Source of the DNA: Bacillota bacterium
GTDB taxonomy: Bacteria > Bacillota > Negativicutes > Sporomusales > Sporomusaceae
Reading direction: 5' to 3'
Length of the DNA: 64,000 nt
NCBI GenBank assembly: GCA_017889705.1
Contig: JAGGAB010000017.1
Coordinates: 22,591-86,590 of the forward strand
Part shown: positions 1 to 64,000 of the stretch, piece by piece
How the letters are laid out: every line of letters starts with the position of its first letter
Numbering within the stretch: position 1 is the first letter of the stretch
The notes under the pieces: model-generated
Seen by the model: the letters and a program-made list of their open reading frames with translations, nothing else
Told to the model about the DNA's origin: nothing
Database searches by the model: none
Program-made: the position numbers and the translations under genes

Positions 1-383
1 AAAAAGTAAGATTTGTGGAAACCGATATGATGGGAGTAGTGCATCACTCCAATTATTTTCGCTGGTTTGAAATGGCCAGGGTTGAGTATTTGCGGCAAGT
101 GGGCATTTTGCTTACTGATATGATGGACGAAAATATTGTTTTTCCAATCACCAATGTAGATTGCAAATATATGGCATCAGCCAGATTTGACGATTATATT
201 CTTATTGAAGCTGTTCTGGCTGAGGTATCAAAAGCCAAGATGGTATTCACTTACCGTGTGTTGCGGGAAAGAGATGGGACATTACTGGCTACAGGTAGTA
301 CGCAAAACGTGTTTACCAACGACCAGGGAAAAATAATCCGTCTTCCAGACAAATACTTTGGAAAATTGCAGAAGCCTTCCTAA
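1..383 (+). CDS. Acyl-CoA thioesterase, YbgC/4-hydroxybenzoyl-CoA thioesterase family (5' end outside window)
   Basis: Hot-dog-fold thioesterase that hydrolyses short acyl-CoA or related thioesters in the cytoplasm. The reading frame is open from base 3, and the residues before the first possible GTG (base 15) already match the family's N-terminal block, giving VRFVETDMMGVVHHSNYFRW. The gene therefore begins upstream of the window and the GTG is internal. The D-x-M-G-V-V-H-H-x-N-Y signature carries the catalytic Asp of the 4HBT family. The visible length of about 126 residues is close to the usual 130-140, so only a few residues are missing. The natural substrate cannot be told from sequence. 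It lies about 95 bases upstream of murI. Confidence 0.85.
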   Translation, partial: KVRFVETDMMGVVHHSNYFRWFEMARVEYLRQVGILLTDMMDENIVFPITNVDCKYMASARFDDYILIEAVLAEVSKAKMVFTYRVLRERDGTLLATGSTQNVFTNDQGKIIRLPDKYFGKLQKPS

Positions 384-478
384 AATTAAGGCTGTTTGAT
401 GCCGGTAATTGCGGACAGTTTGCCTGCTGCATATTATATATGGCGTCAAGAGAGACTAATTTGATAGGAGGTGGCGTC

Positions 479-1312
479 ATGGGAAATAATGCGCCAATCG
501 GGATATTTGATTCCGGACTGGGTGGGCTTACTGTTGTCAGAGAAGTGCTCAATCTATTGCCGGGAGAAGATATTATATATTTTGGCGATACTGCCCGGAC
601 ACCGTATGGTTCGCGGCCACCAGCCGAGATTTTAGGGTTTATGCATGAGATACTTACCTTTTTTTCTACTCAGAATGTAAAAATGGCGATTACCGCTTGT
701 AATACTATGACAGCGCTTGGTCTTGAACAGGCAAAAAAAGAGTTTCCTTTTTTGCTAATCGGCGTAAATAACGGAGCTGAGGTTGCTCTCAGGGTTAGCA
801 AAAATAAGCATATCGGCGTTATTGCAACAGAAGCTACTATAAATAGTGGTAAACATGCCAGTGCCATTATGGCACGAGATCCGGCAGTAAGCGTCTATCC
901 GCAGGCATGCCGGCAATTTGTGCCGCTGATCGAGCAAGAAAAGCTGCATGGCCTTGAGATTGAAAATGCTGCAAGGGAATACCTTGCGCCGCTGCACGAA
1001 AACGGTGTAGATACCATTATCTTCGGATGCACACATTATCCGTTCATTAATGATATAATTAAAGAAATTATGGGAACGGAGGTTGCCCTTGTTGACCCGG
1101 CCAGAGAAACCGCTGCTCAGGCGCGTACTGAACTTGCGCATCAGGATAAACTTTCTACCCGGGCACGGGGGCGGGTGCGCCTATGTTTTTCAGCTGATTT
1201 GTCGCGGGCCGAGAGGTTTACTAATTGCGCCATCAATTTTTCACGGGAAATGGGATTTGCGGCTTCGTTTGAGTTGATTAATTTACAGGACTATAGTGTT
1301 ACTAAAGTTTAA
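479..1312 (+). CDS. murI: Glutamate racemase
   Basis: Cofactor-independent racemase making D-glutamate for peptidoglycan. Both catalytic cysteines are visible, one in AITACNTMTA and one in IIFGCTHYPF, and the N-terminal IGIFDSGLGGLTVVRE block is the family hallmark. I chose ATG 479 because a strong TAGGAGGTG site ends 5 bases before it. An in-frame ATG at 440 would add 13 residues with no family match and no ribosome site. The resulting 277 residues are the usual length. Housekeeping context with no sign of transfer. Confidence 0.95.
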   Translation: MGNNAPIGIFDSGLGGLTVVREVLNLLPGEDIIYFGDTARTPYGSRPPAEILGFMHEILTFFSTQNVKMAITACNTMTALGLEQAKKEFPFLLIGVNNGAEVALRVSKNKHIGVIATEATINSGKHASAIMARDPAVSVYPQACRQFVPLIEQEKLHGLEIENAAREYLAPLHENGVDTIIFGCTHYPFINDIIKEIMGTEVALVDPARETAAQARTELAHQDKLSTRARGRVRLCFSADLSRAERFTNCAINFSREMGFAASFELINLQDYSVTKV

Positions 1313-1354
1313 AATCAGGGTTTCTTATTGATACCCAGACACGGAGGCCTTAGT

Positions 1355-1912
1355 GTGGAATTTTTAATTATTTTACTTGTGGTTGTGTTAGGGGCAGCTA
1401 TTGGTGTGTGGCTATATATAGCTAAACAAGGCGATGCTCACTTTACCTTTTTGGTTGACCAACGGACTGATTTTACGCTTACTGCAATAACAACAGATAC
1501 GGCAACTTTTTCAACCACTGTGCCATTTGTTAACAATGGTACACAAGATGGTACGTTGATGGATGTTTTCCCCCGACATTTTTTGCCTTATGAACAGTTT
1601 GATGCAGTGGATACCGACTCGCGGCTGACACTTGATACAGCCAACAGAAGTGACGGATACTGGGAAGCCTATATTGTTCCGGTGTCTACGGGCGGCTCGA
1701 TTATTTTGACTGTAAAGTTTACTGCTAAGTCTGGTGATATCAAAACAGCTCTCAAGGATATGGTTGATATGCCGATTGATATTATTTATCAGGTGGTTGC
1801 TCGCAGTCTCTGGTATCTCGCCAAAGAACGGCTGATCATGACAGCTGACGAAATACATAAGGTTCTTGCTGCCGGTGAAAAGGCTGTAGCCAGATCGGAG
1901 GAACAGATATGA
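1355..1912 (+). CDS. Membrane-anchored hypothetical protein
   Basis: I do not recognise this family. The 185-residue product starts with one hydrophobic segment (about residues 3-24, with a run [20 protein letters not shown]) and continues as a soluble, Thr/Asp-rich, probably beta-strand-rich domain outside the membrane, then a short helical tail. GTG 1355 is preceded by GGAGG at 1343-1347. A TTG at 1328 in the same frame lacks a ribosome site. Its stop overlaps the ATG of the next gene (ATGA, 1909-1912), so the two are translationally coupled and probably work together with the CofE-like ligase, although no function can be assigned. Confidence 0.7.
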
Positions 1913-2580
1913 CAGAGCAGGCGTTAGAATTAAAACCGGTACCTACCCGTATACTTACCGATAAAGATAACATTGTTGATGTGATTGAGAGTTATGCCAA
2001 AGCTGATATCGGCCCCAATGACGTGGTATCGGTGGCAGAGAGTGTTGTAGCTATTACTCAAGGTCGGTTTGTCCGCCCGGAAGAAATCCAGCCATCGTTC
2101 AATGCCCGGATACTTTGCCGGTTTATTCCGAAGGAAGGCAGCTTGGCAAGCGCTTATGGCATGCAAACCGCTATGAATGCCGAAGGCACCTGGCGGGTAA
2201 CTTGGGCATTGTTTGTCGGGATGCTAGGTAAGCTGATCGGACGCCGGGGGTTATTCTATGAACTAGCCGGTGAGCAGGCAGCCTTGATTGATGATGTTAC
2301 CGGCACGATGCCACCTTTTGACAAATGTCTGGTGTTCGGCCCGGCTGATCCAAATGGCGTGGCTGAAGCCATTAAACAGCGTTTAGGTTGTTATGGCGCG
2401 GTGGTAGCCGATGTTAATGACTTGAAACGGGCTGCTGTACTGGGGGCGACCCAAGGCTTGGTGCCTAAAGAGGTCGCACAGATTCTTATCAACAACCCTT
2501 TTGGCAATGCCAGTCAGAAAACACCTATTGTTATTATCAAAAATTACGGATTAGCTGCACAAAAAGCGACCGCACAATAG
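1909..2580 (+). CDS. CofE-like (F420-0:gamma-glutamyl ligase family) protein
   Basis: The 223-residue protein resembles the F420-0:L-glutamate ligase (CofE) fold, which adds gamma-linked glutamate to an acidic acceptor using GTP. Family-like stretches are [16 protein letters not shown] near residue 38 and the central and C-terminal Gly/Asp-rich blocks. Firmicutes of this type are not known to make F420, so the true acceptor is probably something else. CofE homologues of unknown role are common in such genomes. It is coupled by a 4-base overlap to the preceding membrane-anchored protein and followed by a terminator-like hairpin. Confidence 0.65.
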
Positions 2581-2592
2581 CTTGAGTCTAAA

Positions 2593-2620
2593 AAACAGAG
2601 GGTACACTATCCTCTGTTTT
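2593..2620 (+). terminator. Intrinsic terminator-like hairpin
   Basis: Ten-base-pair inverted repeat AAAACAGAGG / CCTCTGTTTT with an 8-base loop, ending in a T run that is part of the stem. It separates the murI-side genes from the dehydratase cluster. Confidence 0.6.
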
Positions 2621-2643
2621 ACATATCTAGGGAGGCTGATATT

Positions 2644-3639
2644 ATGGCCCGCATCGGCATAACAACTACTGTGCCGGTAGAGATCATTTTGGCAGCAGGA
2701 CATGTTCCTGTGGACCTTAACAATATATTTATTACCAGTCCTGAGGCCGGACATATGGTGGAAACAGCCGAAGAAGCCGGATATCCGCGAAATATTTGCG
2801 GCTGGATAAAGGGATTATATGCCGTAATGGTAAATAAGGAACTTAATGACAGTTTTGGCGGGATTGACAAGGTTATTGCCGTCACACAGGGTGATTGCAG
2901 CAATACCCATGCCCTGATGGAGACTTATCAACTGGCAGGTATTGAAACCATTCCGTTTGCTTATCCGTTTGACCGCGATTATGACCTGCTGAAACTACAA
3001 ATGGAAAAATTAATGAATGTCTTAGGGACAAACTGGGAAGCTGTTTATAATGTTAAGCGCGAGCTGGACAAACTGCGCCTCAGGGTAGCCGAGATTGACC
3101 GGCGTACCTGGGAAGATAACACGGTGAGCGGGTTTCATAATCATTTGTATCAGGTAAGTTGCAGTGATTTTAACAGTGATACGGCAGCTTTTACCGCTGA
3201 TGTAGAACAGTTTTTACAGCAGACGGCCGAGGCTGCCGAATATGCCGATGAACTTCGGTTGGGCTTTATCGGCGTACCGCCGATTTTTACCGATTTGTAT
3301 CCCTATATGGAGACCATGGGAGCGCGCGTTGTATATAATGAAGTGCAGCGGCAGTTTGCTATGCCGTATTTTACCGATGATATTGTGGAGCAATACCGCA
3401 TGTACACCTATCCTTATGGCGTGTTTAATCGGATTAAGGATGTTGAAGCCGAAATTGAACGGCGCAACCTGGATGGGCTGATTCATTATGTTCAGAGTTT
3501 TTGTTTCCGGCAGATCGAGGACATGATTCTGCGGGAAAAGCTTGATATACCGATTTTAACTATTGAAGGTGACAAACCAGGAAAAGTAGACGCCAGAACC
3601 AAGCTTAGAATTGAGGGGTTTCTGGAAATGCTGCGCTAA
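2644..3639 (+). CDS. Solo 2-hydroxyacyl-CoA dehydratase D-component family protein (HgdB/YjiM-like)
   Basis: A 331-residue member of the 2-hydroxyglutaryl-CoA dehydratase subunit family, whose classical members use a [4Fe-4S] cluster and ATP-driven ketyl-radical chemistry to dehydrate 2-hydroxyacyl-CoAs. Candidate cluster cysteines lie in VTQGDCSNTH and YVQSFCFRQI, and the C-terminal block around ILTIEGDKPGKVDARTKLR matches the family ending. Classical enzymes are heterodimers, but only one subunit is present here, as in the E. coli YjiM/YjiL pair. Its partner activase follows across element Y. The substrate is unknown. ATG 2644 follows GGGAGG closely. Confidence 0.75.
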   Translation: MARIGITTTVPVEIILAAGHVPVDLNNIFITSPEAGHMVETAEEAGYPRNICGWIKGLYAVMVNKELNDSFGGIDKVIAVTQGDCSNTHALMETYQLAGIETIPFAYPFDRDYDLLKLQMEKLMNVLGTNWEAVYNVKRELDKLRLRVAEIDRRTWEDNTVSGFHNHLYQVSCSDFNSDTAAFTADVEQFLQQTAEAAEYADELRLGFIGVPPIFTDLYPYMETMGARVVYNEVQRQFAMPYFTDDIVEQYRMYTYPYGVFNRIKDVEAEIERRNLDGLIHYVQSFCFRQIEDMILREKLDIPILTIEGDKPGKVDARTKLRIEGFLEMLR

Positions 3640-3643
3640 ATGG

Positions 3644-3763
3644 AGACTTAATTCAGATGTGTTTTGACGCCGTCTGAATTTTAGTCGAATTTATCCAGGG
3701 ACTTAGCCGCACTTACTCACGATTGTTGAAGCGGGAGTCTTAGAGCGGGTTAGTCATCGGACA
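3644..3763 (+). ncRNA. Element Y, copy A: structured intercistronic element
   Basis: This 120-base segment begins 4 bases after one stop codon and ends 16 bases before the next start. It shares long identical blocks with 56764-56884, including TTATCCAGGGACTTAGCCG (3691-3709) and CGGGTTAGTCATCGGACA (3746-3763). Predicted fold: hairpin I with GACT(3645-3648)/AGTC(3683-3686) at its base and an 8-bp AATTCAGA/TCTGAATT stem; hairpin II, GACTTAGCCGC (3700-3710) with GCGGGTTAGTC (3745-3755), closing an inner ACTC/GAGT hairpin. I do not recognise it as a named RNA family. Confidence 0.65.
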
Positions 3764-3779
3764 GGCAAGGAGGGTGAGT

Positions 3780-4538
3780 ATGCGCTGTGGCATCGATTTA
3801 GGCAGTCGTAGTGTAAAATTAGTCATGCTGGATGACAATAAACAACTTACGACCGCCAATGTTTATGAGACCGCCAAGTTTTACCGGGATTACGGACAGC
3901 GGTCTGAGGCCGGACTGGTGGTGGACTTTGCGGCGCTTGGCTTTCCTGAAGTCAGCAAAATTACCGCTACCGGTTATGGACGCAATACCATCGACATTGT
4001 CGGCGCAACTGTCATTCCTGAGCTAAAGGCTCATATGCTGGGGGCGATTGCGCAGACCGGCCTGATGGATTTTACGCTGCTCGATTTAGGCGGTCAAGAC
4101 AGCAAGGTAATCAAAGTCCGCAAGGGGCGAATGATAGATTTTCAGACTAATGATAAATGTGCTGCCAGCACCGGTCGGTATCTGGAAAATATGGCTGGAG
4201 TGCTTGATATCGGTTTAGAGGAACTGGCAGGCTATTATGAGAATCCGGTCGAGCTTAGCGCCACTTGCGCTATCTTCGGCGAATCAGAACTGATTGGTTG
4301 TATTGTGGAAGGGTATAGTACGCCTGAATTGGCGGCCGGCGTCAACTATACTATTTATAAACGGATCAAACCTATGCTGACCGCGTTAAAGAGTGACAAA
4401 CTTGTGTTTACAGGCGGGGTGGCACTTGGCAGAGCGATCAGGGAATTTATTACCCGGGAAATGGGTATAGAGGTTATTGTGCCTGAGCATCCCCAACTTA
4501 ACGGTGCCATTGGTTGCGCCGTATATGAGGGCAAATAG
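3780..4538 (+). CDS. 2-hydroxyacyl-CoA dehydratase activase (BadF/BcrA/HgdC ASKHA family)
   Basis: ATPase of the acetate/sugar kinase-Hsc70-actin superfamily that hydrolyses ATP to push an electron into a partner dehydratase. The N-terminal phosphate-binding GIDLGSRSVK, the second DLGGQDSK motif and the late TGGVALG adenosine motif are all present. The two cysteines that hold the intersubunit [4Fe-4S] cluster are seen in NDKCAASTG and SATCAIFGESE. ATG 3780 is preferred over the in-frame GTG 3774 because GGAGG (3769-3773) abuts the GTG but lies 6 bases from the ATG. At 252 residues it is the usual HgdC length. It probably activates the protein encoded at 2644. Confidence 0.85.
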   Translation: MRCGIDLGSRSVKLVMLDDNKQLTTANVYETAKFYRDYGQRSEAGLVVDFAALGFPEVSKITATGYGRNTIDIVGATVIPELKAHMLGAIAQTGLMDFTLLDLGGQDSKVIKVRKGRMIDFQTNDKCAASTGRYLENMAGVLDIGLEELAGYYENPVELSATCAIFGESELIGCIVEGYSTPELAAGVNYTIYKRIKPMLTALKSDKLVFTGGVALGRAIREFITREMGIEVIVPEHPQLNGAIGCAVYEGK

Positions 4539-4567
4539 CTGACCAAGCTGTTTTGGAGGCGAATAGT

Positions 4568-6244
4568 ATGCTGCTAGGAATTGATGTGGGGGGAACCTTT
4601 ACTGATGCGGTAGTAATCAAGGATGGACAGGTCTGGGCGTCAGCCAAGACGCCGACAACCCACGGACAGTTGCTGCGCGGGATTATAATGGTTATTGACA
4701 AGGTGCTAGCAGGTATTAACCAAGCAGATGTCAGGCGGGTAGCGCTGTCGACAACCATTGTAACCAATGCTCTGATTGAAGGAGAAATTGACAAAGTAGC
4801 ACTCTTGCTATTGCCGGGTCCTGGCCTTAATCTGGAAGGGTTGACACCGGGAGAGCCGCACTTTTTGTCAGGATATACCGATCACCGCGGGCGGGAAAAA
4901 GCGCTGCCGGTTAAAGACGAAGTATCGACTGTATGCCGAAAAATTGGCGGTTCCAAGGCGGCTGCTGTTGTCGGTAAATTTGCGGTACGCAATCCGGCAC
5001 AGGAACGGCAGGTTGCCGACTGGGTGCAGGAATGCCTGCGACCGGATCATATAACGGTAGGGGCGGAATTGTCAGGTTCGCTAAATTATCTCAGACGAAT
5101 TAATTCTGCTTACTATAATGCGGCTGTATGGCGCATTTTTACTGATTTTGCGGCAGCGATTGAGAACGCTGTTGCCGAACGAGGTATTACAGCCCCGGTA
5201 CATATTTTGAAAGCAGACGGCGGTACATTGCCGCTGGGGGCAGCTCAGGAAAGACCGGTGGAAGCTATTTTTACCGGTCCGGCGGCCAGTGTCCTTGGCA
5301 TTATGGCTCTGACTAATCTTACTGAACCAGTTATTTCTTTGGATATCGGCGGGACCAGCACCGATATTGCACTGTGGCAAAACGGTGTGCCGCTATTGGC
5401 TACCGGTGGTGCCGTCGTTAACGGCTATCCTACGGCAGTGCGTTCCTTCTGGCTAAGTTCAGTGGGAATTGGCGGTGACAGCTATGTCCGACGGCAGGGT
5501 GATAAGCTACTTGTCGGTCCCATGCGCCGCGGTCCGGCTATGGCCTGCGGCGGCCCAGAACCCACGGTAACCGATGCGCTTAGGGTTGCCGGAATGATTG
5601 AATATGGTGACCAAGAGTTGGCTAGAAAAGCCATGCTGTTGGTGGCGGCTGAGGGGCAGACGCCTGACGAGGCAGCCGGTGAGACCTTGCGAGCAGCAAC
5701 CCATACAGTGTGCAAGGCAGTGGCTGATATGTTGAGTGAACAGGCAGCGCGACCGGTATATAAAGTTGAAGATATTGTGCATGGTACGGTTTTTAAACCT
5801 GAACTGGTAATTGGTGTTGGCGGCGCGGCAAAAGGACTTGTTCCTATGGTGGCCCAAGAGCTTAGTCTGCCTTGGCAGGTGCCGGACGGACATATGGTGG
5901 CGAATGCCATTGGTGCAGCTTCTTCCCGACCGACAACCGAGATTACACTTAGAGCCGACAGTGCCGAAGGGTATTATACTGTACCTGAACTTGGCATTAA
6001 GCGGCCTGTGGATAAACAGCGTTTTAGCCTGGCAGATGCCTGGGCGGCAGCCGAAACCCATCTTGCTGAACGAGCGGTTGCAGGCGGCATTAATGAAACT
6101 GCGCCTGTAAGTGAGCGCATATATGAGGAAGAATTCAATGTCATTCGCGGCTTTACGACAATCGGCAAAATCATGACCTGCAAACTGCAGCTAAAACCTG
6201 GTGTACTTGTGCCGGTGCAGGCGGGGAGGTTTGGCGATGAATAA
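4568..6244 (+). CDS. Hydantoinase/oxoprolinase A-type (HyuA-like) protein
   Basis: The 558-residue protein begins with LLGIDVGGTFTDAVVIKDG, the hallmark of the HyuA N-terminal ASKHA domain, and has a second phosphate motif in SLDIGGTSTDIALW. Relatives perform ATP-dependent opening of 5-oxoproline, hydantoins or acetone-type substrates, normally with a HyuB partner. No HyuB is encoded nearby, so this may be one of the stand-alone forms of unknown role. ATG 4568 follows GGAGG at 4555-4559. The gene overlaps the next by 8 bases. It sits beside another ASKHA protein (the activase), making a two-ASKHA cluster. Confidence 0.75.
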   Translation: MLLGIDVGGTFTDAVVIKDGQVWASAKTPTTHGQLLRGIIMVIDKVLAGINQADVRRVALSTTIVTNALIEGEIDKVALLLLPGPGLNLEGLTPGEPHFLSGYTDHRGREKALPVKDEVSTVCRKIGGSKAAAVVGKFAVRNPAQERQVADWVQECLRPDHITVGAELSGSLNYLRRINSAYYNAAVWRIFTDFAAAIENAVAERGITAPVHILKADGGTLPLGAAQERPVEAIFTGPAASVLGIMALTNLTEPVISLDIGGTSTDIALWQNGVPLLATGGAVVNGYPTAVRSFWLSSVGIGGDSYVRRQGDKLLVGPMRRGPAMACGGPEPTVTDALRVAGMIEYGDQELARKAMLLVAAEGQTPDEAAGETLRAATHTVCKAVADMLSEQAARPVYKVEDIVHGTVFKPELVIGVGGAAKGLVPMVAQELSLPWQVPDGHMVANAIGAASSRPTTEITLRADSAEGYYTVPELGIKRPVDKQRFSLADAWAAAETHLAERAVAGGINETAPVSERIYEEEFNVIRGFTTIGKIMTCKLQLKPGVLVPVQAGRFGDE

Positions 6245-7556
6245 TAAAAAACTGGGGTTGGTTTTCTTTCCGGCCTTTGACTGGGCCATTACTCCATCTC
6301 ACCCGGAACGGGAGGAACGCCTGCTTTATACCCGGGATCAGATTGTGGAAGAAGGACTTCTAGATTTGCCGGCAATTAGAGAGTATCGCCCTAAACTGGC
6401 AACAATTCAGGATGCCCAGCGCGTTCATATTGGTGTGCCTGATATTGCATCATTAATTACCGATGCTCATCTGGTGTCAGCCGGTGGGGCAATAACGGCT
6501 GCCGAGGCTGTTATGCGCCGGGAGGTCACCAATGCCTTTGCACTGGTGCGGCCGCCCGGACATCATGCCATGCGGGTGGTGCATGGTACAAGAGGTTTTT
6601 GCACCATAAATATTGAAGCTATCATGGTAGAATATTTACGACGTCATTATGGACTTAATAAAATTGCTATTGTAGATACTGATGTTCATCATGGGGACGG
6701 AACCCAGGATATCTTTTATCATGATCCGGATACCTTATTTATCTCGTTTCATCAGGATGGACGGACACTCTATCCGGGAACAGGTGCTGTTGCTGAGCTG
6801 GGCAGTCCAAGTGCTTTGTGTTCAACTGTCAATATTCCGCTGCCCCCGGGTACTACTGATGCCGGGCTACACTATGTACTGGATAATCTGGTATTACCGG
6901 TGCTCGAAGATTTCCGGCCGGACATTATTATTAACTCAGCCGGGCAGGATAATCATTATAGTGATCCCCTGGCTAATATGGCAATTACAGCGCAGGGGTA
7001 TGCGCGGCTGGCCGAAAAGCTGAATGCTGATATTGCTGTGCTTGAAGGCGGCTATTCGATTGAAGAGGCGCTGCCTTATGTTAATACTGGCATTATCCTG
7101 GCTATGGCCGGTCTGGATTACAGCCGGGTAGTCGAGCCAGATATTGCTCGCTGCCCGCGACAAAGTGAGGATAACACCCGCTATATTGCTCAATTAGTCG
7201 GCAAGTGGCAGGAGATATGGGGCGAGCGGGAAACGCTACGGCGTGAGGCTATCGCACAGGCAGGGGATTTTTGGCAACGACGGCGAAGCATTTATTATGA
7301 TGACAGCGGTATTCAGGAACGCCAGAGCGAGACGGTGAGAATCTGTCCGCATTGTCTGGGATATCAGACGGTTTCAACCCAGGCCGAAGGCCATTCTTTT
7401 GGTGTGAAATCAGCCTTTGCGGCTATTATTCCCCGTAATAGCTGCAACGCCTGCCGCACTCAGGCGCAGGATGCTCTATATAAAGCTAAAAAAGAAAATA
7501 GCCATGACCATTATTTCCTTCAGGACAAAGAAATGGATGTACTACAACAAATCTAA
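6237..7556 (+). CDS. Histone-deacetylase-fold amidohydrolase (AcuC/HDAC family) with C-terminal Zn-ribbon-like tail
   Basis: Zinc-dependent deacetylase fold. Visible catalytic elements are the paired histidines in RPPGHHAM, the metal ligands in DTDVHHGDGTQDIF, the distal Asp in NSAGQDNHYSDP and the GGY transition-state tyrosine in EGGYSIE. After the catalytic domain (about residues 1-320) there is an extra tail with two CxxC pairs (ICPHC and CNACR), likely a small zinc ribbon. Bacterial relatives deacetylate acetyl-polyamines, acetoin-pathway proteins or other small amides, and the substrate here is open. It overlaps the HyuA-like gene, so both are probably made together. Confidence 0.8.
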   Translation: MNNKKLGLVFFPAFDWAITPSHPEREERLLYTRDQIVEEGLLDLPAIREYRPKLATIQDAQRVHIGVPDIASLITDAHLVSAGGAITAAEAVMRREVTNAFALVRPPGHHAMRVVHGTRGFCTINIEAIMVEYLRRHYGLNKIAIVDTDVHHGDGTQDIFYHDPDTLFISFHQDGRTLYPGTGAVAELGSPSALCSTVNIPLPPGTTDAGLHYVLDNLVLPVLEDFRPDIIINSAGQDNHYSDPLANMAITAQGYARLAEKLNADIAVLEGGYSIEEALPYVNTGIILAMAGLDYSRVVEPDIARCPRQSEDNTRYIAQLVGKWQEIWGERETLRREAIAQAGDFWQRRRSIYYDDSGIQERQSETVRICPHCLGYQTVSTQAEGHSFGVKSAFAAIIPRNSCNACRTQAQDALYKAKKENSHDHYFLQDKEMDVLQQI

Positions 7557-7585
7557 GTAAAATACGATAAAATAAGGAGGTCATT

Positions 7586-8329
7586 ATGACCAGAGCAGAC
7601 GGACGTTCAGCCGATGAATTAAGAAAAGTTAAAATTACCCGGAATTATTTAAAATATGCCGAGGGTTCTGTGCTTGTTGAATTTGGTGATACCAAGGTGA
7701 TTTGCGCTGCGACTGTTGAAGAAAGAGTGCCGCCGTTTTTAAAAGGCTCAGGGGAAGGCTGGGTTAGTGCCGAATACTCACTGTTGCCACGCTCTACCCA
7801 AAGCCGCAATATCCGCGAAGCAGCCAAAGGAAAACAAACAGGTCGTACTCATGAAATTCAGCGTTTGATTGGCCGGGCTTTGCGCAGTGTTATCGATCTG
7901 AAAGCACTGGGCGAAAAAACCATCTGGCTGGATTGCGATGTGATTCAGGCTGATGGCGGTACACGGACTGCTGCTATAACAGGTTCGTTTGTTGCGCTGG
8001 TTGATGCTATTCACAGCATTTGGGGTGATAGTCCTAAACCGTTTCCGGTCAAGGATTTCTTAGCTGCAGTCAGTGTAGGGATTTTGCCGGCAGGGGCTTA
8101 TCTTGACTTGTGCTACAGTGAGGATTCCACTGCTGTTGTTGACATGAATCTGGTTATGACCGGCAGTGGACAGTTTGTTGAAGTCCAGGGAACCGGCGAA
8201 AAAGGAACCTTTACTCAGGAGCAGTTAAACGAGATGCTGACCATTGGCAGTCAGGGCATTAATGCCTTGCTTGATATTCAAAAAGAAACACTGGGGCCAC
8301 TTTCGTGGAAAGTTGGCCGGGAGGGATAA
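7586..8329 (+). CDS. rph: Ribonuclease PH
   Basis: Phosphate-dependent 3'-5' exoribonuclease that trims tRNA 3' ends. The N-terminal [19 protein letters not shown] block and the [20 protein letters not shown] segment are diagnostic, and the 247-residue length is typical. An AAGGAGG site lies 5-6 bases before ATG 7586. It is followed after 2 bases by rdgB, the usual rph-rdgB pairing in Firmicutes, and then by a YfcE-type phosphoesterase. Confidence 0.96.
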
Positions 8330-8331
8330 AA

Positions 8332-8940
8332 GTGGCAGAGGCGATACAAGAAATTATTGTTGCCACAAAAAATGCCGGTAAAGTGGCTGAATTCAAAATG
8401 GCATTAAGCGGACTTCCGTATAAAGTATTGTCTCTCGCCGATTTGGGGAGCTTTCCGGAAGCGCCGGAAGAGGGTCAAACCTTTGCGGAGAATGCTTGCT
8501 CGAAAGCTCAGTTTTACGCCAAACTGACAGGCAAACTGTGTCTGGCAGACGACTCAGGCCTGGAAGTTGATTATCTTAACGGTGCGCCAGGCGTGTATTC
8601 TGCCAGATATGCCGGCGAACACGCCAGCGACGAGGACAATAACCAAAAACTGCTACAGCAGCTGGCAGGCGTGGCGTCTGAAGAACGTACAGGCCGTTTT
8701 CGCTGCGTGCTGGTACTCGCCGACAATGAGAAAGTCTGGTGCACGTCTGATGGCACGGTGGAAGGTATTGTTTTAACCGAGCCGCGTGGTAATAACGGCT
8801 TTGGTTATGATCCCTTGCTGTTTGTCCCTGCGCTGGGACGCAGTATGGCTGAACTGTCTCCAGTCGAAAAAAATGAGATTAGTCACCGGGGGCGAGCCAT
8901 CAGGGAATTAGTAAAACAATTGGCGGTGCTGGAAAAATGA
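8332..8940 (+). CDS. rdgB: XTP/dITP diphosphatase (RdgB/HAM1 family)
   Basis: Removes non-canonical purine nucleoside triphosphates from the nucleotide pool. Motifs: IIVATKNAGKVAEF at the N terminus, DDSGLEVDYLNGAPGVYSAR in the centre, and NNGFGYDPL plus ISHRGRAI near the C terminus. I chose GTG 8332, which has GGGAGGG ending 6 bases upstream. An earlier in-frame GTG at 8305 would overlap rph and add nine unmatched residues. The product is 202 residues, the normal size. Confidence 0.94.
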   Translation: MAEAIQEIIVATKNAGKVAEFKMALSGLPYKVLSLADLGSFPEAPEEGQTFAENACSKAQFYAKLTGKLCLADDSGLEVDYLNGAPGVYSARYAGEHASDEDNNQKLLQQLAGVASEERTGRFRCVLVLADNEKVWCTSDGTVEGIVLTEPRGNNGFGYDPLLFVPALGRSMAELSPVEKNEISHRGRAIRELVKQLAVLEK

Positions 8941-9416
8941 GAATTGGCGTTGTCAGTGATACACATGGCGACATTTATATGCTGAAAAAAGTAATTGCGG
9001 CTGCCGGCAAAGTCGATCTGTGGCTTCATGCCGGCGATTACTGCCAGGACGCCTGGCGGCTAAAAGAACTAACCGGTCTGCCGATAACTGTTGTTGCCGG
9101 CAACTGTGACCGGACAAAGGCGGTGCCGCCTGATGAATATGTGGAAATTGGCGATACGCTTATCTGGCTAACGCATGGACATAATTATGATGTAAAACAT
9201 GGTGTTGAACATCTGCGCATGTGGGCGGAGGAATATGAGGCTGATGTTGTGGTTTATGGTCATAGTCATACTCCATATAATGACTGGCATGAAGGCGTCC
9301 TGATATTCAATCCCGGCAGTCCGGCTTCGCCACGGGGTGGGTCACAGCCAAGTTTTGGCATTTTGGAGTTTGCCGAAAACGGCAATAATATAGCTGGATA
9401 TATTGTGGAAATCTGA
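8937..9416 (+). CDS. YfcE/MJ0936-type metallophosphoesterase
   Basis: Small calcineurin-like phosphodiesterase of 159 residues. The metal-binding motifs are in order: SDTHGD near residue 7, AGDYCQD, AGNCD, LTHGHNYD and YGHSHTP. Relatives hydrolyse phosphodiesters in vitro, and the physiological substrate is not settled. The ATG overlaps the rdgB stop (ATGA), so the gene is translationally coupled, and an intrinsic terminator follows directly. Confidence 0.9.
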   Translation: MRIGVVSDTHGDIYMLKKVIAAAGKVDLWLHAGDYCQDAWRLKELTGLPITVVAGNCDRTKAVPPDEYVEIGDTLIWLTHGHNYDVKHGVEHLRMWAEEYEADVVVYGHSHTPYNDWHEGVLIFNPGSPASPRGGSQPSFGILEFAENGNNIAGYIVEI

Positions 9417-9441
9417 CCTCGCTGTTTGCGGGGTTATTTTT
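9416..9441 (+). terminator. Intrinsic terminator after rph-rdgB-phosphoesterase
   Basis: Stem ACCTCGC / GCGGGGT (one G-T pair) with a 5-base loop, followed by TATTTTT. It begins inside the stop codon of the phosphoesterase gene. Confidence 0.75.
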
Positions 9442-9585
9442 CTTGTGCCATAAAGAAGACCTTGCAGCGAAACGATAATTCTTTTTAATAACGAATAATT
9501 TTTGATTTCGGGCGATTTGACGGAAATTGGATGGATTTTTGCATGGTAGCTCTTTCCTGTTACCGGTAAGTTGCTTTAGGTCGGC

Positions 9586-9614
9586 TTGACGTGTTTAATG
9601 ATAAAACGTACAAT
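9586..9614 (+). promoter_or_regulatory. Sigma-A promoter of nrdJ
   Basis: TTGACG (9586-9591), 17-base spacer, TACAAT (9609-9614). The -10 lies inside the first NrdR box, so repressor binding would block it. Confidence 0.75.
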
Positions 9615-9654
9615 ATATAGTATATTGGAAAAACAAGGACACTAAATATTGTGC
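9609..9654 (+). promoter_or_regulatory. Tandem NrdR boxes upstream of nrdJ
   Basis: Two NrdR-like palindromes: TACAATATATAGTATA (9609-9624) and ACACTAAATATTGTGC (9639-9654). They are 30 bases apart start to start, about three helical turns, which is how NrdR sites are normally arranged. This implies (d)ATP-dependent repression of ribonucleotide reductase by NrdR. The nrdR gene is not in the window. Confidence 0.8.
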
Positions 9655-9673
9655 TTCTACAGGGGGTTATTGT

Positions 9674-11896
9674 ATGAACTTATCAGATAATGCAGTTAAG
9701 GTTTTGGAAAAACGCTATTTATCAAAAGATGAAAACGGCCAGTTATTGGAAGATGCTGATGGGATGTTTCGAAGAGTTGCCAAAGCTGTTGCCGGCGCAG
9801 ATGCTGCGTATGTTTCGGCAGCGGCAGTGAAGAAGACGGAGAAGGCATTTTATGAAATGATGTCTGGTCTCGAGTTTCTGCCCAATTCGCCAACACTTAT
9901 GAATGCCGGCAGGCCGCTCGGGCAATTAAGTGCTTGTTTTGTGCTGCCGGTAGAAGACACTATGGAAGCCATCTTTGAAGCGCTGAAAAATGCCGCCATG
10001 ATTCACAAGAGTGGCGGCGGGACAGGGTTTAGTTTCTCACGGCTGCGGCAAAAAGGCGCGTCGGTAAACTCCACCGGCGGAGTTGCCAGCGGTCCGATCA
10101 GCTTTATGAAAGTATTTAACGCCGCAACTGAAGCGGTAAAACAGGGGGGCACGCGCCGGGGTGCCAATATGGGTATTCTTCGGGTTGACCATCCTGATAT
10201 TATGGAATTTATCACCTGCAAACAGGATAATGCCGACATTACCAATTTTAATATCAGTGTGGGTATAACCGAAGCCTTTATGAAGGCAGCGGCGGAAAAT
10301 CGGGACTATGACCTGATCGACCCGCATAAAAAGACAGTAGTGGGAAAATTAAACGCCCGAGAAGTATTTGACATTATTGTGGATATGGCCTGGAGTAATG
10401 GCGAACCTGGCATCATATTTTTAGATAGGCTTAACCAGGATAATGCAACCCCCGGCCTGGGCGAGATTGAGAGCACCAACCCCTGCGGTGAACAGCCGCT
10501 ATTGCCGTATGAGTCCTGCAACCTTGGTTCGATTAATGTCAGTTTGATGATAAAGCAAGACAAAAGTCAGGCTGTCGTTGATTTTGACCGGATTGGCGCA
10601 GTCGTAAAAAACGCGGTGCACTTTTTGGATAATGTTATTGATATTAATAAATATCCACTGCCGGAAATCGAAGAGATGACCAAAGGCAACCGCAAAATTG
10701 GCCTTGGCATCATGGGCTGGGCGGATTTGCTTTGCCAGCTGCGCATTCCGTATAATTCGCAGCTGGCGTTAACGCTGGCTGAACAACTTATGCGCTTCAT
10801 CCAGGAGCAAGCTAAGAAAGCATCCATGGAATTAGCCGAGCAAAGAGGGGTATTTCCCAACTTTGCTAAAAGCATATATCACCAGCAAGGCATTCAGATC
10901 CGGAATGCGACAACAACTACCATTGCGCCAACAGGCACACTGAGCATTATTGCCGGCGTTTCTAGCGGCATTGAGCCCGTATTTGCCTTGTCTTACATTC
11001 GAAATGTCATGGACAATGATGAACTTATTGAAACCAATCCTTATTTCAAGCAAGCAGCCATAACCGGCCAGTTTTACAGTGACAACCTGATGCGGACAGT
11101 TGCCAAGAAAGGCTCGATAAAGGGGCTGGCGGAAATACCGGAGTGGCTGCAAGAAGTTTTTGTTACTGCGCATGATATTTCAGCCGAATGGCATGTGAAA
11201 ATGCAGGCAGCTTTTCAGAAATATACTGATAATGCTGTTTCCAAGACTGTTAATCTCAGCAGTCATGCCACCCGGGAAGATGTTCGGGATGTATTTAACA
11301 TGGCTAATGAGACTGGCTGCAAAGGCGTAACCATTTACCGGGATGGCAGCCGGGATTCACAGGTGCTTAACATCGGCAAAGTTAATGTAAAAGAGACACC
11401 TGCTCCCCAAACTGAAGAAGCCAAATCTGCCTTTTTAGCGCCAAGACCCAGACCGGAAATCACAACCGGCTTCACGGAAAAAGTCAAAATTGGCTGCGGC
11501 ACGATATTTATTACGGTAAATTATGACAAACACGGAATCTGCGAAGTCTTCACCAACACTGGCCGGGCAGGAGGATGCCCATCCCAGTCGGAAGCTACGG
11601 CAAGGCTGGTATCAATCTCCCTGCGCTCTGGCGTCGATGCCAATTCGATCATCGATCAGCTAAAAGGCATCCGCTGCCATTCGACAATCAGGCAAAAAGA
11701 TTTAAAAGTATTATCCTGCCCTGACGCCATTGCCAAGGTTGTCGAAAAAGTAATGAAATTCCAAAACGGCGATAAAGTCGAAGCTGATGATGAGGGTAGT
11801 GTATCCAGCAACGGCTGCCCCGAATGCGGCAAGAAACTTGAATATGAAGGCGGCTGCGTAATTTGCAGGAATTGCGGGTATAGTAAGTGCGGCTAA
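9674..11896 (+). CDS. nrdJ: Adenosylcobalamin-dependent (class II) ribonucleoside-diphosphate reductase
   Basis: Makes deoxyribonucleotides using an adenosylcobalamin-generated thiyl radical. Class II landmarks: PNSPTLMNAG, the substrate and radical-site segment around NPCGEQPLLPYESCNLGSIN, and the phosphate-binding APTGTLSIIAGVSSGIEP. The C-terminal third carries a TSCPD-type domain and a cysteine tail (CPECGKKLEYEGGCVICRNC, then CG) that fits the zinc-binding or disulfide-relay ending. At 740 residues it is the standard length. Upstream are a promoter and two NrdR boxes, and downstream a strong terminator, so it is monocistronic. It implies reliance on B12, shared with the glutamate mutase further on. 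Confidence 0.95.
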   Translation: MNLSDNAVKVLEKRYLSKDENGQLLEDADGMFRRVAKAVAGADAAYVSAAAVKKTEKAFYEMMSGLEFLPNSPTLMNAGRPLGQLSACFVLPVEDTMEAIFEALKNAAMIHKSGGGTGFSFSRLRQKGASVNSTGGVASGPISFMKVFNAATEAVKQGGTRRGANMGILRVDHPDIMEFITCKQDNADITNFNISVGITEAFMKAAAENRDYDLIDPHKKTVVGKLNAREVFDIIVDMAWSNGEPGIIFLDRLNQDNATPGLGEIESTNPCGEQPLLPYESCNLGSINVSLMIKQDKSQAVVDFDRIGAVVKNAVHFLDNVIDINKYPLPEIEEMTKGNRKIGLGIMGWADLLCQLRIPYNSQLALTLAEQLMRFIQEQAKKASMELAEQRGVFPNFAKSIYHQQGIQIRNATTTTIAPTGTLSIIAGVSSGIEPVFALSYIRNVMDNDELIETNPYFKQAAITGQFYSDNLMRTVAKKGSIKGLAEIPEWLQEVFVTAHDISAEWHVKMQAAFQKYTDNAVSKTVNLSSHATREDVRDVFNMANETGCKGVTIYRDGSRDSQVLNIGKVNVKETPAPQTEEAKSAFLAPRPRPEITTGFTEKVKIGCGTIFITVNYDKHGICEVFTNTGRAGGCPSQSEATARLVSISLRSGVDANSIIDQLKGIRCHSTIRQKDLKVLSCPDAIAKVVEKVMKFQNGDKVEADDEGSVSSNGCPECGKKLEYEGGCVICRNCGYSKCG

Positions 11897-11930
11897 TAGA
11901 AGAAACTGGAGCTTGAAGTGAATAATAAAT

Positions 11931-11967
11931 AAAGTAAGAGTTCAAGTGCTATTTGGACTCTTACTTT
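11931..11967 (+). terminator. Bidirectional intrinsic terminator after nrdJ
   Basis: Long inverted repeat: AAAGTAAGAGT pairs with ACTCTTACTTT around an inner CAA/TTG, with A-rich and T-rich flanks, so it can act on either strand. Confidence 0.8.
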
Positions 11968-12084
11968 ATAACAAACCTGCTGTAATGTTAGAGATACTCA
12001 ACTGTTCTTCTGGTATAAGAATAGCTATGCCGTTGCCAAAATTTCGCATCAGAATCTAGCAAAAAAATGTTATACATAAAGGGC

Positions 12085-12113
12085 TTGACTCCGAAGAAAA
12101 AAGCGATTAAACT
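12085..12113 (+). promoter_or_regulatory. Promoter before element X copy 1
   Basis: TTGACT (12085-12090), 17-base spacer, TAAACT (12108-12113). Transcription would start near 12120, just before the element, as expected for a leader-controlled unit. Confidence 0.55.
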
Positions 12114-12137
12114 AATATTAAAATGAGAATATTCATT

Positions 12138-12253
12138 AAAGTCGCTTGCGTATAGTATCTGAGCAAAACTCAGACACAGAATAGACAAGCCTAGCTTTTT
12201 CTTAAGACACAGCAAATTGTTGCTGTGCTAGAGGGCTGGGCTTGTTATTTTTT
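12138..12253 (+). promoter_or_regulatory. Element X, copy 1: riboswitch-like leader with overlapping terminator
   Basis: Aptamer-like core 12138-12198: outer pair AAAG/CTTT, helix GCTTG/CAAGC, conserved TATAGTAT, then hairpin CTGAG-CAAAA-CTCAG. The 3' strand (AAGCCTAGC, 12187-12195) is also the 5' arm of a terminator that closes with GCTGGGCTT (12235-12243) and a T tract. An inner hairpin ACAGCAA/TTGCTGT sits in the terminator loop. The two folds exclude each other. Bases 12254-12421 hold no further structure I can support before the DUF3870 gene. Confidence 0.75.
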
Positions 12254-12421
12254 AGGTAGGGACATTAAGCTGGAGAGGGAATAGGGCTAAAGAATATTTC
12301 GCAAGAAATGTCGAAATTTTTAATAAGTTACAGAGGATTTTGACTACTATAGATAGAATATTGCGACACAGAAGGTGCTAATTGTAATGCCTGCTCAAAC
12401 TAAATAATAGGAGGGTAAATC

Positions 12422-12808
12422 TTGAAGGCGATACATCTTTTTTCCGGACATGGGCAACTCCCCGCCGGCACAGATTTATATGAGACAAGCCGCTATGCCA
12501 CTATTGTCTTAACAGTCAATATCGAAACCGGAGAAGTTATAGACTGCGTTATCCCAAATTACTGCGAGATGCATCAGAGTTTTGTAGCAGATATCATTCG
12601 GGGTAAGTATTTGGATAGTGATAGTGTGTCTATAATTTCTGAACTTGAGGAAAGAGTCCATAGCTTATCGACACGAGCCTTAATCACGGCGTTTCAGCAG
12701 GCACATAATCGGTATATGGTATACAAGGGACATTCTGTCAGTCAGTATTCTGGAAACGGTAGAAGTGTCTTAGCCAGAGAAAAAAAATTACGAAAAGTGG
12801 CAGATTAG
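12422..12808 (+). CDS. DUF3870 family protein, copy 1
   Basis: A 128-residue protein I assign to the DUF3870 family, whose function is unknown. It begins MKAIHLFSGHGQLPAGT and is clearly paralogous to the product at 13193: both share IHxFSGxxQL, an E-T-x-x-Y-x-T/I block, GEVxDC, and a C-terminal HSLSxxALITAxQxxHNRY. It looks soluble and compact, with no signal peptide. TTG 12422 is the start because TAGGAGGG lies 6-14 bases upstream; no in-frame ATG precedes the conserved residues. Its transcript is led by element X copy 1. Expression with the aromatic island suggests a role there or in molybdo-enzyme supply, but this is inference only. Confidence 0.75.
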   Translation: MKAIHLFSGHGQLPAGTDLYETSRYATIVLTVNIETGEVIDCVIPNYCEMHQSFVADIIRGKYLDSDSVSIISELEERVHSLSTRALITAFQQAHNRYMVYKGHSVSQYSGNGRSVLAREKKLRKVAD

Positions 12809-12830
12809 ACTGAAAAAACAAAAAAATCAG

Positions 12831-12858
12831 TTGACTAAAAACAAAAAAATATTATAAT
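12831..12858 (+). promoter_or_regulatory. Promoter before element X copies 2 and 3
   Basis: TTGACT (12831-12836), 16-base A-rich spacer, TATAAT (12853-12858). No comparable promoter is visible between copies 2 and 3. Confidence 0.65.
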
Positions 12859-12892
12859 AAATACAGTAAGTTAAAATAAATTCTATTTTACC

Positions 12893-12997
12893 GAGTCGCT
12901 TGATTATAGTAACGGAACAAAATTCCGATATTGAGTAAACAAGCCCAGCTCAGTTCGCGATTACTTAAGATCGTGTATTGTGCTGGGCTTTTTTGTT
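12893..12997 (+). promoter_or_regulatory. Element X, copy 2
   Basis: Core 12893-12951: GAG/CTC outer pair, GCTTG/CAAGC helix, TATAGTAAC, hairpin CGGAA-CAAAA-TTCCG. The terminator AAGCCCAGC (12941-12949) / GCTGGGCTT (12982-12990) plus a T tract reuses the 3' strand of the core. The hairpin sequence differs from copy 1 but pairing is kept. Confidence 0.75.
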
Positions 12998-13054
12998 TGT
13001 TAAGCGCTTAGGCTAGACGAAAAGTTTGAATTCAACTACATATGCGATGCACGC

Positions 13055-13163
13055 GAGTCGCTTGATTATGGTAACGGAACAAAATTCCGATATTACAAAG
13101 TAAGCAAGCTAAGCTCAGATCACAGTCGTTTTAGATTGTGTATTGAGTTTGGCTTGCTTTTTC
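13055..13163 (+). promoter_or_regulatory. Element X, copy 3 (tandem with copy 2)
   Basis: Core 13055-13116: GAG/CTC, GCTTG/CAAGC, TATGGTAAC, hairpin CGGAA-CAAAA-TTCCG. Terminator GCAAGCTAAGCTC (13104-13116) with GAGTTTGGCTTGC (13145-13157), then a T tract. It ends 29 bases before the second DUF3870 gene. With copy 2 it forms a two-element leader, each element with its own terminator. Confidence 0.75.
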
Positions 13164-13192
13164 ATTTCGCGGTGACATGAGGAGGAGTAAAG

Positions 13193-13531
13193 GTGAATTA
13201 TATTCATATATTTTCCGGTAATGCCCAACTAGCCGAGGGGTCAGATATTCACGAGACATATAAGTACATTACTGTAGTAGCAAAGATTGATGTGCGAAAC
13301 GGAGAAGTCGTCGACTGTGATGTCCCGGTTTTTTGTGAGGGAAGCAGTGCTTTTATAGCGGAAATTCTTATTGGTAAGAACATTGCGGAAGATTTGGATG
13401 AGGTTATTGATGAGATTGAAACCCGCATGCATTCATTATCAAAATGGGCGCTTATTACCGCTATTCAGACCATGCACAATCGCTATATCATGTACAAAAG
13501 AAATTGCTTGAAGAGTAGTAATTGCTCCTGA
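13193..13531 (+). CDS. DUF3870 family protein, copy 2
   Basis: A 112-residue paralogue of the product at 12422, beginning MNYIHIFSGNAQLAEGSD, with the same GEVVDC and HSLSKWALITAIQTMHNRY blocks. It is shorter at the C terminus. GTG 13193 follows GAGGAGGAG by 7 bases. The leader contains two element X copies in series. It stands directly upstream of the cupin gene and the transhydroxylase island and may be the first gene of that operon. The function of the family is unknown to me. The duplication, with separate but related leaders, suggests differently tuned expression. Confidence 0.75.
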   Translation: MNYIHIFSGNAQLAEGSDIHETYKYITVVAKIDVRNGEVVDCDVPVFCEGSSAFIAEILIGKNIAEDLDEVIDEIETRMHSLSKWALITAIQTMHNRYIMYKRNCLKSSNCS

Positions 13532-13626
13532 GCTGCTTTTTGGCACATGAGAAGTTGGTTAAATAATGGTTTGTGTCTGTTAGCGGTTTTGAGAATACAG
13601 CATTGTTGGTAAGGGGGTGAAATAGA

Positions 13627-13962
13627 GTGAAAGTTATCAAGGCTAATGAGGGAAATGTTTATGAAGCACAAAACCACTTTAACATGTGGGGCATTAGAAA
13701 GTTTGGTCCGTCAGATGGCTCTAAATCTGTAAATGTATCCATTTCGGAGTTTCTGCCAAATGGCGGCGCATCCATGACAGCTTCCAACAAAGAAAGGATT
13801 TATTGCGTTCTTCGGGGTTCGATTACTGTACATGATGAGAATGGACAAGCCCATGTACTTGATGCAGGAGATATGATTTACATTGCCCCGGGGGAAAAAC
13901 GTGACATGGCAGTTAACGGCCTCGTCGCAGCCAGAGTTTTAGTCATTGTTACTGATTGTTAA
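13627..13962 (+). CDS. Small cupin-domain protein
   Basis: Single-domain cupin of 111 residues. The core runs from about residue 40 to 105, with PNGGASMTASNKERIYCVLRG and the second motif DAGDMIYIAPGEKRDM. The first motif lacks the usual HxH metal-binding pair, having S/N in those places, so metal binding is uncertain and it may bind a ligand without catalysis. GTG 13627 has AAGGGGGTG upstream. Its position between the DUF3870 gene and the dehydrogenase puts it in the aromatic island. It could bind a pathway intermediate or act in a ring-opening or tautomerising step, but nothing in the sequence decides this. Confidence 0.7.
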   Translation: MKVIKANEGNVYEAQNHFNMWGIRKFGPSDGSKSVNVSISEFLPNGGASMTASNKERIYCVLRGSITVHDENGQAHVLDAGDMIYIAPGEKRDMAVNGLVAARVLVIVTDC

Positions 13963-13993
13963 ACCCGGTTCACAGAGACAAAAGGAGACTACT

Positions 13994-14953
13994 ATGAAAA
14001 TTGAGGACCTTAAGAAAATCGCCGTATTAGGCACTGGGACAATGGGGCCTGGTATAGCGCAGAGCTATGCTATGGGTGGTTTTGAAGTAAATGTATATGA
14101 CAAAAGCGAAAGCGCAATGGAAAAGGCCGAGATCATGCTGCAGGCCAATTTGGACACATTTGTGGAGGAAGGATTACTAACAGCCGACGAAGCGCGGCAA
14201 GTCGCGGGCCGGATATCTTACTGTAAAACTATATCTGAAGCAGTTGCCGGTGTGCAGTTCGTACAGGAGACTGTGAGTGAGAAACCGGAAATAAAAACAA
14301 CGGTCTTTGCAGAACTGGACCAGCTGCTTCCTGATGATGTCATCATTGCATCAAATGCATCTGCACTGAATCCATTTACCTGTGTGCCGGAGCGGAGATT
14401 GCCGAATTTTACCACAGCACACTGGTATGCTCCTCCTCATATAATCCCGTTGGTTGAGGTAGCTAAAGGAGAAAGAACTTCTGAAGATGCAATGTCGGTA
14501 ACCGTTGAACTGCTCCAGCGCTGTGGAAAGACTGCTGTCAGAATGGAGAAGTTTGTCCCAGGCTATATCATAAACAGAATTCAGATACTTCTTAATACTG
14601 AAGTCTTTTATTTACTGGATAACGGCATATGTACGCCGGAGCAAATAGATCTTGCGGTCAAAGCGAGTTTTATGCCTCGCGGCATGGTATTAGGACTTGT
14701 GCAACGGTATGATTTCACCGGCCTAGATATCAGTGCCAATAATATTGTAAACGCAAGCTATGTTATGCCTGAGACCAGCAAACGTCCCAAAGTCTTGTTT
14801 GACCATGTGGACAAAGGTGAGCTTGGTGTCAAGACCGGTAAGGGCTTTTTCGACTACAGCGGCCGTAGTGCTGCAGAGGTGTGCCAAAAACGTGATAGGA
14901 TGCTACTCAAGGTATTTAAAGAAACAAAAAATCTTATCAACGAAAAAATCTAA
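13994..14953 (+). CDS. 3-hydroxyacyl-CoA-dehydrogenase-family enzyme, candidate 3-hydroxy-5-oxohexanoate dehydrogenase
   Basis: NAD-binding Rossmann domain with GTGTMG at residues 13-18, then the family's C-terminal helical domain; the 319-residue length is normal. The block SNASALNP and HWYAPPHIIPLVEV correspond to the catalytic region of 3-hydroxyacyl-CoA dehydrogenases. In the anaerobic phloroglucinol route described from Clostridium scatologenes, 3-hydroxy-5-oxohexanoate is oxidised to triacetate by an enzyme that I recall as belonging to this family. Given its neighbours this is the best candidate, though a beta-oxidation role is possible. ATG 13994 follows AAAGGAG; the in-frame codons upstream overlap the cupin gene and lack family match. 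Confidence 0.75.
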   Translation: MKIEDLKKIAVLGTGTMGPGIAQSYAMGGFEVNVYDKSESAMEKAEIMLQANLDTFVEEGLLTADEARQVAGRISYCKTISEAVAGVQFVQETVSEKPEIKTTVFAELDQLLPDDVIIASNASALNPFTCVPERRLPNFTTAHWYAPPHIIPLVEVAKGERTSEDAMSVTVELLQRCGKTAVRMEKFVPGYIINRIQILLNTEVFYLLDNGICTPEQIDLAVKASFMPRGMVLGLVQRYDFTGLDISANNIVNASYVMPETSKRPKVLFDHVDKGELGVKTGKGFFDYSGRSAAEVCQKRDRMLLKVFKETKNLINEKI

Positions 14954-14995
14954 ATTGCTAAAAATAATTAGTACTCTTTGAACGGAGGCGAATTT

Positions 14996-16297
14996 GTGGA
15001 TCCGACAATTGTTGGTATTATTGGGTCGGTTGCCATGATTGTATTTATCGTGCTTGGCGTACATATCGGCACGAGTATGGCGATAACTGGTTTCTTGGGA
15101 ATGGTGGCGCTAACCAATCTAGATGCTGCCTGGGGTATTTTACAGACTACTCCTTACAGCAGTATGGCTAACTATGGCTTAAGCGTAATTGTGCTATTTG
15201 TATTAATGGGGCAGTTGGCTTATCATTCAGGACTTAGTTATGACATGTACCGGGCGGCTTACACCTGGCTTGGACATTTGCCAGGAGGATTGGCTATGTC
15301 GACCATTGTTGCCTGTACAGGAATTGGAGCTTTATGTGGTTCGACAACCGCCACTACGGCTACGATGGGGATTGTTGCATTGCCGGAAATGAAAAAGTTT
15401 GGTTATCAGGGCGGTTTTTCCGCTGCGACGGTAGCTTGTGCAGGGACTTTGGGCACCATGGTGCCGCCCAGCGTGCTGCTGATGTTATATGGTGTTATGT
15501 GTTCTTTGTCAATTGGAAAGCTGTTTTCTGCCGTTATTATTCCAGGTGTATCTTTGATGTTTGCCTATATAGTTGTAGCTTATATTATGATCAAACGGAG
15601 GCCGGAACTGGGGCCGCAGGGGCAGAAGTACAGCTGGAAAGAGCGTTTTGAAGCCCTTTATCATGTTAAAGATTTGCTGCTCCTGATAGTTATTGTTATT
15701 GGCGGGATGCTTGCAGGGCTCTTTACCGTCAATGAGGGAGGCGCCATGGGGGTATTTGGAGCGCTTATCGTTGCGGCTTTACGTCGAAAACTGAGTGTTG
15801 AAATGCTTAAAAAGGCACTCCTTGATGCCGGTAAAACTTCAGCCATGATTTTCATGATTATCATCGGCGCGATGATTTTTAATCAATTCCTAGCCGTATC
15901 TCGTTTGCCTGGTGAGATGGCATCCTTCTTCTCTGATTTGCCGGTTCACCGTAATCTGGTAATGGTTGGGATGATCATCGTTTATATTTTTCTCGGTGCA
16001 ATCATGGATGAAATTGGAATGCTGCTGCTAACAATACCTATCTTTTACCCTGTTATTCAGGCGCTTCAGTTTAACCCATACTGGTTTGGCGTAATTCTGG
16101 TGCTTGTTATGGCATCAGGTATGATATGCCCGCCTGTAGGTATGAATTGTTTCATTATTGCTGGTGTAGATAAATCAATCAGCTTACAAACAATCTATAA
16201 GGGCGTTTGGCCCTACTGGTTTGCTCTTGTTGCAATGATGGTGTTAATGTTTATTATTCCAGAACTAGCTACATTCTTACCACAATTTCTCGAATAG
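14996..16297 (+). CDS. dctM: TRAP transporter large permease (DctM)
   Basis: Integral membrane protein of 433 residues with about 11-12 hydrophobic segments, typical of the large TRAP permease that imports carboxylates using an ion gradient. The block GTLGTMVPPSVLLMLYGV and the C-terminal MICPPVGMNCFIIAGV are family signatures. GTG 14996 follows GGAGG at 14984-14988. It is encoded with dctP and dctQ in the order M-P-Q. Its position in the island makes uptake of a phenolic acid such as gallate, or of a ring-cleavage acid, the likely job (inference). Confidence 0.88.
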   Translation: MDPTIVGIIGSVAMIVFIVLGVHIGTSMAITGFLGMVALTNLDAAWGILQTTPYSSMANYGLSVIVLFVLMGQLAYHSGLSYDMYRAAYTWLGHLPGGLAMSTIVACTGIGALCGSTTATTATMGIVALPEMKKFGYQGGFSAATVACAGTLGTMVPPSVLLMLYGVMCSLSIGKLFSAVIIPGVSLMFAYIVVAYIMIKRRPELGPQGQKYSWKERFEALYHVKDLLLLIVIVIGGMLAGLFTVNEGGAMGVFGALIVAALRRKLSVEMLKKALLDAGKTSAMIFMIIIGAMIFNQFLAVSRLPGEMASFFSDLPVHRNLVMVGMIIVYIFLGAIMDEIGMLLLTIPIFYPVIQALQFNPYWFGVILVLVMASGMICPPVGMNCFIIAGVDKSISLQTIYKGVWPYWFALVAMMVLMFIIPELATFLPQFLE

Positions 16298-16348
16298 GTC
16301 ACTGACAAACGTCAGGACACTATAAAAAAATCAAGGGGGAAAAAAGAA

Positions 16349-17410
16349 ATGAAGAAAAAGTGGAAGATTTTAACCGTGGGTTTACTGGTGTTGTCTTTAG
16401 CTATTAGTTTGCTGGCAGGATGCGGCAGTTCAAAAGATGCTGCGAGCGACGGTAAAAAGGTAACAAAGCTAAAATTTACGCACCATAACCCGCCGAATGC
16501 GTTTGTTTGTACGCAAGGTATGGAGCCATGGGCAAAAGAGATCGAAAAGAAAACTGGCGGTCAAGTCAAAATTGATATCTATCCGTCTTCAACGCTGGCT
16601 AAACCGCAGGATGCTTATGACTCAGTTATTAAGGGAACAGCAGATATTGCTTGGGGCTATATTACTTATTATCCGGGACGCTTCCCGCTGACAGAGGTAT
16701 TGAATTTGCCTATGTTAGGAGTAAATAAGGCTACTATGGGCAGTAAAGTTATATGGGAATTGTTCCAAAAAACTCCGGCCATGCAAAAAGAATTTGCTGA
16801 CGTAAAAGTGCTGATGCTCCACACGCATGACGGTGCGCCTGTAACCTCGCGCAAGCCAATTAATAACCTGGATGACATGGCCGGTAAAAAATTGCGTACA
16901 GCCGGAGGACCGTTAGTACCTTATCTCCAGTCGATTGGCGCATCTCCAATGGCAATGCCGGCTCCTGACACTTACCAGGCAACTGAAAAAGGCGTTATTG
17001 ACGGAGCCGTTATGGCGTGGGAAGCAGTTGAAATGTTGAATTTACAGGAAGTCGCCAAAAATGCTGTTGATGCTAATGTTGCTTCAGGTACCTTTTTCTT
17101 AATAATGAATAAAAAGGCCTGGGACAGCCTGACACCAGAACAACAAAAAGTATTTGAAGAAGAAAGCGGCGACAAAGCCAGTCAGTTATTTGCTAAGGCA
17201 TGGGACAACACTAAGACTTCGTCCACTAATAAATTTACTAAAGCCGGTGGAAAAATTTTAACTCCTGATGCAGCAGAATTAGCCCGCTGGAAGGAAAAGG
17301 CAAAGCCTGTCTGGGATAAATGGGCAAATGATCTAGAGGCAAAAGGGTTGCCCGGGAAAGCAGTGTTGGCTGACACCTTACAATTGATTGAAAAATATAA
17401 AGGACAATAG
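16349..17410 (+). CDS. dctP: TRAP transporter substrate-binding lipoprotein (DctP)
   Basis: Extracytoplasmic solute receptor of 353 residues. The N terminus has positive charges, a hydrophobic stretch and a lipobox LLAGC ending near residue 26, so it is anchored as a lipoprotein. DctP-family features include YPSSTLAKPQDAYDSVIKGTADIAWG and the substrate-arginine region VTSRKPINNLDDMAGKKLRTAGG. Ligand specificity cannot be read from sequence, but the flanking genes point to an aromatic or small organic acid. RBS is AAGGGGGAAA before ATG 16349. Confidence 0.88.
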   Translation: MKKKWKILTVGLLVLSLAISLLAGCGSSKDAASDGKKVTKLKFTHHNPPNAFVCTQGMEPWAKEIEKKTGGQVKIDIYPSSTLAKPQDAYDSVIKGTADIAWGYITYYPGRFPLTEVLNLPMLGVNKATMGSKVIWELFQKTPAMQKEFADVKVLMLHTHDGAPVTSRKPINNLDDMAGKKLRTAGGPLVPYLQSIGASPMAMPAPDTYQATEKGVIDGAVMAWEAVEMLNLQEVAKNAVDANVASGTFFLIMNKKAWDSLTPEQQKVFEEESGDKASQLFAKAWDNTKTSSTNKFTKAGGKILTPDAAELARWKEKAKPVWDKWANDLEAKGLPGKAVLADTLQLIEKYKGQ

Positions 17411-17467
17411 GCCGGATATGCTTTTGTGTAAAGGTTAGACTCTGTAATTTGAGGAGGTGTGAGCGGG

Positions 17468-17974
17468 TTGTTACTATTTAAAGAGTACGTCTATAAACTA
17501 AGCGCCAGTTTGAATCTAATTGGCCTTTCGCTGACATTAGTCATGGTTGCAACAGTGGTAGTGGATATCTTTGGGCGTGCTCTCTTTAATATACCGCTGC
17601 AAGGATCTTATGAATTAGTCGAGTGCATCATGGGTTTGGTTATTGTATTCGCCATTGGTTATACGCAGGTGCGTAATTCCCATATTAATGTACCCGGCGT
17701 AATCGAGCTGCTTCCGCAAAGCGGTCAGAGAACAGCGAATGCAGTTGTCAATTTGATTGGTTTTGTCACATATAGTTTGTTTGCTTGGCAGGCCTTTATC
17801 AAGGCAGGCACGGAAATCAAAGCTCAAACTGTATCAGCAGTGCTGGCAATTCCCAAATATCCTTTCTTGTATGCCTGTGCCTTTGGCTTTGGTGTTCTGG
17901 CGCTGGTTTATCTGGCGCAAGCTTTTGCACCAGATGAGGTGGAAGAAAGTGATGAAACGGAAATAGGTGTTTGA
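17468..17974 (+). CDS. dctQ: TRAP transporter small permease (DctQ)
   Basis: Four-helix membrane protein of about 168 residues matching the small TRAP permease. Helices lie near residues 13-35, 45-65, 85-105 and 125-150, with the family's DIFGRALFNIPLQGSYELVE after helix 1. The start is uncertain. A GTG at 17459 lies almost on top of GAGGAGG (17451-17457), so TTG 17468, 10 bases beyond it, is more plausible. The gene completes the M-P-Q set. Its last bases overlap upstream in-frame codons of the following SDR frame. Confidence 0.82.
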   Translation: MLLFKEYVYKLSASLNLIGLSLTLVMVATVVVDIFGRALFNIPLQGSYELVECIMGLVIVFAIGYTQVRNSHINVPGVIELLPQSGQRTANAVVNLIGFVTYSLFAWQAFIKAGTEIKAQTVSAVLAIPKYPFLYACAFGFGVLALVYLAQAFAPDEVEESDETEIGV

Positions 17975-18009
17975 GCTTTACGCAGACAAGTGGTAGAGGA
18001 GTTGTTTAT

Positions 18010-18789
18010 ATGTTGGAGTTGTTTTCACTCAAAGGAAAAAACGCGATTGTTATTGGCGGTGCCGGCGGTATTGGCCAAGCGATCGCCCAAGGCTTGGCAG
18101 CAGCAGGCGCCACGGTAGGCATTGCCAGTAGAAGTGTTGAGTCTTTGCAAAGAGCAGTGCAGGAAATAAAGGAAGCCTGTCAGCTTGATGTCAGATATTA
18201 CACGGTTGACGCAGCTAATGAAGAGAGTATTGCGGCGTTGGTCAAGGCTTCGGTTTTAGATATGGGTAAAGTTGATATATTAGTCAATGCTCAGGGTTTT
18301 AATAAAAAGTTCAACGCGGAAGAGTTCCCTGCAGATGTTTTCAGGCAGATGTTTGACGTAAATGTCACTGGCGTAATGCTGTGCTGTAAACATTTCGGCA
18401 AGCACATGATTAAGAACGGGTATGGCAAAATCGTTAACGTATCATCTGTTCGCGGCAGAATTGCCACCCGTCATCCAGGTAATGCAGGATATTGCGGCAC
18501 CAAGGGCGCTTTGGACATGATTACCCGTCAGTTAGCGTCCGAGTTTGGCAAATACAACGTTACCGTTAATGCTATTGGGCCGACAGTTACGGAAACACCG
18601 ATGATGACTGAGATTCTGAATAGCCGTGGACCAGATGCAAGAAAAGAAATGGCGGAGCAGTTGCCAATGAAACGAATGGCTCTGCCGTCTGATTGTGTAG
18701 GACCTGCTGTGTTCTTGTGTTCTGATGCATCAGGCTTTGTAACCGGCAATATCATTTATCCAGATGGTGGTCTTACAGCTATTGGTTAA
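18010..18789 (+). CDS. Short-chain dehydrogenase/reductase, candidate phloroglucinol reductase
   Basis: Classical SDR of 259 residues with GGAGGIG (residues 16-22) for nucleotide binding, an N-x-x-G-like segment in VNAQGF, the serine in NVSSVRG and the catalytic pair YCGTK near residue 160. It ends with the typical PDGGLTAIG. Phloroglucinol reductase, which makes dihydrophloroglucinol with NADPH, belongs to this superfamily. Location beside the transhydroxylase and the ring-opening and side-chain genes makes that role likely. ATG 18010 has AGAGGAG ending 8 bases upstream; the codons before it overlap dctQ. Confidence 0.75.
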   Translation: MLELFSLKGKNAIVIGGAGGIGQAIAQGLAAAGATVGIASRSVESLQRAVQEIKEACQLDVRYYTVDAANEESIAALVKASVLDMGKVDILVNAQGFNKKFNAEEFPADVFRQMFDVNVTGVMLCCKHFGKHMIKNGYGKIVNVSSVRGRIATRHPGNAGYCGTKGALDMITRQLASEFGKYNVTVNAIGPTVTETPMMTEILNSRGPDARKEMAEQLPMKRMALPSDCVGPAVFLCSDASGFVTGNIIYPDGGLTAIG

Positions 18790-18812
18790 ACACTACTAAG
18801 GGAGATGCAGAT

Positions 18813-21062
18813 ATGGGATACGATAAAATTGTTACATCAACAGCATGGTCTCCTGGCCCTGGTTGTCACGGTGGATGTGGTGTGAAGCTATATGTTCAGG
18901 ATGACAAGGTTGTACACGTAGAAGGTGATGAACAGCACCCCTTTAGCAATGGCCGCGCCTGTCCTCGCTTGTTGGCAATGACACAATATATGTATCACCC
19001 CGACCGTATTACCTACCCGCTTAAACGGGTAGGTGAACGGGGTGAAGGGAATTTTGAGCGGATTACCTGGGACGAAGCGTTGGATATTATTGAGGAAAAA
19101 TTAAGCGGCATAAAAGAAGAATACGGTCCTGAGTCAGTGCTGTTTTGTCAGGGAACCGGACGGGATATTGGTGGGCCTATTTCTTTCTTGGCTTATTCTT
19201 ATGGCAGTCCCAATTGGGTTCAATTAGGATTAGGCGGTCATTCGTGTTATACACCTCGGCTTGGCGCCATGATGGCAACACATGGTGACTATGCGGTTAT
19301 GGATGCGGCTCAATTTTCGGAACAACGATATGATGACCCAGAGTATCAAGTGCCCAAGGTTATTATAATCTGGGGACAAAATCCAATGCCAGGTTGTCCG
19401 GATGGCTTTTTCGGCCACTGGGTTGTTGATTGCATGAAGCGGGGTTCAAAACTGATAGTTATTGATCCACGTTGGACCTGGTTCTCTTCCCGGGCAGAAC
19501 AGTTTTTGCAAATCAGGCCTGGTACTGATGGCGCACTGGCATTAGGCTTTATTAATGTCATTATCGATGAAGAACTGTACGACAAGGAATTTGTTGAAAA
19601 CTGGACAGAAGGCTTTGAAGAGCTGCGGCAGCGAGCAGCAGAATATCCACCCGAACGGGTTGCGGAAATCACCTGGATTCCGAAGGAAGATATCATTGCT
19701 GCTGCCCGGCTGTATGCGGGTGCTAAGCCGGCTGCTATTCATTGGGGTGTTCCAATCGATATGAATCCGGAAGGCTCAACCGTTGCTCAGGCTATCAGCC
19801 ATTTATGGTGTTTAACCGGCAATTTGGAGGTACCGGGTGGTAATATCATTGCCCGGCCCTCGCATGGTGTAACTACGTATCCCTTCTCTACTCAAGAAAT
19901 GCATGAACTCTATGGCGAAGATTTTGTAAAGCGTATGAATGAAAAACGGATCGGAGCCAAAGAGTATGCGATGGTCAGAAACTTCCGGGGCTGGGCGCAA
20001 CCTGATGTAACGGTGCAACAGATGCTGAGCGGTAAACCTTACCCGATCAAAGCCTGCTGGATTCAAACCAGTAATATATTGGGGGGCCAAGCGGTTGATG
20101 TGAAACTGCATCACGAAGCGTTGAAAAAGATGGATTTTGTTGTAGTGGCTGATCTGTTCCACAATCCGACATCAATGGCTGTTGCAGACATCATTCTGCC
20201 TGTTGCCTCTTTTGCCGAAAAGGAAAGTTTCCGCTCCTGGTGGGCGCCGTTGCAGGTGATTTCACCGGCAGTCAAGGTCGGCGAATGCCGGTCAGATTGG
20301 GAAATTAATCTGGAGCTGGCCAAACGGTTTAATCCAGAACTCAAAAGACGTTATGAAACTGTTAAAGATCTTATTAATGACAGGATGAAAATCGCTGGGA
20401 CAACCTATGAGCAATTGCAGAAAGATGGCGGTTGGGTAATGCCTGCTAGGAACAGTTCCACACGGCCTTACCGACGGCATGAAAAAGGGTTGCTGCGTCC
20501 TGATGGAAAGCCAGGTTTTCGGACACCGTCAGGCAAAGTTGAATTTTCCAGCCGAAGTTATGGCGAGTGGGGGCTTGATCCCTTACCCTACTTCAGTGAG
20601 CCGCCGGCAAGTGAAGTACGTACGCCGGAACAATTTGAAAAGTATCCGTTAATCATGGTGACAGGGCGTCGTTCATCCGTGTATTTCCACTCCGAACACC
20701 GAATGATTCCATGGCTGCGTGAGTGTGATCCTGACCCAGTTGTTGAAATCCACCCCAGTGTGGCTAACCCATTAGGGGTTGAGAATGGCGAATGGGTTTA
20801 TATTGAGAATGATCAAGGGCGGATTAGACGCAAGGCAGTGGTGACACCGATTGTGCATCCCAAAGTAATTAGTGTACCTCATGGTTGGTGGCTGCCGGAG
20901 CAGTCCGGCAAAGAACCAAACTTGTTTGGTATCTGGGATATCAATTGTAATGTGCTGACGCCGACTGGTACTCAAAGCAAATCCGGCTATGGCGGCGGGG
21001 CTTATAAAACTACGCTGGTTAAGATTGTGAAGATCAGGGAAAGGCAGGAGCGCAATGGCTAG
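18813..21062 (+). CDS. Molybdopterin-dependent oxidoreductase catalytic subunit (DMSO-reductase superfamily), substrate unknown
   Basis: A 749-residue bis-molybdopterin enzyme. The N-terminal cluster motif has only C18, C22 and C50, spaced C-x3-C-x27-C; the usual first cysteine, expected near residue 14, is Pro. A possible Mo-ligand Cys is C145 in GGHSCYTPR. The C-terminal cofactor-binding part ends with the usual GTQSKSGYGGGAYKT. No twin-arginine signal is visible, so it should be cytoplasmic. It overlaps by 8 bases a small ferredoxin-like subunit. Relatives include thiosulfate/arsenate-reductase-like enzymes and catechol dehydroxylases. In this island it could dehydroxylate a polyphenol or form the tetrahydroxybenzene cosubstrate of the transhydroxylase. 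Both ideas are inference. Confidence 0.85.
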   Translation: MGYDKIVTSTAWSPGPGCHGGCGVKLYVQDDKVVHVEGDEQHPFSNGRACPRLLAMTQYMYHPDRITYPLKRVGERGEGNFERITWDEALDIIEEKLSGIKEEYGPESVLFCQGTGRDIGGPISFLAYSYGSPNWVQLGLGGHSCYTPRLGAMMATHGDYAVMDAAQFSEQRYDDPEYQVPKVIIIWGQNPMPGCPDGFFGHWVVDCMKRGSKLIVIDPRWTWFSSRAEQFLQIRPGTDGALALGFINVIIDEELYDKEFVENWTEGFEELRQRAAEYPPERVAEITWIPKEDIIAAARLYAGAKPAAIHWGVPIDMNPEGSTVAQAISHLWCLTGNLEVPGGNIIARPSHGVTTYPFSTQEMHELYGEDFVKRMNEKRIGAKEYAMVRNFRGWAQPDVTVQQMLSGKPYPIKACWIQTSNILGGQAVDVKLHHEALKKMDFVVVADLFHNPTSMAVADIILPVASFAEKESFRSWWAPLQVISPAVKVGECRSDWEINLELAKRFNPELKRRYETVKDLINDRMKIAGTTYEQLQKDGGWVMPARNSSTRPYRRHEKGLLRPDGKPGFRTPSGKVEFSSRSYGEWGLDPLPYFSEPPASEVRTPEQFEKYPLIMVTGRRSSVYFHSEHRMIPWLRECDPDPVVEIHPSVANPLGVENGEWVYIENDQGRIRRKAVVTPIVHPKVISVPHGWWLPEQSGKEPNLFGIWDINCNVLTPTGTQSKSGYGGGAYKTTLVKIVKIRERQERNG

Positions 21063-21384
21063 AAAAGGCTTACTGATTGACTATGAGTATTGTACCGGTT
21101 GTCATACATGCGAGGTGGCTTGTAAGCAAGAGCACCATTATCCGCCAGGCAAGTGGGGTATAAAAATAAATGAAGTGGTGCTGGAAACCTTTAATAAAGT
21201 AGAAATTGATTATCTCCCCTTTCCCACTGATCTTTGCGATCTTTGTCAGCATAGAACAGTAAATGGCGAGCTGCCTTCCTGCGTGAAACACTGTCAAGCG
21301 GCTTGTATGGCATATGGAGAGATTAGCGAATTAGCAAAACAAATGGAAGAAAAGCCCAAAACAGTATTGTTTGCTCCTAGATGA
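21055..21384 (+). CDS. Small 4Fe-4S electron-transfer subunit of the preceding molybdo-enzyme
   Basis: A 109-residue ferredoxin-like protein with two cysteine sets: CTGCHTCEVAC (four cysteines, residues 13-23) and a second set CDLC with CVKHC further on, enough for two [4Fe-4S] clusters. It resembles a shortened NrfC/PsrB-type subunit. Its start overlaps the stop of the 749-residue subunit (8 bases), strong evidence that the two form a complex. No membrane anchor subunit follows, so electrons probably go to or from a soluble partner. Confidence 0.85.
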   Translation: MARKGLLIDYEYCTGCHTCEVACKQEHHYPPGKWGIKINEVVLETFNKVEIDYLPFPTDLCDLCQHRTVNGELPSCVKHCQAACMAYGEISELAKQMEEKPKTVLFAPR

Positions 21385-21445
21385 GGGCCTTAGCCTGAGT
21401 TATGAGCAGTGTGCTAGTGAATACATTGAGGAGGTATACAAAAAT

Positions 21446-23977
21446 ATGGCTGATCAGGAGCAAGTATTTTGTAATTTGACCAATGGTGGTCCGATTTCCG
21501 TCTATGTACGAGACGGAAAAATTGTCCGAGTCCGTCCTTTGCAAATCCCGGAAGCGGAGTATAAGCCTTGGGTGATTGAAGCTGGCGGCAAAAAGTACTC
21601 TCCGCCTAAAGCGGTGCGTTTATCGCCGCCGGCACATGCGGAAAGAAACCGGCTTGAATCAGAGAATCGAATTTTGTACCCATTGAAGCGGGTGGATTTT
21701 GACCCTAATGGTGAGCGGAATCCGCAAAACCGTGGTAAATCAGGGTATGTTCGCATTAGCTGGGAAGAGGCGCTTGGAATTGTGTCAAGTGAAATCAAGC
21801 GATTAACCGACACCTATGGCGGCTCGGCTATTACGGGGATGACATCATCCCACCATAACTGGGGCGTTGTCGGCTATAAAATGGGGCCGTTCTCGCGTTT
21901 TATGAATATGCTCAACTATACTCCGGTGCTTGACAATCCGGACAGCTGGGAAGGCTGGCACTGGGGCGCAACTCATATGTATGGTTTTCAGTGGCGTCTC
22001 GGCATGCCTGAACAATTTGATCTGTTGGAAGACGCACTGCAAAACACCGAAATGATCGTTTTTTGGTCTAACGACCCGGACACCACGCGCGGTACCTATA
22101 GCGGTCAAGAGTCGGCAATCTGGCGTGTATGGTTAAAGGAAAAGGGAATCAAAACAGTTTTTATTGATCCATTCTACAATTATACGGCCGCCGCTATGGA
22201 TGGTACTTGGCTTCCACCAAGGCCGGGAACAGATACGGCACTGGCAATGGCTATTGCATATGTGTGGCTCACAGAAGGCACATATGATAAAGAATATATT
22301 GAAGAAAAAACCATAGGCTTTAATGAATTTAAGGACTATATCCTTGGTGCCGGTGATGATAGTATCGCCAAAAGTCCGGAATGGGCTGCTGCCGAATGCG
22401 GCATTGAGGCCCGTAAAATTGTTGCTTTAGCACGGGAGTGGGCATCTAAACGGACAAGCCTGAGCAGTGGTGCGCGCGGCGGAGAAGGCAGTGCCTGCCG
22501 GACTGCATACGGAACTGAATGGGCGCGGATGATGGTTGCGCTTCAAGCCATGCAAGGACTTGGCAAACCAGGAATTTCAATTTGGGGAACATCCATGGGA
22601 GCGCCTGCCGATAGTGATACCTGGTTCCCGGGCTATGCTGAACCGCGGGGGCAGATGGGCAAATCTGATGTAGCGAAAAATAAGCTATCGCTGCAAAACA
22701 AAACAAAGCAGCGGTTATTCCGCTTGACCCTGCCGGAAGCCATTTTGACAGGCAAAGAAGAATTCTGGGGTGATGGCTTCTGCGGTCAGAACCTGGAGCA
22801 GCAGTTTAAACAAAACATTTACCCGATGGAGGGGCATTCCACTGTCAAGATGTTCTATCGCTATGGTGGTTCCTTTATGGGCACCATGTCAGATACGAAT
22901 AAATGGGTAAAAATGTACCAAAGCGATAAACTTGAATTTGTTATAAACCAAGACTGCTGGTATGGCAGTGAAGCTAAGTTTGCTGATATTATCCTGCCGG
23001 CTTGTACCAACCTGGAGCGTAATGATATAGGCGAATGGGCAGCCTGCGGCGGCTACACTACCAATGCGCATATCGGTAATAATTACCGGGTAATTGTCAG
23101 ACAGCAAAAATGCGTAGAGCCTCTGGGCGAATCGAAATCAGACTATGAAATTTTCACCCTCCTGGCCGATAAGCTGGGGATGAAGGATTTGTATACCGAA
23201 GGAAATAACGAAGACGACTGGGCAAGACTGTTCTACGAGTCGTCCGATGTAGCTAAAACCCTCTCTTGGGACGAGTTCAACAAAAAAGGTTATCACCTCA
23301 TTCCGGTTCCGGAAAATTATAAATCCAAACCAGGCTTACGCTGGTTTGCTGAAGGCCGGGACGTTGATACTGCAGATAGCGGCAACCCTAAACGCGGTAC
23401 AGAAAAGGCTAAGGAATTGGGAACCTATTCCGGAAAAATTGAGTTTGCATCAGAGAGCCTGAGACAAAATATGCCGGATGACGAAGAGCGCCCAATTGTT
23501 CCACATTATATCCCGTCCTGGGAAGGGCATAGAAGTGAGGGGTATAAGAAATATCCACTGCAGATTATTTCCCCGCACCCACGCTTTTCTTTCCATACCG
23601 CTTATGATAATCACACGGCTTGGGTAAACGAGATTCCGCTGCACCGCGTAGAAAAAGACGGTTATCAATGGTGGCCGGTTCGCCTCAATCCGGCGGATGC
23701 CAAAGTTAGAAATGTTAAGGGCGGCGACATTGTGGAGCTGTATAATGACCGGGGCTCAGTGCTGTGTATTGCCGAAGTCACCGAACGTGTTCCTGCTGGC
23801 ACACTGCACAGCTATGGCTGTTCGGCTAAATATGATCCGCTGGTGCCGGGTAAACCAGGTTCGACTGACAAAGCCGGCTGCGTAAACCTGTTGACGACTT
23901 CGCGGATGCTGTCAAAACATGCGCCGGGTATGACCCCGAATTCATGTCTTTGCGAATTAAGAAAGTGGGAGGGTTAA
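21446..23977 (+). CDS. athL: Pyrogallol-phloroglucinol transhydroxylase, large subunit
   Basis: Molybdopterin enzyme that moves a hydroxyl between 1,2,3,5-tetrahydroxybenzene and pyrogallol, giving phloroglucinol. The 843-residue protein lacks the N-terminal Fe-S cysteine motif, as in Pelobacter acidigallici AthL. The active-site residues I recall from that enzyme (H144, D174, S175 as Mo ligand, W176) have matches at H136, D166, S167 and W168, a constant offset of 8. ATG 21446 is chosen: GAGGAGG lies at 21428-21434, and the 25 upstream codons, from 21371, overlap the ferredoxin gene and have no family match. A resorcinol-hydroxylase-type activity is the main alternative. Confidence 0.88.
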   Translation: MADQEQVFCNLTNGGPISVYVRDGKIVRVRPLQIPEAEYKPWVIEAGGKKYSPPKAVRLSPPAHAERNRLESENRILYPLKRVDFDPNGERNPQNRGKSGYVRISWEEALGIVSSEIKRLTDTYGGSAITGMTSSHHNWGVVGYKMGPFSRFMNMLNYTPVLDNPDSWEGWHWGATHMYGFQWRLGMPEQFDLLEDALQNTEMIVFWSNDPDTTRGTYSGQESAIWRVWLKEKGIKTVFIDPFYNYTAAAMDGTWLPPRPGTDTALAMAIAYVWLTEGTYDKEYIEEKTIGFNEFKDYILGAGDDSIAKSPEWAAAECGIEARKIVALAREWASKRTSLSSGARGGEGSACRTAYGTEWARMMVALQAMQGLGKPGISIWGTSMGAPADSDTWFPGYAEPRGQMGKSDVAKNKLSLQNKTKQRLFRLTLPEAILTGKEEFWGDGFCGQNLEQQFKQNIYPMEGHSTVKMFYRYGGSFMGTMSDTNKWVKMYQSDKLEFVINQDCWYGSEAKFADIILPACTNLERNDIGEWAACGGYTTNAHIGNNYRVIVRQQKCVEPLGESKSDYEIFTLLADKLGMKDLYTEGNNEDDWARLFYESSDVAKTLSWDEFNKKGYHLIPVPENYKSKPGLRWFAEGRDVDTADSGNPKRGTEKAKELGTYSGKIEFASESLRQNMPDDEERPIVPHYIPSWEGHRSEGYKKYPLQIISPHPRFSFHTAYDNHTAWVNEIPLHRVEKDGYQWWPVRLNPADAKVRNVKGGDIVELYNDRGSVLCIAEVTERVPAGTLHSYGCSAKYDPLVPGKPGSTDKAGCVNLLTTSRMLSKHAPGMTPNSCLCELRKWEG

Positions 23978-23979
23978 AA

Positions 23980-24831
23980 ATGGCTAAATATCGTTTTGTT
24001 ATTGATGTTGAAAAATGTACCGGCTGTCACTCTTGCTTTCTGGCCTGTAAGGATGAGTACATCGGAAACGACTACCTGCCGACTGCCGCAGCGCAGCCGG
24101 AAAAGGGGCATACCTGGATTAAACTGAACGAAACAGAGCAAGGCCAGGGAACAAAAATCAAAGTCGATTATATTCCAGTTATGTGTCAGCAGTGTGCGGA
24201 TACTCCCTGTGCAGTTGCAGCACCTGCCGGGGCGGTATATAAGAGAGCTGACGGCATCGTCATTATTGATCCGGAGAAAGCCAAAGGCTGCAAAGCAATC
24301 GTTAACTCGTGTCCTTACCGCGCAGTGTATTGGAATGATGAGAAAAACTTGCCGCAAAAATGCACAATGTGTGCCCACATGCTAGATAACGGTGAAAAAA
24401 CAACTCGCTGTGCTGAAGCTTGTCCTACCGGGGCATTGGTATTCGGTGATACAGAGGATAAGAACAGTGCTATTTCCAGGATTTTAGCGGAAAAAGCAGG
24501 CAGGGTTGAGGTGTTTAAGCCGGAGTTAGCTGTGGAAGCGACAACAAAATATATCAACTTACCGAAACCGTTTATAGCCGGTGAAGTACTGTTAGCCGAC
24601 AGACCAGGCGAATGTTTGAAAGGCGCTAAAGTAACACTGACTGCTAAAGAGGACGATACTTTCCTGCTGGAAGTACAAACCGACGTTTTTGGTGATTTTG
24701 AGTTCAAAAACTTAGAAAGCAATAAGAACTACATCATAAAAGCTGAATATGAGGGCTATTATTTCACTGAACTCACTGTGCGGACATATGCCAGTCAAAA
24801 TCTCGGCGAAATAGTCCTGAACCCTCGGTAA
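23980..24831 (+). CDS. bthL: Pyrogallol-phloroglucinol transhydroxylase, small Fe-S subunit
   Basis: The 283-residue partner of the large subunit. N-terminal part: cysteine sets CTGCHSCFLAC, CQQCADTPC, CTMCAHML and CAEAC, fitting three [4Fe-4S] clusters with a degenerate middle site, as I recall for BthL of Pelobacter acidigallici. The stretch DGIVIIDPEKAKG is nearly identical to that protein. C-terminal part, from about residue 190: a beta-barrel, carboxypeptidase-regulatory-like domain (GAKVTLTAKEDD, DVFGDFEFKNL), which is the unusual third domain of BthL. ATG 23980 lies 2 bases after the large-subunit stop with GGGAGGG upstream. Confidence 0.88.
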   Translation: MAKYRFVIDVEKCTGCHSCFLACKDEYIGNDYLPTAAAQPEKGHTWIKLNETEQGQGTKIKVDYIPVMCQQCADTPCAVAAPAGAVYKRADGIVIIDPEKAKGCKAIVNSCPYRAVYWNDEKNLPQKCTMCAHMLDNGEKTTRCAEACPTGALVFGDTEDKNSAISRILAEKAGRVEVFKPELAVEATTKYINLPKPFIAGEVLLADRPGECLKGAKVTLTAKEDDTFLLEVQTDVFGDFEFKNLESNKNYIIKAEYEGYYFTELTVRTYASQNLGEIVLNPR

Positions 24832-24880
24832 GCTAGTGATGTCAGCAGATATTTACTAGTATCTGGTAAAGCAGGATAGA

Positions 24881-24924
24881 GCCGCCCTAGGCCTTCATAA
24901 TGTAGCGAATTGGAGAAGGGCGGC
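24881..24924 (+). terminator. Terminator-like hairpin between transhydroxylase and thiolase genes
   Basis: Arms GCCGCCCT (24881-24888) and AGGGCGGC (24917-24924) with a 28-base loop, followed by TTTACTG. The T tract is short, so termination is probably partial. An in-frame extension of the thiolase frame runs through it and is not translated in my reading. Confidence 0.5.
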
Positions 24925-24975
24925 TTTACTGCTAAATTGGGTTTTCGCAAAGGCTTGGTAAATGGGGGATTTGAA

Positions 24976-26166
24976 ATGGAAGAGGTAGTAATTGTGAGTG
25001 CTGTGCGAACAGCACTTGGAAAAATCGGCGGAACTTTGAAAAATGTACAACCGGAAGATTTAGCAACACTGGTGATGAAAGAATCAGTTCAGCGTGCGCA
25101 GATTAAGCCTGAAAACATAGATGAAGTTATCTTTGGACAGACCAAGCAAAGTGCAGATGCGGCAAATATAGCGCGCGTAGCAGCGTTGAGGGCCGGCATT
25201 CCCATTGAGGTTCCGGCTTTCACGGTAATGCGCCAGTGCGGGTCTGGGCTGCAAGCGGTGAATAATGCCGCCGAAGCCATTATGTGTGGCCGCGCGAATG
25301 TAATTGTGGCCGGTGGTACGGAAAGCATGAGTAATGCGCCGTATTATCTGCGCAATGCCCGGTATGGATATGGAGCAGGAAATGCCGTACTTGTTGATTC
25401 CAATACTGAGAGCCAGCCAGGCTCGCAGCCCCGGGAAGTATACGGTGAGCTGACAATGGGGTTAACCGCAGAAAACTTGGCTGTCAAATACGGAATCAGT
25501 CGTGAGGAACAGGATGAATTTGCGCTGATGAGTCAGCAGCGGGCGGCACAGGCAATTAGTCAAGGCCGTTTTCAGGACGAAATCGTGCCTGTTGTAATTC
25601 CACAGCGTAAAGGTGAGTCGATAGTGTTTGACACCGATGAATTTCCGCGCAAAACATCGCTTGAACACCTTGCTAAACTAAAACCAGTGTTTAAAGCCGG
25701 CGGAACGGTAACAGCCGGCAATTCTTCCGGTCGCAATGACGGTGCAGCAAGTTTGGTCATTATGTCGGCAAAAGAAGCGCAGAGGAACAACCTGAAACCG
25801 TTAGCCATTCTGCTGGGGCATGCGGCAGCCGGAGTATCGCCGGAGATCATGGGGATTGGCCCGGCACCTGCTATGCGCAGGGCGCTTAGGATGGCCGGCT
25901 TATCAATAAGCGATATTGGTCTGATTGAGCTGAATGAGGCATTTGCGGCACAGAGCCTGGCCGTAATTAAAGAGCTGGATTTAAACAAGGAAATTGTCAA
26001 TGTCAACGGCGGTGCCATTGCCTTAGGTCATCCGTTAGGCTGCTCAGGCGCGAGGATTTTAACGACCTTGATTCACGAAATGAAAAAACGGCAAGTTCGG
26101 TATGGTGCAGCAACACTATGTATTGCCGGTGGGCAGGGAATTGCCAGCGTAGTTGAACTGGCATGA
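24976..26166 (+). CDS. Acetyl-CoA C-acyltransferase (thiolase), copy 1
   Basis: Degradative-type thiolase of 396 residues. The nucleophilic Cys is in [13 protein letters not shown], the His in [14 protein letters not shown], and the second Cys region in [10 protein letters not shown]. In this island it would split acetoacetyl-CoA to two acetyl-CoA at the end of phloroglucinol breakdown. ATG 24976 (GGGGGATTTGAA upstream) begins at the family N terminus [12 protein letters not shown]; the 22 codons before it, from 24910, lie across a hairpin. A second, divergent thiolase occurs at 35496. Confidence 0.92.
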
Positions 26167-26173
26167 CAACCGT

Positions 26174-27424
26174 ATGAAAAACTGGACCATGTCAAATGTT
26201 GGGCGATGGCGTTTTGTAATTATCGGCTTTAATATGATGCTCGTATTGGGCTTTTTGGATTCCTGGTCAATTTTTGTATTACCCATAGAGGCGGAATTCG
26301 GCTGGCGGCGTGATCAGACAACACTGGCTTATAGTTTCGCGATGATCAGTTTTTCTCTTGGCATACTTCTGGGAGGGCCGCTGATTGATCGCCGGGGTCC
26401 TCGCTTGACAGCAACTGTGGCAGGAAGTCTGCTTTGTGTTGGCCTATTTGCTGCCGCGTTTACCAGTCAACTGCTTCACTTATATTTCGCCTATGGACTG
26501 GTATGTGGTTTGTCTATCGGTTTACTGTATAACTGCATTATTGCCACTGTTGTCAGATGGTTTCCTGACAAACCGGGTTTGGTCACCGGTCTGCTTATGG
26601 TGGGAACAGGGGCTGGCAGTGTGGCTCTGGGGATATGGGTGGCGCCATTGTTTGACATTATCAGCTGGCGGGTTGTATTGCAGCTGCTGGGGGCTAGTGC
26701 CATGCTGCTTATTGTTGGTGCCGGTCAGTTGCTGCGCGATCCGGGCAGCTCCCCCGTTACACAGCAGGTTAGCGGCAAAACGGTTGGGCAAAAGCATGAT
26801 TATCAATGGCAGGAAGTTATCCGTATGCCCGCCTTTTGGGGCATCTGGTTTTGGCATTTGTTTATTATTGCTGGTGGACAGTCTGCGCTAGGACATATTG
26901 TTCCCTATGGTGTTGAGCAGGGAGTACAAGCGAAGCAGGCGGCGCTGGCAATGGGAGTACTGGCGGTAAGTAATGCTTGTGGACGGGTTGTGTTTGGCTA
27001 TCTGGCCGATCAAGCCGGCCGAAAATTTGCTATGATTTTGGCCGGGGCAACAATGACCATTGCCATGGTCAGTCTTGCCGTTAGTGTGAGTTATCTAGGC
27101 TTAGTGGGATTGCTGGTTTCCGCAATCTTAATCGGCTTTGGCTATGGCGGGACAATACCACAGGTCTCGGCGGTTGTAGGCGATTTTTTTGGCACCAAAC
27201 ATTTCGGAGTCAACTTTGGGCTTGCTTCCACCGGCATTGCTGTTGCAGCAATTATTGGCCCGTATCTGAGTGGGTGTATCAAATCGTTTGCTGGCGATTA
27301 TGAACGTAGTTTTTACTTGCTGGCAGTGCTGGCGTTAGTCAGCAGCATAATGCCGCTGTATATTCATAATCCACAAGTCGGGCCTGTGACAAAAATTATA
27401 AGTGATAAAGGTGCGGAAGTTTAG
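26174..27424 (+). CDS. MFS transporter, OFA (oxalate/formate antiporter)-like
   Basis: Twelve predicted membrane helices in about 416 residues, with a central cytoplasmic loop near residue 195. Signatures such as [11 protein letters not shown] between helices 2 and 3 and [13 protein letters not shown] in the second half mark the major facilitator superfamily, and overall appearance is that of monocarboxylate/OFA-type carriers. The start is unclear: ATG 26174 and ATG 26189 are both possible, and neither has a strong ribosome site. The frame begins inside the thiolase gene, so translation may be coupled. A carrier for organic acids such as acetate, acetoacetate or an aromatic acid fits the setting. 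Confidence 0.78.
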
Positions 27425-27456
27425 GGATAGGAAACTGCAGATTGCTGGAGGTAAAG

Positions 27457-28104
27457 ATGAATAAGGTTACCACTGTTGAAAAGGCGATGGAGGGTATTAA
27501 GGATTCGACCACCATAATGATTGGCGGGTTCCTGGGAGTTGGCACTCCCGAAGAATTCATCAATGCCTTGGTAAAAAAGAATGTTAGGAATCTGACTATT
27601 ATTGCCAATGATACGGCTTTTCCCGATAAGGGTATTGGCAAGCTGGTTGTTAACAAGCAAGTAAAAAAAATAATTGTGTCCCATATTGGAACAAATCCTG
27701 AAACAGGTCGTCAGATGAATAGCAAAGAGATGGAGGTTGAACTGGTTCCGCAGGGAACTCTTGCAGAGCGTATCCGGGCCGGTGGAGCCGGTCTTGGTGG
27801 GGTATTGACGCCAACTGGCATCGGAACCGTTGTTGCCAAAGGCAAGCAAACGCTTGTTATTGATGAGCGCGAATATCTTCTGGAAAAACCGCTAAAAGCA
27901 GATTTTGCTTTGCTTAAAGCCTATAGGGCGGATGAAAAAGGCAATTTGGTATTCCGCCGTTCGGCACGAAATTTTAACCCGTTACTTGCGACAGCCGCCG
28001 ACACTGTAATTGCACAAGTGGAGCAACTCGTTCCTACCGGGAATATTGATCCGGATGCAGTCGTTGTTCCGGGAATCTTTGTTGACTATATTGTGCAAGG
28101 GTGA
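27457..28104 (+). CDS. 3-oxoacid CoA-transferase, subunit A
   Basis: Alpha subunit (215 residues) of a family I CoA-transferase. It carries the [16 protein letters not shown] block and the [16 protein letters not shown] segment typical of AtoD/ScoA subunits. ATG 27457 sits 5 bases after GGAGG. It pairs with subunit B immediately downstream. In the proposed pathway it would move CoA onto acetoacetate released by the BKACE lyase so that a thiolase can finish the job. Confidence 0.9.
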
Positions 28105-28120
28105 GGGGAGGAAGAGTTTG

Positions 28121-28768
28121 ATGGATAATCGCACGTTGATTGCAAAACGCGTTGCCCAGGAATTTAAAGATGGCGATGTTGTCAATTTAGGCATTGGCAT
28201 ACCAACCTTAGTTGCTGATTATATTTCGCCTGATATGGATGTAATCTTGCATTCAGAAAATGGCTTTGTTGGTCTGGGACCGGCGGACGGGGCAGAAGAT
28301 CCGGATTTGACTAATGCTGGCGCCAGTCCTGTCACCTGCAAGTCAGGCAGTGCGATGTTTGACAGTGCCTTGTCATTTGCCATTGTACGGGGAGGGCATC
28401 TTGATGCAACTGTATTAGGAGCATTGGAAGTAGACCAAAAGGGTAATCTGGCCAACTGGATGGTGCCGGGTAAAATGGTTCCTGGAATGGGTGGTGCTAT
28501 GGATTTGGTTGTTGGCGCTAGAAAAGTCATCATAGCCATGGAGCATGCCGGTAAAGATGGCTCACCAAAAATTGTCAAAGAATGTTCGCTGCCTTTGACG
28601 GCACGCGGAGAAGTTGACCTAATTGTAACAAATTTGGCAGTTTTCGCCGTCAAGCCTGAGGGGCTCATACTTACTGAACTGGCTCCTGGTGTTGACTTGG
28701 AGACCGTCAGGACATTTACCAGTGCAGACTATATTGTTTCACCGCAAGTTATGACTATGAATGTATAA
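28121..28768 (+). CDS. 3-oxoacid CoA-transferase, subunit B
   Basis: Beta subunit (215 residues), with NLGIGIPTLVADYI and the catalytic glutamate in HSENGFVGLGP. Family features continue with GGHLDATVLGALEVD and MEHAGKDGSPKIVKEC. ATG 28121 follows GAGGGGAGG; an in-frame extension back to 28010 overlaps subunit A and is not real. Together with subunit A it forms the usual AB enzyme. Confidence 0.9.
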   Translation: MDNRTLIAKRVAQEFKDGDVVNLGIGIPTLVADYISPDMDVILHSENGFVGLGPADGAEDPDLTNAGASPVTCKSGSAMFDSALSFAIVRGGHLDATVLGALEVDQKGNLANWMVPGKMVPGMGGAMDLVVGARKVIIAMEHAGKDGSPKIVKECSLPLTARGEVDLIVTNLAVFAVKPEGLILTELAPGVDLETVRTFTSADYIVSPQVMTMNV

Positions 28769-28821
28769 AAAAGGATGAGTTGTTTTTAACGACTTAATGT
28801 AAAGGAAAGGGCGATATATTT

Positions 28822-29664
28822 ATGGCAAAAAAATTGATTATTACGGCTGCTCTCTGCGGCGCAGGTACAACCAAGGCACAGACCCAACATGTACCCATCA
28901 CCCCGGAGGAAATTGCGGCTGATGCTGTTGCGTGTGCGAAAGCCGGTGCAGCAGTAATACATATTCATGTGCGTGATGAAAATGGTAAAAACACTATGGA
29001 GACCGAAAAGTTTGTTGAAGTGGTAGGCAAGGTACGCAAGGCGCTCGCCGATGAAAATCTCGACACCATATTGAACCTGACTACCTCCGGCAGTGCCTTT
29101 TCTGAAGAGCTGCGCTTAGCCCACTTGCCAGTGCTGAAGCCGGAAATGTGTTCCTATGATCCCGGTTCTATGAATTGGGCAAATAGCTATGTATTTCTAA
29201 ATACTCCGGCATTTTTAGAAAAATTAGGCACAAAGTGCCAAGAACTTGAAATCAAACCCGAAATTGAAATTTTCGATGCCGGTATGATCGGTAATGTTGA
29301 GTATTACCTGAAAAAGGGTTTTCTCAAGGCGCCGCTTCATTGCCAATTTGTGCTTGATGTACCGGGCGGCATGCCGGGCAATCTGGAAACACTGGCTTAT
29401 CTGCTGCCGAAACTTCCCGCTGGCTCCACCTGGTCGGTTACCGGTATCGGCAAGGCTCATGTACCGATGATGCTGGCAGGCTTGGCAGCAGGCTGCGACG
29501 GACTACGAGTTGGTTTAGAGGATAATGTCTTTTGGGAAAAAGGGGTCTATGCAACTAATGAGCAGTTGGTTGAACGTGCAGTTGCATATGGCAAAATGGC
29601 AGGAAGAGAAATTGCTACAGCGCAAGAGGCGAGACAAATTCTCGGCTTAAAGAAACATCAATAA
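28822..29664 (+). CDS. BKACE-family beta-keto acid cleavage enzyme, candidate triacetate acetoacetate-lyase
   Basis: TIM-barrel BKACE (DUF849) enzyme of 280 residues. These enzymes use a divalent metal and acetyl-CoA to cleave a beta-keto acid into acetoacetate and a new acyl-CoA. The metal-binding H47-x-H49 is in VIHIHVRD, with TTSGS and EIEIFDAGMI among conserved blocks and a C-terminal VGLEDN motif. In phloroglucinol breakdown a BKACE cleaves triacetate (3,5-dioxohexanoate) to acetoacetate plus acetoacetyl-CoA. The surrounding CoA-transferase, thiolases and cyclases support that substrate. Confidence 0.85.
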   Translation: MAKKLIITAALCGAGTTKAQTQHVPITPEEIAADAVACAKAGAAVIHIHVRDENGKNTMETEKFVEVVGKVRKALADENLDTILNLTTSGSAFSEELRLAHLPVLKPEMCSYDPGSMNWANSYVFLNTPAFLEKLGTKCQELEIKPEIEIFDAGMIGNVEYYLKKGFLKAPLHCQFVLDVPGGMPGNLETLAYLLPKLPAGSTWSVTGIGKAHVPMMLAGLAAGCDGLRVGLEDNVFWEKGVYATNEQLVERAVAYGKMAGREIATAQEARQILGLKKHQ

Positions 29665-29701
29665 ATTTTCACTTTATATATTAGGTAAAGGAGAGAGTAT
29701 T

Positions 29702-30508
29702 ATGTCGTATGTTACTGATCCCTATACAGGACTGCAATTTGTTGAACTAAGCCACAAATGGGGGCATGGCGTCCCCTCATATCCCGGACAGGCAGATGTC
29801 AAGATGTCGCGTGCTGTCAAGCATTCACAACATGGTGTTCTGGCGTGGAAAATTAATACAGTTATGCACACCGGCACACATATGAATGCACCTCTGCACA
29901 TGATTCAGCGGGGAGCAGATTTGGCTGAGATTCCGGAAGATCGTTTTTTCGGAAATGGCGTTGTCCTGAGTATCCCTAAAAAGAGCTATGAAGTGATTAC
30001 TGCGGCAGACCTGGAAGCGGCAGCACCGGCAGTGCAGCAAGGAGATATTGTAGTTATCGTCACCGGCTGGCATCATAAATATGCTGATTCGCTGGAGTAT
30101 TTTGGAGAATGCCCGGGTTTGAGTAAAGATGCAGCCGAATGGCTGGTAAAAAAGCAATGTAAAATGGTTGCTGTAGATACCCAACAGATTGATCACCCAC
30201 TGGCTACGTCACTTGGACCGCACCGCGGTGGCCCGACAATGCGGCGTCTGGCTGGCGATTATCAGACTGCTACCGGGTTAGATCATAAAAGAGAGCACGG
30301 TGAATGGAATATTGCCCATAAAACATTATTGGCCGCAGGTATTCCGACAATTGAACAAGTAGGTGGCGATGTTGACGTATTACTTGGCAAACGAGCCACA
30401 TTTGTTGCAACCCCTTGGAAATTCAAACGCGGTGATGCCTGCCCGGTTCGGTTTGTGGCAATGGTTGACCCAGCCGGCATGTGCCGTTTAGATTCAGGAA
30501 AAGAATAA
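29702..30508 (+). CDS. Cyclase-family (kynurenine-formamidase-like) hydrolase 1, candidate dihydrophloroglucinol cyclohydrolase
   Basis: Metal-dependent cyclase/formamidase fold of 268 residues. The signature HxGTHxDxPxH reads H56-T-G-T-H60-M-N62-A-P-L-H66, so the usual Asp is Asn. Later blocks include DIVVIVTGWHHKY and VDTQQIDHP. Ring-opening of dihydrophloroglucinol to 3-hydroxy-5-oxohexanoate is a C-C hydrolysis that I recall being assigned to this fold in Clostridium. It lies 24 bases from a paralogue, and either or both may do the step. Confidence 0.72.
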   Translation: MSYVTDPYTGLQFVELSHKWGHGVPSYPGQADVKMSRAVKHSQHGVLAWKINTVMHTGTHMNAPLHMIQRGADLAEIPEDRFFGNGVVLSIPKKSYEVITAADLEAAAPAVQQGDIVVIVTGWHHKYADSLEYFGECPGLSKDAAEWLVKKQCKMVAVDTQQIDHPLATSLGPHRGGPTMRRLAGDYQTATGLDHKREHGEWNIAHKTLLAAGIPTIEQVGGDVDVLLGKRATFVATPWKFKRGDACPVRFVAMVDPAGMCRLDSGKE

Positions 30509-30532
30509 CAGACAAAGTGAGGAGTGCGTAAC

Positions 30533-31315
30533 ATGAGCTTGCAAATCTATAATCTCAGCCATACTTTTGAACAATTTATGCCAGAATGGCCGTCAAGTCC
30601 GGGCGTAAATGTGACTATTGATAAGTTTCATGCGAAAGATGGTATTTACCAGGTTAATTGGGAAGGCATCATGCACCGTTGCACACATATGGATGCACCG
30701 CTGCATGTAACTGAGAATACACCGGATATTACCGGGTATCCGTTATGGCAGCTATGTGGAACAGGGGTGGCTGTATCAATTCCTAAAGAAAAATGGGGCA
30801 TTATTACACCGGAAGATCTGGAAAATGCAACGCCAAAGATTCAGGAAGGCGATATCGTTATGATAAATACCGGGTTTCATCGCAAATGGGCAGACTGTGA
30901 CGATTATTTCGCCTATGGCTGCGGCATCAGCGGTGCCGGCGCGCAATGGCTTGTTGATAAAAAGGTTAAATTAGTCGGTTACGGCCATCAGGCCAATGAC
31001 CATCCGATGGCAACAAAATTAGTTGACCATGGTCTTGGACCAACCCAGCCACATTTAATTGAGGAATGGAAAAAAGAATATGGCCGGGATCCAAAGGTAG
31101 ACTTCCCGCTCTGGGAGGATGCGCACAAAAATCTGATGGTTGGCGGCGGCATTCCAGGCATAGAAAATGTTGGCGGAGATTTGGACAAGGTGACTGGCAA
31201 AAGATGTTTCTTTATGGCCTTTCCTTGGCGTTTTGTGGGTGGCGAAGGCTGTATAGTACGTATTTTGGCAATTGTTGATCCTGAGCAGCAATTCCGTTTC
31301 GAAGCTGGAAAATAA
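30533..31315 (+). CDS. Cyclase-family (kynurenine-formamidase-like) hydrolase 2
   Basis: Paralogue of the preceding protein (260 residues). Its signature reads H48-R-C50-T-H52-M-D54-A-P-L-H58: the Asp is kept but the Gly of HxGTH is Cys. Shared blocks include DIVMINTGFHRKWAD and FPWRF near the C terminus. ATG 30533 follows GTGAGGAG; three codons earlier in frame have no support. It is either the cyclohydrolase, a second subunit of a hetero-oligomer with protein 1, or an enzyme for a related ring. Confidence 0.72.
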   Translation: MSLQIYNLSHTFEQFMPEWPSSPGVNVTIDKFHAKDGIYQVNWEGIMHRCTHMDAPLHVTENTPDITGYPLWQLCGTGVAVSIPKEKWGIITPEDLENATPKIQEGDIVMINTGFHRKWADCDDYFAYGCGISGAGAQWLVDKKVKLVGYGHQANDHPMATKLVDHGLGPTQPHLIEEWKKEYGRDPKVDFPLWEDAHKNLMVGGGIPGIENVGGDLDKVTGKRCFFMAFPWRFVGGEGCIVRILAIVDPEQQFRFEAGK

Positions 31316-31319
31316 ACAT

Positions 31320-31354
31320 AATATGCCCAGTGCGGCTATCGCACTGGGCATATT
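31320..31354 (+). repeat. Perfect 15-bp inverted repeat between cyclase and MFS genes
   Basis: Arms AATATGCCCAGTGCG and CGCACTGGGCATATT around GCTAT. No T tract follows, so it looks like a stabiliser or attenuator rather than a classical terminator. Confidence 0.7.
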
Positions 31355-31381
31355 GCAATTGATGTAAAGGAGCGTAATCCC

Positions 31382-32740
31382 ATGCAAACCCTCAATGTAA
31401 AACAGTTAATTGATGAAGGGGCTTTAACAAGATTCCATATCCGGGTTTTTCTGTGCTGTATCATATCACTCACTTTTGAAGGTTATGATCTTGTTGCATT
31501 TGGCGCAACAATTCCGCTGCTGTTATCTGAGTGGAACATGTCGCCGGCTTATGCTGGTGTTATTGCTAGTTATGGATTTGGGGCAGCGGTTATTGGTGCG
31601 ATTATCGGTGGTGCACTTGGTGATAAATGGGGGAGAAAAAATACCATTATTACCTCGGTAATCATTTTCTCCTTAGGAACACTTGCATGCGCTTTGTCTA
31701 AAGACCCAACCACCTTTGCTTTTTTTCGGACTTTGACGGGAATCGGCATGGGAATGACACTCCAAAACGAAGTGGGGCTGGTTTCTGAGTACTTTCCTAA
31801 TAAATATCGGCAGACAGCGGTTGCCGGTGTTGCAACCGGCATGCAATTAGGCGGAATTATGTCGGCGTTTGCGGCGATGTGGCTGATGATACCTTATGGC
31901 TGGCCGTCAGTATATTACCTTGGGGCTTTGCCGATCCTGCTTGTTCCCGTCTTGCTTAAATATATGCCTGAAGCACCGTGGCTGCTTGTTGCTAAAAAGC
32001 GGCAGACGGACCTCGAAGCGGTATTGAAGAAGCTACGTCCAGATGTGAAGGTAACACCAGAGGACACTTTCGAGTATCCCAAGGCCTTTGATAAGTCTTC
32101 ACTAGCAAAGGTTTTTGCAGATAATCGCGCTTTGAGTGCGATCTTATTTTGGATTGTATATTTTATGAACATCTTTGTCATTTGGGGAACAAACACATGG
32201 ATTCCCAAGCTAATGATGGATGCTGGACATGGTTTAGGAGCCAGCTTATGGATTTACATGAGTATGTATCTAGGGGCACTTGTTGCTAGCCCGATTTTTG
32301 GTCAGTTTGCCGATCGCTTTGGAGCAAAGAAGGTTTCTGTTTTTGCATATTTTATTGGCTTTATCAGCATTCTGCAATTAAGCATGCCTATGGATATAGC
32401 TGCGACAATGGCTGTGGTTGCGATCGCCGGAGCCTGCAATGCGGGGGCACAGAATTTGACTCATGCTTATGTGGCGCAGTTTTTTTCGCCAAATGTTAAA
32501 TCGACAATGATGGGCTGGGGGTTATCGATCGGCCGCATCGGTGGACTGCTTGGACCAGTCGTCGGCGGAGTCTTGCTGTCAATGAAGGTCTCCTTATTTC
32601 AGAGTTTTCTCGCGTTCGCAACGCCGTGTTTATGCTCTGCTTTGGCCATTTACTTTGTTCAAGATCAATATAGTTATATGAATGAAACCGAAGCGCAAGT
32701 AGAATTGGCAGCAGAACCTACTGTAAATAAAGGTTTATAG
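31382..32740 (+). CDS. MFS transporter, aromatic acid:H+ symporter (AAHS)-like
   Basis: A 452-residue carrier with about 12 helices. Helix 1 reads FEGYDLVAFGATIPLLL, the D-containing motif typical of aromatic acid:proton symporters (PcaK, BenK type), and the MFS loop 2-3 motif is GALGDKWGRKNTII. Helix 4 to 5 has RTLTGIGMGMTLQNE. Together with the island this suggests uptake of gallate or another hydroxybenzoate. The ATG at 31382 follows AAGGAGCG. Confidence 0.85.
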   Translation: MQTLNVKQLIDEGALTRFHIRVFLCCIISLTFEGYDLVAFGATIPLLLSEWNMSPAYAGVIASYGFGAAVIGAIIGGALGDKWGRKNTIITSVIIFSLGTLACALSKDPTTFAFFRTLTGIGMGMTLQNEVGLVSEYFPNKYRQTAVAGVATGMQLGGIMSAFAAMWLMIPYGWPSVYYLGALPILLVPVLLKYMPEAPWLLVAKKRQTDLEAVLKKLRPDVKVTPEDTFEYPKAFDKSSLAKVFADNRALSAILFWIVYFMNIFVIWGTNTWIPKLMMDAGHGLGASLWIYMSMYLGALVASPIFGQFADRFGAKKVSVFAYFIGFISILQLSMPMDIAATMAVVAIAGACNAGAQNLTHAYVAQFFSPNVKSTMMGWGLSIGRIGGLLGPVVGGVLLSMKVSLFQSFLAFATPCLCSALAIYFVQDQYSYMNETEAQVELAAEPTVNKGL

Positions 32741-32769
32741 CGAAAAACGTCTGCGATTGGGGGAAGGCG

Positions 32770-33420
32770 ATGAAAAAAGGAGATTGTTTATGGTTGGCAG
32801 CGTTAATCACTGTGAGCACTTTGTTGTTCTTGCCGGAATTTCACCAAGCATTTCTTGTACTTACCAAGAACCATCCATATCTAATGGGGTTTATAAAATT
32901 CTCGTTGCTTGCGACTATGGGCGAAATGCTTGCTTTACGGATTGAGAAGAAAACTTGGTCTCAACCACCTATACTTCCTGCCCGCATTGTGATTTGGGGC
33001 TTAATTGGCATAATGATCGTACTGATGTTTGAACTATACATGAGCGGGGTACATGGCGTTGCTGCTAAAGGGCTTTTGTGGACAGGCCAAGGAGCAACAA
33101 GAGAGTTTTGGTTTGCATTTTATGTCTCTGTAACCATGAATTTGACGTTTGCGCCGATTTTTATGGCTGTTCACCGCGTTTTGGATACCTATTTGGACGT
33201 GATTGCAAACTCAATAGAGACTTGGCCGCGGTTTGCATTAAGTGATTTACTAAATCGCATCAACTGGCAAGTATTTATCATTTTTATTGCTAAGACAGTG
33301 ATTTTCTTTTGGATACCTGCACATACACTTACTTTTTTACTGCCGCCGGAATATCGGGTTGTAGTCGCAGCATATCTGTCTATTGTTTTAGGGGCAATTT
33401 TAGCATATGGCAAAAGATGA
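32770..33420 (+). CDS. Multi-pass membrane protein, possibly Mpv17/PMP22-like
   Basis: A 216-residue protein with four or five hydrophobic helices. The C-terminal block (NWQVFIIFIAKTVIFFWIPA, then HTLTFLLPPEYRVV) resembles the Mpv17/PMP22 signature of W-x-P-A-H-x-x-x-F-x-x-P-x-x-x-R. That is a weak assignment made by eye. No enzymatic motif is seen. It lies between a transporter and a chemoreceptor in the island, 29 bases after the AAHS gene, and may affect membrane transport or be unrelated. Confidence 0.6.
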   Translation: MKKGDCLWLAALITVSTLLFLPEFHQAFLVLTKNHPYLMGFIKFSLLATMGEMLALRIEKKTWSQPPILPARIVIWGLIGIMIVLMFELYMSGVHGVAAKGLLWTGQGATREFWFAFYVSVTMNLTFAPIFMAVHRVLDTYLDVIANSIETWPRFALSDLLNRINWQVFIIFIAKTVIFFWIPAHTLTFLLPPEYRVVVAAYLSIVLGAILAYGKR

Positions 33421-33475
33421 TATAGGTAGTTGCACCGCAAAGGCAAAAAATAGATTTAAGTGAGAGGTGTATCTT

Positions 33476-35449
33476 GTGAAGAGTATCAGAGCTAAGCTTG
33501 CTATAATCGTGATTGCATTATTCATAGTTTCCCTCTGCGGATTAAGTGGGCTGAATTACTGGCAAGCCCGCAATATACTGGTTGGAGAGTTGGAAACCGA
33601 GTTAGCATTGCAAACTCAAAGCTATAGTAAGGAATTTGCAGCCTGGATTAAATATTCGCAAACAGAAGTTGCAACAATTAGTCGGTCACCCATTTTAAGA
33701 AGCAGTAATAACGCGACAATCGTGCCCTATATTGCTGCTGAAGTAAAGAATAACAGCTTGTATGAAACGATGCTTTGGATTGACGCTACAGGAAAATCGG
33801 TTAATGCCGATGGTGTTGTTCGCAATGACAGTGAACGTGATTATTTTAAGCAAGCTATGACTGGTAAAACAGTTGTTTCAGGCCCGAACGTTTCCAAGGG
33901 TACGGGAAAACCGATTATATCTATCGCTGTACCTGTACGTGAAAATAATCATGTGATTGGAGTTCTAGCCGGCATTGTCACCGTTGAAAAACTTGAAGAA
34001 TTGGTACTCGGTATCAAATCAGGTGATAGTGGATATGCCTTTGTTGTTAGAGGAGACGGTCTCACGCTAATACATCCAGACAAAGATAAAGCAGGAAAAG
34101 AGAATATCATTACAGCCAGCGCTAATGCACCTGACTTTGCGACAATGGCAAATAAGATGGTATTGGGCGAGCGTGGCTTTGGTGTATACAGCGATAAAGG
34201 GATCACAAAATATCTGGCCTATGAACCTATTGCGGGAACTAACTGGTCACTGGGTATTAACATTCCCGTGCATGAAGCGACAGCGCGCCTTAGTGTATTT
34301 GCCTGGACCTCGCTTGTCACAATCAGCATTGTCTTAATTGTAGCTATCGGTATCATATTTATGATAGCGAGTTTTTTGGTAAAACCATTGCGGGAATTAA
34401 CAGGTGCAGCTCAAGCTATTGCTGACGGAGACCTTAGGCTGCAGCGACTATCTGTTAATTCCCAAGATGAAGTAGGGCGGCTGGCTCGCTCCTTCGAAAC
34501 GATGATCGAAAACTTGCGTAGTCTTGTTAAACGTATCGGCACATCATCAGAGACTCTCTCTGTTTCAACAGATGAATTAGCTAATAACTTTGACAACTCT
34601 GCCCAAGCAGTCACTCAGGTCGCAGTTGCCATATCCGATGCGACGCAAGGCCTTGAACGCCAGGTAAGAGCCATTAGCGCTGCTATGAAGAAAGGCGAAG
34701 AAATTGCCACCGCAGCCAGCAAAGATGTTACAAAAATGAAAACGGCAACAGATAGTGCTGATAATGCGGTAGTGGCTGTAGAAACCGGTATTACAGCTGT
34801 AACTTCTGCTGTCGATCAAATGTACCAAATTCGCCAAGTGGTTGATAATTCGGCAACAGTAATAACCGAGCTTGGTAGTCAGTCGAACGCGATTGGCCAA
34901 ATTGTCGAAACGATTTCCAATATTGCTGGACAAACTAATTTATTGGCACTTAATGCGGCAATAGAAGCTGCGCGGGCCGGGGAACAAGGGCGCGGCTTTG
35001 CCGTTGTTGCCGAAGAAGTACGAAAGCTTGCTGAGCAGTCGCAAGAGGCGGCAAAAAAAATTGCGACATTAATTAGCGATATTCAAGATAAAACAAATCA
35101 TGCAGTTAAGGCAATGCAAGACGGGACACAAGAAGTCCTTCGGGGCGAAAAAGTTGTCACGCAAGCCGGAAAAGCGTTTGATGATGTTAGTTCCCATATT
35201 AAAGCAGTTGCGGGCATAGCTCGAGAAACGGTTGTGGCACTGGAACAAACAGCAGCTGACGGACTGAAGCTTAGCTCAGTTTTGCAAGAAGCGGAACAAA
35301 TCAGCCGTGAAATTTTAAATCAAACAGAAACTATGTCTGCTGCGATCGAGGAACAATCGGCTGCGATGGAGGAAGTTGCCTCTTCCGGCCAAGAACTGGC
35401 AGGCTTGGCAGACGGACTGAAAGTAGAAATAGCTAGGTTTAAATGCTAA
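33476..35449 (+). CDS. Methyl-accepting chemotaxis protein with dCache-type sensor
   Basis: Membrane chemoreceptor of 657 residues: helix 1 (about 8-28), extracellular double-Cache sensor (about 33-280, including [18 protein letters not shown] and [19 protein letters not shown]), helix 2 (about 282-305), HAMP (to about 360) and a cytoplasmic signalling domain with the conserved tip [20 protein letters not shown]. No C-terminal CheR-tether pentapeptide is seen; the end is ARFKC. GTG 33476 is 8 bases after GAGAGG. Its position suggests sensing of a pathway aromatic or organic acid, which is inference. Confidence 0.9.
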
Positions 35450-35495
35450 CAAGCAGTGTGGTTAGTGATATTTAAGGAGCGAAAGGGGTTATATT

Positions 35496-36677
35496 ATGAG
35501 AGATGTTGTTATTGTTAGTGCAGTTAGAACGGCTGTAGGAAGTTTCAATGGGGCATTGGCTTCATTTTCTGCTGTTGAATTGGGTGCGAGTGTTATCCGA
35601 GAGGCGGTGGCGCGAGCTGGTATTAAACCGGGAGCAGTGGATGACCTGGCTTTTGGCCATGTTTTGCAAGCTGGACAAGGACAGAATACAGCCCGACAGG
35701 CGGCCCTTGTGGCAGAATTGCCTACTGAAACCCCTGCGTTTACTATTAACAAAGTATGTGGTTCTGGTTTAAAGAGTGTCAATTTAGCTGCTCAGGCAAT
35801 TCGCGCTGGCGATGCCGATATTATTGTTGCAGGCGGTATGGAAAGCATGACAAATGCTGCCTATGTTCTAGATGGAAAAACGCGCTGGGGTATGCGGATG
35901 GGGCATGGTGCCATTACAGACACCATGATTAACGATGGGCTGTGGTGTGCATTTAATAACTATCACATGGGGATTACTGCAGAAAATGTTGCGGACAAGT
36001 ATGGTATATCCCGCGAAGAGCAGGATATGGTAGCTTATGAGTCGCAGATGAAAGCTGTGGCAGCTATTGGCCGGGGTGATTTCAAGAAAGAAATATTGCC
36101 AATAACAATTAAAACGAAAAAAAGCGAAATAGTGTTTGATACAGATGAATTTCCAAAGGAACAAACTACACTGGCCGGTTTGAACGCTTTACGGCCAGCT
36201 TTTAAAAAGGATGGTACGGTAACTGCGGGTAATGCATCCGGAATTAATGATGGTGCAGCAGCATTAGTTATCATGTCCTCCGATAAAGCCAAGGAACTTG
36301 GGGTAAAACCATTGGCTCGTATCCGGTCCTACGCCGCTGGGGGAGTCGATCCTAAGCTTATGGGAATGGGCCCTGTGCCTGCTACTCAAAAAGCATTAGC
36401 TAAAGCTGGCCTGACAGTAAATGACCTAGATTTAATAGAAGCTAATGAGGCTTTTGCTGCGCAATTTCTGGCGGTTAGCCAGCAATTGGGATTTGTGAAG
36501 GAAAAAGTTAATGTTAACGGTGGGGCAATAGCTTTAGGGCATCCTATTGGTGCCAGCGGGGCGCGAATTTTGGTCACGTTGCTGCATGCTTTGGAAACTC
36601 GTCAAGCTAAGCTCGGGTTGGCGACACTTTGCATCGGCGGCGGTCAGGGTGTTGCCACGATTGTTGAGCGGCTATAA
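35496..36677 (+). CDS. Acetyl-CoA C-acyltransferase (thiolase), copy 2
   Basis: Thiolase of 393 residues, with nucleophile Cys in [30 protein letters not shown] and [10 protein letters not shown]. It differs clearly from the copy at 24976, for example AIGASGAR versus PLGCSGAR near the second motif. With two thiolases, one may work in the acetoacetyl-CoA cleavage direction and the other in condensation for butyrate-type products. An AAGGAG site precedes ATG 35496. Confidence 0.93.
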
Positions 36678-36753
36678 CACTACTTAGTTATAATAGACTT
36701 TAACTTAATAATAAATATTTTAAACACAAGTTAGATTGTTGTTTGGCTTGTAT

Positions 36754-36817
36754 TGCCCCTTTTAACCGTGCTCATTCCAATTTTTCCTGGGATGGTACGG
36801 TTAGGGGGCATTTTTTT
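36754..36817 (+). terminator. Intrinsic terminator after thiolase 2
   Basis: Stem TGCCCC + AACCGT pairing with ACGGTT + GGGGCA around a 30-base loop, then seven T. This may close the aromatic-island transcript. Confidence 0.75.
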
Positions 36818-36888
36818 GCAAAGGATTTGCCGGGTTATTGGGGAATATATTATTTCTGAACTCTTATTTGAAGGGGCGAGACTTGTTA

Positions 36889-38250
36889 ATGGGTGACCAA
36901 ATACAAACTAATGCAGCAGCTTCTAAGAAAACATGGTGTCGGTGGTTTGTTTTATTACTGGTTGCTTTAGTCTATTGTCTTAGTTTTATGGATCGTGTAA
37001 ATATAGGGGTGGTATTACCTGTACTTAGAAGTGAATATTCGCTTACTAATGCTCAAGCAGGACAACTGGCCAGTATGTATTTTGTCGGATATATAATCGC
37101 AGTAGTGCCTGCTGGATTCTTAATCAGTAAATATGGTTCGCGTAGTATTACCCTTTTTGGAATCATAGGATTTTCGCTGTGTACCTTTTTGATTGGAACG
37201 GCAACTTCGGCTAATCAAATTCTTTGGTACCGAGTAGGTTTAGGTAGCGCAGAAGCGCCGATTCCGCCAGGTGGAGCAACAATAATCAAGTCCTGGTTTC
37301 CGAACCGTGAGCAGGCTACAGCATCGGGGATCTTTATGGGCGCAAGTACACTGGGAATGATTTTAGCGCCTCCGGTGGCTGTTTGGATACTGGTCAACTA
37401 TAATTGGAATTATGTATTTTATTTTTTTGCTATTCCCGGGTTTATTATATCTGTACTGTGGAGGTTGTTGATACGAAATCAGCCTGAACAAATGATTCTA
37501 TGCAACTTGGCTGAGCAGCAGTATATAAAATCAGGGCAAAACGCATCTGAAGGTTCAAGTGATTTTTTTCAAGAAAAGGATAATGTTTATATTCGATTTG
37601 TCGATAAGTTTCTTTCGCAAAAATCAATAAAGTTATATGAAACACTGATTGACTTATTACAGTCACGGGACTTTTGGGGATTAATTGGCGGTTTCTGCTT
37701 TATGGGATTCGTATCAGTTGGCATAGTAATGTGGATTCCGGCTTATCTAGTGGATGTTAAAGCCATGCAATTAAGTGATATAGGATGGCTTGCTGCGGCG
37801 CAAGCTATCGGGGGCCTTGTTGGTTGTGTTGTAGGTGGTATGGTCTCAGATAATGTTCTTAATAAACGCCGCAAACCCAATATGTTGTTCACGCCAATTT
37901 CAGTACCTGTTATATTGATGTTGCTAATAGATGGAGCTGATAATACAATTGTTCTAGGTATCGAACTAATTTTACTCGGCTTTTTTCTCTATATTGCATG
38001 GTCCTGCTATTTCGCATATTTGATGCAAATTGCAGGAACCAAGATCTATCCAATTGCTTCTGCTATAATGATTGGATTTATTAGTATTTCCGGGTTCTTT
38101 TCACCAATAGTCTGTGGATATTTACTAGATGTTTATAAAAGCTATGATAATGTATTTTATTTCTGGATGCTTTCTTCATTTATGAGTTTGCTAAGCATAA
38201 GCATGATTACTGAGATGGTAGGAGAAAAGCGTGAAGAGAACAATGCTTAG
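36889..38250 (+). CDS. MFS transporter, anion:cation symporter (ACS) family-like
   Basis: A 453-residue carrier with 12 helices. The stretch SFMDRVNIGVVLPVL at helix 1 is typical of the ACS family, which carries organic anions such as phthalate, hexuronates and galactarate. ATG 36889 is favoured, with AAGGGGCG 18 bases upstream (loose spacing). In-frame codons back to 36838 start in the preceding intergenic space. Codon use is more A/T-rich than in the core island, so it may have a different history. Its substrate is open; a third importer for island substrates is one reading. Confidence 0.82.
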   Translation: MGDQIQTNAAASKKTWCRWFVLLLVALVYCLSFMDRVNIGVVLPVLRSEYSLTNAQAGQLASMYFVGYIIAVVPAGFLISKYGSRSITLFGIIGFSLCTFLIGTATSANQILWYRVGLGSAEAPIPPGGATIIKSWFPNREQATASGIFMGASTLGMILAPPVAVWILVNYNWNYVFYFFAIPGFIISVLWRLLIRNQPEQMILCNLAEQQYIKSGQNASEGSSDFFQEKDNVYIRFVDKFLSQKSIKLYETLIDLLQSRDFWGLIGGFCFMGFVSVGIVMWIPAYLVDVKAMQLSDIGWLAAAQAIGGLVGCVVGGMVSDNVLNKRRKPNMLFTPISVPVILMLLIDGADNTIVLGIELILLGFFLYIAWSCYFAYLMQIAGTKIYPIASAIMIGFISISGFFSPIVCGYLLDVYKSYDNVFYFWMLSSFMSLLSISMITEMVGEKREENNA

Positions 38251-38307
38251 CCATAACCATTGAGAAGAAATGAGATAGCCATTTTACGTATATTTTTTAC
38301 AAAACTA

Positions 38308-38336
38308 TTGAAAAAGTCAAAATTATCTATTATAAT
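38308..38336 (+). promoter_or_regulatory. Sigma-A promoter of the moaA leader
   Basis: TTGAAA (38308-38313), 17-base spacer, TATAAT (38331-38336). The start would fall about 20 bases before element X copy 4. Confidence 0.75.
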
Positions 38337-38362
38337 AAATTCATAAATTAATATCTGTACTT

Positions 38363-38468
38363 GAGTAGCTTGAGTATGGTATCAGAATAAAGTTTTGGTA
38401 CATAGTAAGCAAGCCTAGCTCCTTAGAAAACAACAATTTATGTTGTTTTCTACGAGCTAGGCTTTTTT
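38363..38468 (+). promoter_or_regulatory. Element X, copy 4, in the moaA leader
   Basis: Core 38363-38421: GAG/CTC, GCTTG/CAAGC, TATGGTATC, hairpin CAGAA-TAAAG-TTTTG (G-T pair kept). The perfect 11-bp terminator AAGCCTAGCTC (38411-38421) / GAGCTAGGCTT (38454-38464) reuses the core's 3' strand, is capped by an inner 11-bp hairpin and ends in a T tract. Confidence 0.78.
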
Positions 38469-38504
38469 ATTTGAATTTAATAAATTGCACTCCGAGCAGC
38501 ATAA

Positions 38505-38648
38505 ACCTAAAGTCAACAAGGTTAGGCAGCCTGAACTCAGGTTCACAGGGTAGTGAAAGAAATTTCCCTACCTCCACTTTTGGAAAGGAGGCACTTCAAG
38601 TTTAGACAAACTTTTTTTGTGCGCTTCTACATAAGTTTGTCTTTTTTG
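38505..38648 (+). promoter_or_regulatory. Second moaA leader element, Moco-riboswitch-like, with terminator
   Basis: A structured stretch follows copy 4: TGAAC/GTTCA hairpin, GGTAG/CTACC pairing and CCTCC/GGAGG followed by CACTTC (38590-38597). The CCTCC-GGAGGCAC arrangement upstream of moaA recalls the molybdenum-cofactor riboswitch, but I compare from memory only. A strong terminator follows: AGACAAACTT (38604-38613) / AAGTTTGTCT (38633-38642) with six T. The gap to moaA holds only its ribosome site. Confidence 0.5.
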
Positions 38649-38681
38649 TTACCTTCAATTTAATGCAAAGGATGATCTTGT

Positions 38682-39662
38682 GTGTTTGACAATTTTGCGA
38701 GAAACATCGAATATTTACGCGTTTCTGTTACAAACAAATGCAATCTTCGCTGTAAATACTGTATGCCGGAAGAAGGCATAGCCGATATAGGTCACGAGAA
38801 TATTCTATCAATCGAAGAAATAGGACGACTGGTGAGGATAGGTGCCCGATTGGGAATTCGTAAAGTTAGGTTAACCGGCGGCGAACCGCTAGTTCGCAAA
38901 AATATAGCCACCCTAATTGCAGATATTGCTGCCATTCCCAAAATCTCAGATATATCCATAACAACAAACGGAATGCTTTTTGCTGATATGGCGGAAGACT
39001 TAAAAAAGGCTGGTTTAAAAAGAGTCAACTTCAGTTTAGATAGCCTCGACCCGGACCGGTTTAAGTATATTACGAGTCGCGGAATTTTAAAGAATGTAAT
39101 TCGTTCGATATCAAAAGCCATGGAACTGGACATGGGACCGGTCAAGATCAATATGGTCGTCATGAAGGGGGCTAATGATCATGAGATATTGGACTTTGTT
39201 GAGTTAGCCAAAAAAATGCCGCTTAATGTTCGGTTTATTGAATTTATGCCTGTAGGAGACTTGCCTTTTTATAAGACAGACCGTGTGGTAACAGTACATG
39301 ATATCAGAAAGATTATTGAACAAAAGTACGAGCTGACTAAAAATGTAACAATTCAAGGGAATGGCCCTGCGAAATCATATCAAATTCGTGGTGGGCTTGG
39401 CACCATAGGGTTTATAAGTGCTATGAGCGATCATTTTTGCGGTGAATGCAACCGAATTCGTATGACGGCAGATGGCAAACTGCGAAGTTGTTTGTTTAGT
39501 AATAACGAGCTAAATATGAAGCTGGCTCTTAAAAATAATGCTAGTGATGATAAAATTGCAGAAATATTTACTAAAGCCATTAAGGAAAAGCCTAATCGGC
39601 ATCATATGAATGAAGGCTGGGGTGCAGACAATAAACGCAAGATGTACCAAATAGGAGGCTAA
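38682..39662 (+). CDS. moaA: GTP 3',8-cyclase
   Basis: Radical-SAM enzyme for the first step of molybdenum cofactor synthesis. The radical-SAM cluster cysteines are in NKCNLRCKYCMPEEG, and the C-terminal second cluster uses CGECNRIRMTADGKLRSC (CxxC plus a distant Cys). The usual Gly-Gly C-terminal tail is seen as IGG. The 326-residue length is typical. The GTG start follows AAGGATG. Control by two leader elements upstream is the notable feature. Confidence 0.95.
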   Translation: MFDNFARNIEYLRVSVTNKCNLRCKYCMPEEGIADIGHENILSIEEIGRLVRIGARLGIRKVRLTGGEPLVRKNIATLIADIAAIPKISDISITTNGMLFADMAEDLKKAGLKRVNFSLDSLDPDRFKYITSRGILKNVIRSISKAMELDMGPVKINMVVMKGANDHEILDFVELAKKMPLNVRFIEFMPVGDLPFYKTDRVVTVHDIRKIIEQKYELTKNVTIQGNGPAKSYQIRGGLGTIGFISAMSDHFCGECNRIRMTADGKLRSCLFSNNELNMKLALKNNASDDKIAEIFTKAIKEKPNRHHMNEGWGADNKRKMYQIGG

Positions 39663-39663
39663 T

Positions 39664-40152
39664 ATGGAGTTTACACATTTTAATAATGCGGGGTACGCTC
39701 GCATGGTAGACGTTAGTGAAAAAAATGATACAGTGCGCGTTGCAACGGCGCAGGCGGTAGTTCATATGCAGCCATCCACCTTGGCGGCTATAAAAGGTGG
39801 TGGCGTTAAAAAAGGGGACGTACTTGGCGTTGCCCAGGTTGCAGGAGTTATGGCAGCAAAACAGACTTCCAATATTATCCCGATGTGTCACCCGCTTATG
39901 CTGACCTCGATTGACATTGCTTTTGAAACTGACGAAGCAGACTCGCGTATAGTTATTTGCTGCCAGGTTAAGACGACAGGAAAGACCGGAGTGGAGATGG
40001 AGGCAATTAACGGTGTAAGTATTGCGGCTATGACAATCTATGATATGAGCAAGGCTATTGATCGGTGGATGACAATCACTGACATAATGCTTCTTGAAAA
40101 ATCGGGTGGAAAAAACGGTTCTGTCAAACGGCTAGAAGCGCAATTAGATTAA
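39664..40152 (+). CDS. moaC: Cyclic pyranopterin monophosphate synthase
   Basis: Converts the MoaA product to cyclic pyranopterin monophosphate. Diagnostic blocks are MVDVSEK, IPMCHPLMLTSIDI and MEAINGVSIAAMTIYDMSKAID, which hold the active-site residues. The protein has 162 residues, as expected. It begins 1 base after the moaA stop and uses an AGGAGG site inside the moaA end, so the pair is co-translated. Confidence 0.96.
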   Translation: MEFTHFNNAGYARMVDVSEKNDTVRVATAQAVVHMQPSTLAAIKGGGVKKGDVLGVAQVAGVMAAKQTSNIIPMCHPLMLTSIDIAFETDEADSRIVICCQVKTTGKTGVEMEAINGVSIAAMTIYDMSKAIDRWMTITDIMLLEKSGGKNGSVKRLEAQLD

Positions 40153-40171
40153 ATAATAACGGGGGATAGAG

Positions 40172-40606
40172 ATGACAAAAGTACTTGCGGTCAATATCAG
40201 TGAAAAAAAGGGAGAACCCAAACAGACAATTGCGAAGGGGTATTTTGAAGTCAATAACGGCCTGCAGGGAGACGCTCACGCCGCCAATTGGCATAGACAG
40301 GTTAGTCTGCTTGGTAATGAAAGTGTGGAGAAAATTAGGATGATGGGCATTGAGGACCTGGAAGCAGGCAGTTTTGCAGAGAATCTTACAACAGAAGGCA
40401 TAACTTTATACGAACTTCCGATCGGTACCAAGCTGATGATTGGTGAAACACTGATGGAAGTTACACAGATTGGTAAAGAGTGTCATATGGGTTGTGCGAT
40501 TCGGCAAAAAACCGGTGACTGCGTGATGCCAAGAGAAGGGATATTTGCAAAAGTATTGACACCAGGGTGGATTATTCCGGGTGATTCAATTGAGATTGTT
40601 AATTAA
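40172..40606 (+). CDS. MOSC-domain protein
   Basis: A 144-residue MOSC domain protein; such domains bind sulfur-carrying molybdenum cofactor or deliver sulfur to it. The invariant cysteine of the domain appears near the C-terminal half in IGKECHMGCAIRQKTGDCVM, and the loop GLQGDAHAANWHRQVSLL is typical. Stand-alone MOSC proteins often sit in moa clusters. The role may be sulfuration or handling of the cofactor for the nearby molybdo-enzymes. Confidence 0.88.
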   Translation: MTKVLAVNISEKKGEPKQTIAKGYFEVNNGLQGDAHAANWHRQVSLLGNESVEKIRMMGIEDLEAGSFAENLTTEGITLYELPIGTKLMIGETLMEVTQIGKECHMGCAIRQKTGDCVMPREGIFAKVLTPGWIIPGDSIEIVN

Positions 40607-40646
40607 AATTGAGGTAAGTATTTAACCTTGAGAGGGGCCGGAGTAT

Positions 40647-41669
40647 ATGCAAATAGTTAGAGTTGAAGAATCTGTAGGCAATGTGCTATGCCATGACATA
40701 ACAAAAATTGTACCTGGTGAATTTAAAGGCCAAGCCTTCAAAAAGGGTCACGTCGTCAGTCGAGAAGACATACCAGAGCTATTAAAACTAGGGAAAGAGC
40801 ATGTATACGTTTGGGAGATTAAAGATGGATTTGTTCATGAGAATGAAGCCGGTGTAAGGATAGCTAACGCTATTCATGGTTCAGGTATCAGATTAACCGA
40901 ACCAAGGGAAGGCAAAGTAAATCTAGTAGCGGAACATGACGGTTTGCTTACCGTAAATGAATTGTTTTTGACCCAGATCAACATGATCGAAGAAGTTATT
41001 GTTGCCACCCGAAATAATAAACGTCCGGTAAAAAAAGGCGATATTGTAGCAGGTGTTCGGGTAATACCGTTAATTATTGATGAAGAAAAACTAAAATTAG
41101 TAGATGAAATAGGTAAAAGAGTTAAGATTGCCAACGTCATCCCTTTCCGATCACGCAAGGTTGGTATTATAACGACAGGTAGTGAAGTATATCATGGCCG
41201 TATTCAAGATAAGTTTGGACCAGTTGTCAAAGAAAAGGTTACAGAATTTGGCTGTAAGGTAGTTGAGCACATCATTGTCCCTGATGATGCTGATAAAATA
41301 GCACAGGCGGTAGACAACCTGCTGGCTAAAGGGGCTGAATTAATATTGACAACAGGTGGGATGTCAGTCGATCCTGATGATGTAACTCCCAATGGCATCA
41401 AAAAAGCCGGGGCGCAAATTGTTACCTATGGAGCGCCTGTATTACCTGGGGCAATGATGCTGGTTGCTTATTTAGGAAAAGTTCCTGTGCTGGGGCTGCC
41501 GGGGTGTGTGATGTATCATAAAACGACGATATTTGACCTTGTGTTACCGCTTGTTATGACAGATCAAGAGGTTACACGTCCCATGATTGTAAAGCTTGGA
41601 ATGGGTGGATTGTGTCTAGAATGTGAGGTTTGTCAGTATCCCGCTTGTTCTTTCGGTACTGGTGCGTAA
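40647..41669 (+). CDS. Molybdopterin-binding (MoeA/MogA-domain) protein
   Basis: A 340-residue protein whose C-terminal part is a MoCF-biosynthesis (MogA/MoeA domain III) fold: VGIITTGSEVYHGRIQD, LILTTGGMSVDPDDVTP and LGLPGCVMYHKTT. The N-terminal part does not match full MoeA. Related proteins are common in anaerobes beside moeA and may adenylate or bind molybdopterin for tungsten or molybdenum insertion. It ends with a cysteine-containing CEVCQYPAC tail. The gene overlaps upstream codons of the moeA frame but not the moeA start I use. Confidence 0.85.
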   Translation: MQIVRVEESVGNVLCHDITKIVPGEFKGQAFKKGHVVSREDIPELLKLGKEHVYVWEIKDGFVHENEAGVRIANAIHGSGIRLTEPREGKVNLVAEHDGLLTVNELFLTQINMIEEVIVATRNNKRPVKKGDIVAGVRVIPLIIDEEKLKLVDEIGKRVKIANVIPFRSRKVGIITTGSEVYHGRIQDKFGPVVKEKVTEFGCKVVEHIIVPDDADKIAQAVDNLLAKGAELILTTGGMSVDPDDVTPNGIKKAGAQIVTYGAPVLPGAMMLVAYLGKVPVLGLPGCVMYHKTTIFDLVLPLVMTDQEVTRPMIVKLGMGGLCLECEVCQYPACSFGTGA

Positions 41670-41691
41670 AGGTGAGGCAGGAGGTAGAAAA

Positions 41692-42912
41692 GTGAAGACA
41701 GGTATTTCGTTAGAAGAAGCCCAGACGATGCTGCTGGATTTGGTTGGGCCGGTCAAAGAATGCCGAGTACCGCTAGATCAAGCTGGCGGCAAGGTATTAT
41801 GTCAGGATATATGGTCAGATATTGATTTGCCGCCTTTCGATAAATCGCCTTTAGACGGTTATGCCTTGCGAGCAAAAGATACCGTAGCAGCTAACCTGAC
41901 GCAGCCTACAAATTTGGAAGTTATTGAAGAAGTGCGGGCTGGGTACACAGCTTGTAAAGAAGTAGCCCCTGGCACCGCAATCAAAGTTTTGACTGGAGCT
42001 CCAATACCTACTGGCGCTGATGTTGTAATTAAATTCGAAGATGTGGATAGGGATGGTAATAAGCTTAAAGTTTTCTCTCCCCTTAAAGCTGGCAGCAATA
42101 TTATTCGTGCCGGTGAGGATGTAAATCAGGGAGAGATTATTGCGAAAAGAGGAACCATGCTTAATCCGCCGCTCGTAGGGTTGCTGGCTTCGATTGGCGT
42201 AGATTTAGTACCGGTATTTGGAAAAGTAAAAGTAGCTATTCTTAGTACTGGTGATGAACTGCTTGATCCATCCGAGAAACTGAGCTCCGGTAAGATCTAT
42301 AACTCCAATTTACACAGCATAAGTGCGTATTGTTCTCGACTAGGGACAGAACCAATCCCGATGGGAATTGCCCCTGATGAAGAAGCGGCAATTGTGGAAT
42401 GCATCTCGAGAGCTTTCGTGGATGCAGACTTGGTAATTACTACTGGGGGCGTTTCGGTAGGTGATTTTGACATTGTACCAATGGCGATAAATAAAGTAGG
42501 TGCCGAAGTTCTGTTTTGGAAACTCGATATGAAGCCTGGTTCGCCATTAATTGCCGGCAGACTTAATAATAAAATTGTAATTGGCCTTTCGGGAAACCCT
42601 GCTGCTGCTTTAATTACCTTTGAACTGGTTGTTGTTCCTTTAATCAAAAAAATGATAGGTTTTGCGAGGCAATTACCACCTAGGATTTCGGCAACTTTAG
42701 CGGATGACTTTAATAAGCCGAGTGGACAACGAAGATTTTTAAGGGCCGAGCTTCAACATTTTAAGGATAGTAATTATGTAAAACTTACAGGTGAACAAAG
42801 TAACGGTGTATTGAAATCGATGATTGAATGTAATGCATTAATTGACGTACCAGCCGGAAGTGGACCACTGCTTGCCGGACAAGAGGTAATAGCTATACTA
42901 ATTCAAAGCTAG
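41692..42912 (+). CDS. moeA: Molybdopterin molybdenumtransferase
   Basis: Inserts molybdate into adenylated molybdopterin. It carries DIDLPPFDKSPLDGYALRA (the D-in-PLDGYA motif), LTGAPIPTGAD, VAILSTGDEL, TTGGVSVGDFD and GLSGNPAAALITFE in the expected order. The product is 406 residues, as for single-domain-set MoeA. GTG 41692 follows CAGGAGG by 7 bases; a frame extension back to 41623 overlaps the previous gene and lacks homology. Confidence 0.94.
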   Translation: MKTGISLEEAQTMLLDLVGPVKECRVPLDQAGGKVLCQDIWSDIDLPPFDKSPLDGYALRAKDTVAANLTQPTNLEVIEEVRAGYTACKEVAPGTAIKVLTGAPIPTGADVVIKFEDVDRDGNKLKVFSPLKAGSNIIRAGEDVNQGEIIAKRGTMLNPPLVGLLASIGVDLVPVFGKVKVAILSTGDELLDPSEKLSSGKIYNSNLHSISAYCSRLGTEPIPMGIAPDEEAAIVECISRAFVDADLVITTGGVSVGDFDIVPMAINKVGAEVLFWKLDMKPGSPLIAGRLNNKIVIGLSGNPAAALITFELVVVPLIKKMIGFARQLPPRISATLADDFNKPSGQRRFLRAELQHFKDSNYVKLTGEQSNGVLKSMIECNALIDVPAGSGPLLAGQEVIAILIQS

Positions 42913-42955
42913 TGAATACGACTATATACACAAATTGCAATAAAGGAGGGAGTTT

Positions 42956-43549
42956 GTGGGGATAAGCGGTATAATTTTGGCGGGGGGACATAGTTCGCGA
43001 ATGGGGCGAGATAAAACACTGCTAATATATAACAACGAGACTCTCATACAGCGAACAGTAAGAAAACTCCAGCCTGTTGTTGATGAGATAATAATTGCAA
43101 GCAATAATATGGCCAAATATAACATGCCTGGAATTACTGAGGTACCTGACATGTATCAGGAAATGGGACCGCTTGGCGGCATGCATGCCGGTCTTAAAGC
43201 TTGCACATATAAATATGCATTTGTAGTATCGTGTGATATGCCGCTCTTCTCGCAAGAGCTGGCTATGTATCTGCTGGAACATAGGCAGGGTTATGATGTA
43301 ATAATTCCAGAAATCCATAACCGTCTAGAACCGCTTTGTGCTGTGTACTCAACAGAGTGTGTCAAACCAATTGAAAGGTGTTTGCAAGCTGGTATAAGTA
43401 AGGTAATCGATTTTTATCCTGAGGTAAACGTCAATAGGATAGATGAAACTAAATTATGCCTCATAGGAAATCCGGAAGAAATGTTTTGTAACCTTAATAC
43501 TCCGCAAGACCTATGTAATCTCGTAAAGATTCAAGGGACAGCGCATTAA
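42956..43549 (+). CDS. mobA: Molybdenum cofactor guanylyltransferase
   Basis: Adds GMP to Mo-molybdopterin, making the guanine dinucleotide form that DMSO-reductase-family enzymes need. The N-terminal nucleotidyltransferase signature GIILAGGHSSRMGRDKTLL and the MGPLGGMHAGL and VVSCDMPLFS motifs are intact in 197 residues. This matches the two bis-MGD-type enzymes at 18813 and 21446. A GTG start follows AAAGGAGGG. It appears to be the last gene of the moaA operon. Confidence 0.93.
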   Translation: MGISGIILAGGHSSRMGRDKTLLIYNNETLIQRTVRKLQPVVDEIIIASNNMAKYNMPGITEVPDMYQEMGPLGGMHAGLKACTYKYAFVVSCDMPLFSQELAMYLLEHRQGYDVIIPEIHNRLEPLCAVYSTECVKPIERCLQAGISKVIDFYPEVNVNRIDETKLCLIGNPEEMFCNLNTPQDLCNLVKIQGTAH

Positions 43550-43565
43550 GCAGCATATGATTTGA

Positions 43566-43604
43566 TTAATCTCCTGCTGACCTGAAAAATCAGCAGGAGA
43601 TTAA
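43566..43604 (+). terminator. Hairpin after mobA
   Basis: Perfect 15-bp stem TTAATCTCCTGCTGA / TCAGCAGGAGATTAA with a 9-base loop. No T run follows, so termination strength is uncertain. Confidence 0.6.
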
Positions 43605-43654
43605 ATTAGTCATACGTTAAGCAAAAAACGGAGGAGTAAGGAGGAAATAAAACA

Positions 43655-44173
43655 ATGTCAAATCTAAAAAAAGATGAAGTACTTCGAATTACCAGGAACT
43701 ACGAACAAGTTTTAGAAATTATCAATAAGTATGGTAAAGCCAAAGAACAGCTATTATCGATTTTCCTAGACATTCAGGCGGCTTCAGGAGAAAACTTTGT
43801 GGCTGAAGAATGGGCAGAGGTCGTTGCTCGTGAACTTGAGTTGCCAATCACTCAGGTTCATGATGTTCTAACCTTTTATGCCATGTTCAGTATCAAATCA
43901 CGTGGTAAATATGTCATTGAAATCTGCAAGAGCACACCCTGTCATGTTTCCAAAGCCGATGCAACTGTAAAAATGTTTGAAGATGAACTCGGAATAAAAC
44001 TTGGAGAGAGCACTTCGGACAATCTCTTTACCTTATTACACACTAGCTGTGTGGGAGCCTGTGATATCGGACCTGTAGCCAAAATTGGTGACGAAATCTA
44101 TGGAAACCTCACAGCGGTGAAGGTAGCCGAGATTATTACTAGTTACCGGAGGGGATTCGCATGTCAAAAGTAA
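43655..44173 (+). CDS. hydC: NADH-linked [FeFe] hydrogenase, NuoE-like subunit
   Basis: Thioredoxin-fold [2Fe-2S] subunit of 172 residues. The cluster ligands are CKSTPC and, about 40 residues later, CVGAC. The N-terminal helices match NuoE/HydC. It is the first gene of the hydrogenase operon, and its stop overlaps the start of the NuoF-like gene by 13 bases. It passes electrons between the flavin subunit and the hydrogenase subunit. Confidence 0.92.
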   Translation: MSNLKKDEVLRITRNYEQVLEIINKYGKAKEQLLSIFLDIQAASGENFVAEEWAEVVARELELPITQVHDVLTFYAMFSIKSRGKYVIEICKSTPCHVSKADATVKMFEDELGIKLGESTSDNLFTLLHTSCVGACDIGPVAKIGDEIYGNLTAVKVAEIITSYRRGFACQK

Positions 44174-45465
44174 ACAAACTTATCTCCAACAATTGTGGAA
44201 AAATATGTCCGGAATCAGTGGAAGACTACGTGAAAGCTGGCGGCTACGAAGGACTTAAAAAAGCTTTTACACTTAAACCGGAAGAGGTTATTAGTGAAAT
44301 AAAAAAAGCAAAACTTTTAGGGCGTGGTGGTGCGGCTTACCCTGCCGGTTCTAAATGGGAGCAACTGCTGGAAATTCCTGAATCCCCTAAATACATTGTT
44401 ATTAATGCCGACGAAGGTGAACCGGGTACTTTTAAGGACAAGCTGTTGTTGGGGAAAGATCCTTTACGCGTAATTGAAGGCATGACTATTGCGGGTTATG
44501 TTTTCGATTCTCATGACGGCTATATATACATTCGCGGCGAGTACCGGGCTATTCAAAAGGTATTTCAGCAAGCCATTGATAACGCCGTAAAGCAAGGATG
44601 TCTTGGGAAAAATATACTGGGAACAGGTTTTGAATTTAATATTCATATTATGACTGGTGCGGGGGCTTATGTATGTGGTGAAAACTCAGCTCTTTTAAAT
44701 TCAATTGAAGGTAAAGCCGGCAGGCCGCGCATTAAACCCCCTCACTTGGCTGAAGTGGGCTTATTCTTAATGCCTACTTTGGTAAACAACGTTGAAACCA
44801 TTGCGACAATTCCCGCCATTGTCCTTGAAGGCGGCGATAAATATCTCAGCTATGGAACCAAAGACAGCGGCGGCACAAAGTTAATCTGCCTGTCGGGTAA
44901 TGTAGTAAATCGTGGCGTATACGAAATTCCCTTTGGTGTAAGTCTGAAAGAATGTATCTATGACCCTGAGCTGGGCGGCGGCATCCCTAATGGAAAGAAA
45001 CTAAAGTTCTTCCACCTGGGCGGACAATCTGGACCCATAGGAGCTCCGGCTCAGCTCGATACCGAATACTGCTATAAAGCCCTAAGAAATGCGGGCTTAT
45101 CTGTCGGTTCAGGCGCCATTGTAGTTATGGATGAAGATGTTTGTGTAATTGATTACCTCAAAGGTGTAACCGAGTTCTTCATTCATGAATCCTGTGGTAA
45201 GTGTACACCTTGCCGGGAAGGTAACAAACAAATTTACGCAATGCTTTGCAAACTATCTGCTGGTGAAGCAACACAGGAAGATATGCAGATATTACGACGA
45301 TTGATTGACACCATGACCAATGCATCCTTCTGTGGGTTAGGTCAGGCAGCAACTATTGCCTTAAATACCTGCTGGAAATCGTTCCGGGCAGAATTTGAGA
45401 GCCATCTTAACAAACAGTGTCCAGCGCAAGTTTGCCTACTAAACAAGGAAGAGGTGAACTGCTAA
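44161..45465 (+). CDS. hydB: NADH-linked [FeFe] hydrogenase, NuoF-like flavoprotein subunit
   Basis: FMN- and NAD(H)-binding subunit. Landmarks: LLGRGGAAYPAGSKWE, INADEGEPGTFKD, the FMN-binding GAGAYVCGENSALLNSIEG and the [4Fe-4S] set SCGKCTPCREG with a distant Cys in FCGLGQ. At 434 residues it equals plain NuoF. Bifurcating HydB proteins are larger, with an added N-terminal [2Fe-2S] domain and C-terminal ferredoxin-like clusters, both absent here. It thus resembles the shorter subunit I recall from Syntrophomonas-type NADH hydrogenases, which may not bifurcate. Confidence 0.92.
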   Translation: MSKVNKLISNNCGKICPESVEDYVKAGGYEGLKKAFTLKPEEVISEIKKAKLLGRGGAAYPAGSKWEQLLEIPESPKYIVINADEGEPGTFKDKLLLGKDPLRVIEGMTIAGYVFDSHDGYIYIRGEYRAIQKVFQQAIDNAVKQGCLGKNILGTGFEFNIHIMTGAGAYVCGENSALLNSIEGKAGRPRIKPPHLAEVGLFLMPTLVNNVETIATIPAIVLEGGDKYLSYGTKDSGGTKLICLSGNVVNRGVYEIPFGVSLKECIYDPELGGGIPNGKKLKFFHLGGQSGPIGAPAQLDTEYCYKALRNAGLSVGSGAIVVMDEDVCVIDYLKGVTEFFIHESCGKCTPCREGNKQIYAMLCKLSAGEATQEDMQILRRLIDTMTNASFCGLGQAATIALNTCWKSFRAEFESHLNKQCPAQVCLLNKEEVNC

Positions 45466-47213
45466 TGGGTCATCATGCTTTGGATCCTAACAAAATAGTT
45501 AACGTTACAATTGACGGCATTCCTGTTTCTTGCCCGGAAACAACACTGATTTTGGAGGCTGCCAAAATGGCGGGCATTGATATCCCGGTGCTTTGTTATC
45601 ATCCTGACTTAAAGGTACGAGCTACCTGTCGTATTTGCATTGTTGCAGTGAAGGGACAGAAAAAATTCAAAACTGCCTGCAGTAATGAAGTATGGGATGG
45701 TGCTGAAATCATCACTAATAGCCCGGCGGTTCAGCAAGCGAGAAAAGATATCTTAGAGCTTATCTTAGCTGAACACCCGCAAGAGTGTCTTAAATGCGTC
45801 AGAAACACTAACTGCGAACTGCAAAAACTTGCTAAGGACTTTAGGTTTGATAAACCGCTGTTTGAAAACCAGCCTAAAAAGCTCCCTGTAGACGATTCTA
45901 ACGATGTAATTGTCCGCGACATGTCAAAGTGTGTGAAATGTGGACGCTGTGTAGAAGTGTGCCAAAATGTTCAAACAGTTGGCGCTATCAACACTGCTCA
46001 CCGTTCAATTGAATATAATATAACCACGGCATTTGACAGAAGTCTGCAAGATGCTAACTGTGTTTATTGTGGTCAGTGCATTTCGGTTTGCCCTGTTGGT
46101 GCTCTTTATGAAAAAGATGAAACCGATAAAGTATGGCAGGCTCTTGCTGACGCTGATAAGCATGCAGTTGTGCAAGTGGCGCCGGCTGTACGCGTTGCCT
46201 TAGGTGAAGAATTCGGCTTAGGATCAGGCAGTGTAGCTACTGGTAAAATAGTTGCGGCGCTTCGCTGGTTAGGCTTTGATAGGGTATTTGATACGGATTT
46301 TGCCGCTGATGTTACTATTATGGAAGAAGGCAGTGAATTATTAGAAAGAATGGGTAAAGGCGGGGTACTTCCGCTCATAACATCCTGCAGTCCAGGCTGG
46401 ATTAATTTCATAGAAACGTTCTATCCTGAACTGCTGCCTAATGTATCTAGCTGTAAATCTCCACAACAAATGTTTGGTGCATTAGCTAAGACCTACTATT
46501 CGCAAAAAAGCGGTATAGATCCAAGCAAGATTTTTTCGGTTTCTATTATGCCATGCACAGCTAAGAAATATGAAAGCGCACGCCCGGAAATGAATAGCAG
46601 CGGTTATCGTGACGTAGACGTAGTGCTTACTACTCGCGAGCTCGCCCGTATGATTAAACAATCCGGTTTTGATTTTAACAAGCTGGCCGACGAAGAATTT
46701 GATGCACCTATGGGCGCGTCAACAGGTGCAGCAGTTATATTTGGCACATCCGGGGGCGTAATGGAAGCTGCTCTTCGTACAGTGTGCGAATTTGTTACCG
46801 GGAAAGTATTAGATAATGTTGAATTCGAAGGTGTGCGTGGCATGAGCGGTATAAAAGAAGCCGAAGTTGATCTTGAAGGTACAAAGATAAAAATAGCCAT
46901 TGCTAACGGCCTTAAGAATGCTCGCAAAATACTTGATAATATTAAAACGGGTAAATGCGAATATAAATTTGTTGAAATCATGTGTTGTCCTGGTGGCTGC
47001 ATTGGTGGTGGTGGCCAACCGTGGGGTACTACAAAAACAACGAAAGAAGCAAGGCTGGCAGGACTTTATCGGGCAGACCGCGATTTGCCTATTCGCCAGT
47101 CGCATAAAAATCCTGCAGTTACTGAACTGTATGAGACTTTCCTGGGGAAACCGCTTGGTCATAAATCCCATGAATTGCTGCATACTCACTATTGTCCACG
47201 TGGTAAAAAGTAA
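45465..47213 (+). CDS. hydA: [FeFe] hydrogenase catalytic subunit
   Basis: The 582-residue protein makes or uses H2. Domains: N-terminal [2Fe-2S] (CYHPDL, CRIC), the His-ligated cluster HPQECLKCVRNTNC, two [4Fe-4S] (CVKCGRCVEVC and CVYCGQCISVCP), then the H-cluster domain with MPCTAKKYE and MCCPGGCIGGGGQP. The first H-cluster motif is TSCSPGW rather than the textbook TSCCPGW. ATG 45465 shares a base with the hydB stop; the frame extension from 45417 is not real. Together with HydB and HydC it would oxidise NADH produced in glutamate and phenol fermentation. Confidence 0.93.
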   Translation: MGHHALDPNKIVNVTIDGIPVSCPETTLILEAAKMAGIDIPVLCYHPDLKVRATCRICIVAVKGQKKFKTACSNEVWDGAEIITNSPAVQQARKDILELILAEHPQECLKCVRNTNCELQKLAKDFRFDKPLFENQPKKLPVDDSNDVIVRDMSKCVKCGRCVEVCQNVQTVGAINTAHRSIEYNITTAFDRSLQDANCVYCGQCISVCPVGALYEKDETDKVWQALADADKHAVVQVAPAVRVALGEEFGLGSGSVATGKIVAALRWLGFDRVFDTDFAADVTIMEEGSELLERMGKGGVLPLITSCSPGWINFIETFYPELLPNVSSCKSPQQMFGALAKTYYSQKSGIDPSKIFSVSIMPCTAKKYESARPEMNSSGYRDVDVVLTTRELARMIKQSGFDFNKLADEEFDAPMGASTGAAVIFGTSGGVMEAALRTVCEFVTGKVLDNVEFEGVRGMSGIKEAEVDLEGTKIKIAIANGLKNARKILDNIKTGKCEYKFVEIMCCPGGCIGGGGQPWGTTKTTKEARLAGLYRADRDLPIRQSHKNPAVTELYETFLGKPLGHKSHELLHTHYCPRGKK

Positions 47214-47255
47214 GGTTTAGTATGAAAACAAAGTGGAATTAAGCATTACCTTAAC

Positions 47256-47304
47256 TACTCCGGTTCATTTCGCGACAAGCAATTTGAACCGGAGTAATTT
47301 TTTT
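47256..47304 (+). terminator. Intrinsic terminator after hydA
   Basis: TACTCCGGTTCA / TGAACCGGAGTA, 12 bp, with a 17-base loop, then a run of eight bases mostly T. Confidence 0.85.
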
Positions 47305-47327
47305 GTATCGTCTTTTGTAGAATTTTC

Positions 47328-47355
47328 TTGCATTTGTGCACACGCTATGTAATAA
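47328..47355 (+). promoter_or_regulatory. Promoter of the glutamate-fermentation operon
   Basis: TTGCAT (47328-47333) with TAATAA about 16-17 bases downstream. It is the best match upstream of the GntR gene and lies before the palindromic operator, so the repressor would block elongation or initiation. Confidence 0.45.
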
Positions 47356-47370
47356 TATTATTGTAGAAAT

Positions 47371-47398
47371 AAATTGGATTAATCCATTAATCCAATTT
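47371..47398 (+). promoter_or_regulatory. Perfect palindromic operator upstream of the GntR gene
   Basis: AAATTGGATTAAT (47371-47383), CC, ATTAATCCAATTT (47386-47398): 13-base arms with a 2-base centre. It ends 17 bases before the regulator's GTG, a likely autoregulatory site of the GntR protein. Confidence 0.75.
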
Positions 47399-47415
47399 GG
47401 TAGGGATGATGAACT

Positions 47416-48393
47416 GTGATTATTCAAAAAGTTGGCGTGCCGATCTATCTTCAAGTAAAGGCCTACATTTTGGACACAATAAAAAAAGGCGTTTACAAAA
47501 GCGGCGATAAGCTGCCTACCGAGCGTCAATTATCTGAGAAGCTGGGTATAAGCCGTAATACGGTCAGTGCCGCTTATAAGGAATTGCTGCTTGAAGGCGT
47601 TTTGGAGGCGAGTCAAGGGAGAGGGACCTTTGTTCGCGAGCAGACAAGTGATGTAACAACTGCCGGGGCTGATATTGCTGGCAGCCGCTTGGAACGGGCG
47701 CTGAAGATTATTGATGCGGCGATGGTGCAGGTGGTGGAACTTGGTTTTACTGTTGATCAGTTTGCTAACATTACTGCTATCAGGGCCAAGGAGCGGGAAC
47801 TAGAAACCCGGCAGCGCAGAGTGGCTGTTGTGGAATGTACGCTCGAGTATGTAGAACGGTTTATTGAGCAGCTGGGACAAGTGGCTAATGCCCGCTTTGA
47901 ACCGGTGGCGCTGGCAGAACTGCAAGCAGGTACTGTAAAGGCTGAGTTTCTTCAGGCCTGCGATTTTGTTGTGACAACAATGGAACATCAGGCGGAAGTT
48001 GCTGAGTTCCTTGGTGTGAGTGACAAACTATTGGCTGTAGCCACTACGCCCAATCTTGAAGCCGTTATCAAAGTGGCGCGTCTGCCGGTTGGCAGTGAAG
48101 TGCCTGTGGTTGCTAAAACTAAGGATTTTGTCAACGCTTTGGAACGCCTGCTTGCCAAAATCGGCTGTAACGGTATTTCACTGGTGCCTTGCATTGGGGA
48201 AGATCGTGAACACGTGCGGCAATGTGTGGCCAATCATGCAGTTGTTATAACTGCCGAGTCTTTGCAGAATGTCGTCCGCCAGGTAGCGAATGAAACACAG
48301 GATATCATCGCCTTTTATTACGAGATCGATAAAGGATCTCTGCAGCAGGTTGCTAGCAGGTTGGTAGCAAAAACTGATAAAGCAAAGGAGTAG
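47416..48393 (+). CDS. GntR-family transcriptional regulator of the methylaspartate pathway
   Basis: N-terminal GntR winged helix (residues 1-72, with [20 protein letters not shown] and [17 protein letters not shown] as recognition helix) followed by a roughly 230-residue effector part. This part lacks the classical aminotransferase fold of MocR proteins and does not match a UTRA domain I can name. It is the first gene of the glutamate mutase operon, 5 bases from glmS, and faces a perfect palindrome upstream. The inducer is probably glutamate or a pathway intermediate (inference). Confidence 0.82.
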
Positions 48394-48398
48394 TGAAA

Positions 48399-48809
48399 AT
48401 GTCGGATAAGGTAAAGGTTATACTAGGCGTAATTGGTGCGGATTGCCATGCTGTCGGCAATAAAATTCTCAATCATGCCATTACGGCAGCCGGTTATGAA
48501 GTAGTTAATCTAGGGGTATTGGTGCCGCAGGAAGAGTTTGTAAATGCAGCTATTGAAACAGATGCTAAAGCAATCTTGGTTGCCTCGCTATATGGTCATG
48601 GTGAAATTGACTGCCGTGGACTGAGAGACCGTTGCCGTGAAGCCGGAATCGAAGATATTCTGCTCTATGTAGGTGGTAACCTGGTTGTAGGAAAAACAGA
48701 TTTTAAAGAAGTTGAACAAAAGTTCCTTGCCATGGGATATAATCGGGTGTACGAGCCAGGCACACTGCCTGACCAAGTGATTGAAGACATGAAAAAGGAC
48801 TTAAAATAA
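48399..48809 (+). CDS. glmS: Glutamate mutase, sigma (B12-binding) subunit
   Basis: Small subunit of adenosylcobalamin-dependent glutamate mutase, which turns L-glutamate into threo-3-methylaspartate. The B12-binding D-x-H-x-x-G motif is [12 protein letters not shown] near residue 13, with the S-L and GG loops in [10 protein letters not shown] and [10 protein letters not shown]. The protein has 136 residues. ATG 48399 lies 8 bases after AAGGAG; an in-frame GTG 48393 is less likely. Confidence 0.95.
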
Positions 48810-48824
48810 AAGGGGTCTTATGCT

Positions 48825-50210
48825 GTGAATAACATTTTGCTTATTGATTTTGGCAGTACTTATACCAAAATTACGGCAGTAGATGTTAAAGAGGAAAAGG
48901 TATTAGGCACAGCCAGAGGCATTACAACAGTTGAAACCGATATTATGGATGGTCTGAATCAGGCACTGGCCGCCTTGTTTGCTAAAACAGGCAAGCTAGA
49001 ATTCAGTAAAGTGCTGGGTTGCTCGAGTGCTGCCGGGGGCCTCAAAATGATAGCTGTCGGTTTAGTGCCGGAGATGACTGCCGAAGCTGCCAAGCGGGCG
49101 GCATTAGGTGCCGGTGCTAAGGTGCTTAAGGTGTTCAGCCACGAGTTGAGTGAATATGAGATTGAAGAAATTGAAGAACTAAAGCCGGATATTATTCTGC
49201 TTGCCGGCGGTACTGACGGTGGCAATCAGAAGGTTATTGTGCATAATGCCGGTCTGCTTGCCGGACTGAAGCTGGACGTACCGGTAGTGGTGGCTGGCAA
49301 CAAATCGGTTACCCCCAAGGTTGTTAAAATCTTGTCGGAAAAAATTAGTGAAGTACGGCCAACTGAAAATGTTATGCCAAAGCTGGATGAGCTAAATATC
49401 GAACCTGCCCGTATGGTGATTCGCGATATCTTTTTGAAGCGGATAACTGAGGCCAAAGGTTTGAACCGCGCTAATAAAATGGTGGACCGGCTGGTTATGC
49501 CAACGCCGGCGGCTGTCCTCAAAGCCTCTGAACTATTGAGTCAAGGTGGAGGCGGAGAGCAAGGGCTCGGTGATCTGATGGTGATGGATATTGGTGGGGC
49601 TACCACTGATGTATATTCAATCGCTAAAGGCGATCCTACTGCCAGTGGTGTGACGCTCAAAGGTTTGCCTGAACCGTTTGGCAAACGCACGGTCGAAGGT
49701 GACCTGGGTATGCGTTATAGTGCCGGGGCGCTCTTAAAGGCGGCCGGTGTTGAAATAATTGCCGGCTATGCCGGAAGTTCGCCGGAAGAAGTAACTGCCT
49801 ATGTTGCCAAAGTGGAAGCTGATATTGATCACCTGCCGCAAAACGAGACTGAAGAGAGTATTGAGATTGCTATGGGTAAGGCTTGTGTGCGGCTGAGTGC
49901 AGATCGGCATGTCGGTCATCTGGAAATTTATTTTACGCCGTTTGGGACAAGTCATGTTCAGACAGGCAAAGATTTGACCAAAGTTACTACTGTGATTGGG
50001 ACTGGCGGGGTTATCGTCAACCACGACAAACCGGAAGAAATACTGAAAGGTATTATGTTTGACGAAAATAATCCCCAGATACTCAAGCCCCAGCAGCCTA
50101 AGTTCTTCGTTGACCACGAATATATCATGGCCTCTATGGGCTTGCTGGGAGAAGAATACCCGGCAGTTGCTGTGCGCATGATGAAGAAATACATTGCAAA
50201 TAAAGATTAG
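48825..50210 (+). CDS. glmL: Glutamate mutase accessory/reactivating protein MutL/GlmL
   Basis: ASKHA-fold protein of 461 residues with the phosphate motif [16 protein letters not shown] at the N terminus, a second motif [13 protein letters not shown] and [10 protein letters not shown]. It is always placed between the mutase subunit genes in clostridia and is thought to reactivate or assemble the mutase, much as diol dehydratase reactivases do. The GTG start has an AAGGGG site. It is followed by glmE. Confidence 0.93.
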
Positions 50211-50226
50211 AGGAGGCTTACGCCAA

Positions 50227-51678
50227 ATGGAACTTAAGAATAAAAAGTGGACACATGACGAGTTTAATGCCATCCGCCAAGAGATTTTGACTCAATGGCC
50301 GACCGGCAAAGAGGTAAATTTTGAAGAAGCAATAAAATATCATGAAAATATTCCCGCCAAGCGTCATTTTGCCAAGCGCCTTGTTAAAGCTAAGAAAAAC
50401 GGTGAAACATTGACTCAGCCGCGCGCCGGCGTTGCGCTTATTGACGAGCATATTAACCTACTCAACTACCTGAAAAATGAAGGCGAAGCTGATTTGTTGC
50501 CAAGCACCATTGACAGCTACACCCGCCAGAACCAATACAAAGAAGCGCAAGTTGGCATTGAAGAAAGCCTTAAAGCCGGCCGTTCACTCTTAAATGGCTT
50601 TCCGGCTGTTAACCATGGGGTTGCCGGTGTGCGTCGTGTTGTTGAAAGTGTAGATGCACCGCTGCAGGTTCGTCATGGTACTCCTGATGCCCGTCTGTTA
50701 GGCGAAATCACAATTGCTGCCGGTTACACTTCCTACGAGGGTGGCGGTATTTCCTACAACATTCCTTACGCCAAAAGCGTTTCGTTAGAAAGAACCATTT
50801 ATGACTGGCAGTATTGCGACCGCATGATTGGACTCTATGCCGAACATGGTATTGAGATCAACCGCGAGCCGTTCGGACCTCTGACCGGTACACTGGTTCC
50901 GCCTAGTGTTTCTCATTCAGTTGCTATTATCGAAGGTATCTTGGCAGCAGAACAAGGTGTTAAGAATATTACGTTAGGTTATGGCCAGTGCGGTAACCTC
51001 ATCCAGGATATTGCCGCTATTAAAGCCCTTGAACAGCTTGCTGAAGAATACATGACTAAACACGGTTATAGCGATTGTGTACTTACTACTGTGTTCCATC
51101 AATGGATGGGCGGTTTCCCGCAGGATGAAGCCAAAGCTTTTGGCGTAATTTCCTGGGGCGCAGCAGCAGCGGTATTAGCTAAAGCAACTAAAGTTATTGT
51201 TAAGACCCCGCATGAAGCACTGGGAATTCCGACAAAAGAAGCTAATGCCCAGGGTCTGAGAACCACCAAACAAATGATTAACATGCTCAAAGACCAAGCT
51301 TTCCCAATTACGGTTGAGCTGCAGGCTGAAATTGATATCATTAAAGCTGAAACCCGCTGCATCCTTGACAAAGTGTTGGAACTCGGCAACGGTGACTACG
51401 CGATTGGTGCTGTACGTGCTTTTGAAGCCGGCGTAATTGACGTACCGTTCGCTCCAAGCAAATTCAGTTTGAACAAGATCCTGCCGGCCCGCGACAATCA
51501 TGGTGCTGTTCGTCTGTTCGATGTTGGTAATCTGCCGTTTACTTCGGATATTATCGCTTTCCACCAAGACAAAATTGCGGAGCGTGCTAAAGCTGAAGGC
51601 CGTGCACCAAGCTTCCAAATGGTTATTGACGATATTTATGCGATTTCTAAAGGCAACCTGGTAGGTCGTCCGCGCTAG
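50227..51678 (+). CDS. glmE: Glutamate mutase, epsilon (catalytic) subunit
   Basis: Large TIM-barrel subunit (483 residues) holding substrate and adenosyl radical. Conserved segments include [19 protein letters not shown] and [11 protein letters not shown] (the arginine-rich substrate claw), and [15 protein letters not shown] 50227 has AGAGGAGG 9 bases upstream; the 11 codons before it overlap glmL. Base composition is a little richer in C than in neighbours, as expected for a highly expressed gene. Confidence 0.96.
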
Positions 51679-51708
51679 AAATTAGTAGATAAAGGGAGAG
51701 ATTTTATA

Positions 51709-52953
51709 ATGAAAATTCTTGACGTAGTTTGTTCAAAAGGACGTACAGGTTTTTATTTTGACGATCAACGGGCGATTAAAGCCGGTGCCGGCCATGATGG
51801 CTTTACCTATATTGGTCAACCCATTACCGAAGGTTTCAAAGCCGTGCGTCAAGCCGGTGAAGCCGTATCAGTTATGATTATCCTGGAAGACGGCCAGATT
51901 GCCTACGGTGATTGTGCTGCTGTTCAGTACAGCGGTGCAGGCGGACGTGATCCCTTATTCTTGGCTGAAGACTTCATTCCGGTTATTGAAAAGATGATTA
52001 AGCCGCGCCTGGTTGGCCGCGAACTGAATTCCTTCAAACAACTGGCTGAGGAAATTGACAATCTTAATGATCAAAACGGCAAACGCATTCATACTGCCCT
52101 GCGCTATGGCGTTACCCAGGCTATTCTTGACGCTGTTGCTAAAGGCAAAAAGCAGCTGATGTGTGAAGTTATTGCTGACGAATATAATACAAAAGTAAGC
52201 GATAAAGAAATTGCTATCTTTACCCAGTCAGGTGATGACAGGTATAATAATGTTGACAAAATGATTATCAAGCATGCCGAGGTATTACCGCACGGCCTTA
52301 TCAATAATGTTAAGGAAAAACTTGGCCAAAATGGCGAACTGCTCTTAGAATATGTTGGCTGGTTGCGTGACCGTGTTGCCAAACTTAAAACCACAGCTGA
52401 TTATGCGCCTGTGCTGCATATTGACGTATATGGCACTATTGGCCTCGCTTTCAATAACGATGTTGATCGGATGGTAGAATATTTTCGTCAGCTCGAAAAA
52501 GCGGCTGCGCCACTGAAGCTTCGCATTGAAGGTCCTGTAGATGTAGAAGAACGTGAAAAACAAATAGAAGTGCTTGCGGAAATCACTTCCCGCCTTCACA
52601 AAGAAAATATCAAAGTGGAGATTGTAGCTGATGAATGGTGCAATACTTTCGAAGATATTAAGGATTTTGCCGATAAAGGCGCTGGCGACATGCTGCAAAT
52701 CAAAACTCCTGATCTTGGCGGTATTAATAATATTATCGAAGCCGTACTGTATTGTAAGAAAAAAGGTGTGGGTGCTTACCAAGGCGGTACCTGCAATGAA
52801 ACTAACCGTTCGGCTGAAGTTTGCGTGCATGTGGCAATGGCTACCCAGCCTGTGCAAATGCTGGCTAAACCCGGTATGGGCGTAGACGAAGGCTATATGA
52901 TTGTATTTAATGAAATGCAGCGCATTCTGGCAGTAAGAAAGGCGCGCAAGTAA
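51709..52953 (+). CDS. mal: Methylaspartate ammonia-lyase
   Basis: Enolase-superfamily lyase that removes ammonia from threo-3-methylaspartate to give mesaconate. Mg ligands are in LHIDVYGTIG, RIEGPVD and VADEWCNTFED, the catalytic Lys in LQIKTPDLGGI, and the C-terminal GTCNETNRSAEV motif is intact. The length of 414 residues is typical. It lies directly after glmE, with an AAAGGGAGAG site. Confidence 0.96.
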   Translation: MKILDVVCSKGRTGFYFDDQRAIKAGAGHDGFTYIGQPITEGFKAVRQAGEAVSVMIILEDGQIAYGDCAAVQYSGAGGRDPLFLAEDFIPVIEKMIKPRLVGRELNSFKQLAEEIDNLNDQNGKRIHTALRYGVTQAILDAVAKGKKQLMCEVIADEYNTKVSDKEIAIFTQSGDDRYNNVDKMIIKHAEVLPHGLINNVKEKLGQNGELLLEYVGWLRDRVAKLKTTADYAPVLHIDVYGTIGLAFNNDVDRMVEYFRQLEKAAAPLKLRIEGPVDVEEREKQIEVLAEITSRLHKENIKVEIVADEWCNTFEDIKDFADKGAGDMLQIKTPDLGGINNIIEAVLYCKKKGVGAYQGGTCNETNRSAEVCVHVAMATQPVQMLAKPGMGVDEGYMIVFNEMQRILAVRKARK

Positions 52954-52978
52954 TGTAAATTTAGGGGGTACTTATTGG

Positions 52979-53920
52979 ATGAAGTCCACCGCTATGCTGG
53001 GTCTTGGCGACCAGCTCATGTATTCCAGTTATTTTGCGCCACGTGGGCGCAACCGGATGTATATTTTGGGACAGCAACTGAGTGAACGTTATCTCTCGCC
53101 GCTTGACCGTCTTATCGGTATCATTGGCGATGCCGGTGCTGGCAAGTCTTCCTTGGTAAAAGGGATGTTCCCGGGACTGGAGCTTACCAATGATGATGAC
53201 GGGGTTAATATCCGGCCATTGCCGCTCCTTAAAAATATTGATAGAGGCTTTTTTTCTAGCCATACCTATCATGTAGACATCCGGTTTGAACTGGCGTTCA
53301 CGCAAATACATGTCCTGGCAGAAGCTGTCCAGCAAGCGTTAGCCCATGATAAACGGGTTATTGTGGAACATTTTGATTTGTTATACCCTATGCTCAAAAC
53401 CAACGCCGATGTGCTTATCGGCGTTGGTGGCGAGGTTATTGTTGTCCGGCCTACCGTGTTTGGGCCTGTGCCCCAGGAAATTCGCGATGTTGTTGTTAAA
53501 ACGTTACAATACCGGAAGATGGCTCACACGGCAGAAGATATCACCAACCACATTTTAGTTAACGACTATGGCGCAATCCTGGAATTTAGCCATCGTGATG
53601 TTCATCACGGCTTTGTACTTGAATACCCGATGGAATTGTCGGCAGAATTGCCAGAAGTGGAGCGCAAGGTTAAGCGGCTAATAGACGAAGGGATTAACGT
53701 CAGTTATTGCGATGAAAGGCATATCAAAATTGGCGATATCGACTGGAAATGTTCGGGACCTAGAACCCATGTACGTAATACTGATGAAATAGAAAACTTC
53801 CGTCTGATGCCGGAATATAAATTTGATCCCAAGACCCGGACCTACCTGATTATTGGACTTGTTGGTCCTTCGTCTGATACCCTTGACGGGTTCATGTTAT
53901 TGAACACTGTCAATCTTTAG
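52979..53920 (+). CDS. P-loop NTPase with AlaRS-second-additional-domain (SAD)-like C terminus, function unknown
   Basis: A 313-residue protein. N-terminal half: Walker A in GIIGDAGAGKSSLVKG near residue 42 and a possible acidic motif in RVIVEHFDLLYP. C-terminal half, from about residue 190: HRDVHHG and CSGPRTHVRNTDEI, similar to the zinc-binding H-x-x-x-H and C-x-x-x-H set of alanyl-tRNA synthetase SAD/editing domains. No tRNA-synthetase body is present. I recall proteins of this description beside methylaspartate genes in other Firmicutes. It may be a kinase or chaperone for the citrate-lyase-type complex; this is not established. Confidence 0.7.
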   Translation: MKSTAMLGLGDQLMYSSYFAPRGRNRMYILGQQLSERYLSPLDRLIGIIGDAGAGKSSLVKGMFPGLELTNDDDGVNIRPLPLLKNIDRGFFSSHTYHVDIRFELAFTQIHVLAEAVQQALAHDKRVIVEHFDLLYPMLKTNADVLIGVGGEVIVVRPTVFGPVPQEIRDVVVKTLQYRKMAHTAEDITNHILVNDYGAILEFSHRDVHHGFVLEYPMELSAELPEVERKVKRLIDEGINVSYCDERHIKIGDIDWKCSGPRTHVRNTDEIENFRLMPEYKFDPKTRTYLIIGLVGPSSDTLDGFMLLNTVNL

Positions 53921-54022
53921 AGACTGGAATCAGTCTTGTTTTTCCCTAACAGAAAGTATAACTTTCTTAAGAACAGGATAAGGGCAACATCGACTTGCGC
54001 CTCGCTAAAAGCTCGGCGCAAG
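53921..54022 (+). promoter_or_regulatory. Intercistronic hairpins before citD
   Basis: Three stem-loops in series: AGACTG/CAGTCT followed by TGTTTTT (weak terminator, 53921-53943), AGAAAGT/ACTTTCT (53951-53967), and CTTGCGCC/GGCGCAAG (53994-54022). They may lower expression of the lyase genes relative to the mutase genes. No promoter is obvious. Confidence 0.45.
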
Positions 54023-54050
54023 CCGTGTTTTCTTTATTAAGGAGGCTGCC

Positions 54051-54341
54051 ATGAATGAGTTAAAGACGGCGCAAGCCGGCACTCTTGAATCAAACGATAT
54101 TATGATAACACTGACACCAGGTGCTGAGGGCAGCGGTGTGGTTATTGAACTGGAAAGCATAGTACTAGCTCAGTACGGACAGGCGATCAGAAAAACCATC
54201 GCTAATGTCGCCAACGAGCAGAATGTTACCGATATATATATTAAAGCCGTAGACCGGGGTGCGCTTGACTGCACCATTCAGGCGCGCGTTTTGGCTGCGC
54301 TCAGCCGGGCAGGCGTCATTCTTCAAAAGGAGTTGATATAA
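54051..54341 (+). CDS. citD: Citrate/citramalate lyase acyl-carrier (gamma) subunit
   Basis: A 96-residue acyl carrier protein that bears the phosphoribosyl-dephospho-CoA prosthetic group on a serine, in the segment AGTLESNDIMITL (serine near residue 14). It carries the acetyl thioester during lyase turnover. The stop overlaps the citE start (TAATG). In a methylaspartate operon the complex most likely cleaves citramalate rather than citrate. Confidence 0.93.
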   Translation: MNELKTAQAGTLESNDIMITLTPGAEGSGVVIELESIVLAQYGQAIRKTIANVANEQNVTDIYIKAVDRGALDCTIQARVLAALSRAGVILQKELI

Positions 54342-55216
54342 TGGATTTGCGCCGAACTATGCTTTTCATGCCTGGTAACAATCCCGGCATGCTGCAAAAC
54401 GGTGGAGTATTCGGGGCTGATGCCATTATTCTCGACTTGGAAGATGCCGTTGCCCCAAAGGAAAAAGACGCTGCCCGTTTGTTGGTAGCCCAGTCTTTGA
54501 AAACCGTTGACTATGGAACAAGTGAAAAAATCGTAAGGATTAATCCGCTAGACACCTTTGCGCGTAAGGATATTGAAGATATTGTGCCTTGCAAACCTGA
54601 TGCGCTATTAGTGCCTAAGGTGGAAAGCCCTGAAGATATCCAGGAAGTAGCTCGTCTGGTAGCGGCAGCGGAAAAATCGGGACAAGCTCCGGTAAAACTG
54701 ATTGCCCTGTTGGAAACGCCTTGCGGCATTGCCGAAGCATACCGGATTGCCAAAGCAGACAAGCGGGTAGTAGCCTTGGCTTTTGGTGCCGAGGATTATA
54801 CCGCATCCTTAGGTGCCAAACGCACCAAAGAAGGCACAGAGATCTTCAGTGCCCGGACAATAGTGGTGAACAGTGCTGCCGCTGCCGGGATTCAATCCAT
54901 TGATACACCTTTTACTGATGTAAATGACCGCGAAGGTCTCATTGCAGACACCCAGCTCGCCAAACAGCTTGGTTTTAAAGGCAAACTGTCCATTAACCCG
55001 CGGCAGATTGATGAGATTCACAATGTATTTAATCCGACCGAGCAGGATATTAACTGGGCTGGGCGGGTCATTAAAGCTATCCGCAAAGCAGAAGCCGAAG
55101 GCTCAGGGGTTGCTTCACTTGACGGTAAGATGGTGGACGCGCCCATTGTTGCCAGAGCCGAGCGCATATTGTTTTTGGCTCGACTGCTGGGGCTGGCAGA
55201 GGAGGTCGTACTATGA
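54341..55216 (+). CDS. citE: Citramalate/citrate lyase beta subunit
   Basis: HpcH/HpaI-type lyase subunit (291 residues) that splits the acyl thioester to acetyl-ACP and a keto acid. Motifs: RRTMLFMPGNNPGML, ILDLEDAVAPKEKDAAR with the acidic metal ligands, and ALAFGAEDYTASLG. It would give pyruvate from citramalate, or oxaloacetate from citrate; operon context favours citramalate. It overlaps citF by four bases. Confidence 0.93.
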   Translation: MDLRRTMLFMPGNNPGMLQNGGVFGADAIILDLEDAVAPKEKDAARLLVAQSLKTVDYGTSEKIVRINPLDTFARKDIEDIVPCKPDALLVPKVESPEDIQEVARLVAAAEKSGQAPVKLIALLETPCGIAEAYRIAKADKRVVALAFGAEDYTASLGAKRTKEGTEIFSARTIVVNSAAAAGIQSIDTPFTDVNDREGLIADTQLAKQLGFKGKLSINPRQIDEIHNVFNPTEQDINWAGRVIKAIRKAEAEGSGVASLDGKMVDAPIVARAERILFLARLLGLAEEVVL

Positions 55217-56760
55217 ATCAAGTAACTAATGCTATTGGTCGTGACTTGCCGGTATCGATTGAAGGATATGGCCAGGTACGGCCTTTTGTCGGTGCTTTTG
55301 CCACTGCGCCTGATATGCTTCGTCAGGCACCTAAGGTTAAACGAATTTTGCCTGGTGAACAAAAACTGGTTAATGATATCGAGACAGTATTTAAAAAGAT
55401 TCCAGTTACTGACGGCATGACACTTTCTTTTCATCACCATTTGCGCAATGGTGATGGTGTTGTCAATATGGTACTCGCAGTTGCTGCTAAACTGGGTGTT
55501 AAGAATCTCACAGTAGCCTTAAGCTCAGTATTTCCTGTGCATGCACCAATCGTGGAGCATGTTAAAAACGGTGTTGTAACAGGACTTGATACCAACTATA
55601 TGTCTGGTTCGGTAGCCCAAGCTGTTTCGCAAGGCGTGTTTCCGCGGCCTGTTGTCCTGAGGACTCATGGCGGTCGTGCGCGGGCAATCGAGTGCGGCCA
55701 ACTGAAAATTGACGTAGCCTTCATTGCTGCGCCTGCGGCTGATGACTATGGCAATCTCAATGGCGTGGAAGGCCCGGCAGCCTGCGGCTCGCTTGGCTAT
55801 GCCATTCCTGATGCGCAGTATGCCGACCATGTTGTGGCCGTTACCGATCATCTGGTGCCATATCCGTTGTCCCCTATATCTATCCCTCAAACACGTGTTG
55901 ACTATGTTGTTAAAGTAGACTGCATTGGCGACCCTAAAGGTATTGTTTCAGGCACAACCAAAATCACCCGCGATCCTGTTGGTCTTAAGATTGCCGAAAC
56001 AACTGCCAAGGTAATTAAAGCCGCCGGCATGATTAAAGACGAGTTTTCCTTCCAGACCGGAGCAGGTGGTGCATCTCTTGCAGCTGCCTATTATGTCCGT
56101 CAGATGATGGAAGAGGCCGGTGTTACCGGCAGTTTTGCCTTAGGCGGCATAACCGGCTATATGGTAGAAATGCTGGAAGCCGGGCTATTTAGAAAACTCA
56201 TTGATGTACAGGGATTTGATCTGGATGCCGTGCGTTCACTGGCCGGTAATTCTAACCACTTAGAAGTGGGTGCCGATTATTACGCCAGCCCGTTTAATCT
56301 AGGGGCTGCTGTAAATAAGCTTGATGTTGTGGTGCTTGGTGCTACCGAAATTGATACCGGCTTTAATGTTAATGTGGTAACCGGCTCTGACGGCGTAGTT
56401 ATGGGCGGTTCCGGCGGACATAGTGATGCGGCGGCTGGTGCCAAAATGACCATTGTTGTTGCCAATCTGCTGCGTGGACGACTGCCGATAATTAAAGATA
56501 AGGTATTAACGGCAACCACTCCGGGCGAGACAGTTGATGTGCTGGTTACTGAACGCGGCATCGCCGTTAATCCGTTGCGTGCAGACTTGTACGAAAAATT
56601 TAAAGCGGCAGGGTTGCCGGTAAAGTCTGTCGAAGAATTAAAAGAACTGGCTGAAAAAATAGCCGGAGAACCTGAAAATATTAGTAGTGGTGAAAAAATT
56701 GTCGCCGTTGTCGAGTATCGTGACGGTACGGTAATTGATGTGGTGCGGCAGGCAAAATAA
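55213..56760 (+). CDS. citF: Citramalate/citrate lyase alpha subunit (acyl-ACP transferase)
   Basis: A 515-residue transferase subunit that exchanges acetyl for citramalyl or citryl on the carrier protein. It contains SFHHHLRNGDGVVNMVLAVA, VLRTHGGRARAIECGQL and the GGSGGHSDAAAGAKMTIVVA region seen in CitF. The gene ends 3 bases before element Y copy B. citG and citX for prosthetic group synthesis are not in the window. Confidence 0.94.
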   Translation: MNQVTNAIGRDLPVSIEGYGQVRPFVGAFATAPDMLRQAPKVKRILPGEQKLVNDIETVFKKIPVTDGMTLSFHHHLRNGDGVVNMVLAVAAKLGVKNLTVALSSVFPVHAPIVEHVKNGVVTGLDTNYMSGSVAQAVSQGVFPRPVVLRTHGGRARAIECGQLKIDVAFIAAPAADDYGNLNGVEGPAACGSLGYAIPDAQYADHVVAVTDHLVPYPLSPISIPQTRVDYVVKVDCIGDPKGIVSGTTKITRDPVGLKIAETTAKVIKAAGMIKDEFSFQTGAGGASLAAAYYVRQMMEEAGVTGSFALGGITGYMVEMLEAGLFRKLIDVQGFDLDAVRSLAGNSNHLEVGADYYASPFNLGAAVNKLDVVVLGATEIDTGFNVNVVTGSDGVVMGGSGGHSDAAAGAKMTIVVANLLRGRLPIIKDKVLTATTPGETVDVLVTERGIAVNPLRADLYEKFKAAGLPVKSVEELKELAEKIAGEPENISSGEKIVAVVEYRDGTVIDVVRQAK

Positions 56761-56763
56761 ATG

Positions 56764-56884
56764 AGACTTGCTTCAGATGGGGTTTTAACCCCACCTGAAG
56801 CTTAGTCGAATTATCCAGGGACTTAGCCGTTCTTTACTCTCGCCTACCGAGGCGGGATTATTAGAACGGGTTAGTCATCGGACA
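56764..56884 (+). ncRNA. Element Y, copy B: structured intercistronic element
   Basis: The 121-base twin of 3644-3763. Hairpin I: GCTTCAG-TGGGGTT with AACCCCA-CTGAAGC, longer than in copy A but in the same place. Hairpin II: GACTTAGCCGTTCT (56820-56833) with AGAACGGGTTAGTC (56863-56876), 12 of 14 pairs. The same T-T and G-G mismatches are kept, and a T-A pair replaces copy A's C-G. It begins 3 bases after citF and ends 25 bases before citC. Confidence 0.65.
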
Positions 56885-56909
56885 AGTAGCCATGTGAGGA
56901 GGAAAGGGC

Positions 56910-57956
56910 ATGTGGACAAACTATGATATACGGGAAATTAACCTGGACAGCCCCAGGGAAATCGAAAGTGTGCGCTCTTTTCTTGCGGGTTTTGATCTTA
57001 CCTTTGATGGAGCTGTTGATTACACAATAGCTGTGTACCAAGAAGATGAGATGGTTGCCACCGGTTCGCTGGCAGGAGATGTACTGCGTAATATTGCGGT
57101 TTGTCCTAATCTGCAGGGCGAGGGGTTGACAGCCGATGTGGTAAGCCGCCTCATTCAGCGTGCCGGGCAGCAGGGTATTTATCACTATTTTATTTATACC
57201 AAGCCTAGTGCTGCGCCCATGTTTACTGCGCTGGGCTTTAAGGAAGTGGCCCGCAGTGAACCCCATGCCGTACTCCTCGAGTCGGGAATGGGATCTATTG
57301 CCGAATATTGCCGGGAAATAACGAAACAGGCCGAAGTGTTGCCACAAGGGCCGCGGGCGGCGCTTGTGGTTAACTGTAATCCCTTTACTTTGGGGCATAA
57401 AGCGGTAATTGCCAAAGCGGCTGCAGAAAATCAGGCGGTGGTCGTGCTGGTTGTCAGTGAAGACCGTTCGCTGTTTCCCTTTGACGTGCGCCTTAAGTTG
57501 GTGCGGGCCGGGTTGGCCGAGTTTAATAATGTCCTGGTGCTGCCGGCCGGTAAATACGTGATTTCATCGGCGACTTTCCCGGGTTATTTTACGCGGGGTG
57601 AGGACACTGTTAAGGCACAGACAAGGCTTGATGCTACAGTTTTTGCACGCTATATTGCACCGGCGTTGGGGGTTATCAGACGATATGTCGGGGAAGAGCC
57701 CTATTGTACAACCACCTGCTGCTACAATGACACACTGGCGGATATCCTACCGCAATACGGGGTTAACTTAGAGATCATCCCCCGGATTGCCGTTAATGGC
57801 GAGATTATTAGCGCCTCACATGTGCGTGAATGTATCCGTCAGGATAATTGGCCGGCGATAAAGGCCTTGGTTCCGGAAACAACTTATAATTATCTTACTT
57901 CACCGGAGGCTGAACCGGTAATTAAAAATATCAAGGCAACCCAATCTCGTCATTAA
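56910..57956 (+). CDS. citC: [Citrate (pro-3S)-lyase] ligase
   Basis: Acetate:CitD ligase that charges the lyase carrier protein with acetate using ATP. It has an N-terminal GNAT-like domain (about 1-130, with NIAVCPNLQGEGLTADVV) and a C-terminal nucleotidylyltransferase domain starting at LVVNCNPFTLGHKAVI, whose HxGH-like motif is T-L-G-H. Length 348 residues, as usual. The start follows GAGGAGGAAAGGGC. It is separated from citF by element Y, so its expression may be set separately. Confidence 0.93.
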   Translation: MWTNYDIREINLDSPREIESVRSFLAGFDLTFDGAVDYTIAVYQEDEMVATGSLAGDVLRNIAVCPNLQGEGLTADVVSRLIQRAGQQGIYHYFIYTKPSAAPMFTALGFKEVARSEPHAVLLESGMGSIAEYCREITKQAEVLPQGPRAALVVNCNPFTLGHKAVIAKAAAENQAVVVLVVSEDRSLFPFDVRLKLVRAGLAEFNNVLVLPAGKYVISSATFPGYFTRGEDTVKAQTRLDATVFARYIAPALGVIRRYVGEEPYCTTTCCYNDTLADILPQYGVNLEIIPRIAVNGEIISASHVRECIRQDNWPAIKALVPETTYNYLTSPEAEPVIKNIKATQSRH

Positions 57957-58053
57957 AAAAATAACGCAATAACAGCTATGATAGCATATAAAACGCCTAA
58001 GCGGCTTACCCTAGAAGTAAAGTATACTTTGCTGAAAAATAGGGAGGCTTACC

Positions 58054-59283
58054 ATGGACATAGGCGAACTGGCAGTAAAACTTCATCGTGAGAATCAGGG
58101 CAAATTGGCAGTAACTTCAAAAGTGCCGCTATCTTCCCGGCATGATCTGAGTCTGGCGTATACACCGGGAGTTGCTGAACCGTGCAAGCGAATAAAGGAC
58201 AATAAAGAATTGTCTTTTGAACTGACCTGCCGGGGCAACATGATTGCTGTCGTATCTGACGGCACCAGAGTGCTAGGGCTGGGGGACATTGGCCCGGAAG
58301 CCGCCATGCCGGTCATGGAAGGTAAAGGTGTTTTGTTTAAGGTATTTGGCGATGTTGACGCTATCCCGATTTGTCTTGACACCAAAGACCCGGATAAAAT
58401 TATTGAGACAGTAAAGCTATTGCAGCCGACATTTGCCGGCATCAATCTGGAAGATTTTGCTTCACCCAAATGTTATGACATTGAAGATAGTTTGAAAGAA
58501 CAAATGGATATTCCAGTTTTTCATGATGACCAGCACGGAACAGCCATTGCGGCTGTATCGGCTCTTATGGGGGCGCTCCGGTTTGTAAAAAAAGAGCTGG
58601 AGACTGCCAAGATTGTTGTCAATGGTGCCGGTGCTGCCGGTACTGCCATTGGACGGCTGTTGGTTAATGCCGGGGCTAAAAATGTATTCATGGTCGATGT
58701 CCACGGGGCGCTGTATAAAGGCATGGCCGGACTTAATCGGATTCAGACAGAATTAGCCAAAGTTACCAATTTGACTAAACTGGAAGGTAAACTTGAAGAG
58801 GTGGCTAAGTATGCGGACGCTTTAATTGGCGTCTCAGCTCCCGGCGCTTTTACCAAAGAGATTATCGGCAACATGAATGCAGATGCTATTGTGCTTGCCA
58901 TGGCTAATCCTATACCGGAAATCAGTTATGAAGATGCCAAAGCAGCCGGCGCCAAAGTAGCCGGAACCGGCCGCTCAGATGCGCCCAATCAGGTCAATAA
59001 CGTAACGGTCTTTCCCGGCGTATTCCGGGGAGCCATTGATGTTCGGGCCCGACAGATCAATGAAGAGATGAAAATTGCCGCCATGCATGCAATTGCCGGT
59101 CTGATACCTGACGAAGAACTGCGGGAAGATTATGTTGTGCCTGATGCCTTTGATCCGCGGGTCGCGCCTGCTGTTGCCGCAGCTGTCGCTAAAGCGGCGA
59201 TGGAGACAGGGGTAGCTCGTATTAAGGTTGACCCGGAAGAAATTCGCAGGAAGACGGAAGAACGAATTAAACGGAACCGTTAA
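58054..59283 (+). CDS. Malic enzyme (NAD(P)-dependent, small bacterial type)
   Basis: Oxidative decarboxylation of malate to pyruvate. A 409-residue short form with the malic N-terminal domain (LAYTPGVAEPCKRI, VFHDDQHGTAIAA with metal ligands) and a NAD(P)-binding domain (VVNGAGAAGTAIGRLL). A phosphotransacetylase-like tail is absent. It is followed at once by the fumarase-type genes. It may route fumarate and malate to pyruvate, adding to the methylaspartate pathway. The 97-base space before it has no terminator I can support. Confidence 0.92.
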   Translation: MDIGELAVKLHRENQGKLAVTSKVPLSSRHDLSLAYTPGVAEPCKRIKDNKELSFELTCRGNMIAVVSDGTRVLGLGDIGPEAAMPVMEGKGVLFKVFGDVDAIPICLDTKDPDKIIETVKLLQPTFAGINLEDFASPKCYDIEDSLKEQMDIPVFHDDQHGTAIAAVSALMGALRFVKKELETAKIVVNGAGAAGTAIGRLLVNAGAKNVFMVDVHGALYKGMAGLNRIQTELAKVTNLTKLEGKLEEVAKYADALIGVSAPGAFTKEIIGNMNADAIVLAMANPIPEISYEDAKAAGAKVAGTGRSDAPNQVNNVTVFPGVFRGAIDVRARQINEEMKIAAMHAIAGLIPDEELREDYVVPDAFDPRVAPAVAAAVAKAAMETGVARIKVDPEEIRRKTEERIKRNR

Positions 59284-59297
59284 GTAAGGAGGAAAAA

Positions 59298-60143
59298 ATG
59301 CGTACAATTGAAGCCTCGCAAATCACAGCCGCTGTTGCCAAACTGGCTGTTGATGCTAACTATTATTTGTCTAACGACATGCGCAGTGCGTTAGAAACAG
59401 CCCGGGAACAAGAAGAGTCGCCATTAGGGAAAACCATCCTTGGACAATTGGTAGAGAATGCTTGCATTGCCCGTGATGAAGAGGTCCCCATCTGCCAGGA
59501 TACCGGTATGGCCGTTGTATTTATCGAAGTTGGTCAGGATGTTCATATCACCGGCGGCAATCTTGAGGATGCCGTAAATGACGGAGTTGCCAAAGGCTAT
59601 ACCGAAGGGTATTTACGTAAATCCGTGGTTGGCGAACCGCTGTTTAACCGCAAAAATACCGGCAACAATACGCCTGCTGTGTTACATACCAGCATTGTTC
59701 CCGGTGACAAAATAAAAATCACCCTGGCCCCCAAAGGCTTTGGCAGTGAAAATATGAGTGCGCTCAAAATGTTCAAGCCCTCTGACGGTCTGCCGGCCAT
59801 TAAAAAGTTTTTGGTGGAAACAGTTTTTAATGCCGGTTCCAATCCCTGTCCGCCAATCGTCATTGGCATGGGTATTGGCGGCACAATGGAGAAGGCGGCT
59901 TATCTGGCAAAAAAAGCTTTGCTGCGTTCTGTGGATCAACAGAGTTCGCAGGCCGAATATGCCAAGCTGGAGCAGGAATTACTTAGTTTAGTCAATGAAA
60001 CCGGTGTCGGTCCGCAGGGACTTGGTGGCCGAATAACGGCGCTTGCTGTTAATATTGAATACTATCCTACTCATATTGCCGGTCTGCCTGTAGCAATCAA
60101 TATCAACTGTCATGCCACGCGGCATGCGGAAGTTGAGTTATAG
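59298..60143 (+). CDS. Class I fumarase/mesaconase, alpha subunit
   Basis: N-terminal half of a two-subunit Fe-S hydratase (281 residues). Conserved blocks include VPICQDTGMAVVFIEVGQD, with one cluster cysteine, and SNPCPPIVIGMGIGGTMEKAA with another; NINCHATRHAEVEL ends the subunit. Class I enzymes hydrate fumarate and often also mesaconate. The operon otherwise lacks an enzyme for mesaconate to citramalate, so this pair is the best candidate for that step. Confidence 0.9.
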   Translation: MRTIEASQITAAVAKLAVDANYYLSNDMRSALETAREQEESPLGKTILGQLVENACIARDEEVPICQDTGMAVVFIEVGQDVHITGGNLEDAVNDGVAKGYTEGYLRKSVVGEPLFNRKNTGNNTPAVLHTSIVPGDKIKITLAPKGFGSENMSALKMFKPSDGLPAIKKFLVETVFNAGSNPCPPIVIGMGIGGTMEKAAYLAKKALLRSVDQQSSQAEYAKLEQELLSLVNETGVGPQGLGGRITALAVNIEYYPTHIAGLPVAININCHATRHAEVEL

Positions 60144-60155
60144 GAGGTAAATGAG

Positions 60156-60719
60156 ATGGAAAATGCGATAAAAATCAGCACCCCGTTGACAGCAGAAAAG
60201 GTACGTAACCTAACAGCCGGTGACTTTGTACTTATTACCGGAACCATTTATACTGCCCGGGATGCCGCTCATAAACGTATGGTGGAAGCGCTGGCTGCTG
60301 GTGAACAGCTGCCGGTTGACTTTAAGGATCAAATTGTCTACTATGTTGGCCCGACGCCAGCTAAGCCGGGAAAGGCCATTGGTTCGGCAGGGCCGACCAC
60401 CAGCGGCCGTATGGACGCCTATGCGCCACGCATCATGGAAGAAGGCCTGCGCGGCATGATCGGCAAAGGCTATCGTTCACCTGAAGTGGTAGAGTCGATG
60501 AAAAGGCATAATGCTGTATATTTTGCGGCAACCGGCGGCGCTGCTGCTTTGATTGCCAAGACTATAAAGAAGTACGAAGTAATTGCTTATGACGACCTCG
60601 GTCCTGAGGCGCTGGCACGTTTGACGGTAGAAGATTTTCCGGCAATTGTGGTTATTGACAGTGAAGGTCGGAACTTCTATACTGAAGGACAAGAAAAATA
60701 CCGTAACGCCAAGAGCTAA
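60156..60719 (+). CDS. Class I fumarase/mesaconase, beta subunit
   Basis: C-terminal half (187 residues) of the same hydratase, with TGTIYTARDAAHKRM, YVGPTPAKPGKAIGSAGPTT (substrate loop) and TGGAAALIAKTIKKYEVIAYDDLGPEA. It lies 12 bases after the alpha subunit with TAGGAGG before the start. It seems to be the last gene of the glutamate-fermentation operon. Confidence 0.9.
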   Translation: MENAIKISTPLTAEKVRNLTAGDFVLITGTIYTARDAAHKRMVEALAAGEQLPVDFKDQIVYYVGPTPAKPGKAIGSAGPTTSGRMDAYAPRIMEEGLRGMIGKGYRSPEVVESMKRHNAVYFAATGGAAALIAKTIKKYEVIAYDDLGPEALARLTVEDFPAIVVIDSEGRNFYTEGQEKYRNAKS

Positions 60720-60725
60720 ATAATC

Positions 60726-60764
60726 TTTGGATGTCGCTAAATTAAAGGCTTAGCGGCATCCAAA
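60726..60764 (+). terminator. Hairpin after the fumarase genes
   Basis: TTTGGATGTCGCTAA / TTAGCGGCATCCAAA, 15 positions with one T-G, then A-rich sequence rather than T. Probably marks the operon end, but it is not a textbook terminator. Confidence 0.5.
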
Positions 60765-60794
60765 AAATACCTTTAAAATACCGAAAAACCTTGC

Positions 60795-60823
60795 TTGACA
60801 AACATGTGAAATATCAGTATAAT
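60795..60823 (+). promoter_or_regulatory. Consensus sigma-A promoter of the tRNA cluster
   Basis: TTGACA (60795-60800), 17-base spacer, TATAAT (60818-60823): a perfect match to consensus. Start near 60830. Confidence 0.85.
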
Positions 60824-60837
60824 ATGTTTTGTGACTA

Positions 60838-60910
60838 CGGGGCGTGGCTCAGTTTGGTAGAGTACCTGGCTTGGGACCAGGGGGTCGCAGGTTCGAATCC
60901 TGCCGAAAAA
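60838..60910 (+). tRNA. tRNA-Pro(UGG) with defective acceptor arm, probable pseudogene
   Basis: D arm, anticodon arm (loop CTTGGGA, anticodon TGG) and T arm (GCAGG-TTCGAAT-CCTGC) are normal. The 5' acceptor strand is CGGGGCG, but the 3' side reads CGAAAAA where CGCCCCG is expected, so five of seven pairs are lost and no discriminator or CCA is present. The promoter upstream is perfect. The bases GTGACT (60831-60836) and AGTCAC (60913-60918) just outside could pair instead. Either the gene is broken or the assembly is wrong here. Confidence 0.7.
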
Positions 60911-60921
60911 AAAGTCACTTT

Positions 60922-60995
60922 GCGGGTGTAGCTCAATGGTAGAGCACTAGCCTTCCAAGCTAGCTACGAGGGTTCGATTCCCTTCACCCGCTCCA
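60922..60995 (+). tRNA. tRNA-Gly(UCC)
   Basis: Complete cloverleaf: acceptor GCGGGTG/CACCCGC, anticodon loop CTTCCAA with TCC, T arm GAGGG-TTCGATT-CCCTT, encoded CCA after T. Reads glycine GGA codons. Confidence 0.95.
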
Positions 60996-61024
60996 TTTTA
61001 TTTTCAGCAATAAATATGCATAAT

Positions 61025-61100
61025 GCGCCTGTAGCTCAGGGGATAGAGCAACCGCCTTCTAAGCGGTTGGTCGTACGTTCGATTCGTACCAGGCGCGCCA
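61025..61100 (+). tRNA. tRNA-Arg(UCU)
   Basis: Acceptor GCGCCTG paired to its 3' strand CAGGCGC, anticodon loop CTTCTAA with TCT, T arm GTACG-TTCGATT-CGTAC, encoded GCCA end. Reads AGA codons. The integrase relic downstream suggests this gene served as an attachment site. Bases 61101-61260 after it hold nothing I can assign. Confidence 0.94.
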
Positions 61101-61260
61101 GAAAAGATAGCATCTATGCGGGTTTAACGACTTGCTTGGATGCTTTTCTTGTGAGTGAATTAGGTCGTGGGATATTTGAGAGGTTCTGTGGACAAAAATG
61201 GAGATTTTGTTCATGAGTAAAAGACAATAATATGGTAGAATTATTCAAACGGCAAATGGT

Positions 61261-61698
61261 GTTAGTGACCTAACAAAAGATTATCTTGAGATGAAACGTT
61301 TGCAAGATGTAACTCATTTTACTCTGGACATTCAAGAAGGAAAACGTAGGAGTTTTTTAGAAGGTTACTGATTGTGGTCAAGATGTTAAACTATGGAAAA
61401 GAGAAATTCAATTGTACTTATCTGATAAGAAGAGTGCCTACTTTAATAAGCAGTTAGATGCTTTTAGGCAGTTCTTTAGTTTTGGCGTTGAAGAAGGTGT
61501 CATTGGTAGTAACCCTTGTGTTGGCATTAGTTATAAAAAGCCAACAACAGAATTGTTGACTATGGAGAGGACATTATAAAGAGGTTACTACAAGTCCCCA
61601 ATAAAACAACTTTTGCAGGATTAAGAGATTATACATATATGCTGTTAACTCTTGATACTGGCATACGTCCCTATGAAGCAATGCAATTGATTGTCTAA
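61261..61698 (+). pseudogene. Tyrosine recombinase (phage/island integrase) relic
   Basis: Three pieces in different frames together read like a tyrosine integrase. 61261-61371 gives DYLEMKRLQDVTHFTLDIQE, the end of the SAM-like N domain. 61391-61579 gives NKQLDAFRQFFSFGVEEGVI and GSNPCVGI, the rest of the core-binding domain. 61573-61698 gives FAGLRDYTYMLLTLDTGIRP, with the first catalytic Arg. Stops and a frameshift separate them, and the later HxxR and Tyr motifs are missing. It sits just after tRNA-Arg, the classic place for an integrated element. Confidence 0.7.
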
Positions 61699-61864
61699 AG
61701 GAATAGTGACATGGAGCAGAAACGTAGAGAGGTGCTCCGCCCGGGAATAGGAACGTGGTAAACAGCAAGTAACCCGAAACATTTTAAGGTGTTGACTTAG
61801 CCTAAGTTATGTGGTAAGTTTTACTCATACCTTAGTAAAATCCTCAAAATACCCATAATACCTA

Positions 61865-61911
61865 AGCACAAGCAATGAGGCTGTAACAATTGCTTGTGCT
61901 TTTTGCTTTTT
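61865..61911 (+). terminator. Intrinsic terminator between integrase relic and cyclotransferase-like gene
   Basis: Stem AGCACAAGCAAT / ATTGCTTGTGCT with a 12-base loop, then TTTTTGCTTTTT. A weak promoter-like TTGACT (61792-61797) with TAAGTT 17 bases on lies upstream, so this could be either the end of the relic or a leader attenuator. Bases 61699-61864 otherwise show nothing. Confidence 0.75.
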
Positions 61912-61989
61912 ATCCAAATAACAGCAGGAAATCCAATGATTTGTCAGTCAATGCATAGGATAAGAGTAATTATGAAAGGAGTTAAACAT

Positions 61990-62571
61990 ATGCACCAAAT
62001 TGAACGGCCTATTCTTTATTTTGCTTACGGTCTTAGCCTCAATCCGCAGCAAATGCAACTGAAGTGCTCAAATTTTGAAAAGGTGGGAATTGCTCGGCTT
62101 CCGGGCTACAGAATGGATTTTTTTGAGTATTCTCCTGTTTGGGACGGCGCTATGGAGACGATTGTTCCTGATGAGCAATCAGAGGTATGGGGGATTCTTT
62201 ATCGACTGACCGACTACAGCTGGGACGAACTGGATAATTGTGAGGATGCTCGTCTGGATGGTACCGGCGCGTATTTTCGCTCCCCAGTTGATGTCTATGG
62301 TACCGATGGCATTACCAGGCTGGCGATGCTGTACTTAAAGAGCCGGTTGGGAAAACCCGCTTTTGTCAGTTCCGAATATATGGTACAGGTGCTGTTAGGA
62401 GCAGTGGAGCAAGGGTTACCCGCTCCTTACATTGAAAAACTGCAGGCAATTGCAACAAAACCTGCTTCTTATCTGGTACCCAGGCGGCCCGCTTATGAGC
62501 GCGGCAGTTGCAACTCAAGGGGATGCGAGGCATGCGGGGCCGATTGTGACGGTAGTACTGAAAGGAAGTGA
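61990..62571 (+). CDS. Gamma-glutamylcyclotransferase-fold (AIG2-like) protein with Cys-rich tail
   Basis: The 193-residue protein opens with ILYFAYGLSLNPQQMQLKC, the Y-G-S-N-like substrate loop of the GGCT/AIG2 fold (here YGLSLN). WGILYRLTDYSWDELDNCED holds the fold's usual late acidic region. Such proteins release 5-oxoproline from gamma-glutamyl compounds. The last 25 residues contain four cysteines (CNSRGCEACGADC), an unusual tail that might bind metal. ATG 61990 has AAAGGAG at 7-8 bases; an earlier in-frame start at 61894 overlaps the terminator. It overlaps the next gene by 4 bases. Confidence 0.75.
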   Translation: MHQIERPILYFAYGLSLNPQQMQLKCSNFEKVGIARLPGYRMDFFEYSPVWDGAMETIVPDEQSEVWGILYRLTDYSWDELDNCEDARLDGTGAYFRSPVDVYGTDGITRLAMLYLKSRLGKPAFVSSEYMVQVLLGAVEQGLPAPYIEKLQAIATKPASYLVPRRPAYERGSCNSRGCEACGADCDGSTERK

Positions 62572-63383
62572 CTGTTATACAGCAATGGATAAGTACGCTT
62601 ATTAAAGACTATGTAAGTGAGTATTCCGGGCGAAACGGCTGCAAAAGTGAGTGGCAGGAGCCTCTGGCCGGTTTTGTAAATGCCAGTGATGAACGTTTTG
62701 CCACTCTGAAAGAAAGTGTTAGTGCCACGCATGCATTGCCGGGTGATCTCCTGCCTGATGCGCGCACGGTGATCGTGTATTTTATCCCTTTTGTCGAGCG
62801 TATTGCGACTAGCAATGTTCAGGGCGATACATGTTCCTACGAGTGGGCAGCGGCGTATATAGAAACCAACAAGCTTATTTTTGACTTAAACACCTATTTG
62901 AGTGGACAACTGGGTCAGAAAGGCTATGCAAGTTGCCTTATTCCGGCCACTCACAATTTTGACGAAGTAAAACTGATCAGTGACTGGTCCCATAGGCATA
63001 TAGCTCATTTGGCGGGCTTGGGCACATTTGGCCTGAATAATATGCGGATTACGGAAAAAGGCTGCTGCGGACGGATTGGCAGTCTTATTACCAGTGCTGT
63101 TGTGGAACCCACGCAGGCATCCGGTCAGGAAAACTGTTTGTATAAACACGAGGGCCTATGCCAAAAATGTATCAGCCGGTGCCCTGAACAGGCACTTACC
63201 ATAGAAGGGTTTGACCGTCACAGATGCTATTCGGCTAAATGCCTCGAGAATGCTAGAACTTATAGTCAACTGGGCGTGGCCGATGCCTGTGGAAAATGTC
63301 TGGTTAATGTCCCATGCTCCTGGCGTAACCCGGCCCGGGGGCCTGTCAAAAAACCCCCAAATGCTATAGCTGGATCGGAGTAG
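62568..63383 (+). CDS. QueG-like double-cluster Fe-S protein
   Basis: A 271-residue protein resembling the C-terminal and middle parts of epoxyqueuosine reductase (QueG). Two [4Fe-4S] sets are visible: CLYKHEGLCQKCISRCP and CYSAKCLENAR followed by CGKCLVNVPC. It is shorter than QueG (about 350-380) and I cannot confirm the corrinoid-binding region, so it may be one of the related reductase-like proteins common in anaerobes. GTG 62568 overlaps the previous stop, so it is coupled to the cyclotransferase-like gene. Confidence 0.75.
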   Translation: MTVIQQWISTLIKDYVSEYSGRNGCKSEWQEPLAGFVNASDERFATLKESVSATHALPGDLLPDARTVIVYFIPFVERIATSNVQGDTCSYEWAAAYIETNKLIFDLNTYLSGQLGQKGYASCLIPATHNFDEVKLISDWSHRHIAHLAGLGTFGLNNMRITEKGCCGRIGSLITSAVVEPTQASGQENCLYKHEGLCQKCISRCPEQALTIEGFDRHRCYSAKCLENARTYSQLGVADACGKCLVNVPCSWRNPARGPVKKPPNAIAGSE

Positions 63384-63404
63384 TCTTAAGTATCAAAGTG
63401 TAGG

Positions 63405-63424
63405 GGCGGGACTAAAATCCCGCC
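63405..63424 (+). terminator. Short GC-rich hairpin after the QueG-like gene
   Basis: GGCGGGA / TCCCGCC with a 6-base loop and no T tract; weak support as a terminator. Confidence 0.45.
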
Positions 63425-63569
63425 ATAATGCAATAATGTAGATAGACATTTAAGATTAGTGTAGCAGAAGCATATTGCAGTTGATTAATAATAAAAAGTA
63501 CTTATAATATTTGTAGTAATCAATTATAGATTATATACAAAAATTAGTAATAGTAGGTGGTCTGTTTCA

Positions 63570-64000
63570 TGTTGCATAATAATTGGGCGCCAGTAGTTGC
63601 CGGATTGATTCTTTGTGGTATTCTCATTGTCTTTACGTTAGGTAAGAGCCCGGTTTTCCGAGTTGATCGGGCAGGTGCTTCAATTATTGGAGCAATAGCA
63701 TTAATCGGGTTTGGTGTACTCTCCTTCGATGATGCGGTTAAGTCAGTAGACTATAAAACAATAGTAATACTGTTTTCAATGATGATTGTTGTAGCTAATT
63801 TAAAACTGGCAGGTTTCTTTGAATTGCTAGGTAATGTTGTTTTAGAAAGAGTATCGACCAAAAAAGGGCTGCTTTTGTCAATAATAGTAGCCAGTGGCGT
63901 GATGTCGGCGATTGCCATTAACGACATTGTATGTCTTCTCTTTACACCAGTTGTACTTATGATATGCCGCAAAAGTCAATGTAATCCAATTCCGCACCTT
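63570..64000 (+). CDS. ArsB/NhaD-type (ion transporter superfamily) membrane protein, 3' end outside window
   Basis: An open frame from ATG 63570 (TAGGTGG upstream) runs to the window end with no stop. The 143 visible residues contain helices at about 8-26, 35-52, 60-80 and 93-130. DRAGASIIGAIALIGFGVLS and the block AIAINDIVCLLFTPVVLMIC, with an N-D in a re-entrant stretch, resemble ArsB/NhaD and citrate-transporter-like carriers. The substrate (arsenite, Na+/H+ or an organic anion) cannot be told from this part. Confidence 0.75.

What the first reader, a model, noticed from the sequence alone, without database searches (positions are those of the whole stretch)
12138..38468. Element X: a four-copy riboswitch-like attenuator shared by DUF3870 genes and moaA
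Copies at 12138, 12893, 13055 and 38363 share GAG-tc-GCTTG, TATRGTAWC, a 5-bp hairpin with an A-rich 5-base loop, CAAGC-cnA-GCTC and a downstream intrinsic terminator. The hairpin stem covaries: CTGAG/CTCAG, CGGAA/TTCCG (copies 2 and 3), CAGAA/TTTTG. In every copy the 3' strand of the core (AAGCnnAGC) is also the 5' arm of the terminator, so core and terminator exclude each other. This is the design of a ligand-stabilised transcriptional ON switch. I do not recognise it as a named class. Its genes (DUF3870 at the head of a molybdo-enzyme island, and moaA) suggest a ligand tied to molybdenum/tungsten supply, or an aromatic intermediate of the pathway.
Basis: seen in the sequence. Interest (0 to 1): 0.88.

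Follow-up and report, generated by a model that had tools for sequence, protein, structure and literature searches.

The report
RNA switch paired with DUF3870 protein
Four copies of an RNA element, predicted to fold either into a hairpin or into a transcription stop signal, sit in front of genes that probably break down the plant phenol phloroglucinol; this element and similar ones keep company with the uncharacterised protein DUF3870, which is therefore likely an RNA-binding regulator that would switch such genes on when their substrate is present.

Summary
Element X is present at all four coordinates, has no Rfam match, and recurs: 51 distinct copies in 12 genomes (Sporomusa, relatives, and one genome elsewhere in the phylum). 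In the alignment 12 of 17 stem pairs show changes on both sides, and in 50 of 51 copies the 3' strand of the antiterminator is also the 5' arm of a terminator. The interpretation needs changing. X does not track molybdenum: three X+ genomes show no AhtL. It precedes most steps of a predicted phloroglucinol pathway (AhtLS, reductase, cyclohydrolase, TfD, lyase, thiolase, transporters, chemoreceptors, Moco genes). The best predictor of X is a protein: one DUF3870 clade is present in 12 of 12 X+ genomes and was seen in none of the 18 X- genomes of the order, mostly within 160 nt of X. Many other DUF3870 genes, heading unrelated operons, carry their own antiterminator/terminator pairs; a model of one such type, run on 398 genomes, put 7 of 8 strong new hits within 60 nt of a DUF3870 domain. 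I propose that DUF3870 is a family of ligand-responsive RNA-binding antiterminators, like BglG/LicT in logic. Copy 4 is stacked on a Moco riboswitch, a predicted two-input switch for moaA. RNA binding is untested.

The parts
12136..12198 (+). Element X copy 1 (antiterminator core), upstream of DUF3870a
12185..12253 (+). intrinsic terminator of copy 1; its 5' arm is the 3' strand of the core
   Evidence: sequence; (16-bp helix, G-U included)
12422..12808 (+). DUF3870a (PF12986, 56.7 bits), X-linked clade; candidate antiterminator protein
12890..12952 (+). Element X copy 2, first of a tandem pair
12941..12995 (+). terminator of copy 2
   Evidence: sequence; (9-bp helix)
13052..13117 (+). Element X copy 3, second of the tandem pair
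13104..13163 (+). terminator of copy 3
   Evidence: sequence; (15-bp helix, G-U included)
13193..13531 (+). DUF3870b (PF12986, 71.7 bits), X-linked clade; model pLDDT 92
13627..36677 (+). predicted phloroglucinol/pyrogallol operon(s): cupin, 3HCDH (TfD-like), TRAP transporter DctM/P/Q, SDR (PGR-like), molybdo-enzymes incl. AhtL-like at 21371-23977 with FeS subunit, thiolase, MFS, CoA-transferase A/B, BKACE (TAL-like), two Cyclase-family genes (DPGC-like), MFS, a 216-aa protein without Pfam match, chemoreceptor, thiolase
   Evidence: roles by domain match to the pathway in PMC10470551 (inferred)
38360..38422 (+). Element X copy 4
38411..38467 (+). terminator of copy 4
   Evidence: sequence; (11-bp helix)
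38478..38606 (+). Moco riboswitch aptamer RF01055, stacked downstream of copy 4
   Evidence: 61.8 bits, E 1.9e-12
38604..38648 (+). second terminator-like stem with T-tract (10-bp stem, 19-nt loop), between the Moco aptamer and moaA
   Evidence: read from sequence; the pattern scan, limited to loops of 3-8, did not list it
38682..39662 (+). moaA, one of three over the moaA cut-off in the genome

Best explanation
Element X is a leader-RNA attenuator whose predicted antiterminator hairpin and intrinsic terminator share one strand, and it is likely opened by a diffusible DUF3870 protein that would bind the hairpin when a phloroglucinol-pathway compound is present. Shown by sequence: the overlapping alternative helices, the covariation, the set of predicted phloroglucinol-degradation genes behind X, the co-occurrence with one DUF3870 clade, and the existence of other DUF3870-attenuator pairs. 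Inferred: that DUF3870 binds the RNA (probably at the conserved asymmetric internal loop UAYG/AGUA between P1 and P2), that it senses phloroglucinol or a downstream intermediate, and that the outcome is ON. In the window the order X1-DUF3870a-X2-X3-DUF3870b would make the regulator autoregulated and the tandem pair a steeper gate, and X4 followed by a Moco riboswitch would let moaA be read only with the inducer present AND Moco short.
For: Structure and terminator overlap. Regulon; pathway enzymes as in PMC10470551 (abstract and passages seen). Co-occurrence: 10 of 28 order genomes have X; the X-linked DUF3870s form one clade of 19 rows (98/94) that lies wholly in the 12 X+ genomes, with none of the 32 rows from X- genomes. 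Independent test: a profile of 16 X-clade DUF3870s without G448 gave G448 144.9 bits and the next genome 78.9 among 398, while X itself was found only in G000 and G448 among the same 398. Generality: a terminator of -15 kcal/mol or better starts within 320 nt after 39 of 69 other DUF3870 genes against 24 of 140 control genes (Fisher 2e-8), with an upstream alternative helix in 30 of 69 against 12 of 140 (2e-8). R3, a model of 11 non-X elements lying outside the gene: of 8 new hits of at least 40 bits in 398 genomes, 7 lie within 60 nt of a DUF3870 domain match and the eighth 6.6 kb away; of 8 hits at 35-40 bits, 2 within 110 nt, 2 within 2 kb, 4 with none on the contig; of 23 below 35 bits, none near. 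Genes behind ten such sites: 9 with a Pfam match, from 8 different families.
Confidence: 0.6

Rival explanations
1. X is a true riboswitch: the RNA itself binds phloroglucinol or a downstream intermediate (dihydrophloroglucinol, 3-hydroxy-5-oxohexanoate, triacetate), and DUF3870 is merely a co-regulated pathway or accessory protein.
For: Small conserved internal loop (T20 51 of 51 rows, A21 49, A60 51, T62 50); a regulon that fits one pathway; tandem copies; no obvious RNA-binding signature in DUF3870.
Against: DUF3870 genes outside this pathway carry similar attenuators in front of unrelated genes, which would need a different ligand each time; in the genomes searched X occurs only where the X-clade DUF3870 occurs.
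Confidence: 0.25
2. X is bound by a regulator of a known antiterminator family (ANTAR, CAT/BglG or other) encoded elsewhere in these genomes.
For: Known logic of the same kind: a shared-strand antiterminator stabilised by a signal-responsive protein (PMC3369936, passages).
Against: The P2 loop is 5 nt in 43 of 51 rows, not the ANTAR pair of loops with A1 and G4; the Rfam bglG-cis-reg model scored only 20.2 and 24.9 bits against a cut-off of 80. I did not search the genomes for ANTAR or CAT domains.
Confidence: 0.08
3. X senses molybdate, tungstate or a Moco precursor.
For: It precedes Moco-synthesis genes in three genomes (G000, G008, G137) and molybdo-enzyme genes in several.
Against: X+ genomes without a match to AhtL; X before transporters, thiolase, PTA, kinase and chemoreceptors; a Moco riboswitch already sits in front of moaA.
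Confidence: 0.03
4. The elements are ordinary terminators between operons, with chance antiterminator pairing.
For: Nearly all copies do end in a good terminator (50 of 51).
Against: Double-sided covariation in the antiterminator stem, conserved unpaired letters and positions mostly just upstream of co-directional genes.
Confidence: 0.02

Closest known systems
BglG/LicT/SacY (CAT domain) with RAT antiterminators
   Same: Shared-strand antiterminator/terminator; antiterminator stem interrupted by asymmetric internal loops (PMC3369936 passages); regulator gene nested between target elements (the bgl nesting is recalled).
   Different: RNA about 60 nt and far below the RF03530 cut-off; the protein's only Pfam match at E <= 0.001 is DUF3870, with no PRD or CAT domain.
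ANTAR (EutV, NasR, AmiR) two-hairpin antitermination
   Same: One regulator serving several leaders in a catabolic gene cluster, e.g. four eut leaders.
   Different: X has one bipartite hairpin with a mostly 5-nt loop, not two hairpins with A1/G4 loops.
Riboswitch-type attenuators (e.g. Moco riboswitch RF01055)
   Same: Structured leader controlling a terminator; found in series here. Tandem Moco RNAs are described in PMC2408646 (passages).
   Different: X matches no Rfam model at its cut-off and tracks a protein family rather than a cofactor.
Phloroglucinol degradation cluster of Clostridium scatologenes (PMC10470551)
   Different: A transcriptional regulator is mentioned in the cluster; the text did not come up for 'DUF3870' or 'riboswitch'.

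Membership tests
Rfam families (any named RNA class) | score over the curated threshold | tested here: not met
   no hit at gathering score on X; at E up to 10 only hits well below their cut-offs, many of them on the terminator stems
RAT element of CAT-type antiterminators (bglG-cis-reg) | match to RF03530 | tested here: not met
   20.2 and 24.9 bits, cut-off 80
ANTAR target RNA | two tandem hairpins whose loops bear A1 and G4 | tested here: not met
   one bipartite hairpin; loop 5 nt in 43 of 51 rows, 6 nt in 4
Moco riboswitch RF01055 | match to the model | tested here: not met
   the only RF01055 hit in the window is downstream of X4, at 38478-38606
Transcription attenuator with exclusive antiterminator | antiterminator 3' strand equals terminator 5' arm | tested here: met
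   50 of 51 copies
Ligand-binding riboswitch | direct metabolite binding by the RNA | not testable with these tools
   needs in-line probing or a transcription assay
RNA-binding antiterminator protein (DUF3870 as one) | specific RNA binding that raises readthrough | not testable with these tools
   only co-occurrence and linkage
DUF3870 (PF12986) | score over the Pfam cut-off of 22 bits | tested here: met
   56.7 and 71.7 bits
IscU/SufU-like fold for DUF3870 | clear structural match | tested here: inconclusive

The most novel reading that the evidence does not exclude
DUF3870 is a large, unrecognised family of small ligand-sensing RNA-binding proteins, each acting on its own type of antiterminator RNA beside catabolic operons; in this window it senses phloroglucinol-pathway compounds and, stacked on a Moco riboswitch, forms an AND-NOT gate that makes cofactor only for this pathway.
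Probability: 0.5. Interest if true: 0.9.

Novelty: new variant of a known kind. Interest (0 to 1): 0.8.

Why it matters
If true, it gives a function to a domain of unknown function (found in 55 of 398 sampled genomes of the phylum) and adds a further family of protein-dependent antiterminators besides CAT and ANTAR. It makes the control of anaerobic polyphenol breakdown testable at one RNA-protein pair, would supply substrate-responsive RNA parts, and shows a leader in which a pathway switch and a Moco riboswitch stand in series.

Tried and rejected
Tried and rejected or inconclusive: (1) Mo/W ligand, rejected on gene content. (2) Named Rfam class, rejected. (3) Showing homology of X to the other DUF3870-linked elements with the X model: not established (one weak partial hit in 35 loci; 9 hits at E <= 10 in 88 kb, of which 3 (L202 E 1.5, L196 E 2.2, L219 E 4.3) overlap elements that make up 1% of the bases searched; suggestive only, since both are hairpins). 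(4) One-to-one X subtype / DUF3870 paralogue matching: not clean. (5) A structural or charge clue to RNA binding: none. (6) Two hits of the public-genome pattern scan, L125 and L131, were read and set aside as chance. (7) L088 and L089 (E 2.4e-6 and 8e-4) were dropped from alignment and counts for lack of the core and terminator; 19 further genomes of the 30 counted's tally at E <= 1 had only weak matches and were not followed, G048 (L089) apart. (8) A weak twelfth copy in G008 (C101:7320, 34 bits) was not counted. (9) The split of DUF3870 into GI-type and other, and the naming of RNA types A and B, were made after seeing the data. (10) Paper searches: 'DUF3870' gave one paper, whose abstract is about DUF3869-type proteins; 'phloroglucinol'+'riboswitch' nine, none about this by title; riboswitch+moaA+tungsten+tandem five, including PMC2408646; phloroglucinol+dihydrophloroglucinol+triacetate one, PMC10470551; 'Sporomusa'+'riboswitch' 22 held, 10 listed, mostly about corrinoids by title; 'antiterminat'+'phloroglucinol' one, unrelated by title; attenuation/antiterminator/DUF three, none by title; 'Sporomusa'+'phloroglucinol' six, listing only; BglG/LicT/RAT one, PMC3369936. 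Only PMC10470551 (outline, abstract, passages), PMC2408646 (passages) and PMC3369936 (passages) were opened. (11) PADLOC: no match for DUF3870b.
Full report
Observation. Copy 1 uses AAAG/CTTT where the others use GAG/CTC. None matches an Rfam family at its cut-off. Rfam does find a Moco riboswitch, RF01055, at 38478-38606, between copy 4 and moaA. A perfect 10-bp stem followed by a T-tract at 38604-38648 looks like that riboswitch's terminator (read; the pattern scan does not allow its loop length). Promoter-like sites lie just upstream of X1 (12085-12113), X2 (12831-12858) and X4 (38308-38336); in the first region such sites are no more frequent than in shuffles (3 against 4.3), in the second 4 against 1.5, so they are suggestive only. 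X3 has none listed between X2 and itself and is probably read in series with X2.

Wider family. A covariance model of the four copies was run on 150 relatives: 30 have a match at E <= 1, of which 11 have strong ones (E below 1e-10); the rest are weak. A second model on the 28 genomes of the order found X in 10, and on 398 genomes drawn from the phylum found it in the window's genome and one other, G448; 22 genomes of G448's order gave only G448. After removing one duplicate and two dubious hits there are 51 distinct copies in 12 genomes (G000 4, G001 1, G006 5, G008 11, G013 3, G016 7, G020 3, G021 7, G024 3, G027 3, G137 3, G448 1). A pattern scan of named genomes (the pattern fits 22 of the 51 aligned rows) returned 15 stretches: 13 from Sporomusa silvacetica DSM 10669, Sporomusa sp. 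KB1, a Sporomusaceae MAG, a Selenomonadales MAG and three soil Bacillota MAGs, whose contig lengths identify them with G008, G001, G137, G013 and G021/G016/G024; two further hits were chance.

Structure. The consensus is an outer P1a (GAG/CTC), a small asymmetric bulge, P1b (GCTTG/CAAGC), an asymmetric internal loop with nearly invariant letters (T20 51 of 51 rows, A21 49, G23 45; A60 51, G61 45, T62 50) and P2 of 9 bp with a loop that is 5 nt in 43 of 51 rows. Of 17 pairs 12 have changes on both sides, with 94.5% of cells paired, no shuffle of 500 reaching either value, and slid versions at 19-47%. In 50 of 51 copies the 3' strand of P1 also forms the 5' arm of a terminator; the exception is L067:3692. 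G448's copy lacks the outer GAG. So the antiterminator and the terminator would exclude each other.

What X controls. Pfam matches of representatives and BLAST labels of their relatives show a recurring set behind X: AhtL-like pyrogallol transhydroxylase with its FeS partner, an SDR, Cyclase-family proteins, a 3HCDH-type dehydrogenase, BKACE, thiolases, PTA and acetate-kinase-like genes, CoA transferases, TRAP, Tct, MFS and SSF transporters, chemoreceptors, a cupin, and in three genomes Moco-synthesis genes. No one genome has X before all of them, and some X copies precede genes that do not obviously belong (SLH protein, nitrogenase-like pair, genes without a label). The reductase, cyclohydrolase, dehydrogenase and lyase families match the phloroglucinol pathway worked out in Clostridium scatologenes (PMC10470551, abstract and passages); the roles here are inferred from family membership. 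G013, G020 and G027 carry X but no match to AhtL, so molybdenum is not the common factor and the inducer is most simply phloroglucinol or something below it.

The protein partner. DUF3870 is found in 25 of 28 genomes of the order, but a tree of 70 domains (98 columns, many forks unresolved) puts every X-linked one in a single clade (98/94) of 19 rows. All 19 are in X+ genomes, all 12 X+ genomes have at least one, and none of the 32 rows from X- genomes falls inside. Of the 18 X- genomes of the order, 14 are in the tree, three have no DUF3870 and one (G007) has only a broken gene that was left out; for G137 and G448 only the X-linked genes were in the tree. Fourteen of the 19 lie within 160 nt of an X; the other five lie 2.5 kb or more away, one of them (G024) on another contig than its X copies. 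A profile of 16 of them, none from G448, run over 398 genomes gives G448 144.9 bits and the next genome 78.9, while X was independently found there and nowhere else outside the window's genome. In the window the order is X1-DUF3870a-X2-X3-DUF3870b, a nesting like that of regulator and targets in the bgl operon (recalled).

The pairing is wider than X. Looking behind 69 other DUF3870 genes, a terminator of at least -15 kcal/mol follows within 320 nt in 39, against 24 of 140 control genes drawn at random from labelled genes of the X-bearing loci; an alternative upstream helix using the terminator's 5' arm is predicted in 30 of 69 against 12 of 140 (Fisher about 2e-8 each). Split afterwards by sequence type, 31 of 39 non-GI-type genes have the terminator and 8 of 30 GI-type, the latter no different from control (p 0.3; for the alternative helix 7 of 30, p 0.05). 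Two recurrent RNA types (A, 11 loci, one assigned by eye; B, 6 loci, two by eye) each belong to their own DUF3870 clade: 9 type A and 6 type B loci are in the tree, no exceptions, though four further members of those clades were not examined, one (L234) showed no element, and the two clades are only moderately supported (93/74 and 91/93). Type A's antiterminator helix has 99.3% of cells paired and 6 of 13 pairs with changes on both sides. A model of type A, built from sequence outside the gene, was run on 398 genomes and compared with DUF3870 positions in the same genomes. Setting aside two hits in the window's genome and two training loci, 7 of 8 hits of at least 40 bits lie within 60 nt of a DUF3870 domain match on the same strand and the eighth is 6.6 kb away; at 35-40 bits 2 of 8 are adjacent (one, G191, I had already seen), 2 more within 2 kb and 4 have none on the contig; below 35 bits none of 23 is near one. 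Behind ten of these sites (two of them training loci) nine first genes have a Pfam match, from eight different families. What is constant is DUF3870 plus an antiterminator, not a pathway.

Mechanism. I conclude that DUF3870 is most likely the sensor and RNA-binding antiterminator, with X its version for phloroglucinol catabolism. Against this: the X-linked domains are slightly acidic, the confident model (pLDDT 92) resembles IscU/SufU-like folds only weakly, descent could preserve linkage without binding, the X model does not significantly recognise the other types, and one DUF3870 subgroup shows no such terminators. A direct riboswitch remains the main rival. Copy 4, followed by its terminator, a Moco riboswitch and a second terminator, is predicted to make moaA transcription need both inducer and Moco shortage; in G008 a Moco riboswitch also lies between X and moaA, with one gene between, but in G137, where X precedes Moco genes, none was found. 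The genome has three moaA genes over the cut-off, consistent with a pathway-dedicated copy.

Novelty. Protein-dependent antitermination is known (CAT/RAT and ANTAR, PMC3369936 passages); I did not find this RNA family, or DUF3870 in that role, in the listings of my searches, which cover open-licence papers only. I file it as a new variant of a known kind.

Noticed in passing
window 38478-38606: Moco riboswitch RF01055 directly downstream of X4's terminator and upstream of moaA: two attenuators in series.
   Followed up: yes
L074:8616-10154 and the next gene: Two nitrogenase-component-1-like genes (one with a Pfam Oxidored_nitro match, the other by BLAST similarity to it) follow an X copy and an MFS gene in G006, an odd member of this regulon.
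   Followed up: no
L067:3692-3755: An X copy for which no terminator arm was found; the core runs straight into a T-rich tract.
   Followed up: no
L063:1827, L066:675, L067 (genome G008): SLH-domain and MFS genes lie behind X copies, suggesting that envelope uptake belongs to the regulon.
   Followed up: partly
L070:4858, L068: X copies precede URO-D-family genes, perhaps O-demethylation of methoxylated aromatics (function recalled, not tested).
   Followed up: no
window 9674-11896: Ribonucleotide reductase with a TSCPD domain just upstream of X1.
   Followed up: no
L113:12042-13970: PrpR_N/sigma-54 activator gene directly upstream of DUF3870 and X in G448; relatives lie near X in G013, G020, G027, G001 and G021.
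   Followed up: partly
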